Source of the DNA: Stentor roeselii
Taxonomy: Eukaryota > Ciliophora > Heterotrichea > Heterotrichida > Stentoridae
Direction of reading: 5' to 3'
Length of the DNA: 64,000 nucleotides
Assembly (NCBI GenBank): GCA_006503475.1
Contig: RSEH01000017.1
Coordinates: 170,508 to 234,507 of the forward strand
In this document: positions 1 through 64,000 of the stretch, piece by piece
How positions within the stretch are numbered: the first letter of the stretch is position 1
Layout of the letters: each line of letters starts with the position of its first letter
Program-made: the position numbers and the translations under genes
Notes under the pieces: generated by a model
The model's input: the letters and a program-made list of their open reading frames with translations, nothing else
The model's database searches: none
What the model was told of the DNA's origin: nothing

Positions 1-632
1 AAAAAATTTCCAAACTGGTTAATTTTGCTAAGCTTTAAGCAATTTACGAATCTTTCTAAAGAAGAGCCATTATCTAAAATAAGTAAATATCTTTCACCAG
101 TTGTTTTTATGAGTCTTTTGATTAATAACTTCAAATTTTTTTCAGCAGGGTTCGCATCATATATGAAACTTTTTATATTTATTCCTGGTAAGTTTTCTTT
201 AAAAGCTTCAAGAAATTCTAAGTTTTGTACTGAGTTCGACAGAAAAACGCTGAAGGAATCCCAAGACAAGTATTTTATCAGCTTTGATAAAGAAAACGCT
301 TCATCTTTTATTGGAGGGAAAACATGAAATCGCTACTTGGAATACTCATCTGAAGTGAGTTCTTTAGTTATGGTCAGGTAAGGAATTTCATAGGTCATTG
401 AAATCGGGTCTAAAACTGCAAAAGAAGTGGGGTCTAGAGAAATATCAAGAATTAGCGAAGGCTGAAGATCGCTAGAATTTCGCAGATACTGTGAAATGGT
501 GGATATGTTCACTGATAAACATTCACTGAAGAGAGAGTTAAGCAAATCCGGAGTTTTCGGACCCGAAACCAATAAAACAGAATCCCATAAAGTAGAAAGC
601 GCCACGTGGGCTATCAGGAGTAAATATTTCAT
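1..632 (-). pseudogene. Receptor-like membrane protein, 5' fragment with in-frame stop (runs off left edge)
   Basis: The first 99 codons (ATG at 632) encode a signal peptide and an N-terminal domain closely similar to the intact receptor-like gene at 1376-4753, including shared stretches around LILDISLDP and IPYLTITK. The reading frame then hits TAG at 333-335. Beyond the stop the same frame continues to base 1 with clear similarity to the paralogue (RFHVFPP against RFSVFPP, then SWDSFSVFLS and TTGERYLLILD). The paralogue has Trp (TGG) at the stop position, so a single G-to-A change explains it. No GT-AG intron of 15-16 nt covers the site. It is most likely a recently inactivated tandem duplicate. 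Readthrough, or a truncated secreted ligand-binding product, remains possible. The rest of the gene lies outside the window. Confidence 0.75.
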
Positions 633-1375
633 TTATTTTTCTAAAGTTTCAAGTAAAATTCATATTGGGTTCAATTTCTTAATCTTTACTTTTATATCTT
701 AGAAGTTTGATTGAAAAATTAGTGGATGATAGAATCTAACTCATCTGGATTCCCCAATTGTTAAATTTTTCGATTATCGCTCGTTTATTTTTTTGAGTTC
801 TGATTTATTTTTTGGCTTTCAAGAATGAAGAAAAATCTAAATTTATAAGTGATTATTATCTAGAATCACTTCTGAGGTACTCAATTAAGTAATTGTTAAA
901 TCCAAATCTTGAAAACCTGAGATAAGATAAAATTTGTAGATTCTTAAGCCAGATGAAAATTCAATATTGGCACTTCTATTAAGAACTTTAAGTCTTTAAG
1001 TTAAGTCCTAGGCTAATATTTAAAATTTTACTTTAACTCACCAAGATGCTTGAGAAACTCAACCAAAATAAATAGAAATGAAAGCACTGAATACTAAAAT
1101 ATTTACAAATCTTTAGATGTGAAAGAACCAAAAACTTAAATTTCATGAATTCTTTTAAAAATTTAGTGTTTCATAGTAATTTGAAATTTTTACGAAAACT
1201 TTCTTGATATAATCTTGACTTTTTAGAGCATATTTGTTTTAGGTTGAAGCATAAACTATATTATACATCACAGCTTTGAAACGAATTAATATTCCACTGA
1301 TCACATGCAAAGTTTAATTCATTTAAACCTTACTTTAAATCAATATTAAACATAAAACTATTATTAAGAATAGAT
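633..1375. other. Intergenic spacer, nothing recognised
   Basis: AT-rich DNA between two tandem members of the receptor-like family. I see no open frame of useful length, no RNA gene and no repeat. It should hold the promoter of the truncated copy and the 3' flank of the intact one. Confidence 0.6.
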
Positions 1376-4300
1376 TTATAATTCATTTTGATGACATATA
1401 GGAATATGTGAAGTATTATTTCCTGTACTCCTTACACGTTCGAGATACTTCGACTTTGTTATTATTTCAGGCAGTTTACTTGAGAACTGAAACCTAAAGA
1501 AAATACTTATGGAATTTTCATCATCTTCAATAAACTTCGCTGGTGTTCGAGCTGCGAGTCTTAGTCCAGCCAACAAAATAAAAAAAAGTCCTAAAAACAA
1601 ACAAATTTTCATTTCATTATCATGAGATACAAGAGAATTAATAGTGCTTATCAACATTCCCCAAAAGCTCATAACTAGGATGATAACATTGAGAATATTT
1701 ACTTTTTGATAATTGAAAGGTTTCATTCTTGAAGTAACAAGAATCATAAAAAATAACATTCCACAAATGAGAAATCCGCTGATTGCCTCACTGTAAGTCT
1801 CGAAATTTACCTTGATAAGAACTAAAGATAGCTGAAAAACACTCTTGATAGATAAAAATGAAGGCTTTGTGTTTATTTTTAAACTTGTTTGAGTAGATTC
1901 CCAGAAAGGTCTTAAAAATGTTGAAATCGAAATAAAGAGAAAAATAATTATAGTTGATAGTATCACATATGTTTTGTGTTTACCTCTGTAGCAAAACTGA
2001 GAGCAATCATAAAATAAGATAGAATCAGATAAATTTTCACTTGTGCCTTTTTCACATTTGAATATAGTCATTAGCATTAAACAAATAGGCATAAATCCAA
2101 AGTGGCCTATAACTGGTAGTGCAAGTTCATGCAACCAATCAAAATGATTAAAAAAATTCGAAAGCTGGTTAATCTTCTTGTTCCCAATCACAAAAACACA
2201 TGCAAAACATAAAAAAACAAGTGAAAACCCAATCAACATCGAATAAAATTTCCAATAATAGTTAAACTTCAAATCAAACATCGTGATAAAATCAAGTCCA
2301 GCCTGATAACTGAACCCTTTAAATGACTTTTCAATAATTCCTCCTTGAGGTTCCAAAGCCAAGATCTGAAAAAACTCACAGAAAAAGAAAGCCCTAAACA
2401 AAAAATCCTGATAACTGGGAATAACTTTATCATTAATATCAAGAAGTGGTTTTTCATAAGTAACTTTACTTAAAAAAGCCACCACACCCGCCGTAATTAA
2501 ACAAAACCCTGAAAAAACATGAAGAAAGTTCATAGCAGCTCTAGATATTTCCTTGTCTTTATCAAAAATACACCTGGTACTTTGTCGATAATTACTCGGA
2601 GTGTCCTTTTCCCCAGTAGCCCACATTGGTTCATTTATTTGCTTCGCTGCAATAACTGCAAAAATATTAAGTGCAGTAATCTGAGTGATTCTGGTCTTAC
2701 GAGTGACAGGATCAATAGAAACTTGCAAAATTCCCATCCAAGCGTTATTTCTAGAATTTTCATTAGGAATGAAAAAAACATCTCCAGTGCACCCGACGAA
2801 CCTTTGACCTCTCATCGTTTGCATCAATAAAAAACGATCATCATAATTTTCCCCTTTTCCCATCAGATACTCAACAGCACTATGAACAACAAGAAACGAG
2901 TCATAAGTCAAGCACATATTTTCAACCGAATCATACTTTTCCATCAGTTCTCTTTGAACCCTTTTCCCTATCTCCCCATCAAATTCAATCAAAGACGTAA
3001 GAAGAGCCCCTTCTAAAATTTCAATTCTTTTTTTCAAGTACTTTTCCTGAACTTCTTCATTAACATTAAGATAATTCTGAATACTTGTAATGATGACCAA
3101 GTCGCCCCTTCTCAATCCAATATCATAAAGTGCTTCTAAGATCATGACAGGATTATTAATAGCAATCATAAGAATACGACAACCAGATTTTTTCACAAAT
3201 TCAAAAATTTCACGGAATTTTTGAAAGTCCTCTCTTGAATAGTTCTGTGGAACATACCTGAACTCCTCAGGTGTTAAGACATTGAGACCAAGTGCCTGAA
3301 AGATCTGATTTATCTGCTGAAAAATAATCCTTGAAATATTTTCGTCACTTGCAAGGTAAAGAACATCTTTCCAATTATAAAACCTAAACAAAAACACTGA
3401 ATTTTTTATGTATTCGTCTAACCTTCCTGAGAACTTCAAAAATTCAGGGTAAATTGTTTTGTTGTTAGTTAAATCTGAGATTCCATAAGGCGAGATCTGA
3501 GGAAGGAACTCCTGAAATGATTGAAAACTTAGTAAATTTGCAAGGGCTCCTTCAGGCCAAAAGCCTGAGACGTAAGCCAAGGCTGGGCTTTGAAAGAACT
3601 GAGATAAACATGAAGCTGTCCAGGAGATGTTGAAGTAGTTGTTTCCACAGTCTGTTGGAATTAAATTGTATTCAAAGTTTTTTAAATTTTTGTTTACTTC
3701 TTGCATTGCGTGAATCGCTCCGTGGTAGTAGTTGGATGTGAATGGACTTGATTTTAAGGAATTTCCCTCTGATGTACCGTTTGCGATTAGTAATGGAATT
3801 GATGTTTTGGTTATAGAGGGCGAGATTGAAGTGTTGTTACCTGGAAAGATCATTTTTTCAGTTATTTTTAAGGAAGGGTTGAAAGAGCCTGTTGGTTTTT
3901 TTGATTTGTTTTGTTGATTTATGATTAAAAATTTACTTGAACAGAAAGAATCTTGGCAAGTTTTTTTTAATGCTTGAATTGAAAAATGAGTGAATTTGTT
4001 TAAGATAATTTTCAATACTTCGAAGTAAAAACTTTCAAGTGATTCAGGAAAATTTTCAAGTTCATTTGAAAGAATCACTGAACCTTCAAGGTCGACAGAG
4101 TAAATACTTCTAGTCCCAAACAAGAAAAAGCTTCCAAATTGGTCAATTTTTCTGATTTTTAAGTATTTCACCAGTTTTTCCAAAGAAGACCCTTCATCCA
4201 AAACAATTATCTTCCTTTCCCCAGTGATTTTCAAAAACCTTTTCACTAAAGTATCAAGGTTTTCTTCAGACACTTCCTCATTGTAAATAAAACTTTTGAC

Positions 4301-4753
4301 CTTTTTTCCTTTCAGTTCTTTTTTTATCATGTCAACCATTTCAAGGTTTTCTTTTGAACTTGATAGAAAAACACTGAAAGAATCCCAAGAAAAGTAATTC
4401 AAGAGCTCGACCATCGCTTTAGCCTCATCATCTTTTGGAGGGAAAACAGAAAATCGCCATTCGGAATACTCTGAAGAGAAGGACTTTGTGATTGTCAAGT
4501 AGGGAATCTTGTAGATTTGTGAGAAAATGTCGAGAACTGCAAATGAACTTGGGTCCAGCGAAATGTCGAGAATCAATGTTGGAAGAAGAAAGGTAGAATT
4601 GGAATAAAACTGAAAAATGTTGGAGATGTCTGTTGAAGGGCTGAAGGGAAAGTGACGGGTTAGCTGAGGTGGAGTTTTGAGACTGGTGAGTAAGAGAATT
4701 GAGTCCCATGGGATAGAAAATACGAAGTTGAGTAGGAAAATCAAGAATTTCAT
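1376..4753 (-). CDS. Large receptor-like protein: two ligand-binding-like lobes plus about eight membrane segments
   Basis: 1125 aa in one uninterrupted frame. Residues 1-20 form a signal peptide. Residues about 20-280 and 310-720 each resemble a type-I periplasmic binding (ANF-receptor, Venus flytrap) domain. The first has the pattern IPYLTIT followed by a SWDSF beta-alpha unit; the second carries SPYGISD, DIGLRRGDLVI and GCTGDVFF. From about residue 742 to 1066 there are roughly eight hydrophobic segments, starting FLHVFSGFCLITAGVV and ending LFLGLFFILLAGL, with a conserved YQDFLF and a Cys pair in the loop before THKTYV-like sequence. A short basic tail follows. The architecture recalls class C GPCRs, but I cannot match the membrane part to a named family. 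It is probably a plasma-membrane chemoreceptor of a ciliate-specific family; paralogues lie at 1-632 and 54524-57820. The ATG follows TTTATAA directly. Confidence 0.8.
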   Translation of the reverse strand: MKFLIFLLNFVFSIPWDSILLLTSLKTPPQLTRHFPFSPSTDISNIFQFYSNSTFLLPTLILDISLDPSSFAVLDIFSQIYKIPYLTITKSFSSEYSEWRFSVFPPKDDEAKAMVELLNYFSWDSFSVFLSSSKENLEMVDMIKKELKGKKVKSFIYNEEVSEENLDTLVKRFLKITGERKIIVLDEGSSLEKLVKYLKIRKIDQFGSFFLFGTRSIYSVDLEGSVILSNELENFPESLESFYFEVLKIILNKFTHFSIQALKKTCQDSFCSSKFLIINQQNKSKKPTGSFNPSLKITEKMIFPGNNTSISPSITKTSIPLLIANGTSEGNSLKSSPFTSNYYHGAIHAMQEVNKNLKNFEYNLIPTDCGNNYFNISWTASCLSQFFQSPALAYVSGFWPEGALANLLSFQSFQEFLPQISPYGISDLTNNKTIYPEFLKFSGRLDEYIKNSVFLFRFYNWKDVLYLASDENISRIIFQQINQIFQALGLNVLTPEEFRYVPQNYSREDFQKFREIFEFVKKSGCRILMIAINNPVMILEALYDIGLRRGDLVIITSIQNYLNVNEEVQEKYLKKRIEILEGALLTSLIEFDGEIGKRVQRELMEKYDSVENMCLTYDSFLVVHSAVEYLMGKGENYDDRFLLMQTMRGQRFVGCTGDVFFIPNENSRNNAWMGILQVSIDPVTRKTRITQITALNIFAVIAAKQINEPMWATGEKDTPSNYRQSTRCIFDKDKEISRAAMNFLHVFSGFCLITAGVVAFLSKVTYEKPLLDINDKVIPSYQDFLFRAFFFCEFFQILALEPQGGIIEKSFKGFSYQAGLDFITMFDLKFNYYWKFYSMLIGFSLVFLCFACVFVIGNKKINQLSNFFNHFDWLHELALPVIGHFGFMPICLMLMTIFKCEKGTSENLSDSILFYDCSQFCYRGKHKTYVILSTIIIFLFISISTFLRPFWESTQTSLKINTKPSFLSIKSVFQLSLVLIKVNFETYSEAISGFLICGMLFFMILVTSRMKPFNYQKVNILNVIILVMSFWGMLISTINSLVSHDNEMKICLFLGLFFILLAGLRLAARTPAKFIEDDENSISIFFRFQFSSKLPEIITKSKYLERVRSTGNNTSHIPICHQNEL

Positions 4754-5162
4754 TTATAAAAAAGGATTAATGATTAATAATTAATTGGTATTGTTGTCAA
4801 GGCACTGAACGTGGTTTTTTATTATTCGGCGTTTAAGGTGTTAATTTATTTAGATTTATTAAATAATAATACAAAATATTACTTTTTATCCTTTTTATAC
4901 TTTGAATTCATTAATCATTAATAAAATATGTAAAATCTAAATGTTCCCAAAGGTAAATTTTGTGAATAAGTAAATGATAATAAATTACTTTCTCAAATAC
5001 ATCTCGCTCATTCTTAAAATATCTAAAGTTTCAATAACTCCAAATCCTCAGCTTCTTAATCGAAATTCATCTCCTCAGCGACTACATCACAATTCATCTA
5101 AATTCAACCTTCTAAAAAAAAGACCTTGAACAGTCAAATCTTTCATATTTAGTTGACTCATA
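4754..5162. promoter_or_regulatory. Divergent intergenic region
   Basis: 409 bp between two divergently transcribed genes. The half next to 5163 (about 5035-5160) is C-rich and G-poor on the plus strand, as seen before many genes here. TTTATAA abuts the ATG of the minus-strand gene and CATA abuts the ATG at 5163. No other element recognised. Confidence 0.45.
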
Positions 5163-5720
5163 ATGTTAACTCTCCTATATCTACTTAGCATAACATTAGC
5201 TAACGCGAAACAAGGAGACTTCCCAAAGACCAACAAGCAGACACTTTTCAACGCTTGCTACTCTCTCTACAGAGCTCATTTTTCAAGTGAATCCAAAAAA
5301 CTCGAAGAGTTTTTTGCTTCTTTTTCAGAGCCAGACAAAGCGAAAAGTTTTTACACGGCTGAGGCCTTGTTGAAGTGTTATACAAACATAGATCTAGCTA
5401 CTGCTAAGACTTTAAATGAACAACTTTCGAATGAAGCACTGAAAAAACATTCTTTACTTTTGCAGGTCGATAGAAAAGTTATGCAGGCTTCTGATTTGAA
5501 AGCAACTAAACAACATGTCTTGCTTTATGAAGAAATTAAACAGATTAAGGAAAAAGCGGAGATAGAATATGGGAAATATAGTAGAGAAAGCACTGGAGAT
5601 TTGAATTATAGTGGGTTTTTTATTCTTGCTGGGGTACTTGGAGCTATTTTTGTTTTATTTTTGATGTTTAAGGGTGCTAGATCTTTATTTAAGAAATACA
5701 AAAAGAGGAAGTATTACTAG
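5163..5720 (+). CDS. Small single-pass membrane protein, unknown function
   Basis: 185 aa. The N-terminus is a hydrophobic signal peptide with a likely cleavage after the ALANA-like stretch (LLYLLSITLANA). Residues about 15-145 are a charged, mostly helical extracytoplasmic region with two or three cysteines (ACYSLY, LKCYTN). A single transmembrane helix lies at about residues 152-171 (FFILAGVLGAIFVLFLMF) and is followed by a very basic tail rich in Lys/Arg ending KRKYY. This predicts a type I membrane protein with a short cytosolic tail. I do not recognise a family. The 3' flank becomes G-rich on the coding strand, as at other gene ends in the window. Confidence 0.7.
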   Translation: MLTLLYLLSITLANAKQGDFPKTNKQTLFNACYSLYRAHFSSESKKLEEFFASFSEPDKAKSFYTAEALLKCYTNIDLATAKTLNEQLSNEALKKHSLLLQVDRKVMQASDLKATKQHVLLYEEIKQIKEKAEIEYGKYSRESTGDLNYSGFFILAGVLGAIFVLFLMFKGARSLFKKYKKRKYY

Positions 5721-6754
5721 ATAATAGTTTAGATAGGGTGGTAAATAGTGAAATTTGTTTAGTGTTGAACTATGAATGAACTCGGATTTATATTCAATCA
5801 TTTCTTTTTTATATTGTTTTGTCTTATAAACTTGGCTTTATTGCATGCTACTCTCTAATTATTAGATCCACATCTCTATACCCTTTTCCAGCTGCAAAAC
5901 TAATCAAAAGCAACTAAGTATGAAACAGTAAGAAATGATTTCTAAATTACATGTCAAATGATAGTAAACAAAATTTCAGAGATAATATTACTGCTTCTAT
6001 AATAATTTATTATAGGCTTATTAATTTTCTAAGAATAAATAGTAACTTTTCATGATTTTCTGTATTACTTGCTCAGCACCAGATAAAATATTTTGGTTGC
6101 TTAATGACTGCCAGAATCAATTAAAAAACATCAAAATAAGTTAAAATCTTTTATTTCCTTCTTTAGTGAGGATGAAATATTTTAGTACCATGAAGTCAAG
6201 TTATGTCTTATGGGTATACGAATTGGGCACTAATACATCCTAAATGAAAGTCAGATCAAGTAGTTTAGATTCACTTGAGATCAATTAATAAAACCGGTGG
6301 ATCCTTTGCCAATAATCGGATAACTACATTAGATTAATAAACTATACAAAATTCATGATTTATTTAGTCTAAGCTTAATCGCGATTCTGTGATTCTCGAT
6401 GAGTTTCAAGAACTCAAGCCAATTTTTTATAATACCAATTCACGAAGAAGTTCTCTGTATTCAAAACAACACGATTGAATTTTGTTATAAATTTCTAGAT
6501 TTGCTAAGATTTGAAAATTATTAATTTTTTAACTCTTTTAACTTGCCCTACTAATTAACACCAAGTGTAAGCAATGATACACCCAGTAACAATTACAATA
6601 AGTTACAAATCATCAGTAACGATATCAAGTAAACCAAAAGTTAATCATTATTTAACCATCATTAAAATCACCCAAAGAACATCTCAATTTCTTTCCCAAA
6701 TAAAAAATCAAACTTCTAACACTAATACTCAACTAACTTCAATCTGATAAGAAA
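5721..6754. other. Long intergenic spacer
   Basis: About 1 kb of AT-rich DNA. The last 200 bp before 6755 are C-rich and G-poor on the plus strand, the usual look of a 5' flank in this window. Otherwise no ORF, RNA gene or repeat that I can support. Confidence 0.55.
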
Positions 6755-6982
6755 ATGTCAGAACATTCAAAACGAGTCCTTCCCTGGAAGAAATTCCAAG
6801 AAAAGCACAAAGCCTTCCCTCTATCAAAAAAGCAAGTAACCCTAAAACGATTAGATTTTCATTTCAAAAGCCCAAAGCCCAAGCCCCTTCTAATCCTCCA
6901 CCCAGTGAGCGATATGAAAAGCCTTTTAACCCTATCATCCCAACCCAAACTAAATAATGCCCCTGGGGGGGGATCTCCATAA
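6755..6982 (+). CDS. Short basic ORF, same frame as and directly abutting the next ORF
   Basis: 75 codons, rich in Lys and Pro, no recognised domain. It ends PGGGSP followed by TAA, encoded by a run of eight G at 6965-6972, striking in such AT-rich DNA. The TAA at 6980-6982 is followed with no gap by ATG of the next ORF in the same frame. The two may therefore be one 300-codon gene interrupted by a single stop, two ORFs of one transcript, or separate genes. No 15-16 nt GT-AG intron covers the TAA. An indel error in the G run is possible, but adding or removing one G does not give a convincing longer fusion. The 5' flank is typical for this genome, so transcription probably begins here. Confidence 0.45.
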   Translation: MSEHSKRVLPWKKFQEKHKAFPLSKKQVTLKRLDFHFKSPKPKPLLILHPVSDMKSLLTLSSQPKLNNAPGGGSP

Positions 6983-7660
6983 ATGCGAGACGTAGCAATC
7001 CTAGCCCTTCTCTACGGAGTGACTCAAATATCCCAGTCCTTCAACCTAGACGAATCAATCCTTCTCTCCTGGATCAGCGAATTAGGTTCCGACACTTTTT
7101 TCAAGTCACTTCGAACCTTCATCCTTTCCCAAAACAAGAACAACGACCGTTCTTTTTTCCTTCGAAAATACTCCTTATCACCGAACGTAGTTGAAAAAAT
7201 CCAAGCCTACCAAGAAAATTCCTTCAACGACAAAGTCGAGATCAACAAAATGATCCTAAACTACCAGGAACAAAAAACAGAAAAAGAAATGACAAACGAA
7301 GAAATCAAGTCTTTACTGTTGAAAGTCACAGACTACTCCGTTGAAGAATGGTTCATGTCCGACGACATCCACATCGTGAACTACGAGCATTTCTTAAACG
7401 ACCTGAAAAATTCAAGCGCAAAGCAAAATCGCTACATCAGAGTGAACAACAAGGAAGAAACTATTGCAGAGGTCATCAAGGAAGGTCTTCCAATGTACAA
7501 AGAAACAGCGAGAAAATTAGGAGAAAATCCTCGTCGCATCAAGGAATGGATCAACAGTTACAAGAGCCAAGGTCGTATTCGAGCTGTCAACACTGAGATC
7601 CGTCCAGCATCTTCTCTTCTTTCAAAAGCTTTCGACGAGATAAAAAGCGAATTTAGTTAA
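6983..7660 (+). CDS. Unknown protein with helix-turn-helix-like segments
   Basis: 225 aa from ATG immediately after the TAA of the preceding ORF. Residues about 5-35 (ALLYGVTQIS, then SILLSWISEL) and about 172-195 (PMYKETARKLG, then RRIKEWINSY) each look like helix-turn-helix units with the typical small-residue turn and a Trp in the last helix. The middle is charged and helical. This would fit a DNA-binding protein, but I do not recognise a family and the match is by eye only. The stop (7658-7660) lies just 4 nt before the ATG of the NDUFS4-like gene. Confidence 0.6.
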   Translation: MRDVAILALLYGVTQISQSFNLDESILLSWISELGSDTFFKSLRTFILSQNKNNDRSFFLRKYSLSPNVVEKIQAYQENSFNDKVEINKMILNYQEQKTEKEMTNEEIKSLLLKVTDYSVEEWFMSDDIHIVNYEHFLNDLKNSSAKQNRYIRVNNKEETIAEVIKEGLPMYKETARKLGENPRRIKEWINSYKSQGRIRAVNTEIRPASSLLSKAFDEIKSEFS

Positions 7661-7664
7661 TTAA

Positions 7665-8351
7665 ATGGCAGTCTTGAAACATGCCCAGAAGATCATCGAT
7701 GAAGTCCTTCAAGCGACTCGTGTGCGACCTGTGAAGCTTCCAGAGACCAGTGAATATTTCGCAGCACAGGCAGAACTTCCTAATTCCTTCGAACCTGCGC
7801 CTCCACCGTCAACAGGCATCGAGTTTCAATTGAAGACTGGCATGGCGCAGACGTTTAGAGTGAATAATCCTTACAGATACTCAAAAACTGATGAATTCGG
7901 ATTTTTAGATAATCCTTCAACACCCTGGGGCACTGTCAAAGCGCAGGAAATCGGAGGGAATCGAGTGGCTAATGGAGGAAACTATTACGATCAGATGTAC
8001 ACCAATGTCGCTATCGGCCCTAATGAAAAGAAGCTGCCGAATGCGAGGATTTATTATGTTCAACAGACTCACATGCATAGAATGGCAAGTATGAGAAGGT
8101 ACGGCGCCAGTGGAGGCAACTATCAAATATTGTTTGAAGAAGATGGAGGATATAAACATCCCCTTGATGGCTTCAATCGAAGTCAAAATTGTGGATTTTG
8201 GGTTGTTAAAGGATTTAAAAGTGCGGAAGATGCTGTCGCCTTCTGTGAAAGGCATGGGTTTGGGTTTGAAGTTGAAGTCCCTCATTTCAGGAATTGGGTT
8301 AGGAAAAGTTATAGTGATAACTTCAAGTATAAGCTACCCAGAAGTGAGTAG
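7665..8351 (+). CDS. NDUFS4: NADH dehydrogenase complex I subunit NDUFS4-like
   Basis: 228 aa. The C-terminal half (from about residue 128) aligns by eye with the NDUFS4 (18 kDa, ETC complex I) family. It has the opening NARIY, a central HPLDGF (NPLMGW in animals), the block FKSAEDAVAFCERHGF (FSTKEDAIAFAEKNGW) and the closing SYSDNFKYK (SYGANFSWNK). NDUFS4 is an accessory subunit of the matrix arm of mitochondrial complex I and helps its assembly. The N-terminal 120 residues are longer than in animals and do not start with an obvious amphipathic presequence. Only 4 nt separate its ATG from the upstream stop, leaving almost no room for an own promoter. C-terminal identification is fairly firm; the N-terminal extension is unexplained. 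Confidence 0.75.
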   Translation: MAVLKHAQKIIDEVLQATRVRPVKLPETSEYFAAQAELPNSFEPAPPPSTGIEFQLKTGMAQTFRVNNPYRYSKTDEFGFLDNPSTPWGTVKAQEIGGNRVANGGNYYDQMYTNVAIGPNEKKLPNARIYYVQQTHMHRMASMRRYGASGGNYQILFEEDGGYKHPLDGFNRSQNCGFWVVKGFKSAEDAVAFCERHGFGFEVEVPHFRNWVRKSYSDNFKYKLPRSE

Positions 8352-8379
8352 ATAGAATAGGATATTTCTTTATAGTCTT

Positions 8380-9300
8380 ATGGAAAATATAAACATTCGG
8401 ATTTACTGTGAATTCCTTTTTCCGGAATTTTTGGTTTTTGGAGAAAGGGTTGATGGGAAGATCAGGGAACAAATTAATTCGTTGAAAAGTGGATGTTTCT
8501 GGAAATCACTGATGGACTGGAGAAATTTGAAGGATTTGGAGAGTTTTGTTAGAATTTTGAAGGATGAATGTGAGGATAATGAAGAAACTTGTGTTTTTGA
8601 TTGTTTTCTTTATGTTGATGGTCTTTCCTTTGCTTCTTGTCAGTGTCTAGGAAAGAAACTGGAGATTTTCACACTTCCTGTGAAAATCGACCTTTCTACT
8701 TTTAAGGATCACGAAGACTTCAAAAGTAATAAAAAGTTTTACAAGTACTCTTTTAAAGGATTCGATATGACTGATCTTCTTAGAACTTCTTGTGAGTTCT
8801 GCTCAAATGACTCTCTTACCAAGTCCTTCGAAATATTCCAAGATTCCATAAAAATTCTAACCTTTTCAATAACAGGAGTCTACAAAAAAAACATCGAAAG
8901 ACTAAAAATCCTGAAAAGTTTTCCAGATGATTTAAAAATCGACCAACTTTCATTCAAAAGATTTAAACTTTACAGTCTTTTATTCGAAAAAGAAGGAAAA
9001 ATGGTAGTTTTAAGCCACAATACTTTCTGGATGAAGCAAAACACTAAAGTAAACTTTTTAACTGAACTTCATTCTTTACTCGATGAAAAGTTCGACCTCC
9101 GTTACGTGAGTTACCATTCAACAATCGACGACTTTCCAATAGTCCCAAGTCTTTCATCACGATCATGGAGGTCACTTTTATTCGAATACTACGAAAAGCC
9201 CTCTCCATTAAAAAATTTTAAAATTCTTTCTGATCCTTATTACGACCAGTCACTTTCCGAGTCCCATTTGCAGCCTTCAAGAGAATCAGACAATATCTGA
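8380..9300 (+). CDS. Hypothetical protein
   Basis: 306 aa, no signal peptide and no membrane helix. It is rich in Phe, Leu, Ser and Lys, with several cysteines in the first half (CEFLF, DCFLY, CQCLG, CEFCSN) but not in a regular zinc-binding pattern. It begins 28 nt after the stop of the NDUFS4-like gene and ends with TGA only 20 nt before the stop of RAD51, with which it converges. I do not recognise a family. Codon use and base composition match the neighbours, so it looks like a real gene of lineage-restricted type. Confidence 0.6.
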   Translation: MENINIRIYCEFLFPEFLVFGERVDGKIREQINSLKSGCFWKSLMDWRNLKDLESFVRILKDECEDNEETCVFDCFLYVDGLSFASCQCLGKKLEIFTLPVKIDLSTFKDHEDFKSNKKFYKYSFKGFDMTDLLRTSCEFCSNDSLTKSFEIFQDSIKILTFSITGVYKKNIERLKILKSFPDDLKIDQLSFKRFKLYSLLFEKEGKMVVLSHNTFWMKQNTKVNFLTELHSLLDEKFDLRYVSYHSTIDDFPIVPSLSSRSWRSLLFEYYEKPSPLKNFKILSDPYYDQSLSESHLQPSRESDNI

Positions 9301-9320
9301 ACATAACTCAATAAGATTAA

Positions 9321-10373
9321 TTATTCAGAAGCGTCAATAATGCCTCCTTCGCCTATTGCATAAATAGCTTCAGCTTCAGGTAAATTCGGCGCGTCATAAA
9401 CCTTCATCGCCCTTGAGTCGCCTCGTCCTTTTCTTAAACTGAGGCGAATGGTGGAAGCGTGAGCCATGATGTGCCCTCCGATTGGTTTTTTCGCATCTGC
9501 TACGAACATCGCCCCGCCGTCCACCTGAGCAACGACTTGGTTCGTGTAAACTACTGCGACTCCAAATTCGTCTGCTAGTTTTTGAAGGCTTCTTAAAAAC
9601 TTGCCGAGACTGTTTTGACGACTTGCTAATTCACCACGTCCTATGAAGTCTGTCCTGAATAAAGCTGTTGCTGAATCGACTAGGATTAAGGAGTATTTGG
9701 TTTCAGACATTATTCCAGCTACGTGAATTAGAAGTTGCATCTGGTGCTCGGAGTTATAAGCTCGGGCAACTGCAATATTTTCCAAAGTCACTGACGGGTC
9801 AAGCTGAAATCGATTAGCTATTGAAACAATTCTCTCAGGTCTAAAAGTTCCTTCCGTGTCAATATAAATCACTTTTCCTTCAGAGCCCCCCATATTGCTG
9901 GGCAGTTGGGCAGTCACAGCCAAAGTATGGCAAATCTGCGTTTTTCCAGTGCGAAACTCTCCAAAGATCTCTGTGAGTGATCCTGATTCAATGCCTCCTC
10001 CAAGAAGCCTATCGAGACAAGAAGCTCCAGTCGTGATATAGACGAGATGTTTTCTGTCTTCATGAATTGATGACGCTGTTTTAAACCCCAAAGGCAGGAT
10101 TTTCGAGACAATGTCCTGAAGTTTGTCGGCTTTTGAATCAGAAATTCCTTTCACTGAGACCAGAGTCTTGCGAGTCGCCATCGCGATTGACTCTATTGTG
10201 TTGAAACCTCCTTCTATCAGTTTCGAGATGTCGGACTGGGGAATGCCGTGTTCTTTTAGTAGAAGGATTGGGTGTGGACCGGAATCTTGCATTTGGTTTT
10301 CTTTGTTTTCTTTTAGTTCTTGATGGACTTTTGACTCTTTTTTTGGTTTTGACTTCTCCCGGGTTGCTTGCAT
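9321..10373 (-). CDS. RAD51: RAD51 recombinase
   Basis: 350 aa, the usual eukaryotic RAD51 length. A variable, lysine-rich N-terminus is followed by a helix-hairpin-helix domain (about residues 35-95: [25 protein letters not shown]) and the RecA core. Walker A is GEFRTGKT at 138-145, [11 protein letters not shown] at 171-181 and Walker B LILVD at 228-232. Further family blocks are [21 protein letters not shown] and LRKGRG. It forms nucleoprotein filaments on single-stranded DNA and drives strand exchange in homologous recombination. [10 protein letters not shown] and QICHTLAVT favour RAD51 over DMC1 (which has DTENTFRPDR), although a few positions ([16 protein letters not shown]) are DMC1-like. 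Hence RAD51, with DMC1 a minor alternative. Confidence 0.93.
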
Positions 10374-10708
10374 TTAAATTATGGAATATGGAGATTTTTG
10401 TAGTGGAAGAGTCTGAAGGAAGGATTCGGGATAAAGACTTGGATTTAAGAGACTTTATTTATTGTTAGAAAGACTAAACTCAAATTTGTTAAAGTAGATG
10501 ATCCAGAACTTTACTTAAAAAAGAACAGAAAAAATGTAAGATAAACCCAATTAATCATCCTTCCAAAAAACCCCTTTTTCCCTAAAACAAATCCCTTAAC
10601 CCAAAGCCAACCAAAAAAAGCCTCCCCATTCTCCACACCCAGTTCTTTCCCTCCCTAAAAAATCCTCTCCACTTCCAGAAATCATCTCATATATTACTCA
10701 TTACCATC
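10374..10708. other. Intergenic region between two minus-strand genes
   Basis: 335 bp. The part next to the RAD51 start is G-rich on the plus strand (C-rich on the coding strand, the 5'-flank signature). The part next to the ARL2BP stop, about 10550-10700, is strongly C-rich on the plus strand, so G-rich on the coding strand, the 3'-flank signature. The skew therefore flips inside the spacer. No other element seen. Confidence 0.5.
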
Positions 10709-11257
10709 TCACTTCTTTCCCTTAATCCCAGTAATAACCAATCCAAATCCCTGAAACTCTTCTCCATCCATGACCTCATCAGTATGAATAATCGAAGCAG
10801 TTCCAGAAATTTCAAGTTGGTCTCCCCCAGAATAGCTGATCATGAGTTCTTTGAATACTTGAAAATCACTAAAACTAAGAAGCATCTCAAACAAAGGTCC
10901 ATCAATTTCATGTTGTCTGTATTTGAGCATGGACATAAAATGGTTCATATCCACATCCGCGAGTTTCCTTTCAATGTAATTTTCGATTTCATTCTGATAC
11001 TTCTGGAAGATCTCCATATAAATCAGTTTGTTCTCCTCGTCTGATGTGAACTCGCCGCTGTAGGTCTTTACGAAGCGCTCTTGAAGCATGGTGAACTCTT
11101 CTGACATGACTATTTCTTCAAGTCGACCCACGACTGTGTCGAATAAGTCCTCGTCGGCTGACTGGCCGAAAGCGGTTATTTCGAACTCGTCTTCTGATTC
11201 GATCTCCATCGCCTCGTCTTCTATGAAAATTTCTTCTTCGATCTCCTCGCTGTCCAT
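10709..11257 (-). CDS. ARL2BP: ARL2-binding protein (BART)
   Basis: 182 aa from the ATG at 11257; a longer frame opens at a TTG further upstream but is unlikely to be used. After an acidic N-terminus the protein matches the BART domain: FDTVVGRLEEIVMSEEF, TMLQERFVKTY, the hallmark EENKLIYMEIF and a LLSFSDFQVFKEL block. All line up with human ARL2BP (FDAVVGYLEDIIMDDEF, EENKLIYTPIF, LLTFTDFLAFKEM). ARL2BP binds GTP-loaded ARL2 and ARL3 and acts at centrosomes, basal bodies and cilia, which suits a heavily ciliated cell. Its promoter side faces the gene at 11400-11897 on the same strand. Confidence 0.88.
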   Translation of the reverse strand: MDSEEIEEEIFIEDEAMEIESEDEFEITAFGQSADEDLFDTVVGRLEEIVMSEEFTMLQERFVKTYSGEFTSDEENKLIYMEIFQKYQNEIENYIERKLADVDMNHFMSMLKYRQHEIDGPLFEMLLSFSDFQVFKELMISYSGGDQLEISGTASIIHTDEVMDGEEFQGFGLVITGIKGKK

Positions 11258-11399
11258 ATGTTTTTTATTGAGTTGTGATTGCAATGGCTCTGGACTTGAA
11301 CCGGGCTTTTAAATTAATCACGGGCCCTACCCGGTAAGAAATAGAAAGAGTTAGCTACCGATGGAATAAATACTAAAAAAGTTAGTTCAATCAATTATA

Positions 11400-11897
11400 T
11401 CAAATCACAGGAGTCATTGATTTCAGCTTGATAGCTTTAATATTCGGTGAAAAAATATAGCTCGGATAAGCAACCTCAATTTCTTCTTCTTCACCATCCG
11501 AAAGTTTAACACTTTCCAAAAACCTTTTTCGTGCCTTTTTGATATAAGGTAATCTTTCTACTTTTGAAATCGAATTTCGAGGTTTTCGAATGATTTTAGA
11601 CTCCTGTTCAATGAGTTGTTTTATGACTTTTCTATGCAACGCGATGCTTTCCTGTAATTTTTCAGTTTGATTCTTGACTTTCCTCATCAACTCTTTCTGT
11701 TTATTTTTGTTGTACTGTTCAACCAACAGGTCCTGCATTTCATTTATTTTTTTCGAGTTTTCTTCTAACTTGATAGAATTTTCCATTCTTTTTCGTCTCA
11801 GGTCATCTTTTATTTTCATCTTCAAGTTTCTTTCTTCTTCTGCAACGAGAAACTTCTGCAAAATGACTTTTTCCCTGTTCTTGATGATGTCGTCCAT
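11400..11897 (-). CDS. Small coiled-coil protein, unknown function
   Basis: 165 aa. Residues about 1-105 are almost pure charged helix rich in Lys, Glu, Arg and Leu (MDDIIKNREKVILQKF onward), predicting a long coiled coil. A basic linker follows, then an acidic patch (DGEEEEIEV) and a C-terminal region ending MTPVI. No family recognised. The ATG faces the exportin-7 ATG head to head across 37 bp that contain TTAATAATAA, so both genes probably share a very short bidirectional promoter. Confidence 0.6.
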   Translation of the reverse strand: MDDIIKNREKVILQKFLVAEEERNLKMKIKDDLRRKRMENSIKLEENSKKINEMQDLLVEQYNKNKQKELMRKVKNQTEKLQESIALHRKVIKQLIEQESKIIRKPRNSISKVERLPYIKKARKRFLESVKLSDGEEEEIEVAYPSYIFSPNIKAIKLKSMTPVI

Positions 11898-11934
11898 GGA
11901 TTAATAATAAGTGAATTGATTCACTCGGATAAAT

Positions 11935-14900
11935 ATGAACGGTTTAGACCTACTTCAACTTGAACGACTTTCAAACGATCTTTATTCCTCTACTTCAGCA
12001 AAGGTAAGATTTAACAAGGCTAGACAAGATGCGAGTGAATCTTTGCAGGCTTTCTTGGAAAGTCCTTCTAATTTGACTTTGATTTTCGATATCTTGTCGA
12101 CCAGTCGCAACTCGCAACTTCTCTACTTATCCCTGGCTTCAATAACAAGACTAGTCCCAAACGAGTGGTTCCGCCTAAACCTCAACGAAAAAAAAGTAAT
12201 GCATTCAACTTTATGGTCTCTTTTAACTTCCTCAACCGATTCAAACTACTTAACAAGCGGGGTCTGCAAAGCTCTTGCACGGGTCTCAAGATTAGGTTTT
12301 TCTGAATTCGAAGAAGCGAAAAAAATAGTCTCAAACGTCGAAGTCCTTCTTCAAGAAAACCCATCATTCTTAGAAGTGGGTCTTAAGTTCTTTTTCGAAA
12401 TGATACATGAAATAAATGAACCGATCAAAGCGAGAATCGGGTCTGCAGGGAAAAAAACTGCTCAGCTTTTTCGAGAAGAGCCTCTTGGTCGGATTTTTTT
12501 ATTTGTGGTGAATTTTTTGAATAGTTCTTTACAGAAAATATCAAAAGAGCAAATCTTTAGTAGTTTATCAGTGATGAACGCGGCTTTGGGATTTGATTTT
12601 ATGGGGATTCAAGCTGATGATACTGGAGAAGATACGAGTTGTCTGCAGATTCCACTTTCCTGGAAAGAGTTATTCGAAAAGCCAATTTTTTTCGAATTTC
12701 TCCAATTCTTAATCATTCATTCAGATGAAGAAGTCGAGTTATTAGCCTGCCGAGCTTTAAACCACGTAGGGGCAGTTCGAAAAAGCATATTCGCCTCATC
12801 AGTCGATCTTCGAAAGGTTTACATAAAAAGATTCTTAAGTGCCAGCCAACAAATAATGCAATCAAAACAACTTCAAACCATTAGTTTACAAGAGTTCATT
12901 CAAGGACTAAAGCGCTTTCTCTGCAACTTCGGCTTAAAAGAAATAAGTGAAACTGAAGACTTAATCCCTTGGCTTGAAGTTCTAGCAAACTATTCTCTAG
13001 AAACCTTTAAAAGGCCTTCATCGCTTACATCTTCCATTGAAAGTACTCTAATCGTTTGGAACTCAATCATATTCGACTGCAACTTACAACTAACTGAAAG
13101 TTCAACTCCTCTCAATTCTTACGCAAAAGGACTTTTCAGTACTTTTTTAACCCGTTCACTAGACCTAGTGACTCAAGAAGTATTTGAAAGTAGCAAAGAA
13201 CAGGAAGTACGTGAAAATCTTGAACAACTTGCAAATATTTCTCTTTGTTTTTACCCTGAAATGATTAGAAATTTTGAAGAAACATTTTTGGCAATAGAAA
13301 GAAACTCAAGAGAAAAGGTCTCTTTAAGATTGGCCTGGCTTGTTTTAATTGCTTCGGCATTGATTTCGTTGAAAGATGGGAAAAATGATGAAGTTGACCT
13401 GATGTCGGACGTGACAATCACGCGTCTTGTGTTTGAGTCACTTTCGAAGATGCAGGGTGGATTCTCTTATGTGACGCAAGCGTATTTGTCCTTCATGCTG
13501 GGATTGAGTAAGGTTTATATCAACTGCGCCAATGAGAAGTTCTGGGTGTTGCTGGATAACACCCAGGATTCACTTGATACTACACTTGACTCTTGTTTAA
13601 ACTTGATACTTGACTATTGCTTTCAGGTCATGTCAAATGATGAGGAGCGAATTGTGAGTAAGGCTCTGCAAGTCTTGGAACTACTGGCAAAAGGATATTA
13701 TTCGAATAAGTATATGATGAAAAATGAAAGAGTTCAGACATTGATGACACGGTATTTGTCGTTTCCGCTTTGTGTCAGTTTTCCTAAACATAGGAGTAGA
13801 CTTTTTTTTATACTTGTTCAGCTTTGGCTTAATGAAGACCTATCAACCCCAATCGAAGTTTTTTTAACCCCACTCCAAGACAATCTAAAACAACTAGCCA
13901 AGACCGGTGAATCCTCCCAATTCGTCCTAACATTCAAAGAACTCGAAGGCATAACCTCAGGCCTAACCAACAGCAAGAATTTTTTAGAGTTTTTCGAGTG
14001 GATCTTTTACAAGTTCCAAGTCGTGATGTCTGCCTGTTCATTTCACTTATACAACCCCAGCGTGATGCATGCCCTTCTAAGTTTTTTACACGAAATAACT
14101 CAAAATCGCAATTCCCGTATAAGATTTGACATAAGTTCAAACTACGGAATCGTTTTTTTCAAGAACATCAGCGCAGTGGTCATCGGTTACGGTAAAATCG
14201 TTCTTGAAAATCGAGAAAGTTCTGATTATTTCAAGCAATTTTACAGTAGCATTAAAAGAATCCTTGGAATCTGCAACAATTTATTCAATGGCGGGTATGT
14301 TCCCTTCGGTGTTTTCGATGTTTTTCAAGATGGCTCATATCACGAGACACTTTCTCTTTATTTTTCGATGCTTGACAGTATGGCGATTTCTGAAATGTCA
14401 GTACTTTCCATTTAGAGTTACCAGAAACTATTAGACATTATTTACGAATTTATTGAAACTTTATGTAAATCACATTTGAAGACTCTTTTCACTGTTCTCG
14501 ACATTTCTTGCTTCGTGAAGGTCCTTTTTTACCTAATCCAAGGCATTCGAATCACAAGTAAAAACTATTCAGACATGAAGCACTGCTCGTCAACATCAGC
14601 GTCAATAAGCCTTCTCTGCGAGTACATCATTAAAGTGAACCAAAAGGACTTCCCTGAGCGAGCTCTCGTCCAAAGTCGCCTAAATCAAAGCGAGTACTTG
14701 CTTTTAGAGCTTTTTCGCAATGTAGTTGAAGTAATCGTTCTAGAAGATAGCAATTATATGTGGTCACTTAGCAAACCGCTGCTCGGACTGATGATCATCA
14801 ACGAACAGCATTTTGAAGAGGTGAAAAATGCTGTCTTAGCGAAGGTTAACTGTTCCGCAGATCTCTATGAAAAGTTGTTTAAAGCCATTCAAGACCTGAT

Positions 14901-14997
14901 GAATGGAGTTTCCAGGACTCTTGATACAAAAAATCGTGACAGGTTCGGAAAAAACTTCGCAACTTTAAGACAAGTACTCGGCCTGGTCTACGCTTAG
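11935..14997 (+). CDS. XPO7: Exportin-7 (XPO7/RanBP16-like), two exons
   Basis: Exon 1 is 11935-14400 (822 codons) and exon 2 is 14416-14997 (193 codons and stop), joined by removing the 15-nt intron 14401-14415; the product is 1015 aa (human XPO7 1087). The N-terminus LLQLERLSNDLYSSTS, followed by RFNKARQDASESLQAF and SQLLYLSLASITRLV, matches the importin-beta N-terminal repeats of exportin-7. The whole chain is alpha-helical HEAT-type solenoid. The C-terminal exon keeps family-like NGVSRTLDTKNRDRF and FATLRQVLGLVYA. XPO7 is a RanGTP-dependent nuclear transport receptor with broad cargo. ATG follows GATAAAT. Without the intron the protein would stop at MSVLSI, losing the conserved C-terminus, which supports the splice. 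Confidence 0.88.
14401..14415 (+). other. 15-nt intron in XPO7
   Basis: GTACTTTCCATTTAG. Removal joins codons ATG TCA to AGT TAC CAG and restores the exportin C-terminus. It carries an in-frame TAG at its end when retained. A at position 10, as in all six introns found here. Confidence 0.9.
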
Positions 14998-15024
14998 GAG
15001 AAACACAGTGAATAGTTATATAAT

Positions 15025-16374
15025 ATGGAAGAAGTCACCGACCAAATCGACAGGCTTAATTTAGCCTTACAGCAGGTGATGGACGGTATCGCAAACGGTT
15101 CTTATGAAAGACCTCCTCGACTCTCAGTCACTTCAGCTGACTGGATGGAGCAGGACTCAGAAGATTCTCTTGACATTCCTGACACTTATGAGACAAAAGT
15201 AGAAGAACTCATGATGGAACTCGATAGATTCAAAATGGTCTCTGAAGACTTCTGGGCTGAACAGGTACGTGGCCAGGTCAAACTCGTCCTAGGCAAGGCT
15301 GAGGTTGCTTCGTTCATCTCGCAGTTGCAAAGCCTTTCAAGTGACGTCCCCTGCACTTTGAAACTAGGGAAAGAGACCTACTCGATTACTTTAGACAAAG
15401 CTGAATGTGGAGGATTCCGTGATGTCACAGTGATCGAAAATAGCATTATTGACTGTGGACATGATATCATGAAAATAAGAAAAGAAATCGCTTTTGACGT
15501 TGAAAGGTCTCTTAAAGCTAAAAAAAATCAACTTATTGATGAAGCTCGAAGGAACTTTGAAGTACAACTTGACAAGTTCGAACAGGTCAAGGCGGAATAC
15601 GAGGAAAAACTAAAAGAATGCATTTTATACAGCAATCAACTTGAAATACGTGAAAAAAACATCGAACTTAAAGAACTCGAGTTCAAAAAAACAGCAAATC
15701 AAGGAGAAATCGGTGAAGAAATCGAGAAAAAAATAGAAGAACTTAAGAAAATCGTGGATTCCAGTGAAATAGTTGAACAACCGAAAATCGCTCTTCAAAT
15801 CGAACAGTTGAAAAACAAACAGGTTAACTTAAGGACTGAAAAAGTGATAAACGAGTCAAAACAAACCACTTCAGTACTTTCAAGACTCACAAAAGCAATG
15901 GAAAAAGAAGCTTCTCACGATGAAAAAGAAAGAAAAAAACAACTAGACAAGCTTCACGCTGCTCATAATCGAATTCCTTCTGATTTCGACAAACCAAGTC
16001 TAGCAAGTCTTCGTAAACAAGAAGAAAACTTCAAGATTTACATGGAAAAAGTAAAATCTAAACTAAAACTAAAAGAATCCGAATTAAACGACCGTGAAAA
16101 AGCCTTCCAGGACAAATGGGTAAAAATCACAGCAAGTCAAGATTTCGTTGAATTCATGCGACTTTCAGTTGAAAAGATAAATTCAATGAAAGCTGAAAAC
16201 GAGCAAGAACGTGAAGTCCTCGAAAGAGAAAAACTCGACATCATCAACTGGAATGAAAAAATCAGAAGAGTCTGGGCATCGATCGAGTCTTATAAAAAGT
16301 CCCGTTCGACAGCTGAAATAAACGAGCAGATTCGAGGCCTGGGCATCGATGCGAAGAAATTAGGATTTAATTAA
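15025..16374 (+). CDS. Coiled-coil protein, unknown function
   Basis: 449 aa. Residues 1-60 are acidic with a Ser/Asp-rich patch. Residues about 60-150 look globular (VRGQVKLVLGKAEVASFISQL, then a CTLKLGKETYSITLDK beta-rich piece). Residues about 150-440 are long charged helices with heptad character (KAEYEEKLKEC, EELEFKK, EKERKKQLDKLHAAHNRI, NDREKAFQDKW). This suggests a cytoskeletal or basal-body type protein, but I recognise no family. It starts 27 nt after the XPO7 stop, with TTATATAAT just before the ATG, and converges with the RING gene with a 19-nt gap. Confidence 0.65.
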   Translation: MEEVTDQIDRLNLALQQVMDGIANGSYERPPRLSVTSADWMEQDSEDSLDIPDTYETKVEELMMELDRFKMVSEDFWAEQVRGQVKLVLGKAEVASFISQLQSLSSDVPCTLKLGKETYSITLDKAECGGFRDVTVIENSIIDCGHDIMKIRKEIAFDVERSLKAKKNQLIDEARRNFEVQLDKFEQVKAEYEEKLKECILYSNQLEIREKNIELKELEFKKTANQGEIGEEIEKKIEELKKIVDSSEIVEQPKIALQIEQLKNKQVNLRTEKVINESKQTTSVLSRLTKAMEKEASHDEKERKKQLDKLHAAHNRIPSDFDKPSLASLRKQEENFKIYMEKVKSKLKLKESELNDREKAFQDKWVKITASQDFVEFMRLSVEKINSMKAENEQEREVLEREKLDIINWNEKIRRVWASIESYKKSRSTAEINEQIRGLGIDAKKLGFN

Positions 16375-16393
16375 GATGCTAGACTTACGCTTA

Positions 16394-16780
16394 TCAGACC
16401 AACTCCGCATAGTCCCGAATTAACAGGTTTAGATGAACATCGAGGAAGTGCTTGATACGCTCTTCTAAATTTCCTTGAAATCTGCATTCACTGCAGTTTT
16501 TTATGACTTTTTTGCAGGTCTTTCCATGTTCTTCTCGTTGTTTTCGTAGAGGAGACTCGCCACATATGCAGTCGTAAGGAAGTTCTTCGATCATTGTTTC
16601 GACTATTCGGTTTGGGGTGAAGTGGCAGGTCTTCTTGTGAAGAGGACATCTGCTTAAGTTACCCACGCAGGTTATGCAGAATGTGTTGTTGCAGCAGGAG
16701 GCGATCACTGGAGAGATGAAAAGGTTTTGACAGGTTGGACATGTTAAGTTCTTTCGAAGAGCGTCGCCGAAGGATGACAT
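16394..16780 (-). CDS. Small RING/TRAF-type zinc-finger protein
   Basis: 128 aa. An N-terminal RING-like finger (residues 14-52) has CPTC, then ASCCNNTFCITC and RCPLHKKTC; the usual His between the third and fourth ligand pairs is replaced by a C/N-rich stretch. A second Cys/His group follows (YDCIC, HGKTCKK, NCSEC, HFLDVH), typical of TRAF-like zinc fingers that follow a RING. The likely role is a ubiquitin ligase or a zinc-binding adaptor. The stop is 19 nt from the convergent coiled-coil gene. The ATG is only 8 bp from the ATG of the divergent HAD-ITPK gene, so the two must share a minute promoter or rely on sequence inside each other's coding region. Confidence 0.75.
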   Translation of the reverse strand: MSSFGDALRKNLTCPTCQNLFISPVIASCCNNTFCITCVGNLSRCPLHKKTCHFTPNRIVETMIEELPYDCICGESPLRKQREEHGKTCKKVIKNCSECRFQGNLEERIKHFLDVHLNLLIRDYAELV

Positions 16781-16788
16781 TGTTATAA
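16781..16788. promoter_or_regulatory. 8-bp divergent start-to-start interval with TTATAA
   Basis: The only DNA between the ATG of the RING gene (minus) and that of the HAD-ITPK gene (plus) is TGTTATAA. TTATAA is its own reverse complement, so both genes see a TATAA-like box within 0-2 nt of their ATG. Confidence 0.6.
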
Positions 16789-18510
16789 ATGAAGATTAAA
16801 GGAGTCATTTTTGATGTTGGACAAACACTCTCTAATCAACTTGATAAGGAAAGATTGGTTGAAAGGAATAAGAAGTACTATGGGTATGTTTATGATGAAA
16901 TATTGGCTAGGGGACTTGACCGGCATTTCCCCAGCCTCTCCTGCACTTCCCGCGAAACCTTCATAGAAGATCTAAACACCTTAAACCTAAGAACCCGTTC
17001 GGAAAAGAACGAATCAACCGAAGTCTTAAAAGAATACCGAATGAGTGAGCAAACTCTGGACATCTTACTATCAATCGAAGAAAAATCAAACAACCCTGTA
17101 GAAAAGTCCTCAATAGAATCTTTTTCTCTAAAAGTCCTCGACGAGATCTACTCGGGCACATCAGCTCTCGACGAAGGAGTTTACGAGTTATGGCCCGACA
17201 CGAAATCAACTCTTGAGTACCTTCGAAGCCAAGGGTACATTTTAGGTTTAGCATCAAATACAGCACATCCAGTAAAACACGAACACATGTTAGCAAGACT
17301 TGGAATAACTCCTTTAATCGACCATTTCGCAGTCTCTTCTTACATCGGCGTCAGAAAGCCTAACCCTGCAATGGTTGAAAACTTGTTGGAAAAGATGAAA
17401 CTTCGGAAAGAAGAAGTCATTGTTGTAGGTGACTTACTTGATAGAGATATTCTGATGGGGAACCTTGCAGGTACTCGCACTGTCTGGATCAATGCTATTC
17501 CTTACAGCCTTGAACAGAACCTGAAGAGGATTCGCGAAGGTGACGTCAAATATCGACCCACTGCTGGAATTGTTTGTCTTTCACAACTTCCAGAGACTAT
17601 TCAATATTTAGACCAATGCCAGAACTTTCAAGGGCAAGTAAGAGTTGCTTATTACTTCCCTTCATTAAGAAAAAAACTTGAAACTGGAAGGCAAAAGGCT
17701 TTTATTTCTAATGAAAAAGTTACTTATTTACCTGTTGAACTTAGAGCACCTATTGAAAATTTAGGGGAATTTGATGTTGTTGTTCATAAAGTCACTGATC
17801 TTTTACTTTCAAATGACCCGCATTCGAGAGAAGCTTTGGAAAATTTAAATGAGTTTCAAAGAAGGTACCCGGAAGTTCTTGTGATTGACCCTGTGAGTTC
17901 TTTGGAATTTACTAACTTTCGTTCGAGGCTTCCAATGGTCTGGAAGGAGAAAGTTGTTAAAGGGGTTAAAATAAGATGTCCAAGGATTTTTGAGAAGGAA
18001 TCGCCGGTCTTTCCTTGTATTGTGAAAACTGATACTGCTTGTCAGGTAGATGGCTCGCATGATATGATTGTTGTTCATGATAAAGGCTCTTTAGAAGATG
18101 CGATTAGTTCTTTTCAGATTCAGACTATTGTTCAGGAATGGGTTCCTCATGTTGCTATGTTTAAGGTTTATATTTTAGGAGAGTTTTATCAGGCTAGTCC
18201 TTGTAAAGTTATTTGCACTGAAGGGAATTTGAGGTTTAATAGTACCAGGATACCTGAAGAGTTTAGTGTGAATTCAAGGGTTTGTTTGGATGAAGAGGTT
18301 GTTTTAGAAGTTAATCGAGGTTTGAAAGAAGTTACTGGTTTAAGACTTATCAGCTATGATCTTGCAGTACAAGAGTCAGGAGACCTCGTGATAGTAGACC
18401 TGAACTACTTCCCTGGTTATTACACAGTGGAAGACTACGGAAAACAAATGGACGAGTTCATAATATCCTCCTATTTGAAGTCGAAAATACCCAAATCATT
18501 ACCTAATTAA
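16789..18510 (+). CDS. HAD-like hydrolase fused to inositol polyphosphate kinase (ITPK)
   Basis: 573 aa, two domains. Residues 1-270 are a HAD fold: motif I FDVGQTL (D9, but Gly11 where active HADs usually have the second Asp), motif II LASN (155-157 region), Lys190 in RKPNP and motif IV GDLLDRD (214-220). Residues about 284-570 are an inositol tris/tetrakisphosphate kinase of ATP-grasp type. Diagnostic blocks are RVAYYFPS, HKVTDLLL, LVIDPVSSLEFTNFRS, IVKTDTACQ, IVQEWVPHVAMFKVYILGE and the metal-binding VDLNYFPGY. It should phosphorylate inositol phosphates on the route to InsP5/InsP6. From memory, some plant ITPKs also carry an N-terminal HAD-like domain. The Gly11 change suggests the HAD half may be inactive or altered. 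Its stop overlaps the stop of the next, convergent gene. Confidence 0.88.
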   Translation: MKIKGVIFDVGQTLSNQLDKERLVERNKKYYGYVYDEILARGLDRHFPSLSCTSRETFIEDLNTLNLRTRSEKNESTEVLKEYRMSEQTLDILLSIEEKSNNPVEKSSIESFSLKVLDEIYSGTSALDEGVYELWPDTKSTLEYLRSQGYILGLASNTAHPVKHEHMLARLGITPLIDHFAVSSYIGVRKPNPAMVENLLEKMKLRKEEVIVVGDLLDRDILMGNLAGTRTVWINAIPYSLEQNLKRIREGDVKYRPTAGIVCLSQLPETIQYLDQCQNFQGQVRVAYYFPSLRKKLETGRQKAFISNEKVTYLPVELRAPIENLGEFDVVVHKVTDLLLSNDPHSREALENLNEFQRRYPEVLVIDPVSSLEFTNFRSRLPMVWKEKVVKGVKIRCPRIFEKESPVFPCIVKTDTACQVDGSHDMIVVHDKGSLEDAISSFQIQTIVQEWVPHVAMFKVYILGEFYQASPCKVICTEGNLRFNSTRIPEEFSVNSRVCLDEEVVLEVNRGLKEVTGLRLISYDLAVQESGDLVIVDLNYFPGYYTVEDYGKQMDEFIISSYLKSKIPKSLPN

Positions 18511-19118
18511 GCACCTTTAGTGCAGATATAAATAAAATGCGGGGTCTTGTCCTCATCACTCGTTGGCTGAGCCGTCGGAATAGAGGGCTTGGGGACAGTG
18601 AAAGTATCCACTCTCCAGTTCAGCCCAGTCCTCCTTAAATACGGAATCCTTTCATCAGGAGGGGCGAAAGTGACCAGCAGGTACTTTCCGTTTGCTTTAA
18701 GCACCTTGTAGACCTCTTGCAAGTACCTCAAAGAGTTGTCTATCGAGTTATCGGCACACAAAATAGTGTCCAAAGTCGCCTTGTCAATCGCCACATCGAA
18801 GGACCCCGCTGGGAAAGTCATCCTCAGCGCGTCCATATGAATAAATTGGTTGTTACCTTTGCCTTTATGCTTTTCTATCATTTTCCTGATCACTACCTCG
18901 CTGATGTCGATGTTTACGTGCTCTTGGTTCTTGTGGTCCTCAAGCATCTCCTCAGCCAGTCGGGAATTTCCGCAGCCAAGATGAAGGATTTTCTTCTCAT
19001 TCTGGAGAGCGTTGTCAAATACGAGCCTTAAGCCAGTCCATCTTTGGTACCAATCGAAAGGATCATTTTCGCTTGTATACCTTTCATTCCAGTATGCCAC
19101 AGTTGAATATTTGGCCAT
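18507..19118 (-). CDS. Class I SAM methyltransferase, eEF1A-lysine (METTL13/EEF1AKMT4) type
   Basis: 203 aa. It starts with the family signature YWNERY, then DPFDWYQRW, the SAM-binding motif I ILHLGCGNSRLAEEM, acidic post-I residue NIDIS, and motif II/III DVAIDKATLDTIL (animals: DVVLEKGTLDALL), then VYKVLKANGKYLLVTF. This is the methyltransferase 11/25-like group that methylates lysines of elongation factor 1A in animals and yeast; which residue it modifies here cannot be told. It is a single-domain protein, unlike METTL13. The stop codon (18507-18509) overlaps the stop of the HAD-ITPK gene (18508-18510) in the palindrome TTAA. Confidence 0.82.
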   Translation of the reverse strand: MAKYSTVAYWNERYTSENDPFDWYQRWTGLRLVFDNALQNEKKILHLGCGNSRLAEEMLEDHKNQEHVNIDISEVVIRKMIEKHKGKGNNQFIHMDALRMTFPAGSFDVAIDKATLDTILCADNSIDNSLRYLQEVYKVLKANGKYLLVTFAPPDERIPYLRRTGLNWRVDTFTVPKPSIPTAQPTSDEDKTPHFIYICTKGA

Positions 19119-20104
19119 TCTTTTTTTAAATTATTAGAAATGGATTCTGGATTTTACGTGTTTAGGATTATTAAATATCATAGAATTAGTTTAGAGTGAT
19201 TATGGGTGCTTTGGACGGGGGTTCAAGGGGAGGACTGAGAGGAGAAGATAGGGTAATTGAAGAGTTTGAAGAGGGATGAGGATTGTTGATAGAATATCGA
19301 AGCTTGATGCGATTGGAAGGCTGATGAGGGATATTTTTGTCTGAGTGGATGTTGAAGAATAGTAAAATTTGGATTTGATTAGTTTTAGTTTTAACTTCTA
19401 GATGGAGTTAAATGTTTTATGGAATGAATGAGGCGTGATCTTTAATCATTTGGATATTTGTTTGTTTGGTGTTAGAAATGAAGGATTGTCTAGTTAAAAA
19501 ATTTTGGAAATTTAGGAAAAACTATTTGATTCAGTGATTTATGGTTTTGTTTATTAAACTTATTTTTAAGGATTTGTTTAATTTCAAGTATTAAACTTTT
19601 CCTTGAGTTTTTATAAAGAAATATAGACATTATCGTAAATGCACCATATAAGATGTTCGGATTATCGGATTTATGTTAAACTTATAAAAATGTTGAAGAC
19701 TTATAAGGTTTTCTTGAATTTTTTATATTTGATTCTGGTCTTAGAGTTTTAATATGATTTTTTATCATTTTTCATTAGAAATAGACTTGCCAATTGTTTT
19801 ATATAATAAATAAAATATTTATTATTCTAAGAAAACTTTTGAATAGTTAGTAATTTATAGGTTAGTTAAAAATCGGTTTAAATAGATTCAAATAATCTGA
19901 TTATTCATTGTAAGATTAATCATAGATGAAATTTAACGATTAAAATAGAGAAATTTGTTGTAGCTAGTACGGATTATTTATCGATTTCAGTCTAAACTAT
20001 TATGATAATAACAAGATTTATTGAAAAGTACACAAAAATGAATTCCCTAGTATCAAATAAATTTAAGAGATGCTATAATTGATAATAATATCAATTTATT
20101 TACT

Positions 20105-20173
20105 ATCACTAAATGATTTATATACTCATCACTAAATGATTTATATACACATCACTAAATGATTTATATTCAC
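20105..20173. repeat. Three tandem copies of a 23-bp repeat
   Basis: Three consecutive, almost identical units beginning ATCACTAAATGATTTATAT, differing only in the last four bases. The repeat is AT-rich and includes the near-palindrome ATCA..TGAT. Function unknown. Confidence 0.85.
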
Positions 20174-20686
20174 CATCTAAAAAATGATTTCTAAAAGTGG
20201 CTTAGTACTAGAATCTCTTATTAATTCAATAAATCTGTTTATTCAAGATAGTAAAAATACTTTTCAATTATTCTCAACAGATCTACTGAAATTAGAATTC
20301 AGTGGTTTCATAGAAAATGTATTGAATCATGCTAAATTATAATCCAAATAATAAGTTTTATATATCTTTGGAAATATGTAAATTAATAGAAACTTTGTTA
20401 AAGGGAAGCAATTTAGAGGTGGAAACTGCCTTTGTAGAAATTGTATACTTGATATAATATTCTTGTTGAGAAATTAGTTTGATTAAAGGTATCTTATAAT
20501 TACTCAGGTGAAAATTTATTTCAGTAACCACTTCAAAAGAATAGAGACTCCAACTTTAAACCCTGGAATCCTTTTAAAAAATTTATCATTCTTGAAGCAA
20601 ATCAATTGAATATATTTCAAAGAGTATGTTTAAAAATACAAATTTGTTCATAATATTAAAATTATAGTGTAAATTTTTGAAAAAGC

Positions 20687-20760
20687 GACTCCACTGAGAC
20701 TTGAACTCAGACCCCCGAACGCAGTAGCATATCGGCACTCTTCCTTTGAGTTATGGAATC
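20687..20760 (-). repeat. tRNA-like element, copy 1
   Basis: Read on the minus strand, a 7-bp acceptor stem pairs GATTCCA with TGGAGTC. The D arm is ACTC/GAGT with GG in the loop. The T arm is a perfect 5-bp stem around TTCAAGT (B box GTTCAAGTC). The anticodon arm is not canonical: a CCGA/TCGG stem closes a 13-nt loop, and no clear U33-anticodon is readable. I therefore treat it as tRNA-derived rather than as a working tRNA, though an unusual intron-containing tRNA is not excluded. Confidence 0.55.
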
Positions 20761-20910
20761 CATTATATTTATTCATTTTAGTTTTAAGAAGCCTGCTGAA
20801 TGTGTGTGCAATTTCACTATCTTAAAGATATGTGAACTATTATAAAATAGAATTAACTTCAATAATTTGTCTTGTAATTTTGGAAAGTGAGTATATTTAA
20901 AATTTTTTAA

Positions 20911-20984
20911 TCAATTACTGAGACATGAATTCAGATCCTCAACCTGCAGGTTATTGGCACTTTAACTTTTTGAGTTATTAAATC
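20911..20984 (-). repeat. tRNA-like element, copy 2 (degenerate)
   Basis: Same layout as its two neighbours but with many changes: the acceptor stem is eroded (GATTTAA), and the T arm is CTGAATTCATGTCTCAG with a mismatch. Recognisable mainly by position and by the ATCTGA...TCTCAG arm. Likely a decayed copy. Confidence 0.4.
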
Positions 20985-21116
20985 AATGATTATTTAACTC
21001 AAAAGTTTAATATTTTTCACAAGTAATAACAATTGAATACCTTTGTAAGTAATCTTTAAAAATAAATATATGAAATGATTATACTATGGTGAATAATATA
21101 AACAAATGTAAAAAGC

Positions 21117-21190
21117 GACTCCACTGAGACTTGAACTCAGATCCCCGGAATGGATAATTTGGCCCGGTACTCTAATTGAGTTATGGAATC
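21117..21190 (-). repeat. tRNA-like element, copy 3
   Basis: A 7-bp acceptor stem (GATTCCA with TGGAGTC, one T-G pair) and an intact T arm identical to copy 1. The D arm is ACTC/GAGT with a short loop lacking GG. The anticodon arm is CCGG/CCGG around a 15-nt loop. The flanking AAAAAGCGACTCC is shared with copy 1, so the duplicated unit extends beyond the tRNA body. Confidence 0.55.
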
Positions 21191-21768
21191 TATTAGAAAC
21201 TTACTTCACGAAACTAAGTACAAAGTAAATTGCATCCAAGATTTAATGATAATAAGTCAAACTAATAAAACTTCAAAGAGGAAATATTTTAAGCAGAAAC
21301 TCAAGCCAAGACATTCTTTATGATAATCTTCATTTATAGATATCTAAAAGCTTATATCGCATGAATAAACGAGGCAAGTAATGATTATAAAATGCAAAGA
21401 ATAAATAAGCTTATTTATTATATTAAAACTGATCTCTATTCTTATCAATTCCAATAAAATCACACTTTTAAATCAATTTTCATATATAAATCCCTAAAAA
21501 CTCACTAACATTCTAAAATCTCCAAAATTCCTAAAGTTTCTAAAGCAATCCATCATAAAAAATAATTTTCATCATTTCAACTAAAATTTCTTAAAACCCA
21601 AACAAAAAACCTACTTTCAAGAATAACGAAACATTAAAAAATATTAAAAATCCAAAAAAATCTCAATTTTTTCTCAACTAAAAAATCCTCTAAAACCAAA
21701 AAAAAACCTAAAAAAAAATTCACCATCCAAGAATTCTTTCCATTCTTCAAACCACTTGCATAACCAAC

Positions 21769-22263
21769 ATGCGAAATTATTTTTATCCAAGTCCAGGGAG
21801 TAACTTTCACATTCATTCCTGGGAAAGTTGGAACAAGCTAGGCTCTTCACTTCTTAAAAAGTCTTCAACTCCAAAGCATCATTCAAAGAGTCGTCTGAAT
21901 CCAAAGTTTTCCTCAATACAAATTTCAAGTAAAGGCCATTCGAACCCATCAATAACAGTGAAAAAAGCATCAAACTACGTGAAATACAATCGAAAAAAGT
22001 CAGATAGTCATCTGGATATCTTTCAGTCAAGTGATGATAATAAAACAGTCCTTTTGAGAAAGTCTCTTCCTAGGCCTATTCATCTTTTCGAGTCACCAGA
22101 AATCGCGATTCATTTGAGAGGAACAAGAATTCAGTCAAGTCGCCAAAAAACAAACAGAAAACGGCCTGTGAGTTCGAAGACTCTTGGGCGAGCTAGGACT
22201 CAGCAACGTTCATATACGACAGCCAAGCAGATGGACGAACTAGAGACCCCAACTCCTTGGTAA
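21769..22263 (+). CDS. Basic serine-rich protein, unknown function
   Basis: 164 aa, very rich in Ser, Lys, Arg and Pro, with no membrane segment and no recognisable domain; probably largely disordered (for example KSSTPKHHSKSRLNPK and RQKTNRKRPVSSKTLGR). The composition would fit a microtubule-, RNA- or DNA-associated protein, but this is only compositional. The ATG is preceded by a typical C-rich flank though not by a TATAA box. The stop is 10 nt from that of the convergent coiled-coil gene. Confidence 0.55.
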   Translation: MRNYFYPSPGSNFHIHSWESWNKLGSSLLKKSSTPKHHSKSRLNPKFSSIQISSKGHSNPSITVKKASNYVKYNRKKSDSHLDIFQSSDDNKTVLLRKSLPRPIHLFESPEIAIHLRGTRIQSSRQKTNRKRPVSSKTLGRARTQQRSYTTAKQMDELETPTPW

Positions 22264-22273
22264 TTAAATTAAA

Positions 22274-23338
22274 TTAATGCAATTTCGACTCACCTACAAA
22301 CTTCTGCGAAAAGTTCAATTCAAGTTCAGAAGCATTTGAATACATGGGACTAGCCGAGGTGCTAAACGAGCTGCTCAAGACTGAGAACTTTTTACTCATC
22401 TGTCCTTTCAAACCTGCCGCTTTCACCAGAGGCTTCTCATCAACTCCTGAAAGACTCTGCCCACGCCTTGCTAATCTTTTCAAGTACTTTTCATTAAGTC
22501 TCGGAGTTTCAATAACCGTTTTCGCTACTTTCAATTCTTTTTTCAATTGATCAATGAAATCATTTTGTCTCTTACTGATCAAAAATCGTATTTTTAGCTC
22601 TTTTTCTACATCTTGTTTGAAAATTTCGTATTTTTCCTGCACGGACTTGATTTTTATCTCACAAAGGTCTTTAGTGTCAGTGATTTCTTGAATTAAGTCA
22701 CTTTTCGCCTTGGCGAAAAGTAAAAGAGATTCCTGATGAACCTTTTCCAGATCTTTTAAAGCTTCTTCAGCTTTTTCCGCATCTTTTTGGTAGATCGATA
22801 CGAGTTCTTTCATATGTTGAATTTGAATATCAAAGCCAATTCGATGATATTTCATTTCTTCTTTAATTTCTTTAACTTTCTCCTCTTCTGAGTACTTATT
22901 TCCCTTATCCAGTCTCAAATAAGTCACTTTTTGTTCCTGGTCAATTAAAAGTCTTTCAAGTTGACTGATCTTCAAATCTTTCACCTTTAAAAGTCGTTCT
23001 AAAGAAATAAACTCCAATCTTAAAGAACTGATTTGTTCACTATGAAGACTTTTCAATTTTTTTACTTCTTCCTCATGTTTTTTCGTCAAAGCTTTCGTGG
23101 AACTGATAAGTCGAGTCTCAAGCTGCATGTCAGAAGCGATTCGCATTTGTGAAATAATGAGATTCATCTGGTCTCTATAGAAAATGACAGGAACGGTTTC
23201 AACGAAGTCTTTCACTTTTTCTTCTAAGGACCTTTCCTCTGAAGTTTTTAAGACTCCCGGCTTGTCTTGTTGAAGGTCGACTTGTTTTTCGAGGTCTTGC
23301 CAGAATTCGGACTCTGAGTCAGAAAAAACTTTATCCAT
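22274..23338 (-). CDS. Coiled-coil protein, unknown function
   Basis: 354 aa. The acidic N-terminus (DSESEFWQDLEKQVDLQQ) leads to about 220 residues of heptad-rich helix (residues about 70-290; for example LKSLHSEQISSLRLEF and KDLKISQLERLLIDQEQKV). The C-terminal tail of about 60 residues is Ser- and Lys-rich. The layout resembles ciliate or centriole coiled-coil proteins, but I cannot assign a family. It lies 31 nt from the next minus-strand gene, so the two may share transcription. Confidence 0.62.
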   Translation of the reverse strand: MDKVFSDSESEFWQDLEKQVDLQQDKPGVLKTSEERSLEEKVKDFVETVPVIFYRDQMNLIISQMRIASDMQLETRLISSTKALTKKHEEEVKKLKSLHSEQISSLRLEFISLERLLKVKDLKISQLERLLIDQEQKVTYLRLDKGNKYSEEEKVKEIKEEMKYHRIGFDIQIQHMKELVSIYQKDAEKAEEALKDLEKVHQESLLLFAKAKSDLIQEITDTKDLCEIKIKSVQEKYEIFKQDVEKELKIRFLISKRQNDFIDQLKKELKVAKTVIETPRLNEKYLKRLARRGQSLSGVDEKPLVKAAGLKGQMSKKFSVLSSSFSTSASPMYSNASELELNFSQKFVGESKLH

Positions 23339-23369
23339 GAATTTTTATTTAAAGTATTAATATGTTGAT

Positions 23370-24101
23370 TTATTTCAGAGCTGAGCTGTATTTACAAAGG
23401 TTTTCAAGGATTGGACTTAATAGAAAGTTTTTTTTTAGTTTTTTAGAATCGGAAAGTGGAGACTTTTGATGATGTCGAGTTTCAGGGTCTTTGATTTGAT
23501 CGGAAATTTCGAGTTTTGACTTGTTTTTTAGCTTGTTTAAGGAAAGGTTAGAACTTGAGTTTTTGAAGAGGTTTGAAGTGAAAGGTTCTGTTTTTTTGTA
23601 TTTTATTAGCTTTTTTGATGGGGAGAAGAGGAAGTAAGAAGAGGATGGACTGACCGGGATCATTGAAAAAGTACGTTTTTCAGAAGATTTTAGGACTGAT
23701 GATTTTTTTGATTGTCTTTTCAGGTAAGAATCGGACTTTTTGTGGAGATTTAAGACTTTTGGCTGGGAGTCTTCTAGTTGAACTGTTTTTTGAACTATTT
23801 TGGTCTTTTTTGTTATTGTTTTTTGGACTTTTTGAGCAAGGCTTAGATGGTTTTCACATCTTAGAGGACTTAACTTGGGAAAGTGGAAACCTGGATGAAG
23901 GATTGGTTTTAGGTTTTTTGAGTCTTTTGAAAGGATTATGTCTGGAGAGATGCTTTTTGTGATTTTTTTGGAGAGGTTTAGATCTTTTTTGTTTTTGAAC
24001 CAACTTGTGAGTTCGTCTGTGTTGGTTTTGTCTATGCTCATTGTGATACTTTCTTCCTCATTCAATAAACTTTCAATAATCAAATTTTCCTTTTGATTCA
24101 T
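23370..24101 (-). CDS. Lysine/serine-rich protein, unknown function
   Basis: 243 aa dominated by Lys, Ser and Leu, apparently disordered, without a recognised domain. It contains repeated short basic-serine patches (KKSDSYLKRQSKKSSVLKSS, SPSKKLIKYKK) that look like kinase substrate sites. TTATAAATC precedes the ATG. The upstream region holds the RPS7 pseudogene on the opposite strand. A real gene is likely from length and flanks, but the function is unknown. Confidence 0.5.
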   Translation of the reverse strand: MNQKENLIIESLLNEEESITMSIDKTNTDELTSWFKNKKDLNLSKKITKSISPDIILSKDSKNLKPILHPGFHFPKLSPLRCENHLSLAQKVQKTITKKTKIVQKTVQLEDSQPKVLNLHKKSDSYLKRQSKKSSVLKSSEKRTFSMIPVSPSSSYFLFSPSKKLIKYKKTEPFTSNLFKNSSSNLSLNKLKNKSKLEISDQIKDPETRHHQKSPLSDSKKLKKNFLLSPILENLCKYSSALK

Positions 24102-24261
24102 GATTTATAATCTAAATTCTCTAAACTAAAAATCCAACCCTCCCAAATTTTATTCCATTCCCAAACCATCAATCTTTTCCTGTATAATAATTCTAAGCCA
24201 CATATCAGACCCTAGTTAAAAAATCCACAACAAGGCCAAAAATCCCCAGAGTTTGAAAACC

Positions 24262-24758
24262 ATGTCGCCAATATTAAGCGAGATCGAAGCCTCATCATCA
24301 GACCTAAATCCGATTTAAAGAAATCCGAATAACAAGCGCAAATGAATTCGAGTCAAACTACCGAGAAAAATATCTTCAATAATTATTTTCATTCACCACA
24401 AGTCTGAAAATTCTCTTCAAAAGGTTCATCATCGTCTTCAAAATGAACTTTTTAAAAGATTCAGAAAACCAGTTGTTTTATTACTGCAAAGAACAATTTT
24501 AGCTAAGTACTTTAAAAGTAAAGGACTTTGACTTAGGTTCATGAAGATTTTTTAGAGGATTTGGACTTTCTAACTAATGTTTTGGGGAAAAGGGTCAGGG
24601 TCAAGGCTGATAAGAGAAAAGTCTTTAAAGTCATTTAGAATCCTAACTCGAGAGATGAGGTGCAGGAGAAACTTGATATTATTAACCCTGTTTATAGAAA
24701 GCTCATGAATAAAGAAGCCGTTTTTGAATTCCCTCAAAGCCGAGATTTCCTAGTTTAA
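24262..24758 (+). pseudogene. RPS7: Ribosomal protein eS7 (RPS7) pseudogene
   Basis: Pieces of RPS7 appear in order but in different frames: MSPILSEIEASSSDLNP, then (shifted) KEIRITSANEFES, then (shifted) IIIFIHHKSENSLQKVHHR and FRKPVVLLLQRTILAK. After another shift come VHEDFLEDLDFLTNVLGK, RVRVKADKRKVFKVI, a TAG, and NPVYRKLMNKEAVFEFPQ. The animal protein has ELNITAAKEIE, AIIIFVPVPQLKSFQKIQ, HVVFIAQRRILPKP, VHDAILEDLVFPSEIVGKR and GVYKKLTGKDVNFEFPE in the same order. At least three 1-2 nt frameshifts plus in-frame stops rule out 15-nt introns as the cause. The copy cannot make the 40S subunit protein; a functional gene must exist elsewhere. Confidence 0.85.
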
Positions 24759-25215
24759 GTAGATTATTGATGGGTTGATTCAGAAGGTGAAGGGGTTTTG
24801 ATGATTTTTTCAAAATTTTGTGATTGTTGGTAAAGGTTAAGTGATTCTTCTGATAAAGATATCTTGCAACAAGTTTAAATTAAGAGTTTGATTTCATCAA
24901 TTAAACCACAGCAAACATTAAACCTCTTGAAAATTCCCTAAAATTTTAAAACTTCTAAAAATTTCCCTTTTCCATTCAAAAAAACCCAATCAAAAACCCC
25001 ACTTAACAAAACCTAAAATCCCCAACCTCCAAGCCTACCTGAAATCAAACCTCTAAAAGTCCCCATTCCAAAAAATCCCCCAAAGCAAAACCAATTCCAA
25101 CCCATTCCAACCCATTCCAAGCCAATCCCTCTGCCACTTCATCTTCCTTCTCCTTTTCAACATCCTTTAAATATAGACCCAAGATTTAATCCCATTCCCG
25201 ACCACATCCATAAAT
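24759..25215. promoter_or_regulatory. Upstream flank of the USP47-like gene
   Basis: 457 bp. From about 24930 to 25200 the plus strand is very C-rich and nearly free of G, the strongest example in the window of the 5'-flank skew. It includes a 10-bp tandem repeat (25091-25123). CATAAAT abuts the ATG. Confidence 0.5.
25091..25123. repeat. 10-bp tandem repeat (ATTCCAACCC)
   Basis: About three copies of CCAATTCCAA / CCCATTCCAA units inside the C-rich upstream flank of the USP47-like gene. Low-complexity expansion is the simplest explanation. Confidence 0.7.
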
Positions 25216-28200
25216 ATGTTCTCAGAAGAAAAGCGAGTCTATCGCGGACTATCAAACCAAGGAGCGACGTGTTACATGAACAGTCTTCTTCAGTCACTTT
25301 ACATGACTCCCGAGTTCCGAGCACGTATCTACAACTGGATCTACGAGCAAGACAAGCACGGTGACAAGTTCGATTCAATCCCTTATCAGCTTCAGTTGCT
25401 CTTCGGCACGCTTCAAAGCTCAAAAAGTTCCTACGCGGATACCAAAGGCCTCACCAAGAGTTTCGGGTGGAACAGCAAAGACTCTTTCGAACAACATGAT
25501 GTACAAGAGTTCTGCAGAGTTCTCTTTGATGCCATTGAAAAAAGCTTCCAAGGCACTCCTGAGGAAAATATGATTAAAAAGTTATATGAAGGCGAAATGA
25601 TTGACTATGTTCGATGTGAAAACTGCAAAAATGAGTCGAAAAGACAGGACACGTTTTTAGACCTTTCATTGACGGTGAAGAGCAAATTTGATAATATTTA
25701 TAATGAAAGTCTGGAAAAAGCACTTTTTACTTTTATTAAGCCTGAGATGTTAAATGAAGGAAATCAGTACTTCTGTGAAAATTGCAAGTCCAAGCAAGAT
25801 GCGGTAAAGGGACTGAAGTTTAAAAAGCTTCCTTATATTTTAGTTGTGCAGTTGAAGAGGTTTGATTTGGACTACGAGACCTTTCAGAGGATTAAATTGA
25901 ATGATAAGGTCACTTTTCCACTTATTCTTAACGCGAATCCTTTTGTCGGTGAGACAAAACTTGATGAAGGCATGTTTAAAGTAGTCGAGTCTGAAAAAGA
26001 AGAAGAAGTCAAGTTCGACCCCGGCTTTGACTTTAAATTTGAAATGCCTGATGTTGATTCACTTGAGTTGAAAGTCGTTACATATAAAAATGCTGAGTCG
26101 ATTTATGATGATAATGATAAGAAACCGATGAAGAAGGATAAACTTGTCAAGGAAAAAATCATTGCGAAGGAAACTGAACTTAGGAAAGCTAAACAGTTGG
26201 AAGATATTGAGTTGTATAAGAAAGATGGAGAATATGTTTATGAACTCTTTTCTATTATGATTCACTCTGGATCGGCTATGGGAGGACATTACTTTGCTTA
26301 TATTAAGTCGTTTGAGGACTCGAAATGGAGGAATTTTAATGATTCAAGTGTTAAAGAAATAGAGGAAAGTCAGATTAAAAATGTGTTTGGAGGTGAAGCT
26401 ACGGCTGGATGGGGTGGCTACTACTCCACAAATGCCTACCTTCTAATGTACCGAAAGATCCAAAACGAGAACATCCACCACGTAGACGATTCAAAAATCC
26501 CCTTCAACATCGCAGAAGAAATAAAAACCAGCAAAGCAGACGACGAAGAAAAAGACTCTTACAACTCATTCACATTCAAGATTTTCCACGGAAAGAAAGA
26601 CACGACAATCTACATAAAAAAAGACCGAACCTTCAAAGAACTGACTCAAATCGCTATGAAAAAATTCGAGATTCCAGAAGGCGATTCAGAAAACGTTCGT
26701 CTTCGGGGATATATGCAATTTTACGACTTAATGCAAGACATTTACGACGACAACAAAATGATATGCGAATTAGGTTTTTTTAACTACAAGATCCTTGCAG
26801 TAGAAACTCGAAATCCAGGTGAAGAGTGGCCGACATATGACCCAAACGAGATTATTGTAAAGGTAAACTTGTGGAGTGCAGGTATGACTGACAGTTCTCT
26901 AACAATGGATGAAAAAACCGCAAGTCCTAAAAAAATCGGGGTGAATAAAAAAGGGACTATTGCTGATATGCAGAAAGTATTTGAGGAAAAATTAGGAATT
27001 CCTTCAGATAAGCAGAAAATTTATAAAAAGTCTTACACGGGAATGTCGACTTATTGTGAACAGGTTAATTATTCGTTTAACCTTGATAAGGTCTTGTCGA
27101 ATACTGGGATTTATGATGGAAGTACTCTTTATGTTGAGGAAAATGACCCGACACTTGCGAAGTCTAAATGGCAACAGCAGTTTGACATTGAATCAAAAAG
27201 ATGTACTATTAAATTTAACAACCCTAATGATAAACCTAATGAGTACAAATACATCGAATGCAATTATTCAGTAGTCCTCGAATTCGACAGCACTGTTCAA
27301 CACCTTCGAGAGTCAATCGCTAAAAAACTTAACATTCCCAATGATTCTTTTATCATGAAGCGCGGAGGCGCTTCATCTATGGAGCTAAAAGACATGAACT
27401 TGAAACTAATTCAAGCAAATCTCAGTAATTACAGTTTGATTTACATTGAAAATGGAACACCCACTGGACCTAACCAACATCGATACTTGTTTTCTCTCGC
27501 TAGACTCATCAATAGTACAGAAAAAGAATGCGCTTGTTATCAGTTCTTTGAACTCTTCGAACTTCCCGTTGATAACTCGATGAAAGTTTTAGAACTAAAA
27601 GAAACTCTTGTAAAAAAACTGAAAGATATGTACCCAACTCTTGACATCTCTTTAAACAAGCTAAGAATACGTGAAAGGAATTCAGAAAGACTAGCAAAAG
27701 TGATGAATGACCAGGAACAACTCAGTTATTACATCATGTATGACAGAAAAAGTCTTTCATTAGAGATTCTAGAAGAACCTGAAGAGTCAAGTCTTAGTAA
27801 CTCTGATATGGTCGTTATTGTAAAGAGATGGTTTCCAAGCACCTGGCAAATTTCAGAACCAAAGGAAATTATAGTAAAAAAATACTGCACTATTCATGAA
27901 TTCGGAGAAGCTCTCAGTGGAAAATTCGGAATTCAGGTAAAAAATAATTAGCCTCAAAATATCATGGCTGCGAAAATTTCTCAGACTTGGGGATTCAAAA
28001 GAGTTGATTTGAAAATCGAGAGTTTTCACAGAACTTTTGAAAATCACTACGGATTTGGAAGCATGCCTTGGTATGTCAATATTGATGGAGCTTTTTTCTT
28101 GTAAGGGTTAAATAGTGTCAAAGACTCTGAAGAACAAATTCGAGAACTTACTTCAGAAGAGAAGAAAAAGTATGAAAGACATTCGGAAAGTTACTCTATT

Positions 28201-28701
28201 AGTTATAAGTATGAACCACCTAAAGAAAAAGCTGTTAAGATCAATGTGAAAAATGTTAAACAAGCGAATGTTGAAGAGACTGAAGCTAAACCTGTTGAAA
28301 TTAAAACGAATCAGGGAAATATTGAGGATAATAATGAAAAGAATGATAATGGGAAGGTTCAGGTTGAGTTTCAAGGTGTTGAAGTCAAGGGAAAGATAGA
28401 TGTTGAGCAAAAAGCTAGAAAAGATGGATTTGATCATCAAGTTCATGAGGTCTCTGGAAGGGTTGATACTGAAGAAGGTGTTGAAAGCAGTCATGAATCA
28501 AGTCCTATTAAGTTAGAGGTTAGTACTGGACATGATGGAGAAAATGCTAGTGTCGTTGTTCAGGTCATTGAGGAAAGTCAAAATAATGATCTAGATGATA
28601 AGGTGGCTATGGATCTTGATAACACCAGAAGTGAGAAGGATGAACTCAAAGAAGTCACTCATCGAGTTGAAACTTTAGATGTTAATGACAAAAGTGAGTA
28701 G
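25216..28701 (+). CDS. USP47: Ubiquitin-specific protease, USP47-like, three exons
   Basis: Exons 25216-27936, 27952-28100 and 28116-28701 after removal of two 15-nt introns; 1151 aa. The USP domain has the Cys box SNQGATCYMNSLLQSL (Cys19), QQHDVQEF-like block EQHDVQEFCRVLFDAIE, two CxxC pairs of the zinc ribbon (CENCKNES, CENCKSK), YILVVQLKRFDLDY, and the His box SGSAMGGHYFAYIKSF (His358) with STNAYLLMYR. IPYQLQLLF and SFGWNS match USP47 closely. A long region of ubiquitin-like folds follows, as in USP47/USP7. The last exon is a Glu/Lys/Val-rich, probably disordered tail. It removes ubiquitin from substrates; in animals USP47 stabilises DNA polymerase beta, among others. All core catalytic residues are present. 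Confidence 0.9.
27937..27951 (+). other. 15-nt intron 1 of the USP47-like gene
   Basis: GTAAAAAATAATTAG. Removal joins GGA ATT CAG to CCT CAA AAT. Retention would stop translation at KNN. A at position 10. Confidence 0.85.
28101..28115 (+). other. 15-nt intron 2 of the USP47-like gene
   Basis: GTAAGGGTTAAATAG. Retention gives TTG TAA (stop). Removal joins TT to TGTC and opens a frame of another 195 codons. A at position 10. Confidence 0.85.
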
Positions 28702-31446
28702 TTCAGACTTTAATTTTAGAAAGTTTTTATGAATGGAGTTGGAAGGGGATGGAGTGGTTTGGGGATGTGGAGAGATTTAAATGTTTTTTATCAGATTGAA
28801 TAATATGATTTTCAATGATTGAATGATTAAAATTACTTAGAATATGTCAAATATTTAAAAAAAAGAGTATTACAAGCTGAATTTACCCAAATCTATTATA
28901 TTGAAGATTTCTTACATTTTATTAGTCAGGCCAACTTGTCTAGTCCTATCTATCTGTTATCGTTAATTGACAAATAATTATGGAATTTCTGAGAATAATA
29001 TTAACAGTCTTCAACAAGTTGACAAAGAAGATCAACTTGAACCAGGAAAAAATTGAAAAAATTGAAAAAATTTCTCAAACTTTTGAAGTTTTTGTTAAAC
29101 ATGGCAATTCGACTTTATTAAAATGAGAGAGTAAAAACTTCTAAAATTTAAAGTCTTGATATATTCGCACTTTGAAGATCAATGATAAGTATTTCTGGAT
29201 CTGAATTTAAAAATGAAGCTAAACGGTTAAATGCAGATCTTTATCATTTTTTAGTATTTTCATTTGCTTTTGCGTTTCTAATGATTTAGGATTGTAAAAT
29301 CATTGCAGTTGTGGCAAATATGTGTCAGAGTTAAAAAACTTTGAAGTAAGCGTCTCTATGTAAAGACATTTTTTTCGATTAGCAATTTGATCAATTTTCC
29401 TTGATAACAAAAAATTTTAAGTAGATATATGACAGTCTTTTATCATTACCAGCAGACTCTGAAAGTAAATCGCTTAACTTTAATTGAAAATTCTTTGATT
29501 AAGTAGAGTTTTCACTGATGAGGGTATCGACTGCTAATTTTCTAAAATTTTGTGATGTGGATGATTAAAAAGTAGCTTTTTTTCTTTATATAAACTTTTG
29601 CTGGAAAAAAAGTATTAAATATTGGGATTAAAAGTAATTAGGATATCACAAAATGAAAAATTTAATTATACAATTGTGAAGAGATCTTAAAACTAAAAGG
29701 AATAGCTTGAAGAAAAAATGATTAGGATTATAAGAATCTTTAAATTAAGATTCCAGAATTTTTTAAATATCAGGATTATCAGTCATAATTTAGAAAAAAA
29801 ATCAAGCAAATAACACATAATTTGAAGTTTAAGCCAGAGTTTATAAGAAAAGAATGCTTAAGACATAATTTGTTTTGTATCTTGCCTTATATTAGCTTCT
29901 CAGTTTTCCTGCCAGACCCTAAAATTTAAAGTTTCTTAAATATAAAGAAATCATAAAAAATTACAATTTTTGTATTTTTTTTTAATCCATCCTAGATTAG
30001 GTTACTGGGACTCCACAGTCTAGCTTTACAAAGATATTAAATTTGATAATTATACTATAATTTAGAAGTTATATTTATTGATTAGAGATAGAAGAAAATA
30101 TAAACTATGAATTATAAGATCAGCTCTTTTCTTTGCTCGGTGATAAGCTTCTATAAAAAGGAGAAGTAAGTACAAAAAATATTTTAGAAAAATACTTGTA
30201 AAATAAAAAAGCATCAAATAAAATATCTCTTCAATTCCTTACTATTTATATTGTGAAAAAGGCTGAAAAACTGATAAATTCATTGAATGAATGAAGCTAA
30301 CCTCTAAGAATTTGCTACTATTTTAATATTTTCCCATTAAGAAGATCTAACTATTTTAATGAAAAATATAAATCTTATGAAGAAAAACAGATATTCTTAG
30401 ATATCCATGAAGATTCAAATGTTTTATAAGTTTAGAAAATTTCAATTAGGTTAACAAAGATATTATTAATGAAATTAGGAATATTATTGCACTACTAGAG
30501 ACAGTTCTACATATTTTTACTTTCATTGATGGAAATTCCTCAGATAAAATGAAAAATATTTGTTGAAGCCCTCAGTTGTATTAAATGTATGATGAAAATT
30601 CAAAATCAAATTTTGTTAATAAGGTGCTGAATGTAATTAAAAATAAATTCAAAAACTAACGGAAAATCTAGAAATAAGATTTTTTTTTAAAACGTCGTGG
30701 TAATGAACTTCGGAAGTTTTACCCAACTAGCTATCATAATTGATCAAACATTAGTCACATATTTACATCTTTTTATTCCCGAGATCATTCAATAGTAATG
30801 AATCCAAATAAAATTAGAGAATTATTGACAATAAGATAACAGAAAAAAAAATTATATGAAGTACAGCATCAAATAATATAATATCTATGAATGTAATGCC
30901 ATATTTTTATAATTCTGCACAATCTTCTTAATTCTGATATATTAATGGATATTCTATTTGAAAAAACAAAAAATGAAAAAGATGCTTGCGATATTTTAAT
31001 CCTTAAGACTTTATAGAAATTTACAGAGTATTATAAAAAAATACAATCCTTTATACTACAAGCTATTGATTATGATAGATTCAATAATATTAAACAGACA
31101 GAATATTTGAATACACAAAAGTCATCCTTTGAATACTTTGACCTAATGATCTTGATGATTTAAGAGTTTTTTTTATTGAATTAGTCATCCAGAATTCTCA
31201 TTTAGGTTTACTTAAAATAATTTATGAATTGATGACACAAATAAATGATAAATAAGTGATTCTATCATTTTCAGATATAATAAATATTCTATCATTTCCC
31301 TTCCCCAAATCATAGTAATCAATAATTAATATTCATCAAATAAACCTTCCTATATTTCAATCTCTAAACCCCTAAATTAATCCTTCCAAATTTCTTCCAT
31401 TTATCTACTCCACTTGAAACACCTCCACAAAAAATCATAAACACTC
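28702..31446. other. 2.7-kb AT-rich spacer
   Basis: Mostly low-complexity AT-rich sequence. A 48-codon open frame at 28980-29126 (start MEFLRIILTVFNKLTKK) stands alone and is weak. A stronger coding-like remnant occupies 30483-31255 and is listed separately. The plus strand is G-rich just after the USP47-like stop and C-rich at 31290-31440 next to the minus-strand gene end, the 3'-flank signature of both neighbours. Confidence 0.5.
30483..31255 (+). pseudogene. Decayed protein-coding remnant, unidentified
   Basis: A frame with coding-like composition (IIALLETVLHIFTFIDGNSS, then NFVNKVLNVIKNKF) runs through several stops. From 30945 it reads MDILFEKTKNEKDACDILIL, a TAG at 31014-31016, then KFTEYYKKIQSFILQAIDYD and NTQKSSFEYF. 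After a one-base shift near 31142 it continues PNDLDDLRVFFIELVIQ, then HLGLLKIIYELMTQINDK and TAA. Amphipathic helices suggest an alpha-solenoid protein. No 15-nt GT-AG intron removes the stops. I cannot name the family. Confidence 0.45.
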
Positions 31447-31806
31447 TCAATAAATTCTATTAGAACTTACAAAAAACCCTTGAAAATTTCCAAAGTTTTC
31501 CTTAGACCTCCTTTCTCTAGCAGGTAAATTTTTCCTTAACGGTAGCGATTTTCTCCTGATTTTAAACTGTTTATGACTAGTCAAAGGATTTTCAACTAAA
31601 TAATAAGGCGAATCAGTTCGATTTGATATAAAAAACTTGGAATCCGGGGAATTCTGTGGAGATTTTCTTATCCTAACAAAAATATCCCCACATTTTCTAT
31701 CACTTTCCTTAAAAGCCCTTCTTTTTCCCTTCTTTTTCAAGATTCTTTCAATCCTGGCATCAAGATCCTTGAAGATCTTTGCAGTATCCTTCGTGATTTC
31801 ACACAT
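31447..31806 (-). CDS. Small basic protein, unknown function
   Basis: 119 aa, rich in Lys, Arg and Ser; N-terminal 30 residues helical (DTAKIFKDLDARIERILKKK), the rest basic and probably disordered. No domain recognised. The ATG lies 9 nt after the stop of the ArfGAP gene on the same strand and follows GATAATAAT. The tight spacing suggests either very short UTRs or a shared transcript. Confidence 0.5.
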   Translation of the reverse strand: MCEITKDTAKIFKDLDARIERILKKKGKRRAFKESDRKCGDIFVRIRKSPQNSPDSKFFISNRTDSPYYLVENPLTSHKQFKIRRKSLPLRKNLPARERRSKENFGNFQGFFVSSNRIY

Positions 31807-31815
31807 ATTATTATC

Positions 31816-32706
31816 CTATTTACCGAGAATGCTTTTAGCCTTCTGGACAATCTCACTTCCCTGAAGCCTTTCAACTGAATGTTGGTAGTTTTCCTTTATT
31901 TTTTCTTTTGAAGACTCGTAGGTTTCGATTACCTTCGCTTTTGACTTTTCATAAGTTTCAACTACTGCAACTTTTGAACTTTCGTACTTTTCACGGAAGG
32001 TCTCGCCGGGGTTTTCCATTGTTTGCTTCGTTGATTCTTTTATACTTTCGTAGATTTCTTCACTTTTTACCTTGATACCTGTAAATGTCCCTTTGTAGTC
32101 GAAATTTTCTACCTTTTCGGAGATTTCGTGGAATATTTCTGTGGTTTTTCCTTTTATGTCTTCGAATGTTAAGTCTTTTATCTTGTCGCTTAGGTTTTTG
32201 CTGTATTCTTTAGCGTTTAACCAGAATTTTTCAAGGATTTGTTGGAAGGTTAGACCTTGTGTGCTGATTTTTAGGTTTTCTATGAAACTTGCTGTTTCGA
32301 TTACTGGCTGTTGCCCAATTTCCAAATCAGGAGGTTCAACACACAATTCACCTCCTTCAGCGCGAGCCTTCAAACAATCCCTATAAAACTGAACCGCTTT
32401 CGTCCTATAAACCTGTAAATTTTTCTGCATACAATAAGAAGTCAAAAAGTCCTCTAAAGCTTCATTTCCTCCAAATTCCATCATTTTGAGTTGTTTTTCA
32501 TTCCATTCATCCATAGTAATCGACCTGACAAAGCTAATCTGAACTCCAAGTCCCCGATGCACCCCAGCACACTTAAGACACAAGAAGATTCCATTATTAA
32601 CAGAAGTCCATTCAGAGTCGCTACTTCCACAGTCAAAGCAGAAGTTATTAGAACTTTCTTTCTTAAGCTTCTCCATAACAGTCAAACTATGCGAATCCAG
32701 TTCCAT
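31816..32706 (-). CDS. ArfGAP-domain protein
   Basis: 296 aa. Residues 15-120 form an ArfGAP domain: zinc finger CX2CX16CX2C at C23, C26, C43 and C46 (NFCFDCGSSDSEWTSV, IFLCLKCAG), and the catalytic Arg at 51 in GVHRGLG, followed by VRSITMDEW and FGGNEAL. It stimulates GTP hydrolysis on Arf proteins and so controls vesicle coat release. The C-terminal half is a long amphipathic helical region with repeating ETYEKSKAKV-like 11-residue units, reminiscent of lipid-binding or LEA-like helices and possibly equivalent to the curvature-sensing ALPS part of ArfGAP1. It is divergent from the ankyrin-DHHC gene, with 81 bp between the ATGs; GGTTATAA abuts this ATG. Confidence 0.88.
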   Translation of the reverse strand: MELDSHSLTVMEKLKKESSNNFCFDCGSSDSEWTSVNNGIFLCLKCAGVHRGLGVQISFVRSITMDEWNEKQLKMMEFGGNEALEDFLTSYCMQKNLQVYRTKAVQFYRDCLKARAEGGELCVEPPDLEIGQQPVIETASFIENLKISTQGLTFQQILEKFWLNAKEYSKNLSDKIKDLTFEDIKGKTTEIFHEISEKVENFDYKGTFTGIKVKSEEIYESIKESTKQTMENPGETFREKYESSKVAVVETYEKSKAKVIETYESSKEKIKENYQHSVERLQGSEIVQKAKSILGK

Positions 32707-32787
32707 TTATAACCAAATTCATTAAATCTCATCAACTTTAACTGTCGACACCTTCTTTATCACACCTAGTGAAAAAATTCTTGATAA

Positions 32788-34434
32788 ATGTCAGAGTCTC
32801 AACTGTTCATCGCAGCTGTTTACAAAGCCGACCTTCAAGAAATCTACAGAGTGCTTCGTAGGACATCAGTGCATCCTTATCAATGTAAAGACAGTCGCGG
32901 TCATACCGCGATGCACATCGCAGCATTAAACGCGAATTTATCGATAATAAACTTTTTAGCAGACTATGTAAAAACTAAGCAGGTGACTTACAAATACAAA
33001 CTTGAAGCAAAGGAAATACTAGAGAATTGGGTAAACATGCAAACTGATGAAGGTTTTTTAGCTGTTCACTTCGCTGCTTTTAAGGGGTATATGGTGAGAG
33101 AAAAATAGAAAATATTGAAAAGACTTATTGCTTTAGGCTCTGATTTGAGAGGGACTAATAATCAAGGACTGACTTTAATGCATGTCGCTGCTCAAGGCGA
33201 CCAGGCATTGAGTTTGGTTTATCTTCAGGAACTGGGACTGAAGATTGACCCTCTTGATGAAAAGGGAGGGACTCCTCTGCATTGGGCTTCGTATATGGGA
33301 TGTGAAGTTGCAGCTTCTGTCGTTCTTTCTTGGTACTCTAAAGAACAAGTGAATAAACAGGATGATGATGGACATAGTCCTTTGCATCTTGCAACTATTG
33401 CTGGAAATTCAAGGATTGTCAAGAATTTATTGCTTAAAGGGGCTGATCGAAGAGTTCAGGATAAGAAAGGAAAAACTCCGAGAGAAGTAGCGATTGAAAA
33501 AAATCATAGCAGCTTGGTTGCCATGCTTAAACAACCGGGACTGTTCGCGGAATGTGGAGTTAAACCGCCTTTGAGACCACCGCAGCCGAATTATATGTCG
33601 GTTAGTTTTTTTATACTTTTCTTTGGTGGTGGGGTGCTGCTCACAATGATCTTTTCAATTCAATACATCCACTACGTTCCCAGCATTCTCTTCGGTATCC
33701 AAGTGGCCTTCACAATCTTCCTATTCCTTCTGGTGCTAAACCGTGACCCTGGTTACCTTCACCCAGACCCTGGTCTTCCCCTTCTGACCTTATACGAAAA
33801 ATACGAAAGCCACCTGGTATGTCCAGACTGTAAAATCTTCAGACCGCCCCGTTCTCGACACTGTCAATGTTGCGACAAATGCGTAGAAAAATTCGACCAC
33901 CACTGCCCATGGGTGAGCAACTGCATCGGGGCAAGGAACTTAGGACTTTTTTTTTCCTTCATCAACTCAATCTGGGTGTCTCTCATCTACTGCATGGTTG
34001 CCAGTCTTGTAGTCCTCACCTCTGACCATAAAGATAAAGGACTTTACACAGTCCCCCTCGAAGTCGATAAAGTCTTAGCAGGGCTCATCGGCTTCGTCGC
34101 TTTGATTTTTTTCTTTCCTGTCAGTTATCTTGTTTATGTTCATTATAACAACTTCAGGAAAAATAGTACAACTAATGAAAGGTTTTCTAAATCGAATCAA
34201 AAAGAAGAAGACCAGGTTAATACCTTGAGTTTTGTTGTACCTAATCAAAGTTGTTTTAAAAACTTTTACTCGATGTGTTGCAATACTGGAAAACCTAGTC
34301 GAGTTTCTGTTGAATTTAGAAAAGTTGAGGAGATTGATGAGGATTATAAAGAGATTTTGAAGGATTTCGAAAAACAATACGGGTCTCCCAGGAATGTTTC
34401 GATGATGGACTTGATGAGCCAAGGTAATAAGTAA
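32788..34434 (+). CDS. Ankyrin-repeat DHHC palmitoyltransferase, two exons
   Basis: Exons 32788-33093 and 33109-34434 around a 15-nt intron; 543 aa. Residues about 5-260 carry ankyrin repeats ([52 protein letters not shown]). Two transmembrane helices at about 266-310 are followed by the cysteine-rich domain [35 protein letters not shown] (about 339-375) with the catalytic DHHC, and two more helices near 388-455. The protein is of the zDHHC13/17 (HIP14, yeast Akr1) type and should S-acylate proteins at Golgi or endosomal membranes. The active-site DHHC is intact. Confidence 0.93.
33094..33108 (+). other. 15-nt intron in the ankyrin-DHHC gene
   Basis: GTGAGAGAAAAATAG, the only one of the six starting GTG rather than GTA. 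Removal joins GGG TAT ATG to AAA ATA TTG AAA and completes an ankyrin repeat. Retention ends in TAG. A at position 10. Confidence 0.9.
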
Positions 34435-34452
34435 ATTATTAGGAGGATATTA

Positions 34453-35811
34453 ATGAGTAAAGGGTTTGATGGGTTTAAAGCTTTAAACGTAAAGGAAAAG
34501 TCAGAGGTTATTGAAAAACATTTGAAAATTTCGCTTTGTAATACTTTTCCACTTGCTGAATGCATTCAGATCAGCTCGGATTCAACTTTTTTACTTACTG
34601 GGCATCAAGACGGGACCATCAGAAAGTGGAGCACTTTAAGTACTATGAAAGATTTGATAGTCGCTTCACATAAACTGAAAGTCCTGTCGATTTGTCTCAG
34701 TGACTCTCATTTAATTTCATCGGGTCAGGACAGCAAACTTAAAATATGGAGTCTTCCTGGTTTCCTTGAAATTTTCTCGTTCGATGTAAAAATCACTTCC
34801 TTGGCATTCCAAATCGCCTCCTCTTGTTTTTTTGCTGGTAGTGAAGAAGGAGAAATCTACAAAATTAACCTTAATAACAAATCTCCACTTTTCAAGAAAA
34901 ACTTGGGAAATACCGTCAGTTCTTTGATTTCTCTTCAAAATTATCATTTGATTCATGTAGGGTGTGAAGATGGCAGAGCTTTTTTTATTGAAAGTGATTT
35001 GAATGTGTTTGGAAACATGATGAACCATGATGCGAGTGTTTCTTGTGCATGTGAAAATGACTTTAAAGTAATCACCGGGTCTTCTGATAAATTTATAAGG
35101 GTCTGGAGGACTGAAACTCAAGAACTTCTGATGAAATCCTTAACAACTATCACAATTTTCTTAAATCTCCAAATCTACAAAGAAACTTTAATAATCACCC
35201 CTCTCGGAAAATTTCTCATTTTCTTAAACCTCGATTCTCTTTCACTGATTCAAGAGTTAAATTTCGAAGAGAACTTAAAATGTTCCTTATTATTAAAAAA
35301 CCAGTTATTTTACTCAGGAACTCACAGAAATTTAAGAGTTTTCGACCTTGAAACACGGTCAACAGGTAGGGTGTTAAATGGCCACAAGTCAAACATTGTC
35401 TCTTTAGTCTTGAGTTCCCCTCCAGATCTTCTTGCATCAGGAGGTCGAGACAACACAATCCGTGTCTGGGACCTGGCCTTGGGACTACAAGTGAAAATCC
35501 TCTACGGCCATAAAAGTCTTGTTCGTTTTTTATGCTTCGCTGATGAAAACTCTAAAATTCTTTCGATTTCCGATGACAAGACCTTGAAAATCTGGGACTT
35601 AGCAAGTGAAATAGTTTCCAAAAGTATTTCAGTCACTTCAGTCCACACAAAACTCAGCTCAAACTTGTCTTATCTAAAAGGGTGGATTTCATATATTTGC
35701 AATGATAACACTTATCAACTATGGAGCATGGCGAAGCTTGAAAAACCTTTGAAAATCTCTAGAAAGTACCTTTTTTTATTGAAATATCGAAAGAAAGTTA
35801 GAGTATTTTAA
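34453..35811 (+). CDS. WD40-repeat protein
   Basis: 452 aa forming at least seven WD40-like blades across the whole length. Clear units are GHQDGTIRKW, GQDSKLKIW, GSSDKFIRVW, GGRDNTIRVWDL (preceded by LNGHKSNIVSLV) and SDDKTLKIWDL (preceded by LYGHKSLVRFL). There is no extra domain, so it is a scaffold or adaptor whose partner cannot be told from sequence. It follows the DHHC gene after 18 nt with ATATTA before its ATG, and ends 8 nt from the stop of the convergent C2H2 gene. Confidence 0.85.
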   Translation: MSKGFDGFKALNVKEKSEVIEKHLKISLCNTFPLAECIQISSDSTFLLTGHQDGTIRKWSTLSTMKDLIVASHKLKVLSICLSDSHLISSGQDSKLKIWSLPGFLEIFSFDVKITSLAFQIASSCFFAGSEEGEIYKINLNNKSPLFKKNLGNTVSSLISLQNYHLIHVGCEDGRAFFIESDLNVFGNMMNHDASVSCACENDFKVITGSSDKFIRVWRTETQELLMKSLTTITIFLNLQIYKETLIITPLGKFLIFLNLDSLSLIQELNFEENLKCSLLLKNQLFYSGTHRNLRVFDLETRSTGRVLNGHKSNIVSLVLSSPPDLLASGGRDNTIRVWDLALGLQVKILYGHKSLVRFLCFADENSKILSISDDKTLKIWDLASEIVSKSISVTSVHTKLSSNLSYLKGWISYICNDNTYQLWSMAKLEKPLKISRKYLFLLKYRKKVRVF

Positions 35812-35819
35812 TATTAAAA

Positions 35820-36257
35820 CTAAAGACTTGGCAATTTGAACTCTTGAGGTGAAGAGATTTTAGGAAGTAAGTTCTTTGCACCGAAGCCTCCATCGATTCG
35901 GTATTTTCTGACTTTTTCTTCATTCTTTGTAAGAATTGAAGTCACCAGGTCGATGTTGATGTCCTCGCCGGTGACTTGGATGAGTTTTATGTTGTTGTGG
36001 ATGCGCTTGTGGGCTGAATATTGACTTGCATGCCGAAATCTTTTTCCACAGCCGAGTTCTTTGCAGATGAAAGGAATTTCTTTCGAGTGGGTCATCAGAT
36101 GCTCTTGAAGATTTTGCTTGGAGGATAAAACCTTTTGGCAGTAGTGACATTGGAACTTTTTTGTTGAACCGTGAAGAGCGTCTTTGTGCCTTTTGAGGTT
36201 AATTTTAGACTTGTATCGTTTTTTACACCCTGGCTCATCGCAACAATAGGTATCCAT
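35820..36257 (-). CDS. C2H2 zinc-finger protein
   Basis: 145 aa with three C2H2 fingers in the first 85 residues: CDEPGCKKRY with HKDALH, CHYCQKVL with HLMTH, and CKELGCGKRF with HKRIH. The spacing of the first and third (C-x4-C) is TFIIIA-like. A tail of 60 residues lacks a known domain. Probable nucleic-acid-binding regulator. CAATA precedes the ATG; the 166 bp upstream separate it from the phosphatase gene on the same strand. Confidence 0.85.
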   Translation of the reverse strand: MDTYCCDEPGCKKRYKSKINLKRHKDALHGSTKKFQCHYCQKVLSSKQNLQEHLMTHSKEIPFICKELGCGKRFRHASQYSAHKRIHNNIKLIQVTGEDINIDLVTSILTKNEEKVRKYRIDGGFGAKNLLPKISSPQEFKLPSL

Positions 36258-36423
36258 TATTGAATTATGGCCTAGCTCTACTATTGTTAATGCTTGTTAG
36301 CTGAGTTTGGGTAAAATATGGAAATTATTATGATAAAAATGAAATGAATGTCTTGATAATAGAGGCATTTTTCACTTTATTAATTAAAACTTTTTAACCT
36401 TTTCGAGATCTTGAAAATCCATG

Positions 36424-37491
36424 TTATTTATTATCAAGTTGTCTGAAGTACTCTTCCATATCTTCATCACTATCCTTATCTATTTTAACAACTTCGAAAG
36501 ACTGAGAGTTTTTTTCATTAAACTGAATGATTGACCTGGAAAAAGACCCATCAAGCACTTCTTCATTCAAATCAAGGAAAAAGTCCAAAGTAAACATTTC
36601 TGGAAACCTAGAGTCAACAAAAGCTCCATCAATTTCTTGTCTTGTAAACCTAAAGACCTCATTTTCCACAAAAGCCGTGTGAAACATGACCCTAAAAATA
36701 GTAAAAGTATTATTTTTCCCCAAATGTCTGCATCTTATAAGCACATCTTCCTCCACCACCAAGTTCAAATCAAAAACAAAGCTCAAGTCACTTTCTCCAA
36801 AAACCTGTGGAGGTGAATCTCGATCATGAGAAGCATAAACAAGATCAGAATTCTGAAAGACCTGCAAATAAGGCCTGACAGTTCCATCTTTTTCAATGCG
36901 AGGAATGCCGTCGACGATGATTTTCTTGATTCTGAGTCTTCTGCTGTTTGGCGCCGGCCTTTCAACGAGCTCTTGGATGTACTTTAAGTATCTGAGTTGA
37001 GAAGGCAGTAGTTCAACTGGGTGCTTGCTTAGTTTAGAGACCTTGCGAAAGGCGTTCATTATCATTTTCTCCTCGCCTGTCCAGAGAAGGTAACCTGCAA
37101 GGACCATGCAACTCCGAGTCCCGGTTTTTTGACAGTGGATTAAAGCTTTATTTTCAGAGTCTTTCAGAAGCCAACGTGATATTGACTCGAAGATCGAGAA
37201 GAATATGGAAAGGTGAGGGTTTGGGTACCCGACGTATAAGAATTCGGAACATTTTCCGGAGAATTGGTCACTGTCGTAACTGTATTCGCTTAGGTTCCAG
37301 ATCTTGTAGTGGTCTTGGTATAGCCTTTCTAGGTATTGGTGAAGATGATGGCTTTGACATGATGGGAATGGGATCAGGATCAGGTTCTGAGATAGTGGCA
37401 ATAGCTCCAGCTCATCAGAAGCGGAGTCATCTGAAGGTGCATGGTCTTGCTTCTTGATTTTTTTCATAAGACTGCCTACAAACTTGTTCAT
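36424..37491 (-). CDS. PTEN/auxilin-like phosphatase plus C2 domain
   Basis: 355 aa. Residues about 25-180 are a PTEN-type dual-specificity phosphatase domain: CSEFLYVGYPNPH, then the P-loop IHCQKTGTRS near residue 119 (HC-x5-R kept), and LLPSQLRYLKYIQEL, which matches SPSHRRYLGY of auxilin/GAK and IPSQRRYVYY of PTEN. Residues about 185-350 resemble the PTEN C2 domain (LRIKKIIVDGIP, LQVFQNSDLVY, LIRCRHLG). The loop lacks the two lysines of PTEN (HCKAGKGR), and the N-terminal Asp of the WPD loop is not obvious, so lipid phosphatase activity is uncertain. No J domain follows, unlike auxilin. Confidence 0.78.
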   Translation of the reverse strand: MNKFVGSLMKKIKKQDHAPSDDSASDELELLPLSQNLILIPFPSCQSHHLHQYLERLYQDHYKIWNLSEYSYDSDQFSGKCSEFLYVGYPNPHLSIFFSIFESISRWLLKDSENKALIHCQKTGTRSCMVLAGYLLWTGEEKMIMNAFRKVSKLSKHPVELLPSQLRYLKYIQELVERPAPNSRRLRIKKIIVDGIPRIEKDGTVRPYLQVFQNSDLVYASHDRDSPPQVFGESDLSFVFDLNLVVEEDVLIRCRHLGKNNTFTIFRVMFHTAFVENEVFRFTRQEIDGAFVDSRFPEMFTLDFFLDLNEEVLDGSFSRSIIQFNEKNSQSFEVVKIDKDSDEDMEEYFRQLDNK

Positions 37492-37901
37492 GCGATTTAT
37501 TAGAGCTAGGGAACTCGGTATGATGATTGAGAAGTATTCAGTTGATACAAAAGATTAAGATTAGAATTTTACCACAAGGAACTTTTTGAAGGATAATTAT
37601 TTTAAGTTATTTAATATTTAGGTTTTACAACCTTTAGTCTAGAAAAACATTAAAAATCGATTATTTCAGCTTATTTCTCAGTTTTATTATAAAGTACTGC
37701 AAGTCCTCGTTCCTCATATTTTCCAACTTCTTCTAAAACTTAATAAAACACCCTCTACCTTCTCAATCACCAACTCACTAACAATTCCAACCGGTTCAAA
37801 TAACATCTTTCTTCCATTTCCTAATTTCCATCTCCAAAAATTCCCTGATCTATCCAAATTCTTAAATTTAATGAAAATATGATTGAATATCTAAGTAATT
37901 G
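37492..37901. promoter_or_regulatory. Divergent intergenic region
   Basis: 410 bp between the phosphatase gene and the cyclin gene, which diverge. The skew flips in the middle: G-richer on the plus strand near 37500, strongly C-rich and G-poor at 37740-37860 next to the cyclin start. Nothing else recognised. Confidence 0.45.
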
Positions 37902-38636
37902 ATGGATCAGTATAAAGAATTTACTTACACCAACGAGACTCTCCTTTACTTGCTCGAACGATCCAAGTCATTCCATGAAAAAGTCTCTTTCGATTACTTG
38001 AAAGAAATCCAGATTGGAAAAATAACATCAAGTAACCGAGAGTCAATCATTCACTGGCTTGCCGAGATCTGTGAAGAAAAGTCTTTTTCTAAGAAAGTTG
38101 AGCAGCTGGCGATTTCTTACATCGACTTGTTCTTGTCCAGGAAGGCACTTCCGGACCCGTCATTATTGGAACTAATCACTTACATTTGCTTATCTTTGAG
38201 TTTGAAATATGAAGAATTGCGGCATCTCAGCTTTTCAGACATTTTTTATTTATGTGGGCAGAGGTTCAGTGAAAAAGTGATACAAACGACCCAGATTTAT
38301 ACCTTGAGTCTTTTGGACTGGCAACTCGAGATTCCCACTCCTGGAGAAATCTTGACTTATTTGCTGATCACGACTTGTGAAAACTTCCAATGGGAACCGA
38401 TAGTAAAAAGTGCTGAAGGGTTCATGATGGTTGCTCGAAGTGACTACGAACTATCCCGTCAGCCTCTCGTTTCAATCGCCATAGCCAGTGCGCTATGCGT
38501 ATTCGAGAAGTCCAAACTGACAACATTTGCATCAGAGTGGCTGAACCAGTTATCAATATCTTACGGGTTCAGCTCAGATTCGCTGAAAGAACTAGCCAAG
38601 GGTATCTGGGACAAGGTGAATTCATATAAGCACTAA
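37902..38636 (+). CDS. Cyclin
   Basis: 244 aa from the ATG at 37902 (a TTG codon directly upstream extends the frame but is unlikely to be used). The first cyclin box (about residues 25-150) contains NRESIIHWLAEICEEKSF, VEQLAISYIDLFLSRK and LITYICLSLSLKYEEL, then LDWQLEIPTPGEIL; these match N-terminal cyclin boxes, with the MRxxLVDWL helix varied. A second, more divergent box follows (PLVSIAIASALCVFE). It should bind and activate a CDK. The subtype is uncertain: D-like or a ciliate-specific cyclin. A destruction box is not obvious. Confidence 0.8.
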   Translation: MDQYKEFTYTNETLLYLLERSKSFHEKVSFDYLKEIQIGKITSSNRESIIHWLAEICEEKSFSKKVEQLAISYIDLFLSRKALPDPSLLELITYICLSLSLKYEELRHLSFSDIFYLCGQRFSEKVIQTTQIYTLSLLDWQLEIPTPGEILTYLLITTCENFQWEPIVKSAEGFMMVARSDYELSRQPLVSIAIASALCVFEKSKLTTFASEWLNQLSISYGFSSDSLKELAKGIWDKVNSYKH

Positions 38637-38649
38637 TAATCTAACTAAT

Positions 38650-39369
38650 TTATAATTGGTTATTTACCTCATTATCCACTATCAAAATCTTCTCAGCCAC
38701 TTCAAAAATCGTATCAAGACTCTGCAAAACTTCATCATGTAATCTACTTCCTTCAAAGCGAATCTGAACTCCTTGTTCTAAAACTTCTTCAGGTTTATTT
38801 TCCTTCAAACTACAGACCCTCAAAACATCTCCAGTTCCAAATTCATGAAAAATTCGAGTTTCAAAGCTCCTGACGACTTTTCGAGTTAAAAATAAAGAGC
38901 TTCTTGCAAGACAAAAGAAAAATCTCGGCATGACTCGAATTTTTACAGTGAAGTCCGATTTTTCCATGATAGTATTCATGGAAAAAAGATTGATTTCTGA
39001 AAACCATTGAATTGGGTCGTTTCTTTTAAGTTTTTCCACGTCAATGACATCGACACTATCTTCAATAACAACAAGGCCATATCGATACCGAGGCCTGACA
39101 CTTCCAATATAACTAGAAAAACTCGAGTTTTCTTCAAAAGGCTTGCAAAATTTCGTGCCTTGTCCCAAAACCTGGCTTTCCAGGCATTTTTTTTGTGACT
39201 GAGGGTCAACCAGTCCAAGTGCTTCAAAAGTATGAAACTCAAAAGCGATTCCTGCACGTTGGTTCAAAAGACTTAAAAAACTATTCGAATAAGTCGTTAA
39301 AAGTCCTTTTTTCTCTTCATTTCCCGAGTTAGATTCAAAATGCCAGTCATCTATCCTGAACCTGTCCAT
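38650..39369 (-). CDS. TIPRL: TIP41-like protein
   Basis: 239 aa, close to the family length. Diagnostic blocks are GIAFEFHTFEAL (GIEFNATDAL in human TIPRL), VDVIDVEKLKRNDPIQWF (TDHIDTEKLKAREQIKFF), FTVKIRVMPRFFFCLAR (LSVKIRVMPSSFFLLLR) and TRIFHEF. TIP41/TIPRL binds catalytic subunits of PP2A-type phosphatases and regulates them within TOR signalling. The stop lies 13 nt from the convergent cyclin stop, and the ATG is 13 bp from the ATG of the divergent RING-DUSP gene, with GATATAA abutting it. Confidence 0.9.
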   Translation of the reverse strand: MDRFRIDDWHFESNSGNEEKKGLLTTYSNSFLSLLNQRAGIAFEFHTFEALGLVDPQSQKKCLESQVLGQGTKFCKPFEENSSFSSYIGSVRPRYRYGLVVIEDSVDVIDVEKLKRNDPIQWFSEINLFSMNTIMEKSDFTVKIRVMPRFFFCLARSSLFLTRKVVRSFETRIFHEFGTGDVLRVCSLKENKPEEVLEQGVQIRFEGSRLHDEVLQSLDTIFEVAEKILIVDNEVNNQL

Positions 39370-39382
39370 TTATATCTTTTGA
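39370..39382. promoter_or_regulatory. 13-bp divergent start-to-start interval
   Basis: TTATATCTTTTGA separates the ATGs of TIP41 (minus) and the RING-DUSP gene (plus). It holds a TATA-like box right at the TIP41 ATG. Any shared promoter longer than this must lie in coding DNA. Confidence 0.6.
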
Positions 39383-40807
39383 ATGGAGTGTCCAGATTGC
39401 CATCTGCCTTGGTCCTCAACTGAAGTGGTTCCCCGGATCCTTTCATGTGGACATACCTTGTGCGAGGCCTGCGCACTGAGAAGGTTCGACTCGACTCGAG
39501 TACTGTGCCAGGAATGCCGAGTTTTTCATGTTTTTGCCCTGGACAGGGACTTCAGCGAGACTGACAAAGACTACTCAAGCAGGTGCATTGGAAGTTTAAG
39601 CAAAAATTTCACTTTGCTTTCAATCGCTTCTGCTAATAGGAACTCAAATGACGTCGCTGATTTCGAATTGGAAATCTGTGAAGAACACAACTTGCCACTT
39701 CATAGCTTCTCGGTCAAGCCTGAAAGTGAACTTTGTGATGAATGTCTTCAAGATGTTCAGGATCTCGGACTTGATATAAGACCTATTCCTAAAGTTTGTG
39801 AGTATTTCGATGGACTTATCAAGAAACTCGCGAAAATCATGAATGGACATCTTGAGAAAATTGATCAGTTTTTGGATAAGAGAAGAAATAATGAAAATTT
39901 TGAAAAGTTTAAAGCGGAAGAAACGATTTCTAACTTTTTTGATGGGTTTTTCACGGCTGGTGATAGTGTTTTAGAAGATGTTGAAAGACAGTTAAAGGGA
40001 AAAATCAGAGATATTGAGGAGAATAACAGGAAAGTTAGAGAGCAGGTCGGTAATCGCAAGGAAATCCTTGGAAACCTCATCAGTCAGGTGAAGTACCTGG
40101 ACTCGCTATCAGACGAGGACCTGGTTCAAAAGGCAGAAATCTGCGAAAACCTTTTATCAACAACAAGACCTTTAGAAGAGCTACTAACCGTAAAATCTTT
40201 ATCATTTTCAAGCAACAAGGCAAAACTAATGAAACTAAAAAGCATAATCGAGAACTCCTACAAAATCTCCTTAAAAAAATACCTAAACACCTGGACCTGC
40301 TCAAAATGCTCTTCAGTTAACCAAGACGGGCAAATCAGTTGTCAGTCCTGCAAGTTATTCAGACCAATAGAAACTTATCCTCACCTTTCTCGCCATCCTT
40401 CTTTAGCTTCAGAGCAGGAGCTTCACGAGTTGAACCTGCGACGACAGTCAGAAATTCAAAGAATAAGCCAACTTGATAAGATTGACCCGGGCGGGATTTA
40501 TTTTTTAATCCACGCGGGGTGGGTCAACAAGTGGAAAGAGTTCGTTTTGAATAAAGGACAAGAAAAACATGTGAATAAAGAAGGTTCAACGTGTTTTTTA
40601 CCCCCAGGGCCTGTTTGTAATCATTTGTTGTTTGAGGACGAGGCTTGTCTGGTGATAAAGAAGAAGCTTAGGGCTGCTGTTGACTATCGAGGACTGAATC
40701 AGCAGGTCTGGGATGCTTATATCGAGATCTACGGCGGGGGTCCTCAGATAAAAAGAAGAAAAGTCAGTATTTACGAGGGGTCTGGACAAAGTGGCCAGGG
40801 TAATTAA
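39383..40807 (+). CDS. RING - coiled coil - RanBP2 zinc finger - DUSP protein
   Basis: 474 aa with an unusual domain order. Residues 3-45 are a C3HC4 RING (C3, C6, C22, H24, C27, C30, C42, C45; LSCGHTLCEACALRRF). A possible B-box-like remnant (CEEHNLPLHSF, CDEC) follows, then a coiled coil at about 135-290. Near residue 303 lies a RanBP2-type finger WTCSKCSSVNQDGQISCQSC. The C-terminal 110 residues look like a DUSP domain (YFLIHAGWVNKWKEFV, PPGPVCNHLL, DYRGLNQQVWDAYIEIYGG), a module otherwise typical of deubiquitinases. It is therefore a TRIM-like putative E3 ligase that has acquired ubiquitin-binding and USP-type modules. The DUSP call is by eye. Confidence 0.78.
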   Translation: MECPDCHLPWSSTEVVPRILSCGHTLCEACALRRFDSTRVLCQECRVFHVFALDRDFSETDKDYSSRCIGSLSKNFTLLSIASANRNSNDVADFELEICEEHNLPLHSFSVKPESELCDECLQDVQDLGLDIRPIPKVCEYFDGLIKKLAKIMNGHLEKIDQFLDKRRNNENFEKFKAEETISNFFDGFFTAGDSVLEDVERQLKGKIRDIEENNRKVREQVGNRKEILGNLISQVKYLDSLSDEDLVQKAEICENLLSTTRPLEELLTVKSLSFSSNKAKLMKLKSIIENSYKISLKKYLNTWTCSKCSSVNQDGQISCQSCKLFRPIETYPHLSRHPSLASEQELHELNLRRQSEIQRISQLDKIDPGGIYFLIHAGWVNKWKEFVLNKGQEKHVNKEGSTCFLPPGPVCNHLLFEDEACLVIKKKLRAAVDYRGLNQQVWDAYIEIYGGGPQIKRRKVSIYEGSGQSGQGN

Positions 40808-40824
40808 TAACTACAATTATAAAT

Positions 40825-42156
40825 ATGATAGGAAACAAGTACTATTTGTTTTTTTCTTTCTTTATGGCTGGAGCTGCTGTGATCAACTCGTATCTTACTT
40901 ATGAGGAGTTCTATCCAACTGTTATTCATATCGTCAAGTCTAAATCTATCACTCTTGTTTTGTTTAACTGTGCTGTTGCCTGCTCGGTCATTGCTTTTAA
41001 AATTATCACCTGGGTCTTTTTTTCCGTACTCAAGGATGCCGAAGTCCAAAACATGGAAAGTGAAGCGATGAAACATGGGTTCAATTTTATCATCATGCTT
41101 TACATGCTTCACCTTGCTTTTGATGTTTACATCGCTTTTCACATCTGCGCGAATATTGCAGTGTTTTCACTTCATACTCTTGCCAGCAAGCGAGTTGAAT
41201 ACGTAATTTTCAATTAGTTATTCACAGAACTCTACCCAAAAAAGGCTTATTTTCAGATGTTCATCTTTCATCTTCTTCTTATTTTTCTAGATCTATGCCT
41301 GGTGGTTCTAGAAGGAGGAACAGGGTACAAAAGTCTTTACATCTTTCTTAAATTCGAGTATCTTCTAATGGGAATTTTCGCATTGAAGAGCTTTTTGATC
41401 TTTCTTTTCAATGTCTTTGAAATGATCTGCAAGCCGCATGGTTGGGAAAGAAAAACATTTTGCATAAGTCTTGTTGATTTCTTGACAAATTTAACAACTC
41501 TCGCAGTACTCGTCTATGAATACATCATTTTATCTAAACAGAGCTATATCGGAGTTTACTTCTTGGAAAAAAGCTTTCGAGCAGTTTTAAACATGTGGAA
41601 AACTTTTTCAGGTTTTTTGGAATCGCGAAAACTAGTCTCAAAAGTAAATACTTTTCCAACAGCGACGCAGGAAGAGATCCATAAAGCAAACGACAAATGC
41701 ATTTTTTGCTTGGAAACTCTTACTGAAGCGAAAAAAATCAACTGTGGTCATTTGTTTCATTATAAGTGTCTTCGCAGTTACTTTGAAAATTCGATTAACC
41801 CTAAATGTCCCACTTGTCGTGCAAATATTGATGAAAAAACTGTGAATCATAGAAAAAATCAGCATTTTATGCAAAATGTTGCATCTTCTTTTTTGTTGCA
41901 GGAACTGCCGAGTAATGTTAATTTTTTAGGAAAACCTGTTGATATCGGAGCCACTGCTTGGGGACTTCCTAGGTCTGTGAAAAGTCATAAGATTGTCAAG
42001 GATAGTGAAAATATGAAACATGCTTTTGAAAGTATGAATGAGTTTGTTTTAAGGTTTTATATGCATCCTCCTGAGGACTATGAAGGAGCTGAAATTCAAA
42101 GGGATGATGATCGGTTTGCTGATTTTAGAGACATGTTGAGGGATTTAGGTAAGTAG
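40825..42156 (+). CDS. SYVN1: HRD1/SYVN1-like ER ubiquitin ligase, two exons
   Basis: Exons 40825-41202 and 41218-42156 around a 15-nt intron; 438 aa. The N-terminal 250 residues hold about six transmembrane helices, arranged as in HRD1. They are followed by FPTATQEEIHKANDKCIFC (human: YPDATPEELQAMDNVCIIC) and a RING-H2 domain CIFCLETL, INCGHLFHYKCLRSYF, CPTCRANI at about residues 285-327. In the ER membrane HRD1 retrotranslocates and ubiquitinates misfolded proteins (ERAD). The long Pro-rich tail of animal HRD1 is absent; the C-terminus is short and acidic. It starts 17 nt after the RING-DUSP stop, with ATTATAAAT before its ATG. Confidence 0.9.
41203..41217 (+). other. 15-nt intron in the HRD1-like gene
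   Basis: GTAATTTTCAATTAG. Removal joins GTT GAA TAC to TTA TTC ACA and links the two halves of the membrane domain. Retention ends in TAG. A at position 10. Confidence 0.9.
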
Positions 42157-42195
42157 TTTGAGATTTTAGGATTTGGGTTTAGGTTAACTAGCTAA

Positions 42196-43878
42196 CTATT
42201 GGGTTGTTGTCTTCAAGACAGGTTTAAAAGTGCATTCCTGTTCGAATTTCTTTTCTCTTTCTTCCTTAATTTTCTGCAATTTCATTTCAGTCATTTTATT
42301 AGCAGTGGTAAGTCTCTCATACATATCCTTAGGCATAGTACTTCTTTTTTTCTCAGCCAGGGCAACAGTGGTCTCACTAATTTCCGGCTTTCTTTCTCTT
42401 TCCTCAACAGTTTTTTTGCTTTCTTTCTTCAACAAGATAGATCTCTGCCCAACGCTGAGTGACTTTGAAAGAATATCGAGTTTTGTGCAAAAGACTTCAA
42501 AGTTCATCTCTTCCTGAGAACTGGCGAGTTCTTCTAAGAAAGGAGTCAAAATTAACAAGGCTTGTCCATCAATTAAATCAATTCTTATCGCGTTAGCGGA
42601 AATCAAACCGTCTTCATCAGAATCAAGGGTCTTGAAAAGTCTTTCGTATTGGCGAGTTCTGAAGTCGTGGAAGATCTTGTCAGAAGTGTCGCAGATCTTC
42701 TTTGACTGCGAAGTCTCCTGGAAAAGCTTTTGTTGCTCGGTTTTTAGTTTTTCCATTTCTTTTTGCTTTGTACTGCTTTGGGAGTAAAGCATATCCCAAA
42801 CAGTATCCGTGGCCAGTCGTTTTTCCGACTGACTGTTTATCTTCGGGTGGAAGAACTTTTGTCCAGTTTCATCAAATTCTTGACTTTCCTTAAGCCTTCT
42901 CTGTTGTTCAAGCCGTTCTTCCAACGCCCTTTTAGTTCCATCAAGTCGATCAAAAACCTCTTCTTTAGACTCCTTTCCTCCTTTTTTCTTAGTTTTCGTG
43001 ACATTAGGTCTGAAAGGAATCTGTTTGATTTCCTCTTCCGCTTTTTTAACCTGTTTTTCAGTGCGTTTTTCATGAAGATCATGAAGAGCGACATATATTT
43101 GAGTAGACCTGGTTTGATTTTTCGACTTTTTATTGATTTTGGGTACGAATTTGCACTCTTTAAGAGTTTCTTTATCCTGATTTTCCTTAAGTTTTTCCAG
43201 TCTTTCCTGGTACTCTTTCCCTTTTCGGTACAAGATATCTTCAGGGTGTTCAGCAGGTCTAGGTGAGATATAACTTGACTGTTTATTGATTGCAGGACTA
43301 AAAGTAAGTTCAGGCAGTTCAGAGTCATCCATAGCCTGCGCTTTAAGTTCCGCATTTTTCTTAAGTTCTTCCTTCTTCTTCATTCCCCTGAGGTAAAGGT
43401 ACTCGCCGTAGTTAAAATTAACAGAACTTTTACTTTTATTCATTTCCGAGTGAACTGACATGGAAGTGTTATTTTTCTTTAACTGTTGATAAATCCTGTC
43501 ATAAACAGTCCCTTTCTTCGGCTTTTTCGGGTTCTTTCCTCGGTCATCATTCTGATGTTGTGACGGCGACATTGAATTAGAAGCCATCCAATCCATTGAC
43601 TGCCCGTCAAGTTGAGGATTTTGTTCTTTTTTTTTTATGATTTCCTTGTTTTCTTGAATCAACGACACGAGTGACTGCTGCAGACTCGCTTCTAAACCGT
43701 GCTTCTCAGCAAAGGCTCGGGCGAGGGCAGCTGGATCGTCATGCTCGTGAATCGCGATCGTGTCTTGTCGCCCGTCTCCGATCTCCACTGTCATGACCAG
43801 CAGTTCTTTAGACGGACTCGGCTGTTCTGCGAAGTTTTTCTCTTCGTTTCGGGTAGGGTCGAATTCTGCTTCTTCCAT
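42196..43878 (-). CDS. Large charged protein with EF-hand-like loop, probably cilia-associated
   Basis: 560 aa. An N-terminal segment (VMTVEIGDGRQDTIAIHEHD, then PAALARAFAEKHGL) resembles a small ubiquitin-like or PB1-like fold found at the start of many protist proteins. The rest is charged helix with a recurring motif of type F-x-P-x-I/V-N: LTFSPAIN, CKFVPKIN, IPFRPNVT, FFHPKINS, CTFKPVL. Each is followed by a V/L-Y/F-D/E-R-L unit (VYDRIYQQL, VFDRLDG). One EF-hand-like loop, LDSDEDGLISANAI, sits near residue 420. Repeat proteins of this kind are common in ciliate axoneme or basal-body proteomes, but I cannot give a named orthologue. Confidence 0.7.
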   Translation of the reverse strand: MEEAEFDPTRNEEKNFAEQPSPSKELLVMTVEIGDGRQDTIAIHEHDDPAALARAFAEKHGLEASLQQSLVSLIQENKEIIKKKEQNPQLDGQSMDWMASNSMSPSQHQNDDRGKNPKKPKKGTVYDRIYQQLKKNNTSMSVHSEMNKSKSSVNFNYGEYLYLRGMKKKEELKKNAELKAQAMDDSELPELTFSPAINKQSSYISPRPAEHPEDILYRKGKEYQERLEKLKENQDKETLKECKFVPKINKKSKNQTRSTQIYVALHDLHEKRTEKQVKKAEEEIKQIPFRPNVTKTKKKGGKESKEEVFDRLDGTKRALEERLEQQRRLKESQEFDETGQKFFHPKINSQSEKRLATDTVWDMLYSQSSTKQKEMEKLKTEQQKLFQETSQSKKICDTSDKIFHDFRTRQYERLFKTLDSDEDGLISANAIRIDLIDGQALLILTPFLEELASSQEEMNFEVFCTKLDILSKSLSVGQRSILLKKESKKTVEERERKPEISETTVALAEKKRSTMPKDMYERLTTANKMTEMKLQKIKEEREKKFEQECTFKPVLKTTTQ

Positions 43879-44016
43879 ATTATGGCCCAGATTAAAGGTC
43901 GGTAATTGAATAAGAGGAACCTGTGGGAAGGATAAGAATGAAAAAAAGGGATTTTAGTGAAAAAGTGGCAGTTTTTAGAAAATTGAAAATTTTAGGGTTG
44001 GATTTAACTAGAGTGT

Positions 44017-44037
44017 GAAGAGTTCTGCGAACTCTTC
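44017..44037. terminator. Perfect 9-bp hairpin in the 3' flank of the SHIPPO gene
   Basis: GAAGAGTTC TGC GAACTCTTC, a 9-bp perfect inverted repeat with a 3-nt loop, lies 7 nt beyond the stop of the minus-strand gene at 44045. The position fits an mRNA 3'-end or stability element, but no function is known and chance is possible. Confidence 0.4.
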
Positions 44038-44044
44038 ATTATTT

Positions 44045-45031
44045 TTAATAGGGTTGTGGGGATAGAACAGGCTCTGCGTCTCTTCCTGTGCTTGGAATCG
44101 TCCATTTCGGGCCTTCTTCAGTTGAAAGTTTCGAGTCACTTGAATAAGCTCCAGGTCCCTGAATGAAAAATACAGGAGTGATCAATTGTCTTAACTTAGG
44201 CAGTCGTTGTCTAATGCTATACCTCGGCCCTCTACCAAAATGAGTAGGGATAGAATAATCAGAAGGTCCAGGTACAGGGTATTCAAAACTATTGCTTTTT
44301 CCACGTTTACTGCTTCCAAATCTGTATAAATCTTTACACATGGTACTTTGCTTGTTTCTCTCAACATCTGCCTGATACTGTCCAGGTCCTGGAGTCCTAA
44401 ACAAAACTTTTCCTTCTCTTGAACTTGACCCAAGAATAGCACTTGGCGAGTTTTCACTTCTTTTCGGACTGTAAGCTCCTGGACCTGGGGTCAAATCGCG
44501 TTTGACTCCTTTTTTCGACAATGAGATTGTGTAAGAAATCCCTGAAGACGTCATCGGCATCTTGTATTGACCAGGGCCTGGAGTCGGTGAACGTTCTTCT
44601 GATTTTCTCATCGTTGATCCAAACCGCCAGCGGGGGCCTGTCATTGTGTTTAGGTCGACGCTGTAGCTGCCTGGCCCGGGGCTGTCTTCAGAGTTGCAAG
44701 GCAGTAAATTTCGTTTGGCCTTTCCTATCCTAAAGCTTGGAAATCGCTCATGTGAGACGTTCTGAAGAGGCTCGTAAGCCCCGGGCCCTGGCGACTGAAG
44801 ATGAACTTTAAACGCTTTGCTCACAGGTATCGAGTACTTCGGACCGTTAAAGTAATTCGACATGGACTGGTAGTCCCCAGGGCCTGGACTGGCAAAGCGT
44901 TGGTTAGTCGAAGTTCTTTTCGCTTTGGGGAAGCTTTTTATTTATTACGAGATCTGCGGAGCAGATTCAGAAGTCGTTGGCGAGTAACTTCCAGGTCCAG
45001 GTGAGGTTTTTTTGTTTTGATATCTTTTCAT
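44045..45031 (-). CDS. SHIPPO/STPGR-repeat protein (ODF3-like), two exons
   Basis: Exon 1 is 44949-45031 and exon 2 is 44045-44933 (both minus), around a 15-nt intron; 323 aa. Nine copies of the Pro-Gly-Pro repeat are visible: SPGPGSYSP, SPGPGDYQ, SPGPGAYEP, SPGPGSYSV, TPGPGQYKM, TPGPGAYSP, TPGPGQYQA, VPGPSDYSI and QGPGAYSS. STPGR/SHIPPO proteins (ODF3, CIMAP family) bind microtubules of the axoneme or cortex, and many are microtubule inner proteins. The start at 45031 adds two repeats that would be lost if translation began at the internal ATG (44863) next to exon 2's beginning. GATAAT precedes the ATG. Confidence 0.88.
44934..44948 (-). other. 15-nt intron in the SHIPPO-type gene
   Basis: On the minus strand GTAATAAATAAAAAG. 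Removal joins CAG ATC TC to C TTC CCC AAA and keeps the repeat series in frame. Retention gives TAA immediately. A at position 10. Confidence 0.88.
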
Positions 45032-45071
45032 ATTATCAGCAATTGATTAATCTATTATTTAAGGAAAAACC

Positions 45072-45977
45072 TTAAACTGAAGCAGTTGAGGTACTGTTGG
45101 CTTCATTGGCAAGAGCCTGGTAAAACTTCATCAATTTTTCAACAGCGGTCTTGAGCTCCAAGTGTCTGGTGGTCAAATCGATTTGTGATAAAATGTCAAG
45201 AGTCAGAGGCTCTTTAGTCAGATTCAGGTTTTCCATTATCAGGTTCTTCTGGTCTTCCATGATGACTTCTTCCAGGTCTCTTATCAAGTCTGCTAAAAAG
45301 TCGCTGTTGCTGTTCCAGCCAATTAACTGAACGAGGTAAAAAGCTCCATCAGCACGGATGAAGTCTTTTTTGGCCTGGGGTCTGTCTTTATAGATCTTAT
45401 AACAAAGGTTTATCGTGAGTTTCCTCAGTTCAGCCTTCGGGGAGAGCATCCACCTGGCGATTAAATGGAAAATTTTGCAGGTTATTAATTTATTGAAGGC
45501 CTTTTCTGATGCGAAGTCAATGTAATAGTAAAGTAAAAAGATCGAGTTTTCCTTCTGGTCCATTCCACCTGACTTCAAAAAAGCCAGAAGGACTGGAAGG
45601 AAGACTTCGATAAAAGGAGCGACTTGCGTGGTGTACTTCTTAACACCCAGTCCCAGGTAGACCAAAGCCACTGACCCGACTGTTCTTGGACGCTCTGTCC
45701 ACTGAAGACTCACGGTTGGGTCTTTTATTTCCGTCGTGTTTGTTATCAACGGCACCAGCATCTCCCACTTCTTTTTGTTGAAACAGACCTGCGCGTATAG
45801 CAAAAGCGCTTTCGCGTTCTCGTCCTCCTGGTCTGTGTTCAATGTTATGTATTTTCCTGATGGAATCAAACCGTCTTGGTCTATCGTGTCAAGGTTCAAG
45901 TCGATACTCAAGGACTTGTTGTGACGTGGACGGTTAAATGCTCCTTTCATGTCATCTCGGTTTTGACAGCAGCCCAT
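45072..45977 (-). CDS. Armadillo-like protein with N-terminal lipidation signal
   Basis: 301 aa beginning MGCCQ, a classic dual signal: Gly2 for N-myristoylation and Cys3/Cys4 for palmitoylation. This predicts tethering to the plasma membrane, alveolar or ciliary membranes. Residues about 55-290 are alpha-helical with ARM/HEAT-like hydrophobic spacing (VPLITNTTEI, VALVYLGLGVKKY, FIEVFLPVLLAFLKSGG, AFYLVQLIGWNS). No named family recognised. The 5' flank (45978-46110) is markedly C-rich on the coding strand, and CAATAA abuts the ATG. The ankyrin-DHHC enzyme at 32788 is the type that modifies such N-termini, though nothing links the two specifically. Confidence 0.68.
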   Translation of the reverse strand: MGCCQNRDDMKGAFNRPRHNKSLSIDLNLDTIDQDGLIPSGKYITLNTDQEDENAKALLLYAQVCFNKKKWEMLVPLITNTTEIKDPTVSLQWTERPRTVGSVALVYLGLGVKKYTTQVAPFIEVFLPVLLAFLKSGGMDQKENSIFLLYYYIDFASEKAFNKLITCKIFHLIARWMLSPKAELRKLTINLCYKIYKDRPQAKKDFIRADGAFYLVQLIGWNSNSDFLADLIRDLEEVIMEDQKNLIMENLNLTKEPLTLDILSQIDLTTRHLELKTAVEKLMKFYQALANEANSTSTASV

Positions 45978-46359
45978 TTATTGTTATGGTTCATATTGAA
46001 TTTTAGGAATTCAGGATTTGGGAGATCGGGGGTTTTTGGTTTGGGTTTAAGAGTTTGGATTGGAATTTTGGAATATTGGGTTGATGAGGGTTTGGAATGG
46101 GGTTGGGTTTAGCATTGAGGTTTTAAGTGGTCAGTGATTCAATGATGCTTGAATTACTGTTAAGGATGGCGGTATCTCAATAACATCTGGGTAATATTGG
46201 GAGATATATTGGTTCCATCTTAGTGTGATATAGATTGAATCTGGGTGGCACATTGGTGATATTTGTGTTACTCTTCGGCGACACATAGCTGACATCTAGA
46301 GTCCTAACACTGTGTAAAATTATAAAAAAAATATTATCAGAAAGGCAATATAAGCTGTA
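45978..46359. other. G/T-rich intergenic region
   Basis: 382 bp. About 46000-46110 is strongly G-rich on the plus strand (5' flank of the gene at 45977). About 46140-46300 is GT-rich low-complexity with recurring ATCTGGGT/GATATT words but no exact tandem repeat. No gene seen. Confidence 0.5.
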
Positions 46360-46881
46360 TTAATTAGGAATATGTTTATATAGAAAACAGAAGAAAAATA
46401 TGAAGACAAGTATAATCAAATAATCAAAACAATCATAAGAACTAGTTTCTTCTATTTTTGGCTTATCCTCCTTCTTCTTTCGAAATGGCTTATTGATTTT
46501 TGAATACCGTTTTTCAGTATTTCTAGGTACTAATTCATTGAAGCTATTCAGTACAATTAACGTTGCATATTTGATCATTTCTTCGTGAGTGAGGTTGTAA
46601 TGTTGTCTATAAGTTAGTTGGAAATTTTCAGCGAGTTGATTATTGTAACTTTTATTTGGAGAGTAATAATTCATGAAAACAGGTAACCTTTGAGGATCTT
46701 TAAATGATCTTACATTTTTGTACCTAAATGGTCTTCTTGATACATAAATATTGAATAATCCACACTGAAAGCATTTTCCAGTACTATTAAACTTAGAGAA
46801 CCATCGTCTACCACAAACACAAACAAACAAGTATCCTTCGAGATACTGAGTGTCATGGTAATTGAAATAGTATTCCTCCAT
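46360..46881 (-). CDS. Tail-anchored zinc-ribbon protein, paralogue A
   Basis: 173 aa. After a short N-terminus the protein has a zinc-ribbon-like motif CVCGRRWFS ... GKCFQCGLFNIYVSRR (residues about 21-50), then a charged region and a single C-terminal transmembrane helix of about 20 residues (FDYLIILVFIFFFCFLY), predicting a tail-anchored protein with a cytosolic zinc ribbon. The layout recalls receptor-transporting (3CxxC) proteins, but only two Cys pairs are present. It is clearly related to the neighbour at 47179-47706, so this is a tandem duplication. Base composition is more AT-rich than in the housekeeping genes. Confidence 0.65.
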   Translation of the reverse strand: MEEYYFNYHDTQYLEGYLFVCVCGRRWFSKFNSTGKCFQCGLFNIYVSRRPFRYKNVRSFKDPQRLPVFMNYYSPNKSYNNQLAENFQLTYRQHYNLTHEEMIKYATLIVLNSFNELVPRNTEKRYSKINKPFRKKKEDKPKIEETSSYDCFDYLIILVFIFFFCFLYKHIPN

Positions 46882-47178
46882 GAGAGTTTATAAAGATTCT
46901 ATTTATTACTTATGTTTTAATTAGAGTTAGTAATTCTGCTTTATTTAGCTAGTATTTGACACAATATTTATTCATATCTTAGAAATAATTTGATCAATTA
47001 TTATAATTGATATAAATTTCAAATGATTAAGAATTAGTATCGTCTGATTATTTTGAAAGATGTAAGAATCTGAAAGGATTATTCTTGCAAATTGCTACTT
47101 CGGGTTTGCTAATATATGTTATTGGATAAATAATTATATGATTGTGAATGATTTTTATTCAAAGTGTACAAGAAGATT

Positions 47179-47706
47179 TTAATTAGTATTTCTATTTTTT
47201 TGAAAGAGCTTAAAAGCAAATGCCATCATAAGTACCATTGTGGAACCATATGCAAGAATTTTAGAAAATGAAGTACTGTTTAAATTCTCATCTTGTACCT
47301 GTTGCTCAACCTCCTTCTTTTTCTTTCTCTTGCTGTTTAATCTTTGATTTTGTCCTTCTAAACTATATAAATATTGTCCGTCTGTCTGTTGATAGTCTTC
47401 ATATTGGTAATTTCCATGATTGTAATCAGGCTGATTTAGTTTCAAATATAAATGACCATAATGTCCATACTTACAATAATCTCTAATATCTCTCATCATC
47501 AAATCAGTAAACCTGTCTGATTTTTGATTTAAATTAGCTCTTTTTTTCTTTTTTTTACACCTTTTGTATTTTTTAGTTGAAACATACGTATTAAATCTTC
47601 CACATCTAAAACAATTTCCTTCTTTTTGTTTTCCTGAAAACCATTTATTTCCACATTCACATGAAAATAAAAATCCTAGAGACTTTCCTATCTTTTTGTC
47701 ATCCAT
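47179..47706 (-). CDS. Tail-anchored zinc-ribbon protein, paralogue B
   Basis: 175 aa. The zinc-ribbon-like motif CECGNKWFSG ... GNCFRCGRFNTYVSTKK lies at residues about 15-45 and is followed by a polybasic stretch (KRCKKKKKRANL). A Tyr/Gln/His-rich linker comes next, and a C-terminal hydrophobic helix (ILAYGSTMVLMMAFAFKLF). Same architecture as paralogue A, 297 nt away on the same strand. Function unknown; membrane insertion by the tail-anchor pathway is likely. Confidence 0.65.
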   Translation of the reverse strand: MDDKKIGKSLGFLFSCECGNKWFSGKQKEGNCFRCGRFNTYVSTKKYKRCKKKKKRANLNQKSDRFTDLMMRDIRDYCKYGHYGHLYLKLNQPDYNHGNYQYEDYQQTDGQYLYSLEGQNQRLNSKRKKKKEVEQQVQDENLNSTSFSKILAYGSTMVLMMAFAFKLFQKNRNTN

Positions 47707-47864
47707 AGTAATTTATATAAAGGAATAAACTTTATCTAAAAATTTTATATCAAGTAAAGCATTTCACAATCTTTTTGTAATAATGAAGAATTAACCAATC
47801 AATCCTCAATATAAACAATAGAGCCTACTTTTAATACTTATCATTAAGATTAGCTTCAGACTAT

Positions 47865-49469
47865 CTAAACCTTAACTATCCATTCTCCATACAATTTACT
47901 CAGAAAGTACTCTGTAGGAGACTGGCCAAGTCCTTTACAAGCCCTGTTAAGATCAGGCCGATCATTTAAAAGATCACAAGTAAGGTCACTTCGACACAAC
48001 TTATCACATCCAGAAGGTGTTTGAGTGCTCATAGTGAACTTATTATTGATAAACTTCATACTTACAAGTTCATTATCCTTCATAGTCTTTGCAAGTTTAA
48101 ACAGAGTAGAAGGATACATGTCATTCAAGATATAGTAACTCAGAAATTCATAAGCCTGAGTGAATTCAATTGCGTATTCATGCAGGTTGAGTCGATACTG
48201 AGTGTAAGTCATGACAGCTTTCGTGTCAAAGTCAGCCTTATAGATCCTAAACGACGGGTTGATATAATTCAAGCTGCCTAAAGAAGGCGAAATAAACTGA
48301 ACCCCGATAGGCTTTCCTTTATCATCAAAAGAAACTTTAAACTCATCCCGATGTTCATGTCCAAAAAACTGTCCTCTAATCGTATTCGCAAATCGTTTAA
48401 CAAGCACCTGATAATGTCGCGACCAGGCACTTAAACAACTATCAGACCCAGGAGGAACATGTCCAATAATATAAACAAACTGCAAATTCTCCTCCGCATC
48501 CTGAAGCTCCTTTCGAAGAAACCGAAGATTATCTCCAGGATCAGTAACATTCGCTAAAAGCCAGAAGTTTTTATAGTCACAAGCCAGGGTGTTAATCGCC
48601 ACTATCTTCAAGTTTGTATTTCGATGCATCAAGCTGTATCTTCCGTATTTCGCCAAAGAAGCTGCAGCTTTTTCTCCTATCCAGGCCTTCCACATTGCAG
48701 CAGTTGCCTTCGCAAGCGGGTTGTTTTCTGAGAAGTTGTATTGACCGGGTAAGAAATTGTCTTCGCTGCCGAAGATCGGGTAAACTGGGACTATTTTGTT
48801 GAATTTCGACCATAGCAGGTCTGTTACTCGCTTTATTGAAGAGATTCTTGAGTCTTTTGATAAAGAATTGTCGTGAGAGGCTGTGTCTCCTGTCCAGATT
48901 ATGAAGTCTAAGGACTGGGTTGAGAGGAAGTCGGCTGCTGATGATACTGTGTTGAATGGAATGTCGCAGTTGTAGTCACCGAATCCACCTGCTTTGCTAC
49001 TTACTGCGAATGTGCCTCGGCAACATGGAGGGTTTGAACATTTATTTGCTGAACCGATGATGTACTTCTCGTCGAAGTGCATGTCGCTTATGTGGCCGAA
49101 TTGGAAATTTATCTCGCTGTAACCTGGCTCGAAATAATCTTGAGCGCCTTTCATTACTTCTTCTTCCCATTTTGTGAAATTTTCAACAGAATATTCAGGA
49201 AACCCACACGCAGCCAAGTTAGCACAAAAACGATCGACATTCAAGTAATTCATAAGAATCGCTTCATTGATTTGAGGTACAAGATACTTAAGTACATCAT
49301 TGCAATCACTAGGAACCCAGTCCTGTCCACAAAAGTTTTCAAGAAAATTATTGATTCTCGCTTTATTCCTATCATTAGTAGCCCAGATCCTAAAAGATGT
49401 CATAGCGACTCTACAAGAGTTGCACGCTTGAGAGTTGACCGCGATGAAAAAGCTCAACAAAAGAATCAT
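47865..49469 (-). CDS. Acid sphingomyelinase-like phosphodiesterase with altered catalytic motif
   Basis: 534 aa. A signal peptide (residues 1-14) is followed by a saposin-B domain (about 15-92, six-cysteine pattern CNSC, FCGQ, DCND, FCANLAACGF) and a calcineurin-like metallophosphoesterase domain. Metal sites visible are GHISDMHFD (Asp129, His131), IWTGDT (Asp195), IIGHVPPGSDSC and GQFFGHEHRDEF. The C-terminal domain is Cys-rich. This is the SMPD1/SMPDL layout of secreted or lysosomal enzymes that cleave sphingomyelin or nucleotides. The central GNHE motif, which supplies the bridging Asn and the catalytic His, reads GSED at 234-237, so the usual activity is doubtful. It could be a pseudoenzyme or have a changed mechanism. 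Confidence 0.85.
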   Translation of the reverse strand: MILLLSFFIAVNSQACNSCRVAMTSFRIWATNDRNKARINNFLENFCGQDWVPSDCNDVLKYLVPQINEAILMNYLNVDRFCANLAACGFPEYSVENFTKWEEEVMKGAQDYFEPGYSEINFQFGHISDMHFDEKYIIGSANKCSNPPCCRGTFAVSSKAGGFGDYNCDIPFNTVSSAADFLSTQSLDFIIWTGDTASHDNSLSKDSRISSIKRVTDLLWSKFNKIVPVYPIFGSEDNFLPGQYNFSENNPLAKATAAMWKAWIGEKAAASLAKYGRYSLMHRNTNLKIVAINTLACDYKNFWLLANVTDPGDNLRFLRKELQDAEENLQFVYIIGHVPPGSDSCLSAWSRHYQVLVKRFANTIRGQFFGHEHRDEFKVSFDDKGKPIGVQFISPSLGSLNYINPSFRIYKADFDTKAVMTYTQYRLNLHEYAIEFTQAYEFLSYYILNDMYPSTLFKLAKTMKDNELVSMKFINNKFTMSTQTPSGCDKLCRSDLTCDLLNDRPDLNRACKGLGQSPTEYFLSKLYGEWIVKV

Positions 49470-49492
49470 TATATTTAATTAAAATGCTAATC

Positions 49493-50713
49493 CTAGTTAT
49501 TCTTCTTCAAAATGGCTTCAACGAACTCTTTAAGTCTTTTCATGCATTCTTCAAGCACATCCAGCGGGTTGCAGAGGACAACTCGGAACCCCGAATTACT
49601 TAAAAAGGCTTCAGCAGGCAACAAAATGACCCCCTGGTCCTTCGCGAACTTTTCACAAAACGCGAAAGAGTCTTTAAACTTAAGCAGGTTCAAATCAACA
49701 GAGATCATGACATACAAAGACCCTTCAGATTCAGAAACATTTAATCCTTCAATCTGTTGAACAAAGCTCTTGACCAATTCAGCCCTAGCCTTGACCTTTT
49801 CCATCATTTCCTCAAAGTAATTCGCTGGTTTTCTTCTAAAAATCTCAGGAATCGCTTGCATGATGAAAGGCGTCGGATGCAGTAACATATTTTTAATCTT
49901 CCTGAACGCAGGTCTAAAACTTGAGCACCTGTTTTGCTTATCATAAATCAAGATCCACCCACATCGCCAGCCGGGGACCAAGAACATCTTGCTCAGTGCC
50001 CCGACAGTGAAAACAGGGACAGATTCAGTCAGTGAGCCCAGCGGATGATGCGGTTTTCCAAAAGTCATTCCATGATAAACCTCATCAGCGAGAATAGGAA
50101 TTTTGTGTCTTTCTGCCCAGGCAAGGATATCCAAAAGGTGCTCTTTGGAGAAGACACTTCCGCAGGGGTTGGAAGGGTTGACGATGACCAGAAGTTTACT
50201 TCTTTCATTCACTTTAGAATCAAGACTCGCGAAGTCCACTTCCCACCCCGCCCTGGGGTTCAAGTCGTAGAAAAGCGCCTCGGCGTTTAAGTTCCACGCG
50301 ATTGTTTGGAACAGGGCGAAACCTGGAGAAGGGATCAAAATGTTGTCTCCTGGGTTGAGGAAAACTTGAAGCATTGTGTGAATCGCGCCCACCCCGCCGA
50401 TGTCGATGACCACGTCTTCTGGAGATAGTTGAATGTTTTCGTATGAAAACTCTTTTGCCAGTGATTGTCTTGACTCCAATGAACCGATTGAGTCAGTGTA
50501 ACCGTTTCCAGTGTTTTGAAGAAGTCGCTCGTTCACTGAGTCTCTCACGAAGGAAGGCACTTCGAAGTCGGGGAATTTTGAAGGGTCTCCTATTGCCAGG
50601 GAGTAAACTGGCTTCGGGAAGTCTGATGGGGCTGTGATTTGAGTCACTGATTCGAGAACTGAGTTGCGGGTTCTTTCAGAGTGGTCTGAAGGGAAGATCA
50701 GCCAGTCAGACAT
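49493..50713 (-). CDS. TAT: Tyrosine aminotransferase (class I PLP transaminase)
   Basis: 406 aa. It matches TAT-type aminotransferases throughout: VYSLAIGDPSKFPDF near the start, GYTDSIGSLESRQSLA, DVVIDIGGVGAI, LIPSPGFALFQTIA, LLVIVNPSNPCGSVFS, PILADEVYHGMTFG, and the PLP-lysine motif GALSKMFLVPGWRCGW (Lys near residue 240, with the Arg that contacts the phosphate). The C-terminal Arg that binds the substrate carboxylate is in SGFRVVLC. It transfers the amino group of tyrosine (or related amino acids) to 2-oxoglutarate, the first step of tyrosine breakdown. No targeting peptide seen. The stop is 23 nt upstream of the ATG of the sphingomyelinase-like gene on the same strand. Confidence 0.9.
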   Translation of the reverse strand: MSDWLIFPSDHSERTRNSVLESVTQITAPSDFPKPVYSLAIGDPSKFPDFEVPSFVRDSVNERLLQNTGNGYTDSIGSLESRQSLAKEFSYENIQLSPEDVVIDIGGVGAIHTMLQVFLNPGDNILIPSPGFALFQTIAWNLNAEALFYDLNPRAGWEVDFASLDSKVNERSKLLVIVNPSNPCGSVFSKEHLLDILAWAERHKIPILADEVYHGMTFGKPHHPLGSLTESVPVFTVGALSKMFLVPGWRCGWILIYDKQNRCSSFRPAFRKIKNMLLHPTPFIMQAIPEIFRRKPANYFEEMMEKVKARAELVKSFVQQIEGLNVSESEGSLYVMISVDLNLLKFKDSFAFCEKFAKDQGVILLPAEAFLSNSGFRVVLCNPLDVLEECMKRLKEFVEAILKKNN

Positions 50714-50804
50714 TTATTTTCGGGAAAGATAATAGTTGAATTATTTTTATTATTCAGGGTGGGGATAATTATGATTTTTTTATGTTTTAGAGAAATTCAG
50801 CTAT

Positions 50805-52478
50805 TTAAGTGGGTCCAAGTGATTTTGTATCCCCGCTTTGGATAAAGGATAAACAATCTTTAAACCTCGGTCTTCGTTTATAATCTTCTTGAAGCATGGC
50901 GAATAATAAACTTTTAATCCATTCTTCTCTAACTTCAGTGTTGATTATATTCATCAGCCTTGCATTGTTTCCTCTCATGTTCAAAGTCTCTAAGCTTCTT
51001 AAAACAATCATCTGCAGAATAGTCATTCCAAGTGAAAAGACATCTGAAGTTCCTCTCATTGTTTTCACCTTGTCTTGCTTATTGATGTGAGCTTCATACA
51101 CCTCAGGTGACATGAAGGCAGGGGTTCCAGCGACTGAAGCATTTCGAGTAAGAAAAACACTGCTTTGATTAGGATCTTTGAATTCAGCCCCTCCAAAGTC
51201 AATAATTTTCACTTTTCCAGTACTTGTATAGAGGAAGTTTGAAGGCTTGATATCTCGATGAAAAATCTGAAGATCTTCCATTAGTGAGAATGATGAAATC
51301 ATTGAATGTATAAGGTTTTTTAGTTGTTCGACAGTGAATGGATTGTCTTGTTTTTTCAAGATTTTATCTATTTTATCGGATAATGTCAATGGATGATATT
51401 CCATTCCCAAGTAAACAGATCCTTCATGGTAAAGAGTTCCGATATACTCTAAAAAACAGTTATTTTCATTTCTTTTCGATGAAAGCAACTCGTAAAACTT
51501 TATCTCGTTATATATAGGATCCATATTCAAAGGTTTTCCTTTAGGAATATAACCCTTGATAGCAATATCTCTTCCATTTAACTTGTATTTATCAACTCTG
51601 ACTTGGAAATTGGGATCTTTATTGTAAAAGTAGATTTGAGAATCAGCCACTAGTTTGCTAGTGTCAAGAGAAAGTGAAAGTTTAAAATATTTAACAGCAT
51701 CCGGAACACCTTGGGGTTGTCTAGTTCCATAGAATTCTTTTAATTTCTGAAACTCAGTTACAAGTTCTTGATCATTTATTTTTACTCTAGTAAGACATTC
51801 AAGCAGCTCTTGAGCTTCAGTAGTATCAAGCCTTTCACCTTCAAGTTGATAGTAATCAAATTTCTTTTTTATGTAATCAAAAATTCTGTCAATTACTACA
51901 TAGTTTAAATCGTCATTATTTATTTGAAGAGTCTGTCCCTTCTCAATGACTTTGACAGCAGTGATAATAAGTGACTTCTCGCAAGTACCATCAAGTAATC
52001 TCGGAATAATTGATTCCCAGATCCAAGGAACAACTTTGATAATAATTAAATCTGAGTAACTTTTGAAGTTTCCTCCAGAGGCAATCATAGTCCCGATGAT
52101 TTCAAAGAGAATCTCTGAATTGGACATGTCTGTCATACAGTCAACTACGATGCGAAGGCCTGAAATGTAGAAGATATCGATTTCACTGATGATTTCTTTG
52201 GTCATCTGATGAAGATAGTTTGATTTCGCCCATCCTATCCATTGGGCAAGACTGTTGCTCGTGTTCAGGTCTGACCCGCTCTGGGAGTAAAAAAGAACCA
52301 GCTGGTAAATTTTCATGAAAAGGAGCTGGTATGGATCTTGACCGCTTAAAGTCATGAAAAGAGTATTGAAATCGGTGTCCCTGTCTTTGTAAAATTTTTC
52401 TATTATTGGTCTGAATTGGGAGCTTGAGGAGTGCAGGTCGGATAGACTCTTCTGTAGGATCTCGTAAGTATCTACCAT
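50805..52478 (-). CDS. Protein kinase with long N-terminal helical region
   Basis: 557 aa. Residues 1-290 are helical and of unknown family. Residues about 300-545 are a protein kinase domain: DIAIKGY (beta-3 Lys near 308), a Glu in the following helix (NEIKFYELL), HRDIKPSN (near 406), DFGGAEF (DFG near 428), AGTPAFMSPE (APE-like) and SDVFSLGMTILQM. The catalytic residues are complete, so it should be active; HRDIKPSN indicates Ser/Thr specificity. The glycine-rich loop is poor. Ciliates have many lineage-specific kinases and I cannot place this one. The 5' flank shows the usual coding-strand C richness. Confidence 0.85.
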   Translation of the reverse strand: MVDTYEILQKSLSDLHSSSSQFRPIIEKFYKDRDTDFNTLFMTLSGQDPYQLLFMKIYQLVLFYSQSGSDLNTSNSLAQWIGWAKSNYLHQMTKEIISEIDIFYISGLRIVVDCMTDMSNSEILFEIIGTMIASGGNFKSYSDLIIIKVVPWIWESIIPRLLDGTCEKSLIITAVKVIEKGQTLQINNDDLNYVVIDRIFDYIKKKFDYYQLEGERLDTTEAQELLECLTRVKINDQELVTEFQKLKEFYGTRQPQGVPDAVKYFKLSLSLDTSKLVADSQIYFYNKDPNFQVRVDKYKLNGRDIAIKGYIPKGKPLNMDPIYNEIKFYELLSSKRNENNCFLEYIGTLYHEGSVYLGMEYHPLTLSDKIDKILKKQDNPFTVEQLKNLIHSMISSFSLMEDLQIFHRDIKPSNFLYTSTGKVKIIDFGGAEFKDPNQSSVFLTRNASVAGTPAFMSPEVYEAHINKQDKVKTMRGTSDVFSLGMTILQMIVLRSLETLNMRGNNARLMNIINTEVREEWIKSLLFAMLQEDYKRRPRFKDCLSFIQSGDTKSLGPT

Positions 52479-53035
52479 TAATTTATTTGTAAGGTAGTGG
52501 GAATTAGGCTCCTGGATTAAGTAGGAAAGAGTAAGGTAGAGTTTTTATATTGTTAAGGTTTTAGATTATGAGTGTTTGGGTTTTGGATTTTGTAGGATTC
52601 AAGTTTAGTAGTTTGAAAATATGATTATTTTAGGTCGAATCTTTGAATTGTTTTGTTTGGATGAGTTTTGTTTTTTTGAAATTGTTGTAATTCTATTTTT
52701 TATGCCCTTAAATAAGCTTTAAGTATTTTCATACAGAGCTCAGTTTTGGTGAATGGCTTCAGCTAATTTTTATCGATTTTCTAATTATAATGTTTAACAC
52801 TTGTGAATAAAATATAGATATTTCGTTATGAGAGATATTATATTTTTAAAAATTAGGTAATTATTAGAAGTGAAATTTAAATATTTTTTAGTTTCTAAGT
52901 GATAGAAATTTAGCAGCGTATGAAATCGAGTATAATAATAGAAATTATTCACAAATATCCAAAGTTTCGGGTTATCTAATAAAATATATAGTCTATACCA
53001 TTATATAGGATTTCAAATTGTCTATATTTATAAAA
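52479..53035. other. Intergenic region
   Basis: 557 bp. The first 150 bp are G-rich on the plus strand (5' flank of the kinase gene); the rest is very AT-rich without recognisable elements. TATTTATAAAA precedes the ATG at 53036. Confidence 0.5.
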
Positions 53036-54270
53036 ATGTCACTGAAAAATTGCAAAGTATCTAATTGCAAAGAAACTCCATGCTTTGATTGTTCTTGTTG
53101 GGATAAGATGTATTTTTGCAGATATCATATAGCAGAGCATCTTATGTTTCAAGGAGATCATAAAACAAAAAATATTTTTGTGAATATTCCTTATAATCAT
53201 CAGCTTTCTGTTTATGATTATCTCTTAAAAAACAAAAAAATACTTAAATCAAATCGAGATAAGCTATTTCTGTATTCAGAAAAACTTATATCATGGATAA
53301 AAACTGAATCGAATAGCATTTACCTAAAATCTCAGATGACATAAAGAAGATCCAAGCAGCTTTGCAAATTATTAAATATCATTCTGTTATTGATAAGGAT
53401 ATCTTAGAAATGATAATGAATAATCGCCAAAGCTATCCAGCCAAGCATGAATTTGATTCTCAGGATCTTATCAAAGAAATTTCAAAAGACTTTTTTTTAA
53501 AATCACACCAACCGAAGAATAAAGATAAATTTGCACTTTTTTTCAATAGAACTAAAACTAAGAAAATCAATTTCATTGATCTAGAAAATTTTAAGAATAC
53601 AACCTACACTTTTCAAGTTGATGAGCTATCTCATCTATGTGTTTGCTGTAAAATTGACAAAAATAAATTATTTTTATATGGAGGTCATTCAGGAATTAAT
53701 TACTTAAGCTCTACCAAAATTTTAGATTTAAAGGAAAAACAAATAGAAATTCTTCCTTCACATACAAACTTAGCTTTTTCATCAGGATGCTTTTATAATA
53801 ATAGTGTGTTCATTTTCGGTGGAAGCGATGATAAAGGATGTCTAAGCACTTGTAAAAAATTCAATTTGATTTCAAGGTTATGGGAATCAATTCAATCACT
53901 CCCAGAGCCTGATTTTAGCACATCCACAGTTATTCGTAACAACTCTTTGTATGTCACTGGTTTCAATACTTCTAATATTTTGGAATATAACCCAATTCAA
54001 AATACTTTCTCAAATCTTATTCAAAAAATTGAAGCAAAGTCATTCAAATACATATTCGAAAATTGGCTTATTTGTTTTAAAAGTTCTTTGTATGAAATTG
54101 ATGATAGTTTTAATTTGATTCATAGACAAAATTTGAATTATTTACAGAATTCTTTAAATTCATCTGCATTTTTCAAAAGAAATCAATTCATTTATATCAT
54201 TTTGAATGGCCCTAAGTTATTTAGAATCAATATCCAATCTAAAGTATTGGAACTAGTTAAGTTTAGTTAA
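53036..54270 (+). pseudogene. B-box / kelch-repeat gene with one frameshift
   Basis: From ATG 53036 the frame encodes a B-box-like zinc finger (CKVSNCKETPCFDC, CWDKMYFCRYHIAEH) and a helical linker. It ends at TAA 53342-53344. A second frame, open from 53317, continues PKISDDIKKIQAALQIIKYH and then kelch-type beta-propeller repeats (LFLYGGHSGINYLSSTKILD, VFIFGGSDDKGCLST, LYVTGFNTSNI) to TAA at 54270. The overlap shows a one-base shift near 53317-53337. I searched for a GT-AG intron of about 15-17 nt that would fix the frame and found none that spares the cysteine motif. Either the gene is freshly broken, or this is a sequence error or programmed frameshift. It is AT-rich like the subtelomeric part. 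Confidence 0.65.
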
Positions 54271-54523
54271 GATTAGTAAAATTTATGATTTATCATGGTT
54301 GTTTATTATATCTTTCATCCAACTATTAAATTGTTCATGATATCACCCTTTTAGATAACAGGTCATAGCCAGTTTAGTCAAGTATAAATCTCAATGCTTA
54401 CAATAATTCGATAATCGTTCTTAATTAATCTATTAAAAATCATAGTGTCCAGTTGTTCCACAAAAATGGAACAGTTACTCATGATAAAGAATAAACATAA
54501 AATAACCAACCTAAATATTTACC
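54271..54523. other. Short convergent spacer
   Basis: 253 bp, AT-rich; no element recognised apart from a weak inverted repeat (CCAGTTGTTCCACAAAAATGGAACA, arms GTTCCA/TGGAAC) at about 54450-54472. Confidence 0.35.
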
Positions 54524-57500
54524 CTAAGATTTAATTATCTTAAAAAAGTAGCTAAACTCGAATTTAATTAGTGTAGGAATCACATCATCTGGCTCTTGAA
54601 TAAAAAAAATAGGAGTTTTATCAATTGCTTTATAGGAACAGACTACACTAATAAAACAAATAACTAAAGAAATCACGTAAAGATAAAACTCCTTTCCATA
54701 TCTCACATAAAACGAAGATAACAAAATAATAATGCCAGCTTCTGCGAAAACTGACACTTGAATAAAATTTATTCTTTTATAGTTATATGGCTGCATTTTG
54801 AAAGAAAAAACAGAAAACAAAAAAAGTAATCCAGAAATCACAAACCCGGTAATACCCTGGTCATAAATAGACAAATTTTTGTGAATTACAATTAAAAGTA
54901 CTTGAAAAGTGCTTAAAATACTCAAATATTCAGAATTTGTTCCAAATATAGTGGATTTTTGAATCAAATCCCAAAAAATCCTAAGATAGCAGGCGGTCGA
55001 ACAATATACTGCAATAACAGCAGTACCGATCACAGAATATATCAAATGCTTTCCAGTGTAGCAGTTTTCCCTGCAGTCTCTCTCTAAAAAACTATCTTTA
55101 ACATTATGGCCTGTGCTGTAGTTACAATCAAAAATTTCCAAAAGCATTGAAATAATTGGAAAAATAAGCAAATTATTCAAACCAGGTAAAATATCTTCAG
55201 CATAAGCTATCAACTTTCTTTGAAAGACGTAATCTTCATCCAGGTATTTATAAATAAATGCACAAAAAATGAAAAGAACTGTTAGAATCGAAGTAAATGC
55301 AATCAACAAATAAAACATTTTCCAAAATAAATCATTTTCTAATTCAAAAAACTCGAACAATGAAAGACCAGCTAAAAATTGAAATTTTGAAAAAGTTTCT
55401 GAAAAAAAACCTCCTTTCGGTTCTAAGCACAAGAATTGAAACAATTGACAAGGGAAGTAAAATAAAAAAATCATATCTTGATAACTTGCGACTACTTGTT
55501 CCTCAGTTGGAGTTACTGAGTACTTGTAAAACTTTGACGATAAAATAGATGAAACAATAGATATCAGAAATGTAAAAAGACTTGCCAAAAGTAAATTAAT
55601 CCTCCCTGACCTTGATTGGATTAAGTCTTTTTCATTAATTCCGCAGATTCCAAGTTTTATGTAGTTGCTGGGAACTTCATTAGAGTCCACCCATGTCAAG
55701 CTCTGTTCAAGGCGAATAGCTATGAAATCAGAGGTGCTTAGTCTAGCAACATCAACAAGTGAATAAGTTTCAGTTGTTTTATCATTCAAGACTTGACTGA
55801 GTCCAGTACTTGAAGATAGTCTATAGTTTTCAGTGCCTGCAAAGAGGATGTCGCCGGTGCATCCGATAGTTCTTCTTCGAACTAGATTCACCAAGAATAA
55901 AATACTATCCTCATAGTCTTGCCCTAGGATATTCATATAGGAGATTGTATTTAAGATCACTGCAATCATGTCATGAGTCAAACACATGAACCTTGTATCT
56001 TTATATCTTTTTGTGAGTTCTTTTTTTATCTCTTTTCCATAGTCACCTATGTACTCTGCAACTGTATATAGCAAGGCACTTTCCATCATTTCTCTTCTTT
56101 TTTTCAGAAATTGTTCTTCGATGTCTTCGGAGAGTAAATAGTAGAGCTGCCAGTTTCCCATAACTATCACATCTCCTCTCCTCAATCCAATATCATAAAG
56201 ACCTTCTAATATATTTCCATTTCTCCAGGATAAAATATGAAAAATTCTGCATCTGCTCTCTTTTGCATATTCGAAATATAGTTTGTAGTCTTTAAAATTA
56301 TCTCTAGAGTAATTTGCAGGGAAAATTCTAAGATCTTCTGGGTTTTTAATCGAAAGTTTCATATCTCTAACTATTTTCATGTATTCTGAGTAAATGCTTT
56401 TGTCTGCAGGGTCATCCGTAGTGAAAACAATAAAATCTTTCCATTTGAAATTGTAAAGTAAAATAAGCATATTATAATAATAGTCTCTTAACTTGAATCC
56501 CATTCTTATAAACTCCAAAAAATCGTCGAATTTAACTTGAGTTGATTCAGCCATGGGTGAGATCTGAGGGACATTAATAGAAAGATTTCTAAAGGCTTTG
56601 AGACTTTCATAAGCCGAAAGAACATTAAATTGACTCAAATATGCTATTCCAATAAATTTTTCATGATTTCTAAAGCACTGTTGAAGCCAATCCGAAACAT
56701 TTTGATCACAATAAAAAGGATTGATCTTTAGTTGAAACTCTTTACTTTCCTCATTAAACCTTTCAACTGCGAAATCAGCTCCTCGGTACCAAGTTTCTTC
56801 CAAGTGAAAATAATATTTCATTTCTTGCATAGAAGACCCGTTGAACCTAGAAAGCTGAATGGTCTCAAAAGTTTCATTCAAAGAATAAAATTTGTTATTC
56901 CCTGGGAAGGTTATTTTTCCTGTTATCTCAACAGACTCCTTCACAGTCCCAACTTTGACAGGAAGTCCTTCTTGAATGTTGATAATCTCGAAGTCTTTTC
57001 CACATTCATGTGAAGGGCATATCGACTCGAGGCTTTTCAAAGAGGCAGACTGAAGATTTTCTAAAAAATTTTGCACAACTCGAAAGATTTGGTTTTCAGG
57101 TGATCTGGATTCAAGTGAATACTTCTCAGAGATCAGGAGAGAACCTTCAAGGTCAATTAATGAGACTGAATTGCTTACCACGAGAAGATAAAAGCCGTAC
57201 TTTGCAGCCCCTGCGAACGTAAGCAGACTTTGAAAAGTTTGTAAAGATTCACCTTCGTCTATTAAGATCAAATATCTCACATTATTAACTTTTATCACTC
57301 TTAAGACAAATCCAAGACCTTCGCTGAAATTGAAGGTTTTGGAATAGGTGAAGGAAGACTCCAACTGATTTTTTGATTCTTTTGCTATAAGCATGGAAAG
57401 AGTTTCAGCAGATAAGGAGTCGGACGAGCCGATTGTGAGAGAATTCCATTTAAGTTCTTTCAATAGTTTTATGACTGCTTCGGCTTTTTGGTTAAGGTTG

Positions 57501-57820
57501 CGTTTCAAATTAAATCTGGCTTTTGAGTAAGAAGATGACTGCTCTGTTGTAAGAGTCAGGTAAAATATTCCTAGACTCTCACAGATTTCATCTAAAATCG
57601 GGAAACTTAGCACGTCGCAGGAAAGGTCGAGGATTAGATTTGCTGAAAGTTGATCTGGATCATTTGATGATTTTGCCAGGTCTAAGATGCTCATTGAACT
57701 TTTAAAGTACTTGAACTCCTCTAAGAGTGAATTTGAAGTCTTTTCGCTGTAGATTAAGAGAACTTGATCAAGTTGAAGACTCACCACTAGAAATTTTAGT
57801 AGTAGGGCATATTTTAGCAT
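54524..57820 (-). CDS. Receptor-like protein, third member of the double-lobe / multi-pass family
   Basis: 1098 aa with the same plan as 1376-4753: signal peptide (residues 1-16), a first Venus-flytrap-like lobe to about 280, and a second to about 715 (DIGLRRGDVIVMGN, TIGCTGDILFAG). About eight hydrophobic segments follow from about 743 (LLLASLFTFLISIVSS) to 1063 (YVISLVICFISVVCS), and a short tail. The shared YQDMIFLFYFPCQLFQFLCLEPKGG, CYTGKH and PYNYKRINFIQV blocks mark a common membrane domain. The frame is intact and no intron is needed. Probably a cell-surface sensor; ligand unknown. It is 50 kb from the other two copies but on the same strand, next to a broken kelch gene and a decayed subtelomere. 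Confidence 0.8.
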   Translation of the reverse strand: MLKYALLLKFLVVSLQLDQVLLIYSEKTSNSLLEEFKYFKSSMSILDLAKSSNDPDQLSANLILDLSCDVLSFPILDEICESLGIFYLTLTTEQSSSYSKARFNLKRNLNQKAEAVIKLLKELKWNSLTIGSSDSLSAETLSMLIAKESKNQLESSFTYSKTFNFSEGLGFVLRVIKVNNVRYLILIDEGESLQTFQSLLTFAGAAKYGFYLLVVSNSVSLIDLEGSLLISEKYSLESRSPENQIFRVVQNFLENLQSASLKSLESICPSHECGKDFEIINIQEGLPVKVGTVKESVEITGKITFPGNNKFYSLNETFETIQLSRFNGSSMQEMKYYFHLEETWYRGADFAVERFNEESKEFQLKINPFYCDQNVSDWLQQCFRNHEKFIGIAYLSQFNVLSAYESLKAFRNLSINVPQISPMAESTQVKFDDFLEFIRMGFKLRDYYYNMLILLYNFKWKDFIVFTTDDPADKSIYSEYMKIVRDMKLSIKNPEDLRIFPANYSRDNFKDYKLYFEYAKESRCRIFHILSWRNGNILEGLYDIGLRRGDVIVMGNWQLYYLLSEDIEEQFLKKRREMMESALLYTVAEYIGDYGKEIKKELTKRYKDTRFMCLTHDMIAVILNTISYMNILGQDYEDSILFLVNLVRRRTIGCTGDILFAGTENYRLSSSTGLSQVLNDKTTETYSLVDVARLSTSDFIAIRLEQSLTWVDSNEVPSNYIKLGICGINEKDLIQSRSGRINLLLASLFTFLISIVSSILSSKFYKYSVTPTEEQVVASYQDMIFLFYFPCQLFQFLCLEPKGGFFSETFSKFQFLAGLSLFEFFELENDLFWKMFYLLIAFTSILTVLFIFCAFIYKYLDEDYVFQRKLIAYAEDILPGLNNLLIFPIISMLLEIFDCNYSTGHNVKDSFLERDCRENCYTGKHLIYSVIGTAVIAVYCSTACYLRIFWDLIQKSTIFGTNSEYLSILSTFQVLLIVIHKNLSIYDQGITGFVISGLLFLFSVFSFKMQPYNYKRINFIQVSVFAEAGIIILLSSFYVRYGKEFYLYVISLVICFISVVCSYKAIDKTPIFFIQEPDDVIPTLIKFEFSYFFKIIKS

Positions 57821-58251
57821 TTTTATCGAAAAAATATTGAAAGATAAGTTATTGTTTAGTTTTAAGGATATGCTATTATATCAATTATATTTATATTATT
57901 AACTGCAGTTTAAGCTTAATAGGGAGTGAATATAATGTGTCAAGATGAAACTTGTGTAATTTTATTTTCAAATAATAAGAATTTAATCATAAACTTGCAA
58001 GGTAAATTATAAACATTCATGAAAGACCTGCTATCTAAAATTTCAAACGAAACATATAACAAAATCGAGTACTCTGATTACTCGATGATCATAAAAAGAC
58101 TAAAGTCAAACTAATACCTTTCTCTGACCCTGGGCTTTCACAAAACAAGATATTTAATACTTTAAATACGAAGACTCATCTACCTATGTGTTTTAATAGT
58201 ATTAAAATATTCAAATATTTATAAAAGATATCTAGTACTTAAAATAGCTAA
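57821..58251. other. Spacer with short coding-like fragment
   Basis: AT-rich. A 31-codon ORF at 58019-58114 (MKDLLSKISNETYNKIEYSD...) looks coding-like and may be part of the decayed gene that follows, but is too short to support alone. Confidence 0.35.
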
Positions 58252-59040
58252 GATATTTCAAGAAAGTATATCTTAATAATAGAATTTTCTGAGTATGAAA
58301 AAATAGTATCATGCCAATCCCACCTTAGATCTGGCCTGGACTTATACTTTAACAGAGACGATCTGGAAAAAACCAAATCTTTTTGGAAGTATTCGAAACT
58401 AAATGGAAATCTTAGTGAAACAGACAAACAAGATTTAAGTACGGAAAAGTTTATTCTCTGCTATTCTGTCTTTAATATTGAGGATTACTACTGGATAATC
58501 ATTCGCTATGCATCACAAACATGGAATACAAAAGTCAATAGACATCTGGGTAATCCTAGAAGATTTCAGATACTTCTTCTCAAACTGATTTTTTAGTTTA
58601 TGAGATAGAATATAGATTTCCAAGAATTGTTATAGATGATAGTTGAATGTCTAAGCATTTTTCATCAGTTTCAGATGCACTTTGGAGGCATATTTCAACA
58701 GATACTAGATCAAATGAATGGGCCTATGATATAAGACAGTTCCCAAATTCTATAGATAATGCGGTTATCGATCATAATTTGATTTTGCGCGATCCTAAGC
58801 GGATGTCCAAAGCCAGCTTCACTAGTCAAAGTAAAAAGTCAAAATTGCCTCCACCTGATGAACCGCAGATGCCTGTTAGGAACCGATTATGCAGCTCTTA
58901 AAGTGAAAATTACCGAGTTAAGAAATGATATGCTTGAATTTAACGATAAAGTCTTTGAAATGTGCTTCAATAAACATCAAAGTGAAATGAGGGACTACTT
59001 GAAAAAAATCTACGCACTGATAAACATATTAGAAATATAA
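58252..59040 (+). pseudogene. Broken gene, unidentified
   Basis: A series of coding-like frames run on in order. 58252-58596 has no ATG (SHLRSGLDLYFNRDDLEKTK, then FWKYSKLNGNLSETDKQDL and CYSVFNIEDYYWIIIRYAS). It shifts near 58590 to LVYEIEYRFPRIVIDDS and TGA, then 58647-58901 reads MSKHFSSVSDALWRHISTD and SSNEWAYDIRQF-like sequence. After a shift near 58875 comes GTDYAALKVKITELRNDML, then MRDYLKKIYALINILEI and TAA. At least two frameshifts and one stop separate the parts. The end is coiled-coil-like. No short intron explains the breaks, so this is a decayed gene of unknown family. Confidence 0.5.
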
Positions 59041-59439
59041 TTTTAGAAATTTATTAAAGGTCTTATAATATTTCAAATATTAGTAAATTTTAATCATAAT
59101 GTAAATATATCTAACTAATTAAAGTATTTAAAAAGTATCTACTTGTTTGAAATGTTTGAGAATCATAAATCCTGAGTTCAATTGTGACAAACTAATCGAA
59201 TTTTAAATAATTACCCAATATGCTAAAATTCTGGCTCCAAAAAAGTTTGAATTCAACTCAACTGATTTTTAAATGTTAAGGATCTCATCGATAAAGGAGA
59301 ATATCACTTACAGCTGATACAATATTTAATGGTGCGAAGATACCTATTGTAATTGTACTTTTTTGATTAATTAATAGTCAGTTGAAACTATAAGAAAAAA
59401 TACAGCTTTAGAATATAAATTAAGATTAACGACTTTTGG
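59041..59439. other. AT-rich spacer
   Basis: 399 bp without a supported element. Confidence 0.5.
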
Positions 59440-59999
59440 AAAATGTTTTCAAACATTTAGAATTTTAATACCGTAGGCTCATCAGCTCAAAATATTTTTA
59501 AGAAAAAGCTTGAAGACCTGAAAAGAAACTCTTCAAATAAAGATTCAGCTGAAATAATCTCAGCACTCGAGAAGGAAAACGCGGATTTGATGGAAACCTT
59601 GAAGAAAAAATAACATGAATGCGAAAAACTCAAATATTCGAGTATTAAAGCGGAAATTCTTACTTTGAAACTACAAAGCAAGTAGAAGCCGAGACTTTGG
59701 CTGAATTGGAAAAAAAGAGAAAAAGTATGAACGAACTATTGCAGGAAACTGAGACTGGTCTTGAGAAACAGAAAGCGATGTGTAGTACTTTGAAACAGGA
59801 AAATGAAAAACTTATGAATTTTTTGAATCGTAACAAATCGGCTGAAAGGGAAATGCTTAAAATGAGGAGGATCATCGCTATTGATGCGAGTAAGAAGAAC
59901 TTGCTGGAAAAGGCTAAGAGTAATAATCGATCACTTAGTCCTTGTGTCTCTCAGCAACAGACTTTGAGTAATTCTAAGTCTAATAACAATTTATATTAG
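59440..59999 (+). pseudogene. Broken coiled-coil gene
   Basis: Coding-like sequence NIFKKKLEDLKRNSSNKDSA, then IISALEKENADLMETLKKK, runs into TAA (about 59610-59612) and resumes in frame with HECEKLKYSSIKAEILTLKL. A one-base shift near 59680 then leads to KQVEAETLAELEKKRKSMNE and an open frame (ATG at 59727) ending NSKSNNNLY and TAA at 59999. The heptad pattern continues smoothly across both breaks, so this was one coiled-coil protein. The last 90 codons could still be translated from the internal ATG, but the gene as a whole is disrupted. Confidence 0.55.
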
Positions 60000-60397
60000 A
60001 AAAAGAGACTTATAAGGGATGAGTCTATTGAAAAAATTCATACTGAATGGCAATTTACTTCTAAAAGAAAGCTATAGTTTTAAGTAAGTATTTATTATTA
60101 GATGGAAAATAGTAATTTTAGTAATTTTTGGAAGTTATGTTGTTGAAAATTAATACTTAGCGCTTTAGTAAGATATTTCAAGGTTATTAATATTTGGAAC
60201 TTTATCTGATTACAATCGTTTGATGATATCTCTCATATTGCCATGAAATTTAATCAAATTTTAATATGAATCTTTGCAGAGACTAACTATTCAAGCGATT
60301 CGATGTCTTTAATTCTACTTTAAATCTAATCTCACTAGCAAGCCAAACTTGAATTTGTTAATTTAATTAATATCTAACACCCCAATATAAATATAAT
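60000..60397. other. AT-rich spacer upstream of the HExxH protein gene
   Basis: 398 bp. The last 60 bp are C-richer and G-poor, and AATATAAATATAAT precedes the ATG. No other element. Confidence 0.5.
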
Positions 60398-62014
60398 ATG
60401 CTACCTATTAAAAGATCGAGAGATCAAGAACCAAAGGATACGCTTAAACAGCTAATAGAACCAAAAGATTTGATTAAAGAGAATAAAGAACCTAGAGTTA
60501 TCATCGAGGAGCTAACGGCTAACAAGAGGTTAGGGTTGCTAGTTTCAAGACTTCAAAATAATTATCAAATACCTCTAGAGCTTAAAAAAATGAGTTTCTT
60601 TCCAAAAATCAACGATAAGAATGGAGGCTTCTGTTTGATTTATGCAAAAGATGAACGAGAGCTGCATTTCTATAAAAGTTTGTTAAAGAATAATGCATCA
60701 CTAAAATTCAATGAGTTTGAGCTTCCAATTCAGAAAACAAAAGATTTTAAAATTGTTTTTGATTTTCTGGAAGACGAAATAAAGAAGATCTATGAACAGT
60801 ATCAAAAAATAAGTGATGACATTGATAATGGAACTTTGACTAAAAGATCCGGAAGAAGGATTATTTATGATTTATGTGAAAAAGTCAAAAGTTTATCAGA
60901 AGAAGTAATTCTTGAATTTCAAGATGATTTAATGTTGGCATTTTACAATTTTGAAAATGATGAAATCAGAAACTGTGATTGGGACCTACTTGAATACTCA
61001 AGGAAAATTCTTTTCGGAGTTCTTTCCTTTATTCAGATCAAAGTCAACAACAAACAACTAGAGAGTACTATATTCTTTTTTCAGAATTTCAATGCAAAAC
61101 AACTAATAGAGAGGCATCATATAACTAAAGTCAATGAAAAAGCATACATTGTTGATATTCTCTATCAGTTTGTATTTAACATGACTCCTTTTGTCGATGA
61201 AAAATTAATGTACATAAGTTTAACCTTAATTAACTTTCGAGAAAATCGTTTTCTTATGAATTCAATTTACAAGTCAACTTTGGAAAATGTATTACATTTA
61301 TTAAGACCTCGGTATTTTCAAGATATAATCATTGAAACATATTCTGAACACGTGAGAAAATTTACAGACTCTGTAATAATTGCTTGGCTTCCTACTTGCT
61401 TATCTGGTATTACTTTGATGAACTCAACAGTAGTCATCAGTAGTAAAGAATTAATTCGCCACAGAACAACCCAAAATTTCACCGACCCTTCAAAATACTT
61501 AAAGTCCAGCGAAAGCGAAGAAGAAAATGTTGAAGGACAGCTTCAAATAGTTGAATCAGTCTTTGAAAATGCTTCAGAAGGGTTTGCAGGAGCTGATGGG
61601 TTTGTTTTATTGACATGCATCCACGAGTTCGCCCACTTCATCCAGAGATCATTGATGACAAGAGCTATTGACTGGTTTTCATTCAAAACTCCAGGAAAAT
61701 TTCTGGGCTACTTCCCAAATGAACCCACCACCATTCAAGAAAAAAAGAAAATTGAGGCTGGAAAAATGCTGGTAGAGATGATTTTCGGATATGAAATTGA
61801 ATATCTGAATCATTCTCAAGCTCTTTTTATTTTGAATCTGGAAAATTGGAGACTAAGTCAAGAAGAGTTTCGTGAAAATTTTAGGGAGCTGTTAGATGAA
61901 GCAAACCCCTCTGATTTAGCAAAGTATTACCCAACTAGATGCAAGATAAGTTCGAATTCATCTTTGTGCTATTTTGGGGAATGTGGAACATCTTCAGGCT
62001 CCAAAAGGTCATAA
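60398..62014 (+). CDS. Putative zinc metallopeptidase-like protein (HExxH), unknown family
   Basis: 538 aa, no signal peptide and no membrane helix. The N-terminal half is charged and helical (IKKIYEQYQKISDDIDNG). Near residue 409-413 lies HEFAH in the context LLTCIHEFAHFIQRS, a good zincin HExxH helix (hydrophobic residues before, bulky after). About 50 residues downstream, EAGKMLVEMIFGYEIEYLN offers a Glu as third zinc ligand, as in gluzincins. The C-terminus carries several Cys (RCKISSNSSLCYFGECG). I know no family with this sequence. It is the only intact gene in the last 6 kb, which favours it being maintained. Metal binding and activity are inferred from the motif only. Confidence 0.65.
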   Translation: MLPIKRSRDQEPKDTLKQLIEPKDLIKENKEPRVIIEELTANKRLGLLVSRLQNNYQIPLELKKMSFFPKINDKNGGFCLIYAKDERELHFYKSLLKNNASLKFNEFELPIQKTKDFKIVFDFLEDEIKKIYEQYQKISDDIDNGTLTKRSGRRIIYDLCEKVKSLSEEVILEFQDDLMLAFYNFENDEIRNCDWDLLEYSRKILFGVLSFIQIKVNNKQLESTIFFFQNFNAKQLIERHHITKVNEKAYIVDILYQFVFNMTPFVDEKLMYISLTLINFRENRFLMNSIYKSTLENVLHLLRPRYFQDIIIETYSEHVRKFTDSVIIAWLPTCLSGITLMNSTVVISSKELIRHRTTQNFTDPSKYLKSSESEEENVEGQLQIVESVFENASEGFAGADGFVLLTCIHEFAHFIQRSLMTRAIDWFSFKTPGKFLGYFPNEPTTIQEKKKIEAGKMLVEMIFGYEIEYLNHSQALFILNLENWRLSQEEFRENFRELLDEANPSDLAKYYPTRCKISSNSSLCYFGECGTSSGSKRS

Positions 62015-63180
62015 AATAATTAGTTGGTTTGTTTTACATTTTAAGAATTATTAGGCAACTAAGTTTATTTCAATTTCTCAAGTATTTTACTAACATGAGA
62101 AAAGTATTGAAATGTTTGATTATTGATAGATTTCTTGTGTTTTAATATAAACTTAAAATTTTGTATAAATTTCAGAATAATTTTTGTATAGTTCCGTATA
62201 TTAAAATAAATAAAAACATTTGAACTGTATAGAAGCATAAATCTTAAAGTTCAGATCAATAAAAGATATACTACGATCCACAAAAAGAGAGATAGTTTGG
62301 CACTTATTTCAAATGTTATTATCACTGGATTTTTATTAATCCAACCCCTTAAATCGATATTGTATACCATTTTCATTTATTAGTTGAAAAATTACTTGCA
62401 AAGGCCTAATTTATCAGAAATTGATTGTAGATAATCCTTTCTCTCCCAGGTTTAATTTTAGAGCAAAAAATTTCTGATATTTTTTAATGATATGTTTTAA
62501 TTCTTTACTTGTAAAAGTATCAAGTTTCAAACTTTATCCTACTTGAAATTTTCAATCATAAGAATCATTAGAGATTCTGAGTTCTCGTTCATAACGGAAA
62601 AATTCTATAAAATAATACTTTTCTCAGATAAAAATACCTTAGGTTAGTACTTTTGGCTTTAGTTGCGGCATTAAACAATGAGAGAAAGTATCTTCACTTG
62701 TTACAGTCCCTGATATCTGAATGTCGTAGAAGGACTATGAAAATATTCCTTCTAAACATAATTTGAATGAAGAATCCTCAGAAAAAAATTAATTTTTACT
62801 TTCGTGGTATCAATCAGAGCTTGAATCTAGGAACTCAAGAGTTAGATACTTTATTCTGGAAAAAATCACTATTTAAATATTGCAAGCATTTAGTCGAAAT
62901 CAGGACTACATATAAGTCAGGAAGCTTCGGCCTTAGGTTTGAAGCTTGGTAAGTTATTTTAGGTATTTATAAAAACTTTTAGATCATCATTGTTACATTG
63001 GGAGCATCCGAAGGAATCAAAATGTTAGAGTCGTTTAAGATTCGAATAAGAAGATTTACTCAGTAAAAAACCATCCATATCATTAAAGTAATCATAAAAA
63101 CATTTAAAACTATTCCAAAAAAAAAACCATTATTATTAATATCAAAATCAAAGAATCTCCAAACCATAATACTTAAAAGC
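62015..63180. other. Subtelomeric spacer with an isolated ORF fragment
   Basis: AT-rich. A 61-codon ORF at 62767-62952 (MKNPQKKINFYFRGINQSLN, ending FGLRFEAW) has a coding-like composition but no recognised domain and no continuation by a 15-nt intron; I take it as a probable remnant. Nothing else seen. Confidence 0.4.
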
Positions 63181-63567
63181 GAATACCTTCAGGCCCCTAA
63201 CATCGATCTTCTTGATAACTCCTTCAGTGCACCCAGAAGAACATAGAGAATGCTGCTCAAAAAAATTAAAATTTAAGATTTGCAGTTCAATTGACATTAA
63301 TCATTATCTAATAAAGGATCGCCACATAGATCATACTCTTCATAACAGTTATTTCAAGAAATCACTGCATCCTAATTGTTAATGTTCGATCAAGAAGAAA
63401 ATAAGCTTTACAGAAATTTAAAGATCAGACATCATACTGAACGAAGAAAACAGATTATTTTTTTAAAACCAAGATGTTCAACTAAATCAAAGGTGAAATA
63501 GAAAAAGCCGATGGTCCGATGTAAAAAATCTTCAAATTTTAGAAGTGTTGATTTAAAAAATATATGA
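63181..63567 (+). pseudogene. Decayed coding remnant near the telomere
   Basis: One frame reads EYLQAPNIDLLDNSFSAPRRT, stops, and after several stops continues in the same frame with MFDQEENKLYRNLKIRHH (ATG 63382), then KQIIFLKPRCSTKSKVK. It passes a TAG at 63499-63501 and goes on KKPMVRCKKSSNFRSVDLKNI to TGA. Basic composition; family unknown. It looks like the 5' part of a degraded gene. Confidence 0.4.
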
Positions 63568-63924
63568 AACAAACCAAAGTTTAGCTGCTGACCAATCATG
63601 CTTGCGCACAATCAACTCAATTCATTATGGATATTCTTCAACGGGAGTTTTGGCATTTAGTTTTGAATTTTGAAGTTTTTAAGTAAAGTTTATTCAAGGT
63701 TTCTATAAAATCATCAATTGAGAAAATAAATATAATGTCTTTATATCGTCTCTTGCAGTTCTTACATAATTAATCATTTCTTATTCTTCAGCTTGGTGCA
63801 CGCTTTAGGCAAAACTCAAGCATAACCTTTAATCTGCTGACTTCAATGGGCTCTGTGGCCAAAATGGCTATTAAATATTTTGAGTAGTATTTTCTAGTAT
63901 TTTGTGCTATATTAATGATTTTGA
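63568..63924. other. Telomere-adjacent region
   Basis: 357 bp without a gene. A slightly GC-richer stretch lies at 63790-63870. No subtelomeric repeat can be defined from one end. Confidence 0.5.
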
Positions 63925-64000
63925 GGTGTTAGGGTGTTAGGGTGTTAGGGTGTTAGGGTGTTAGGGTGTTAGGGTGTTAGGGTGTTAGGGTGTTAGGGTG
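63925..64000 (+). repeat. Telomere, (TGTTAGGG)n
   Basis: About 9.5 perfect copies of the 8-mer GTGTTAGG / TGTTAGGG run to the end of the window; the G-rich strand runs 5' to 3' outward, as expected at a right chromosome end. The complementary CCCTAACA is the repeat I recall for Stentor and related heterotrichs. The array may be longer than the window shows. Confidence 0.97.

Follow-up and report, generated by a model that had tools for sequence, protein, structure and literature searches.

Two pairs of divergent genes in the window (the whole stretch of 64,000 nucleotides analysed) have start codons only 8 and 13 bp apart. Both pairs are genuine and fall among the tightest in a compact genome whose gene spacing varies continuously, and the likeliest shared start signal would be a TATAA-like word that touches the start codon. 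Such distances strictly bound the size of any promoter in the spacer: with 8 bp between the ATGs, the promoter must either measure a few bp or sit within protein-coding sequence, and in either case, if true, nature would offer a clean test of the minimal DNA needed by RNA polymerase II.

The gene pairs and their start codons

Both distances given in the preliminary description, and the 37 bp it gave for XPO7 and its divergent neighbour, are confirmed. The first pair reads CAT-TGTTATAA-ATG at 16778-16791, where the spacer TGTTATAA (16781..16788, no strand assigned) separates the ATGs of a RING-like gene (16394..16780, minus strand, 128 aa) and a HAD-ITPK fusion gene (16789..18510, plus strand, 573 aa). 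The second reads CAT-TTATATCTTTTGA-ATG at 39367-39385; here the spacer TTATATCTTTTGA (39370..39382, no strand) separates the ATGs of a TIP41-like gene (38650..39369, minus strand, 239 aa) and a RING-DUSP gene (39383..40807, plus strand, 474 aa). The XPO7-like gene (11935..14997, plus strand), with the 15-nt intron GTACTTTCCATTTAG at 14401-14415, and the gene divergent from it (11400..11897, minus strand, 165 aa, no Pfam match at 0.001) have their ATGs at 11935 and 11897, on either side of a 37-bp spacer (11898..11934, no strand).

The HAD-ITPK protein matches HAD (1.1e-17) and Ins134_P3_kin (3.1e-15), the TIP41-like protein matches TIP41 (3.8e-22), and RING-DUSP matches DUSP (2.3e-14), with a RING match at residues 2-46 that is under Pfam's cut-off. 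The RING-like protein is weakly assigned, possibly as a Sina-like zinc finger: it has no Pfam match at 0.001, Sina_ZnF (E 0.011) is under that family's cut-off, and the PDB RING matches are weak, the best being TRIM72 (E 0.001, residues 5-47).

The four starts of the 8- and 13-bp pairs are supported by in-frame stops 0-5 codons upstream and by the distance to the next in-frame ATG, at least 62 codons. The stop lies immediately 5' of the ATG in three of them (TAA in HAD-ITPK and TIP41, TGA in RING-DUSP) and 5 codons upstream in the RING-like gene; the next in-frame ATG follows 84 (HAD-ITPK), 130 (TIP41), 152 (RING-DUSP), and 62 (RING-like) codons downstream, and the stretches between score as coding (25.9, 49.0, 63.0, and 24.9 nats, respectively). 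No upstream ATG joined through a 15- or 16-nt GT-AG intron was found within 300 nt upstream in any of six genes examined; the search took in introns of these two lengths only, and its rule matched mechanically in 5 of 173 genes and recovered both positive controls.

The genome has the appearance of a macronuclear one from a heterotrich ciliate. Genes scoring at least 25 hold 27 introns, 25 of 15 nt and two of 16 nt (no other length was open to the caller). Direct reading of the sequence showed three 15-nt introns; the 16-nt call in HAD-ITPK seems a false one, since the frame stays open if no intron is assumed. The window and the contig end in tandem GGTGTTAG, a permutation of CCCTAACA. Reading of UGA as tryptophan, a Blepharisma trait, was rejected, TGA being the called stop in 21 of 171 complete genes; most main frames keep identical ends when read with table 4 (TGA=W). 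Other codes were also tried (TAG=Q, table 6, table 4), and the code was taken as standard. In XPO7 and in an ankyrin-DHHC gene, TAG seemed to be read through, but there it closes a 15-nt intron.

Gene spacing and the word at the ATG

Gene spacing was counted with a gene caller (overlap of genes forbidden, only 15- and 16-nt introns allowed) on 304.5 kb of the 44.4-Mb genome (0.7%), after removal of 21 of 199 calls scoring below 25. Gaps of at most 20 bp make up 24% of 171 adjacent pairs, compared with 5.6% under exponential gaps of equal mean. They are frequent in every orientation (7 of 41 divergent, 17 of 41 convergent, and 17 of 89 tandem pairs), and therefore are no peculiarity of divergent pairs; the median divergent gap (150 bp, or 169 bp when the ascertained pairs, those that had attracted notice, are set aside) only slightly exceeds the tandem median (142 bp). 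When the ascertained pairs are removed (the 8-bp pair of C324 and three pairs of the window), 4 of 37 divergent pairs have gaps of at most 20 bp, with less certain starts; at score cut-offs of 15, 25, 40, and 60 the counts are 4/38, 4/37, 2/31, and 1/28. In the literature on heterotrich and ciliate genomes, promoters, and starts, such ATG-to-ATG gaps occur in no title or abstract opening among the matches listed, which leaves their absence unproven.

A specific word precedes the ATG in many genes. Among 174 sampled starts, TATAA occupies positions -5..-1 in 20 (0.41 per background position), ATAA stands at -4 in 39 (background 2.2), and TTATAA at -6 in 12 (background 0.21); without the eight ascertained starts the counts are 17, 36, and 10 of 166. 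TAA is found at -3 in 49 of the 174 starts, TAG in none, and TGA in one (46, 0, and 0 of 166 without ascertained genes), hence the signal is a specific word rather than any stop codon. An unspecific A-rich context shows weaker enrichment: AAAA stands at -4 in 22 starts (background 4.9). All k-mer peaks, both of the 12 best 4-mers and of the listed 5- and 6-mers with at least 8 copies at one position, start at -7 to -4. A canonical TATA-like word 20-40 bp upstream of the ATG gives no peak among the listed 4-6-mers of the 174 starts, and no TATAA word is among the top ten position-free words of the region -60..-8; a weak or variably placed TATA could escape these k-mer tests. A TATA box at that distance would not fit into spacers of 8 and 13 bp.

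The word is not confined to short spacers, as TATAA adjoins the ATG also in 10 of 97 genes with a spacer above 100 bp. The score of the 8 nt preceding the ATG is 1.27 in un-ascertained pairs with gaps of at most 20 bp (n=8), 1.55 in held-out genes whose upstream spacer exceeds 100 bp (n=49), and -1.52 at random positions; with or without ascertained pairs, tight pairs score near isolated genes.

The 8-bp spacer contains the palindrome TTATAA (16783-16788), which adjoins the ATG of HAD-ITPK. The 13-bp spacer is without TTATAA; its minus-strand TATAA (39370-39374) adjoins the ATG of TIP41 only; the 12 nt before the RING-DUSP ATG hold no TATAA, and that gene has just TTATAT at -13..-8. The idea, put forward earlier for a genome-wide test, that divergent gaps below 20 bp carry a palindromic TTATAA holds for some of them: the palindrome occurs in four of seven spans of at most 20 bp (shuffled mean 0.44, P=0.0006), one of these four having been found by that motif and one being the 8-bp pair itself, but the 13-bp pair lacks it. 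Among un-ascertained spans, two of four carry it.

Over the whole genome, CATN2TTATAAATG, ATGN2TTATAAATG, CATN2TTATAACAT, and ATGN2TTATAACAT occur 64, 37, 17, and 3 times, the respective backward-read controls giving 12, 12, 5, and 6. With the two left flanks summed, TTATAA is followed by ATG 101 times and by CAT 20 times. The genome-wide divergent count shows no significant excess over the additive expectation from independent start classes (64 versus 51), and none in a multiplicative reading. Of six genome copies of CATTGTTATAAATG, one is the RING-like/HAD-ITPK pair, one (C324) is a further 8-bp pair, and one (C396) lies in a pair with a gap of about 26 bp, provided that the second ATG is the start; around the remaining three, paired long frames were not observed.

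Possible origins of transcription in the short spacers

Two promoter options had been suggested for these pairs. The sequence favors a minimal bidirectional TATA-like element, TATAA adjoining the ATG at 17 of 166 starts even without ascertained genes, while a promoter inside the partner coding sequence shows no compositional trace. The mRNAs would begin about 0-10 nt from the ATG, and the short AT-rich word would form part of the start signal, combining initiator and translation context. Being short and often palindromic, it could serve both strands; a word usable on both strands would make separate promoter space unnecessary. We infer that the word touching the ATG may be a promoter rather than translation context. 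That the mRNAs are near-leaderless and depend on a minimal AT element able to work either way, much like those of Giardia and microsporidia, is a reading that may prove right or wrong with about equal chance. Its stricter form, in which the mRNA starts essentially at the ATG and one palindromic word of 6-8 bp makes up the whole bidirectional promoter and would rank with the shortest used by RNA polymerase II, seems rather unlikely.

A quite possible alternative, though we lean away from it, places the promoter and transcription start of each gene within the 5' part of the partner's coding sequence, with overlapping antisense 5' ends and TATAA as translation-initiation context only. The spacers are indeed too short for a conventional core promoter, a word fixed to the ATG is equally expected of translation-initiation context, and overlapping transcription is described for the compact Encephalitozoon genome (PMC2803860). 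On the other side, such context should be weighed against the lesser enrichment of AAAA compared with ATAA, and the partner coding starts have ordinary coding composition. Their AT content is 62.0% (n=14, from seven pairs; 63.6% for the eight un-ascertained), which at low power is not distinguishable from the 60.3% of other coding starts (p=0.21; un-ascertained, p=0.13), and is lower than the 70.7% of real upstream spacers (p=0.0002; un-ascertained, p=0.006), although a promoter need not be AT-rich.

Long-spacer genes have an upstream zone of C over G, reaching about 200 bp, that could be the actual promoter region; tight pairs are without such a zone. The flip of strand skew (C over G upstream, G over C downstream) was considered as a sign of antisense transcription up to the ATG and rejected, as the skew continues smoothly into the coding sequence: at fourfold sites it is +0.39 in codons 1-10 and falls to -0.14 to -0.21 near the stop, and, being smooth across the ATG, it is therefore no marker of transcription start. 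A similar leader/trailer skew pattern is reportedly seen in hypotrichs.

It is improbable that the spacer normally drives only one gene per pair, the partner using a distant or cryptic start or being expressed weakly or stage-specifically. The one-sided TATAA of the 13-bp spacer would fit this; however, all four frames are open and three of the four proteins have significant conserved domains, likely under constraint, the weak spot being the RING-like gene with its weak assignment.

Very improbably, DNA elimination in the macronucleus left the gaps as scars, the two starts having been joined when germline DNA was excised at a TA-type junction. Excision junctions of the TA type are known in ciliate DNA elimination, and TA is present in the spacers. 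Ciliates do excise germline DNA, and a PiggyBac-type excisase has been proposed in Blepharisma (PMC9942806), but a scar leaves unexplained the TATAA at the ATG of genes with long spacers, and macronuclear transcription would still need a promoter there.

Least credible of all is an annotation artefact, with true starts further downstream, or upstream in unseen exons, and genes less close: of the four un-ascertained pairs within 20 bp, three have one partner in which a further in-frame ATG comes 10-17 codons later, after a stretch of low coding score (1.1 to 3.1 nats), two (gaps of 4 and 7 bp) have a frame that either continues stop-free for more than 30 codons upstream or has an ATG there, and a caller cut-off of 60 leaves one of 28. 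In the 8- and 13-bp pairs, by contrast, stops lie upstream, the next ATG is at least 62 codons away, and 15/16-nt introns attach no further exon, so the artefact would there require a longer, unseen intron.

Comparison with known systems

A signal word directly upstream of the ATG in many genes, a trait of the Giardia and microsporidia type, is found here as well. Giardia is reported to have 5' UTRs of 1-14 nt, a compact genome, and short AT-rich promoters that have been suggested to be bidirectional (PMC3610916). Encephalitozoon cuniculi is described with 5' UTRs below 7 nt and, directly 5' of the coding start in most of its genes, a CCC-like motif that predicts the start (PMC2803860). However, leader lengths and antisense transcripts in the former rest on RNA, and the word in the latter is CCC-like, with RACE data available, whereas here the word is TATAA/TAA and the short leaders are predicted from sequence. 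Moreover, Giardia is a diplomonad parasite, while the present genome has 44 Mb and ciliate features; given the heterotrich-like features, the host is probably a free-living cell, not a reduced parasite. Nucleomorph genomes, as described in PMC8887012, likewise have very little intergenic space, but are relict endosymbiont nuclei. The TATAA-at-ATG signature would aid the placement of start codons when such genomes are annotated.

Among ciliates, Halteria grandinella is similar in its TATA-like motif, reported on 7,061 of 9,060 single-gene chromosomes, and in its very short leaders (mean 5' UTR about 18 bp; PMC7858049). There, on gene-sized chromosomes, transcription begins on average 17 bp downstream of the first base of the motif and about 18 bp ahead of the ATG (PMC7858049), whereas here the word touches the ATG and the spacers are common to two genes. 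Blepharisma stoltei, according to PMC9942806, shares short intergenic and untranslated regions, introns mainly of 15-16 bp, and a telomere that is a permutation of CCCTAACA; it differs in reading UGA as tryptophan, where TGA is a stop in the present genome.

Spacers and start codons of the head-to-head pairs

The distances given in the preliminary description hold. The ATG-to-ATG spacer of the RING-like/HAD-ITPK pair is 8 bp (TGTTATAA, 16781–16788), that of the TIP41/RING-DUSP pair is 13 bp (TTATATCTTTTGA, 39370–39382), and XPO7 and its divergent neighbour start 37 bp apart. The genes of the first two pairs encode a RING-like protein (128 aa), a HAD-ITPK fusion (573 aa), TIP41, and RING-DUSP. 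The RING-like protein has the weakest identity of the four, with no Pfam match at 0.001 and PDB RING matches from E 0.001. HAD-ITPK (16789–18510, plus strand) joins a HAD domain to an inositol-phosphate kinase domain; this fusion has a distant precedent, as plant ITPK4 is also reported to carry an N-terminal HAD-like fold (PMC7614388).

An in-frame stop lies immediately upstream of three of these four ATGs and five codons upstream of the fourth; at least 62 codons separate them from the next in-frame ATG, and the intervening sequence scores as coding. Upstream mini-exons joined via a 15/16-nt intron were found in none of the six genes searched, by a rule that recovered both positive controls and matched mechanically in 5 of 173 genes. 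The start codons of both pairs are therefore about as secure as sequence evidence allows, barring longer introns.

A 15-nt GT-AG intron interrupts the XPO7 frame, and another the ankyrin-DHHC frame; heterotrich introns are reported to be 15 bp in about 95% of cases and 16 bp in the remainder (PMC11441545). TGA is the stop of 21 of 171 complete called genes; hence, the code differs from that of Blepharisma, where UGA is reported to encode tryptophan. The genome is taken to be that of a heterotrich using the standard code. The contig and the window end together in a tandem GGTGTTAG telomere repeat (about 63925–64000). This unit is a permutation of CCCTAACA, which is the repeat that Blepharisma is reported to have (PMC9942806).

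Two large proteins encoded at 1376–4753 and 54524–57820 (both minus strand) are paralogous (31% identity across 1095 aligned positions); an ANF_receptor ligand-binding domain (E 3.5e-24) is present in the former, and the latter has no Pfam match at 1e-4. Adjacent small proteins at 46360–46881 and 47179–47706 (both minus strand) share a 33-residue cysteine motif (19/33 identical), with no Pfam match at 1e-4 for either.

Spacing of adjacent genes

Genes were called by dynamic programming with introns of 15/16 nt in 304.5 kb of the assembly (all of contig C91, 20 kb of contig C324, and five 10-kb stretches), yielding 199 calls, 178 of them scoring at least 25, with 77% of the sequence covered. 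Adjacent pairs are divergent in 41 cases (median gap 150 bp), convergent in 41 (39 bp), and tandem in 89 (142 bp). Tight divergent spacing recurs within the sample, with gaps of at most 20 bp in 7 of 41 pairs (4, 7, 8, 8, 8, 11, and 13 bp); once the C324 pair, which was picked up through its motif, and the three window pairs are excluded, 4 of 37 remain, and the median is 169 bp.

These four pairs are softer than the two described here: in three of them one partner has a further ATG 10–17 codons in; in the fourth, of 7 bp, one partner is short and neither has a Pfam match at 0.01; and some frames of the 4- and 7-bp pairs also stay open farther upstream. Other close pairs whose domain identities are good join a RING/B-box gene to a Dymeclin gene (31 bp), a RING/B-box gene to an RCC1-repeat gene (39 bp), and an ankyrin gene to a kinase gene (53 bp). 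The RING-like/HAD-ITPK and TIP41/RING-DUSP pairs are thus the best-documented end of a spacing continuum.

One gene of the 4-bp pair (sampled stretch L016:1–2403) is IQUB-like, and one of the 11-bp pair (L027:1–3189) is IQCH-like. At L006:1501–1514, CATTGTTATAAATG is flanked by an ArfGAP-like frame (minus strand) and by a five-codon frame followed by an arrestin-like frame (plus strand), with identities assigned by eye only. Genes across the whole sample (stretches L007–L031 and the window) show a strong composition gradient, with C exceeding G from about 200 bp upstream into the first codons; close to the stop the excess shifts to G and lasts for about 100 bp past it.

The word preceding the start codon

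Counting back from the ATG, TATAA lies exactly at −5..−1 in 20 of 174 starts (0.41 per background position), ATAA at −4 in 39 (2.2), and TTATAA at −6 in 12 (0.21); removal of eight starts that had drawn attention beforehand leaves 17, 36, and 10 of 166, respectively. The peaks listed, which for 4-mers are the best 12, all begin at −7 to −4. TAA is common at −3 (49 starts), while TAG (0) and TGA (1) are nearly absent (46, 0, and 0 in the reduced set); hence, the signal is a word, not a general preference for stops. The 8-nt score of this region is 1.73 in pairs at most 20 bp apart (n = 14), −1.52 at random positions, and 1.89 in the training set, made up of genes that have over 100 bp upstream (n = 97). 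Stricter scoring gives 1.27 for the tight pairs not noticed beforehand (n = 8, p = 0.0006 vs. random); held-out genes score 1.55 (n = 49). Pattern counts throughout the assembly (522 contigs, 44.39 Mb) are in agreement, TTATAA being followed by ATG 101 times vs. 20 for CAT (two left flanks summed), although the two words differ in neighbouring-base context.

The palindromic TTATAA suggested for divergent gaps is present in four of seven spans of at most 20 bp (0.44 expected from shuffled gaps; two of four among spans not noticed beforehand), but is absent from the 13-bp pair. Genome-wide, it occurs between divergent flanks 64 times vs. 51 expected, an excess that is not significant.

On the most parsimonious account, transcription would start at the ATG or just ahead of it, from a short AT-rich word serving as a common start signal and able to act in both directions; mRNAs would be nearly leaderless, and both genes of a pair may share the word as a promoter. 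The main rival explanation, which is plausible, treats the word as translation context and places the promoters within the partner genes. Over their first 57 nt, partner coding sequences in pairs at most 20 bp apart are 62.0% AT (n = 14), close to the 60.3% of coding starts elsewhere (n = 148, p = 0.21) and unlike the 70.7% of real spacers (n = 80, p = 0.0002); for the eight not noticed beforehand the value is 63.6% (p = 0.13 and 0.006, respectively). This composition argues, with little power, against a buried AT-rich promoter but not against promoters of other kinds.

Comparison with known systems

Among the titles and abstract openings listed by literature searches on heterotrichs and ciliates, none mentions a ciliate with multi-gene chromosomes that combines TATAA touching the ATG with divergent starts separated by 8 bp. 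Each ingredient has reported precedent, since Encephalitozoon has 5′ UTRs shorter than 7 nt and a motif immediately 5′ of the start (PMC2803860); Giardia has leaders of 1–14 nt and promoters suggested to be bidirectional (PMC3610916); and Halteria has a TATA-like motif and leaders of about 18 bp (PMC7858049).
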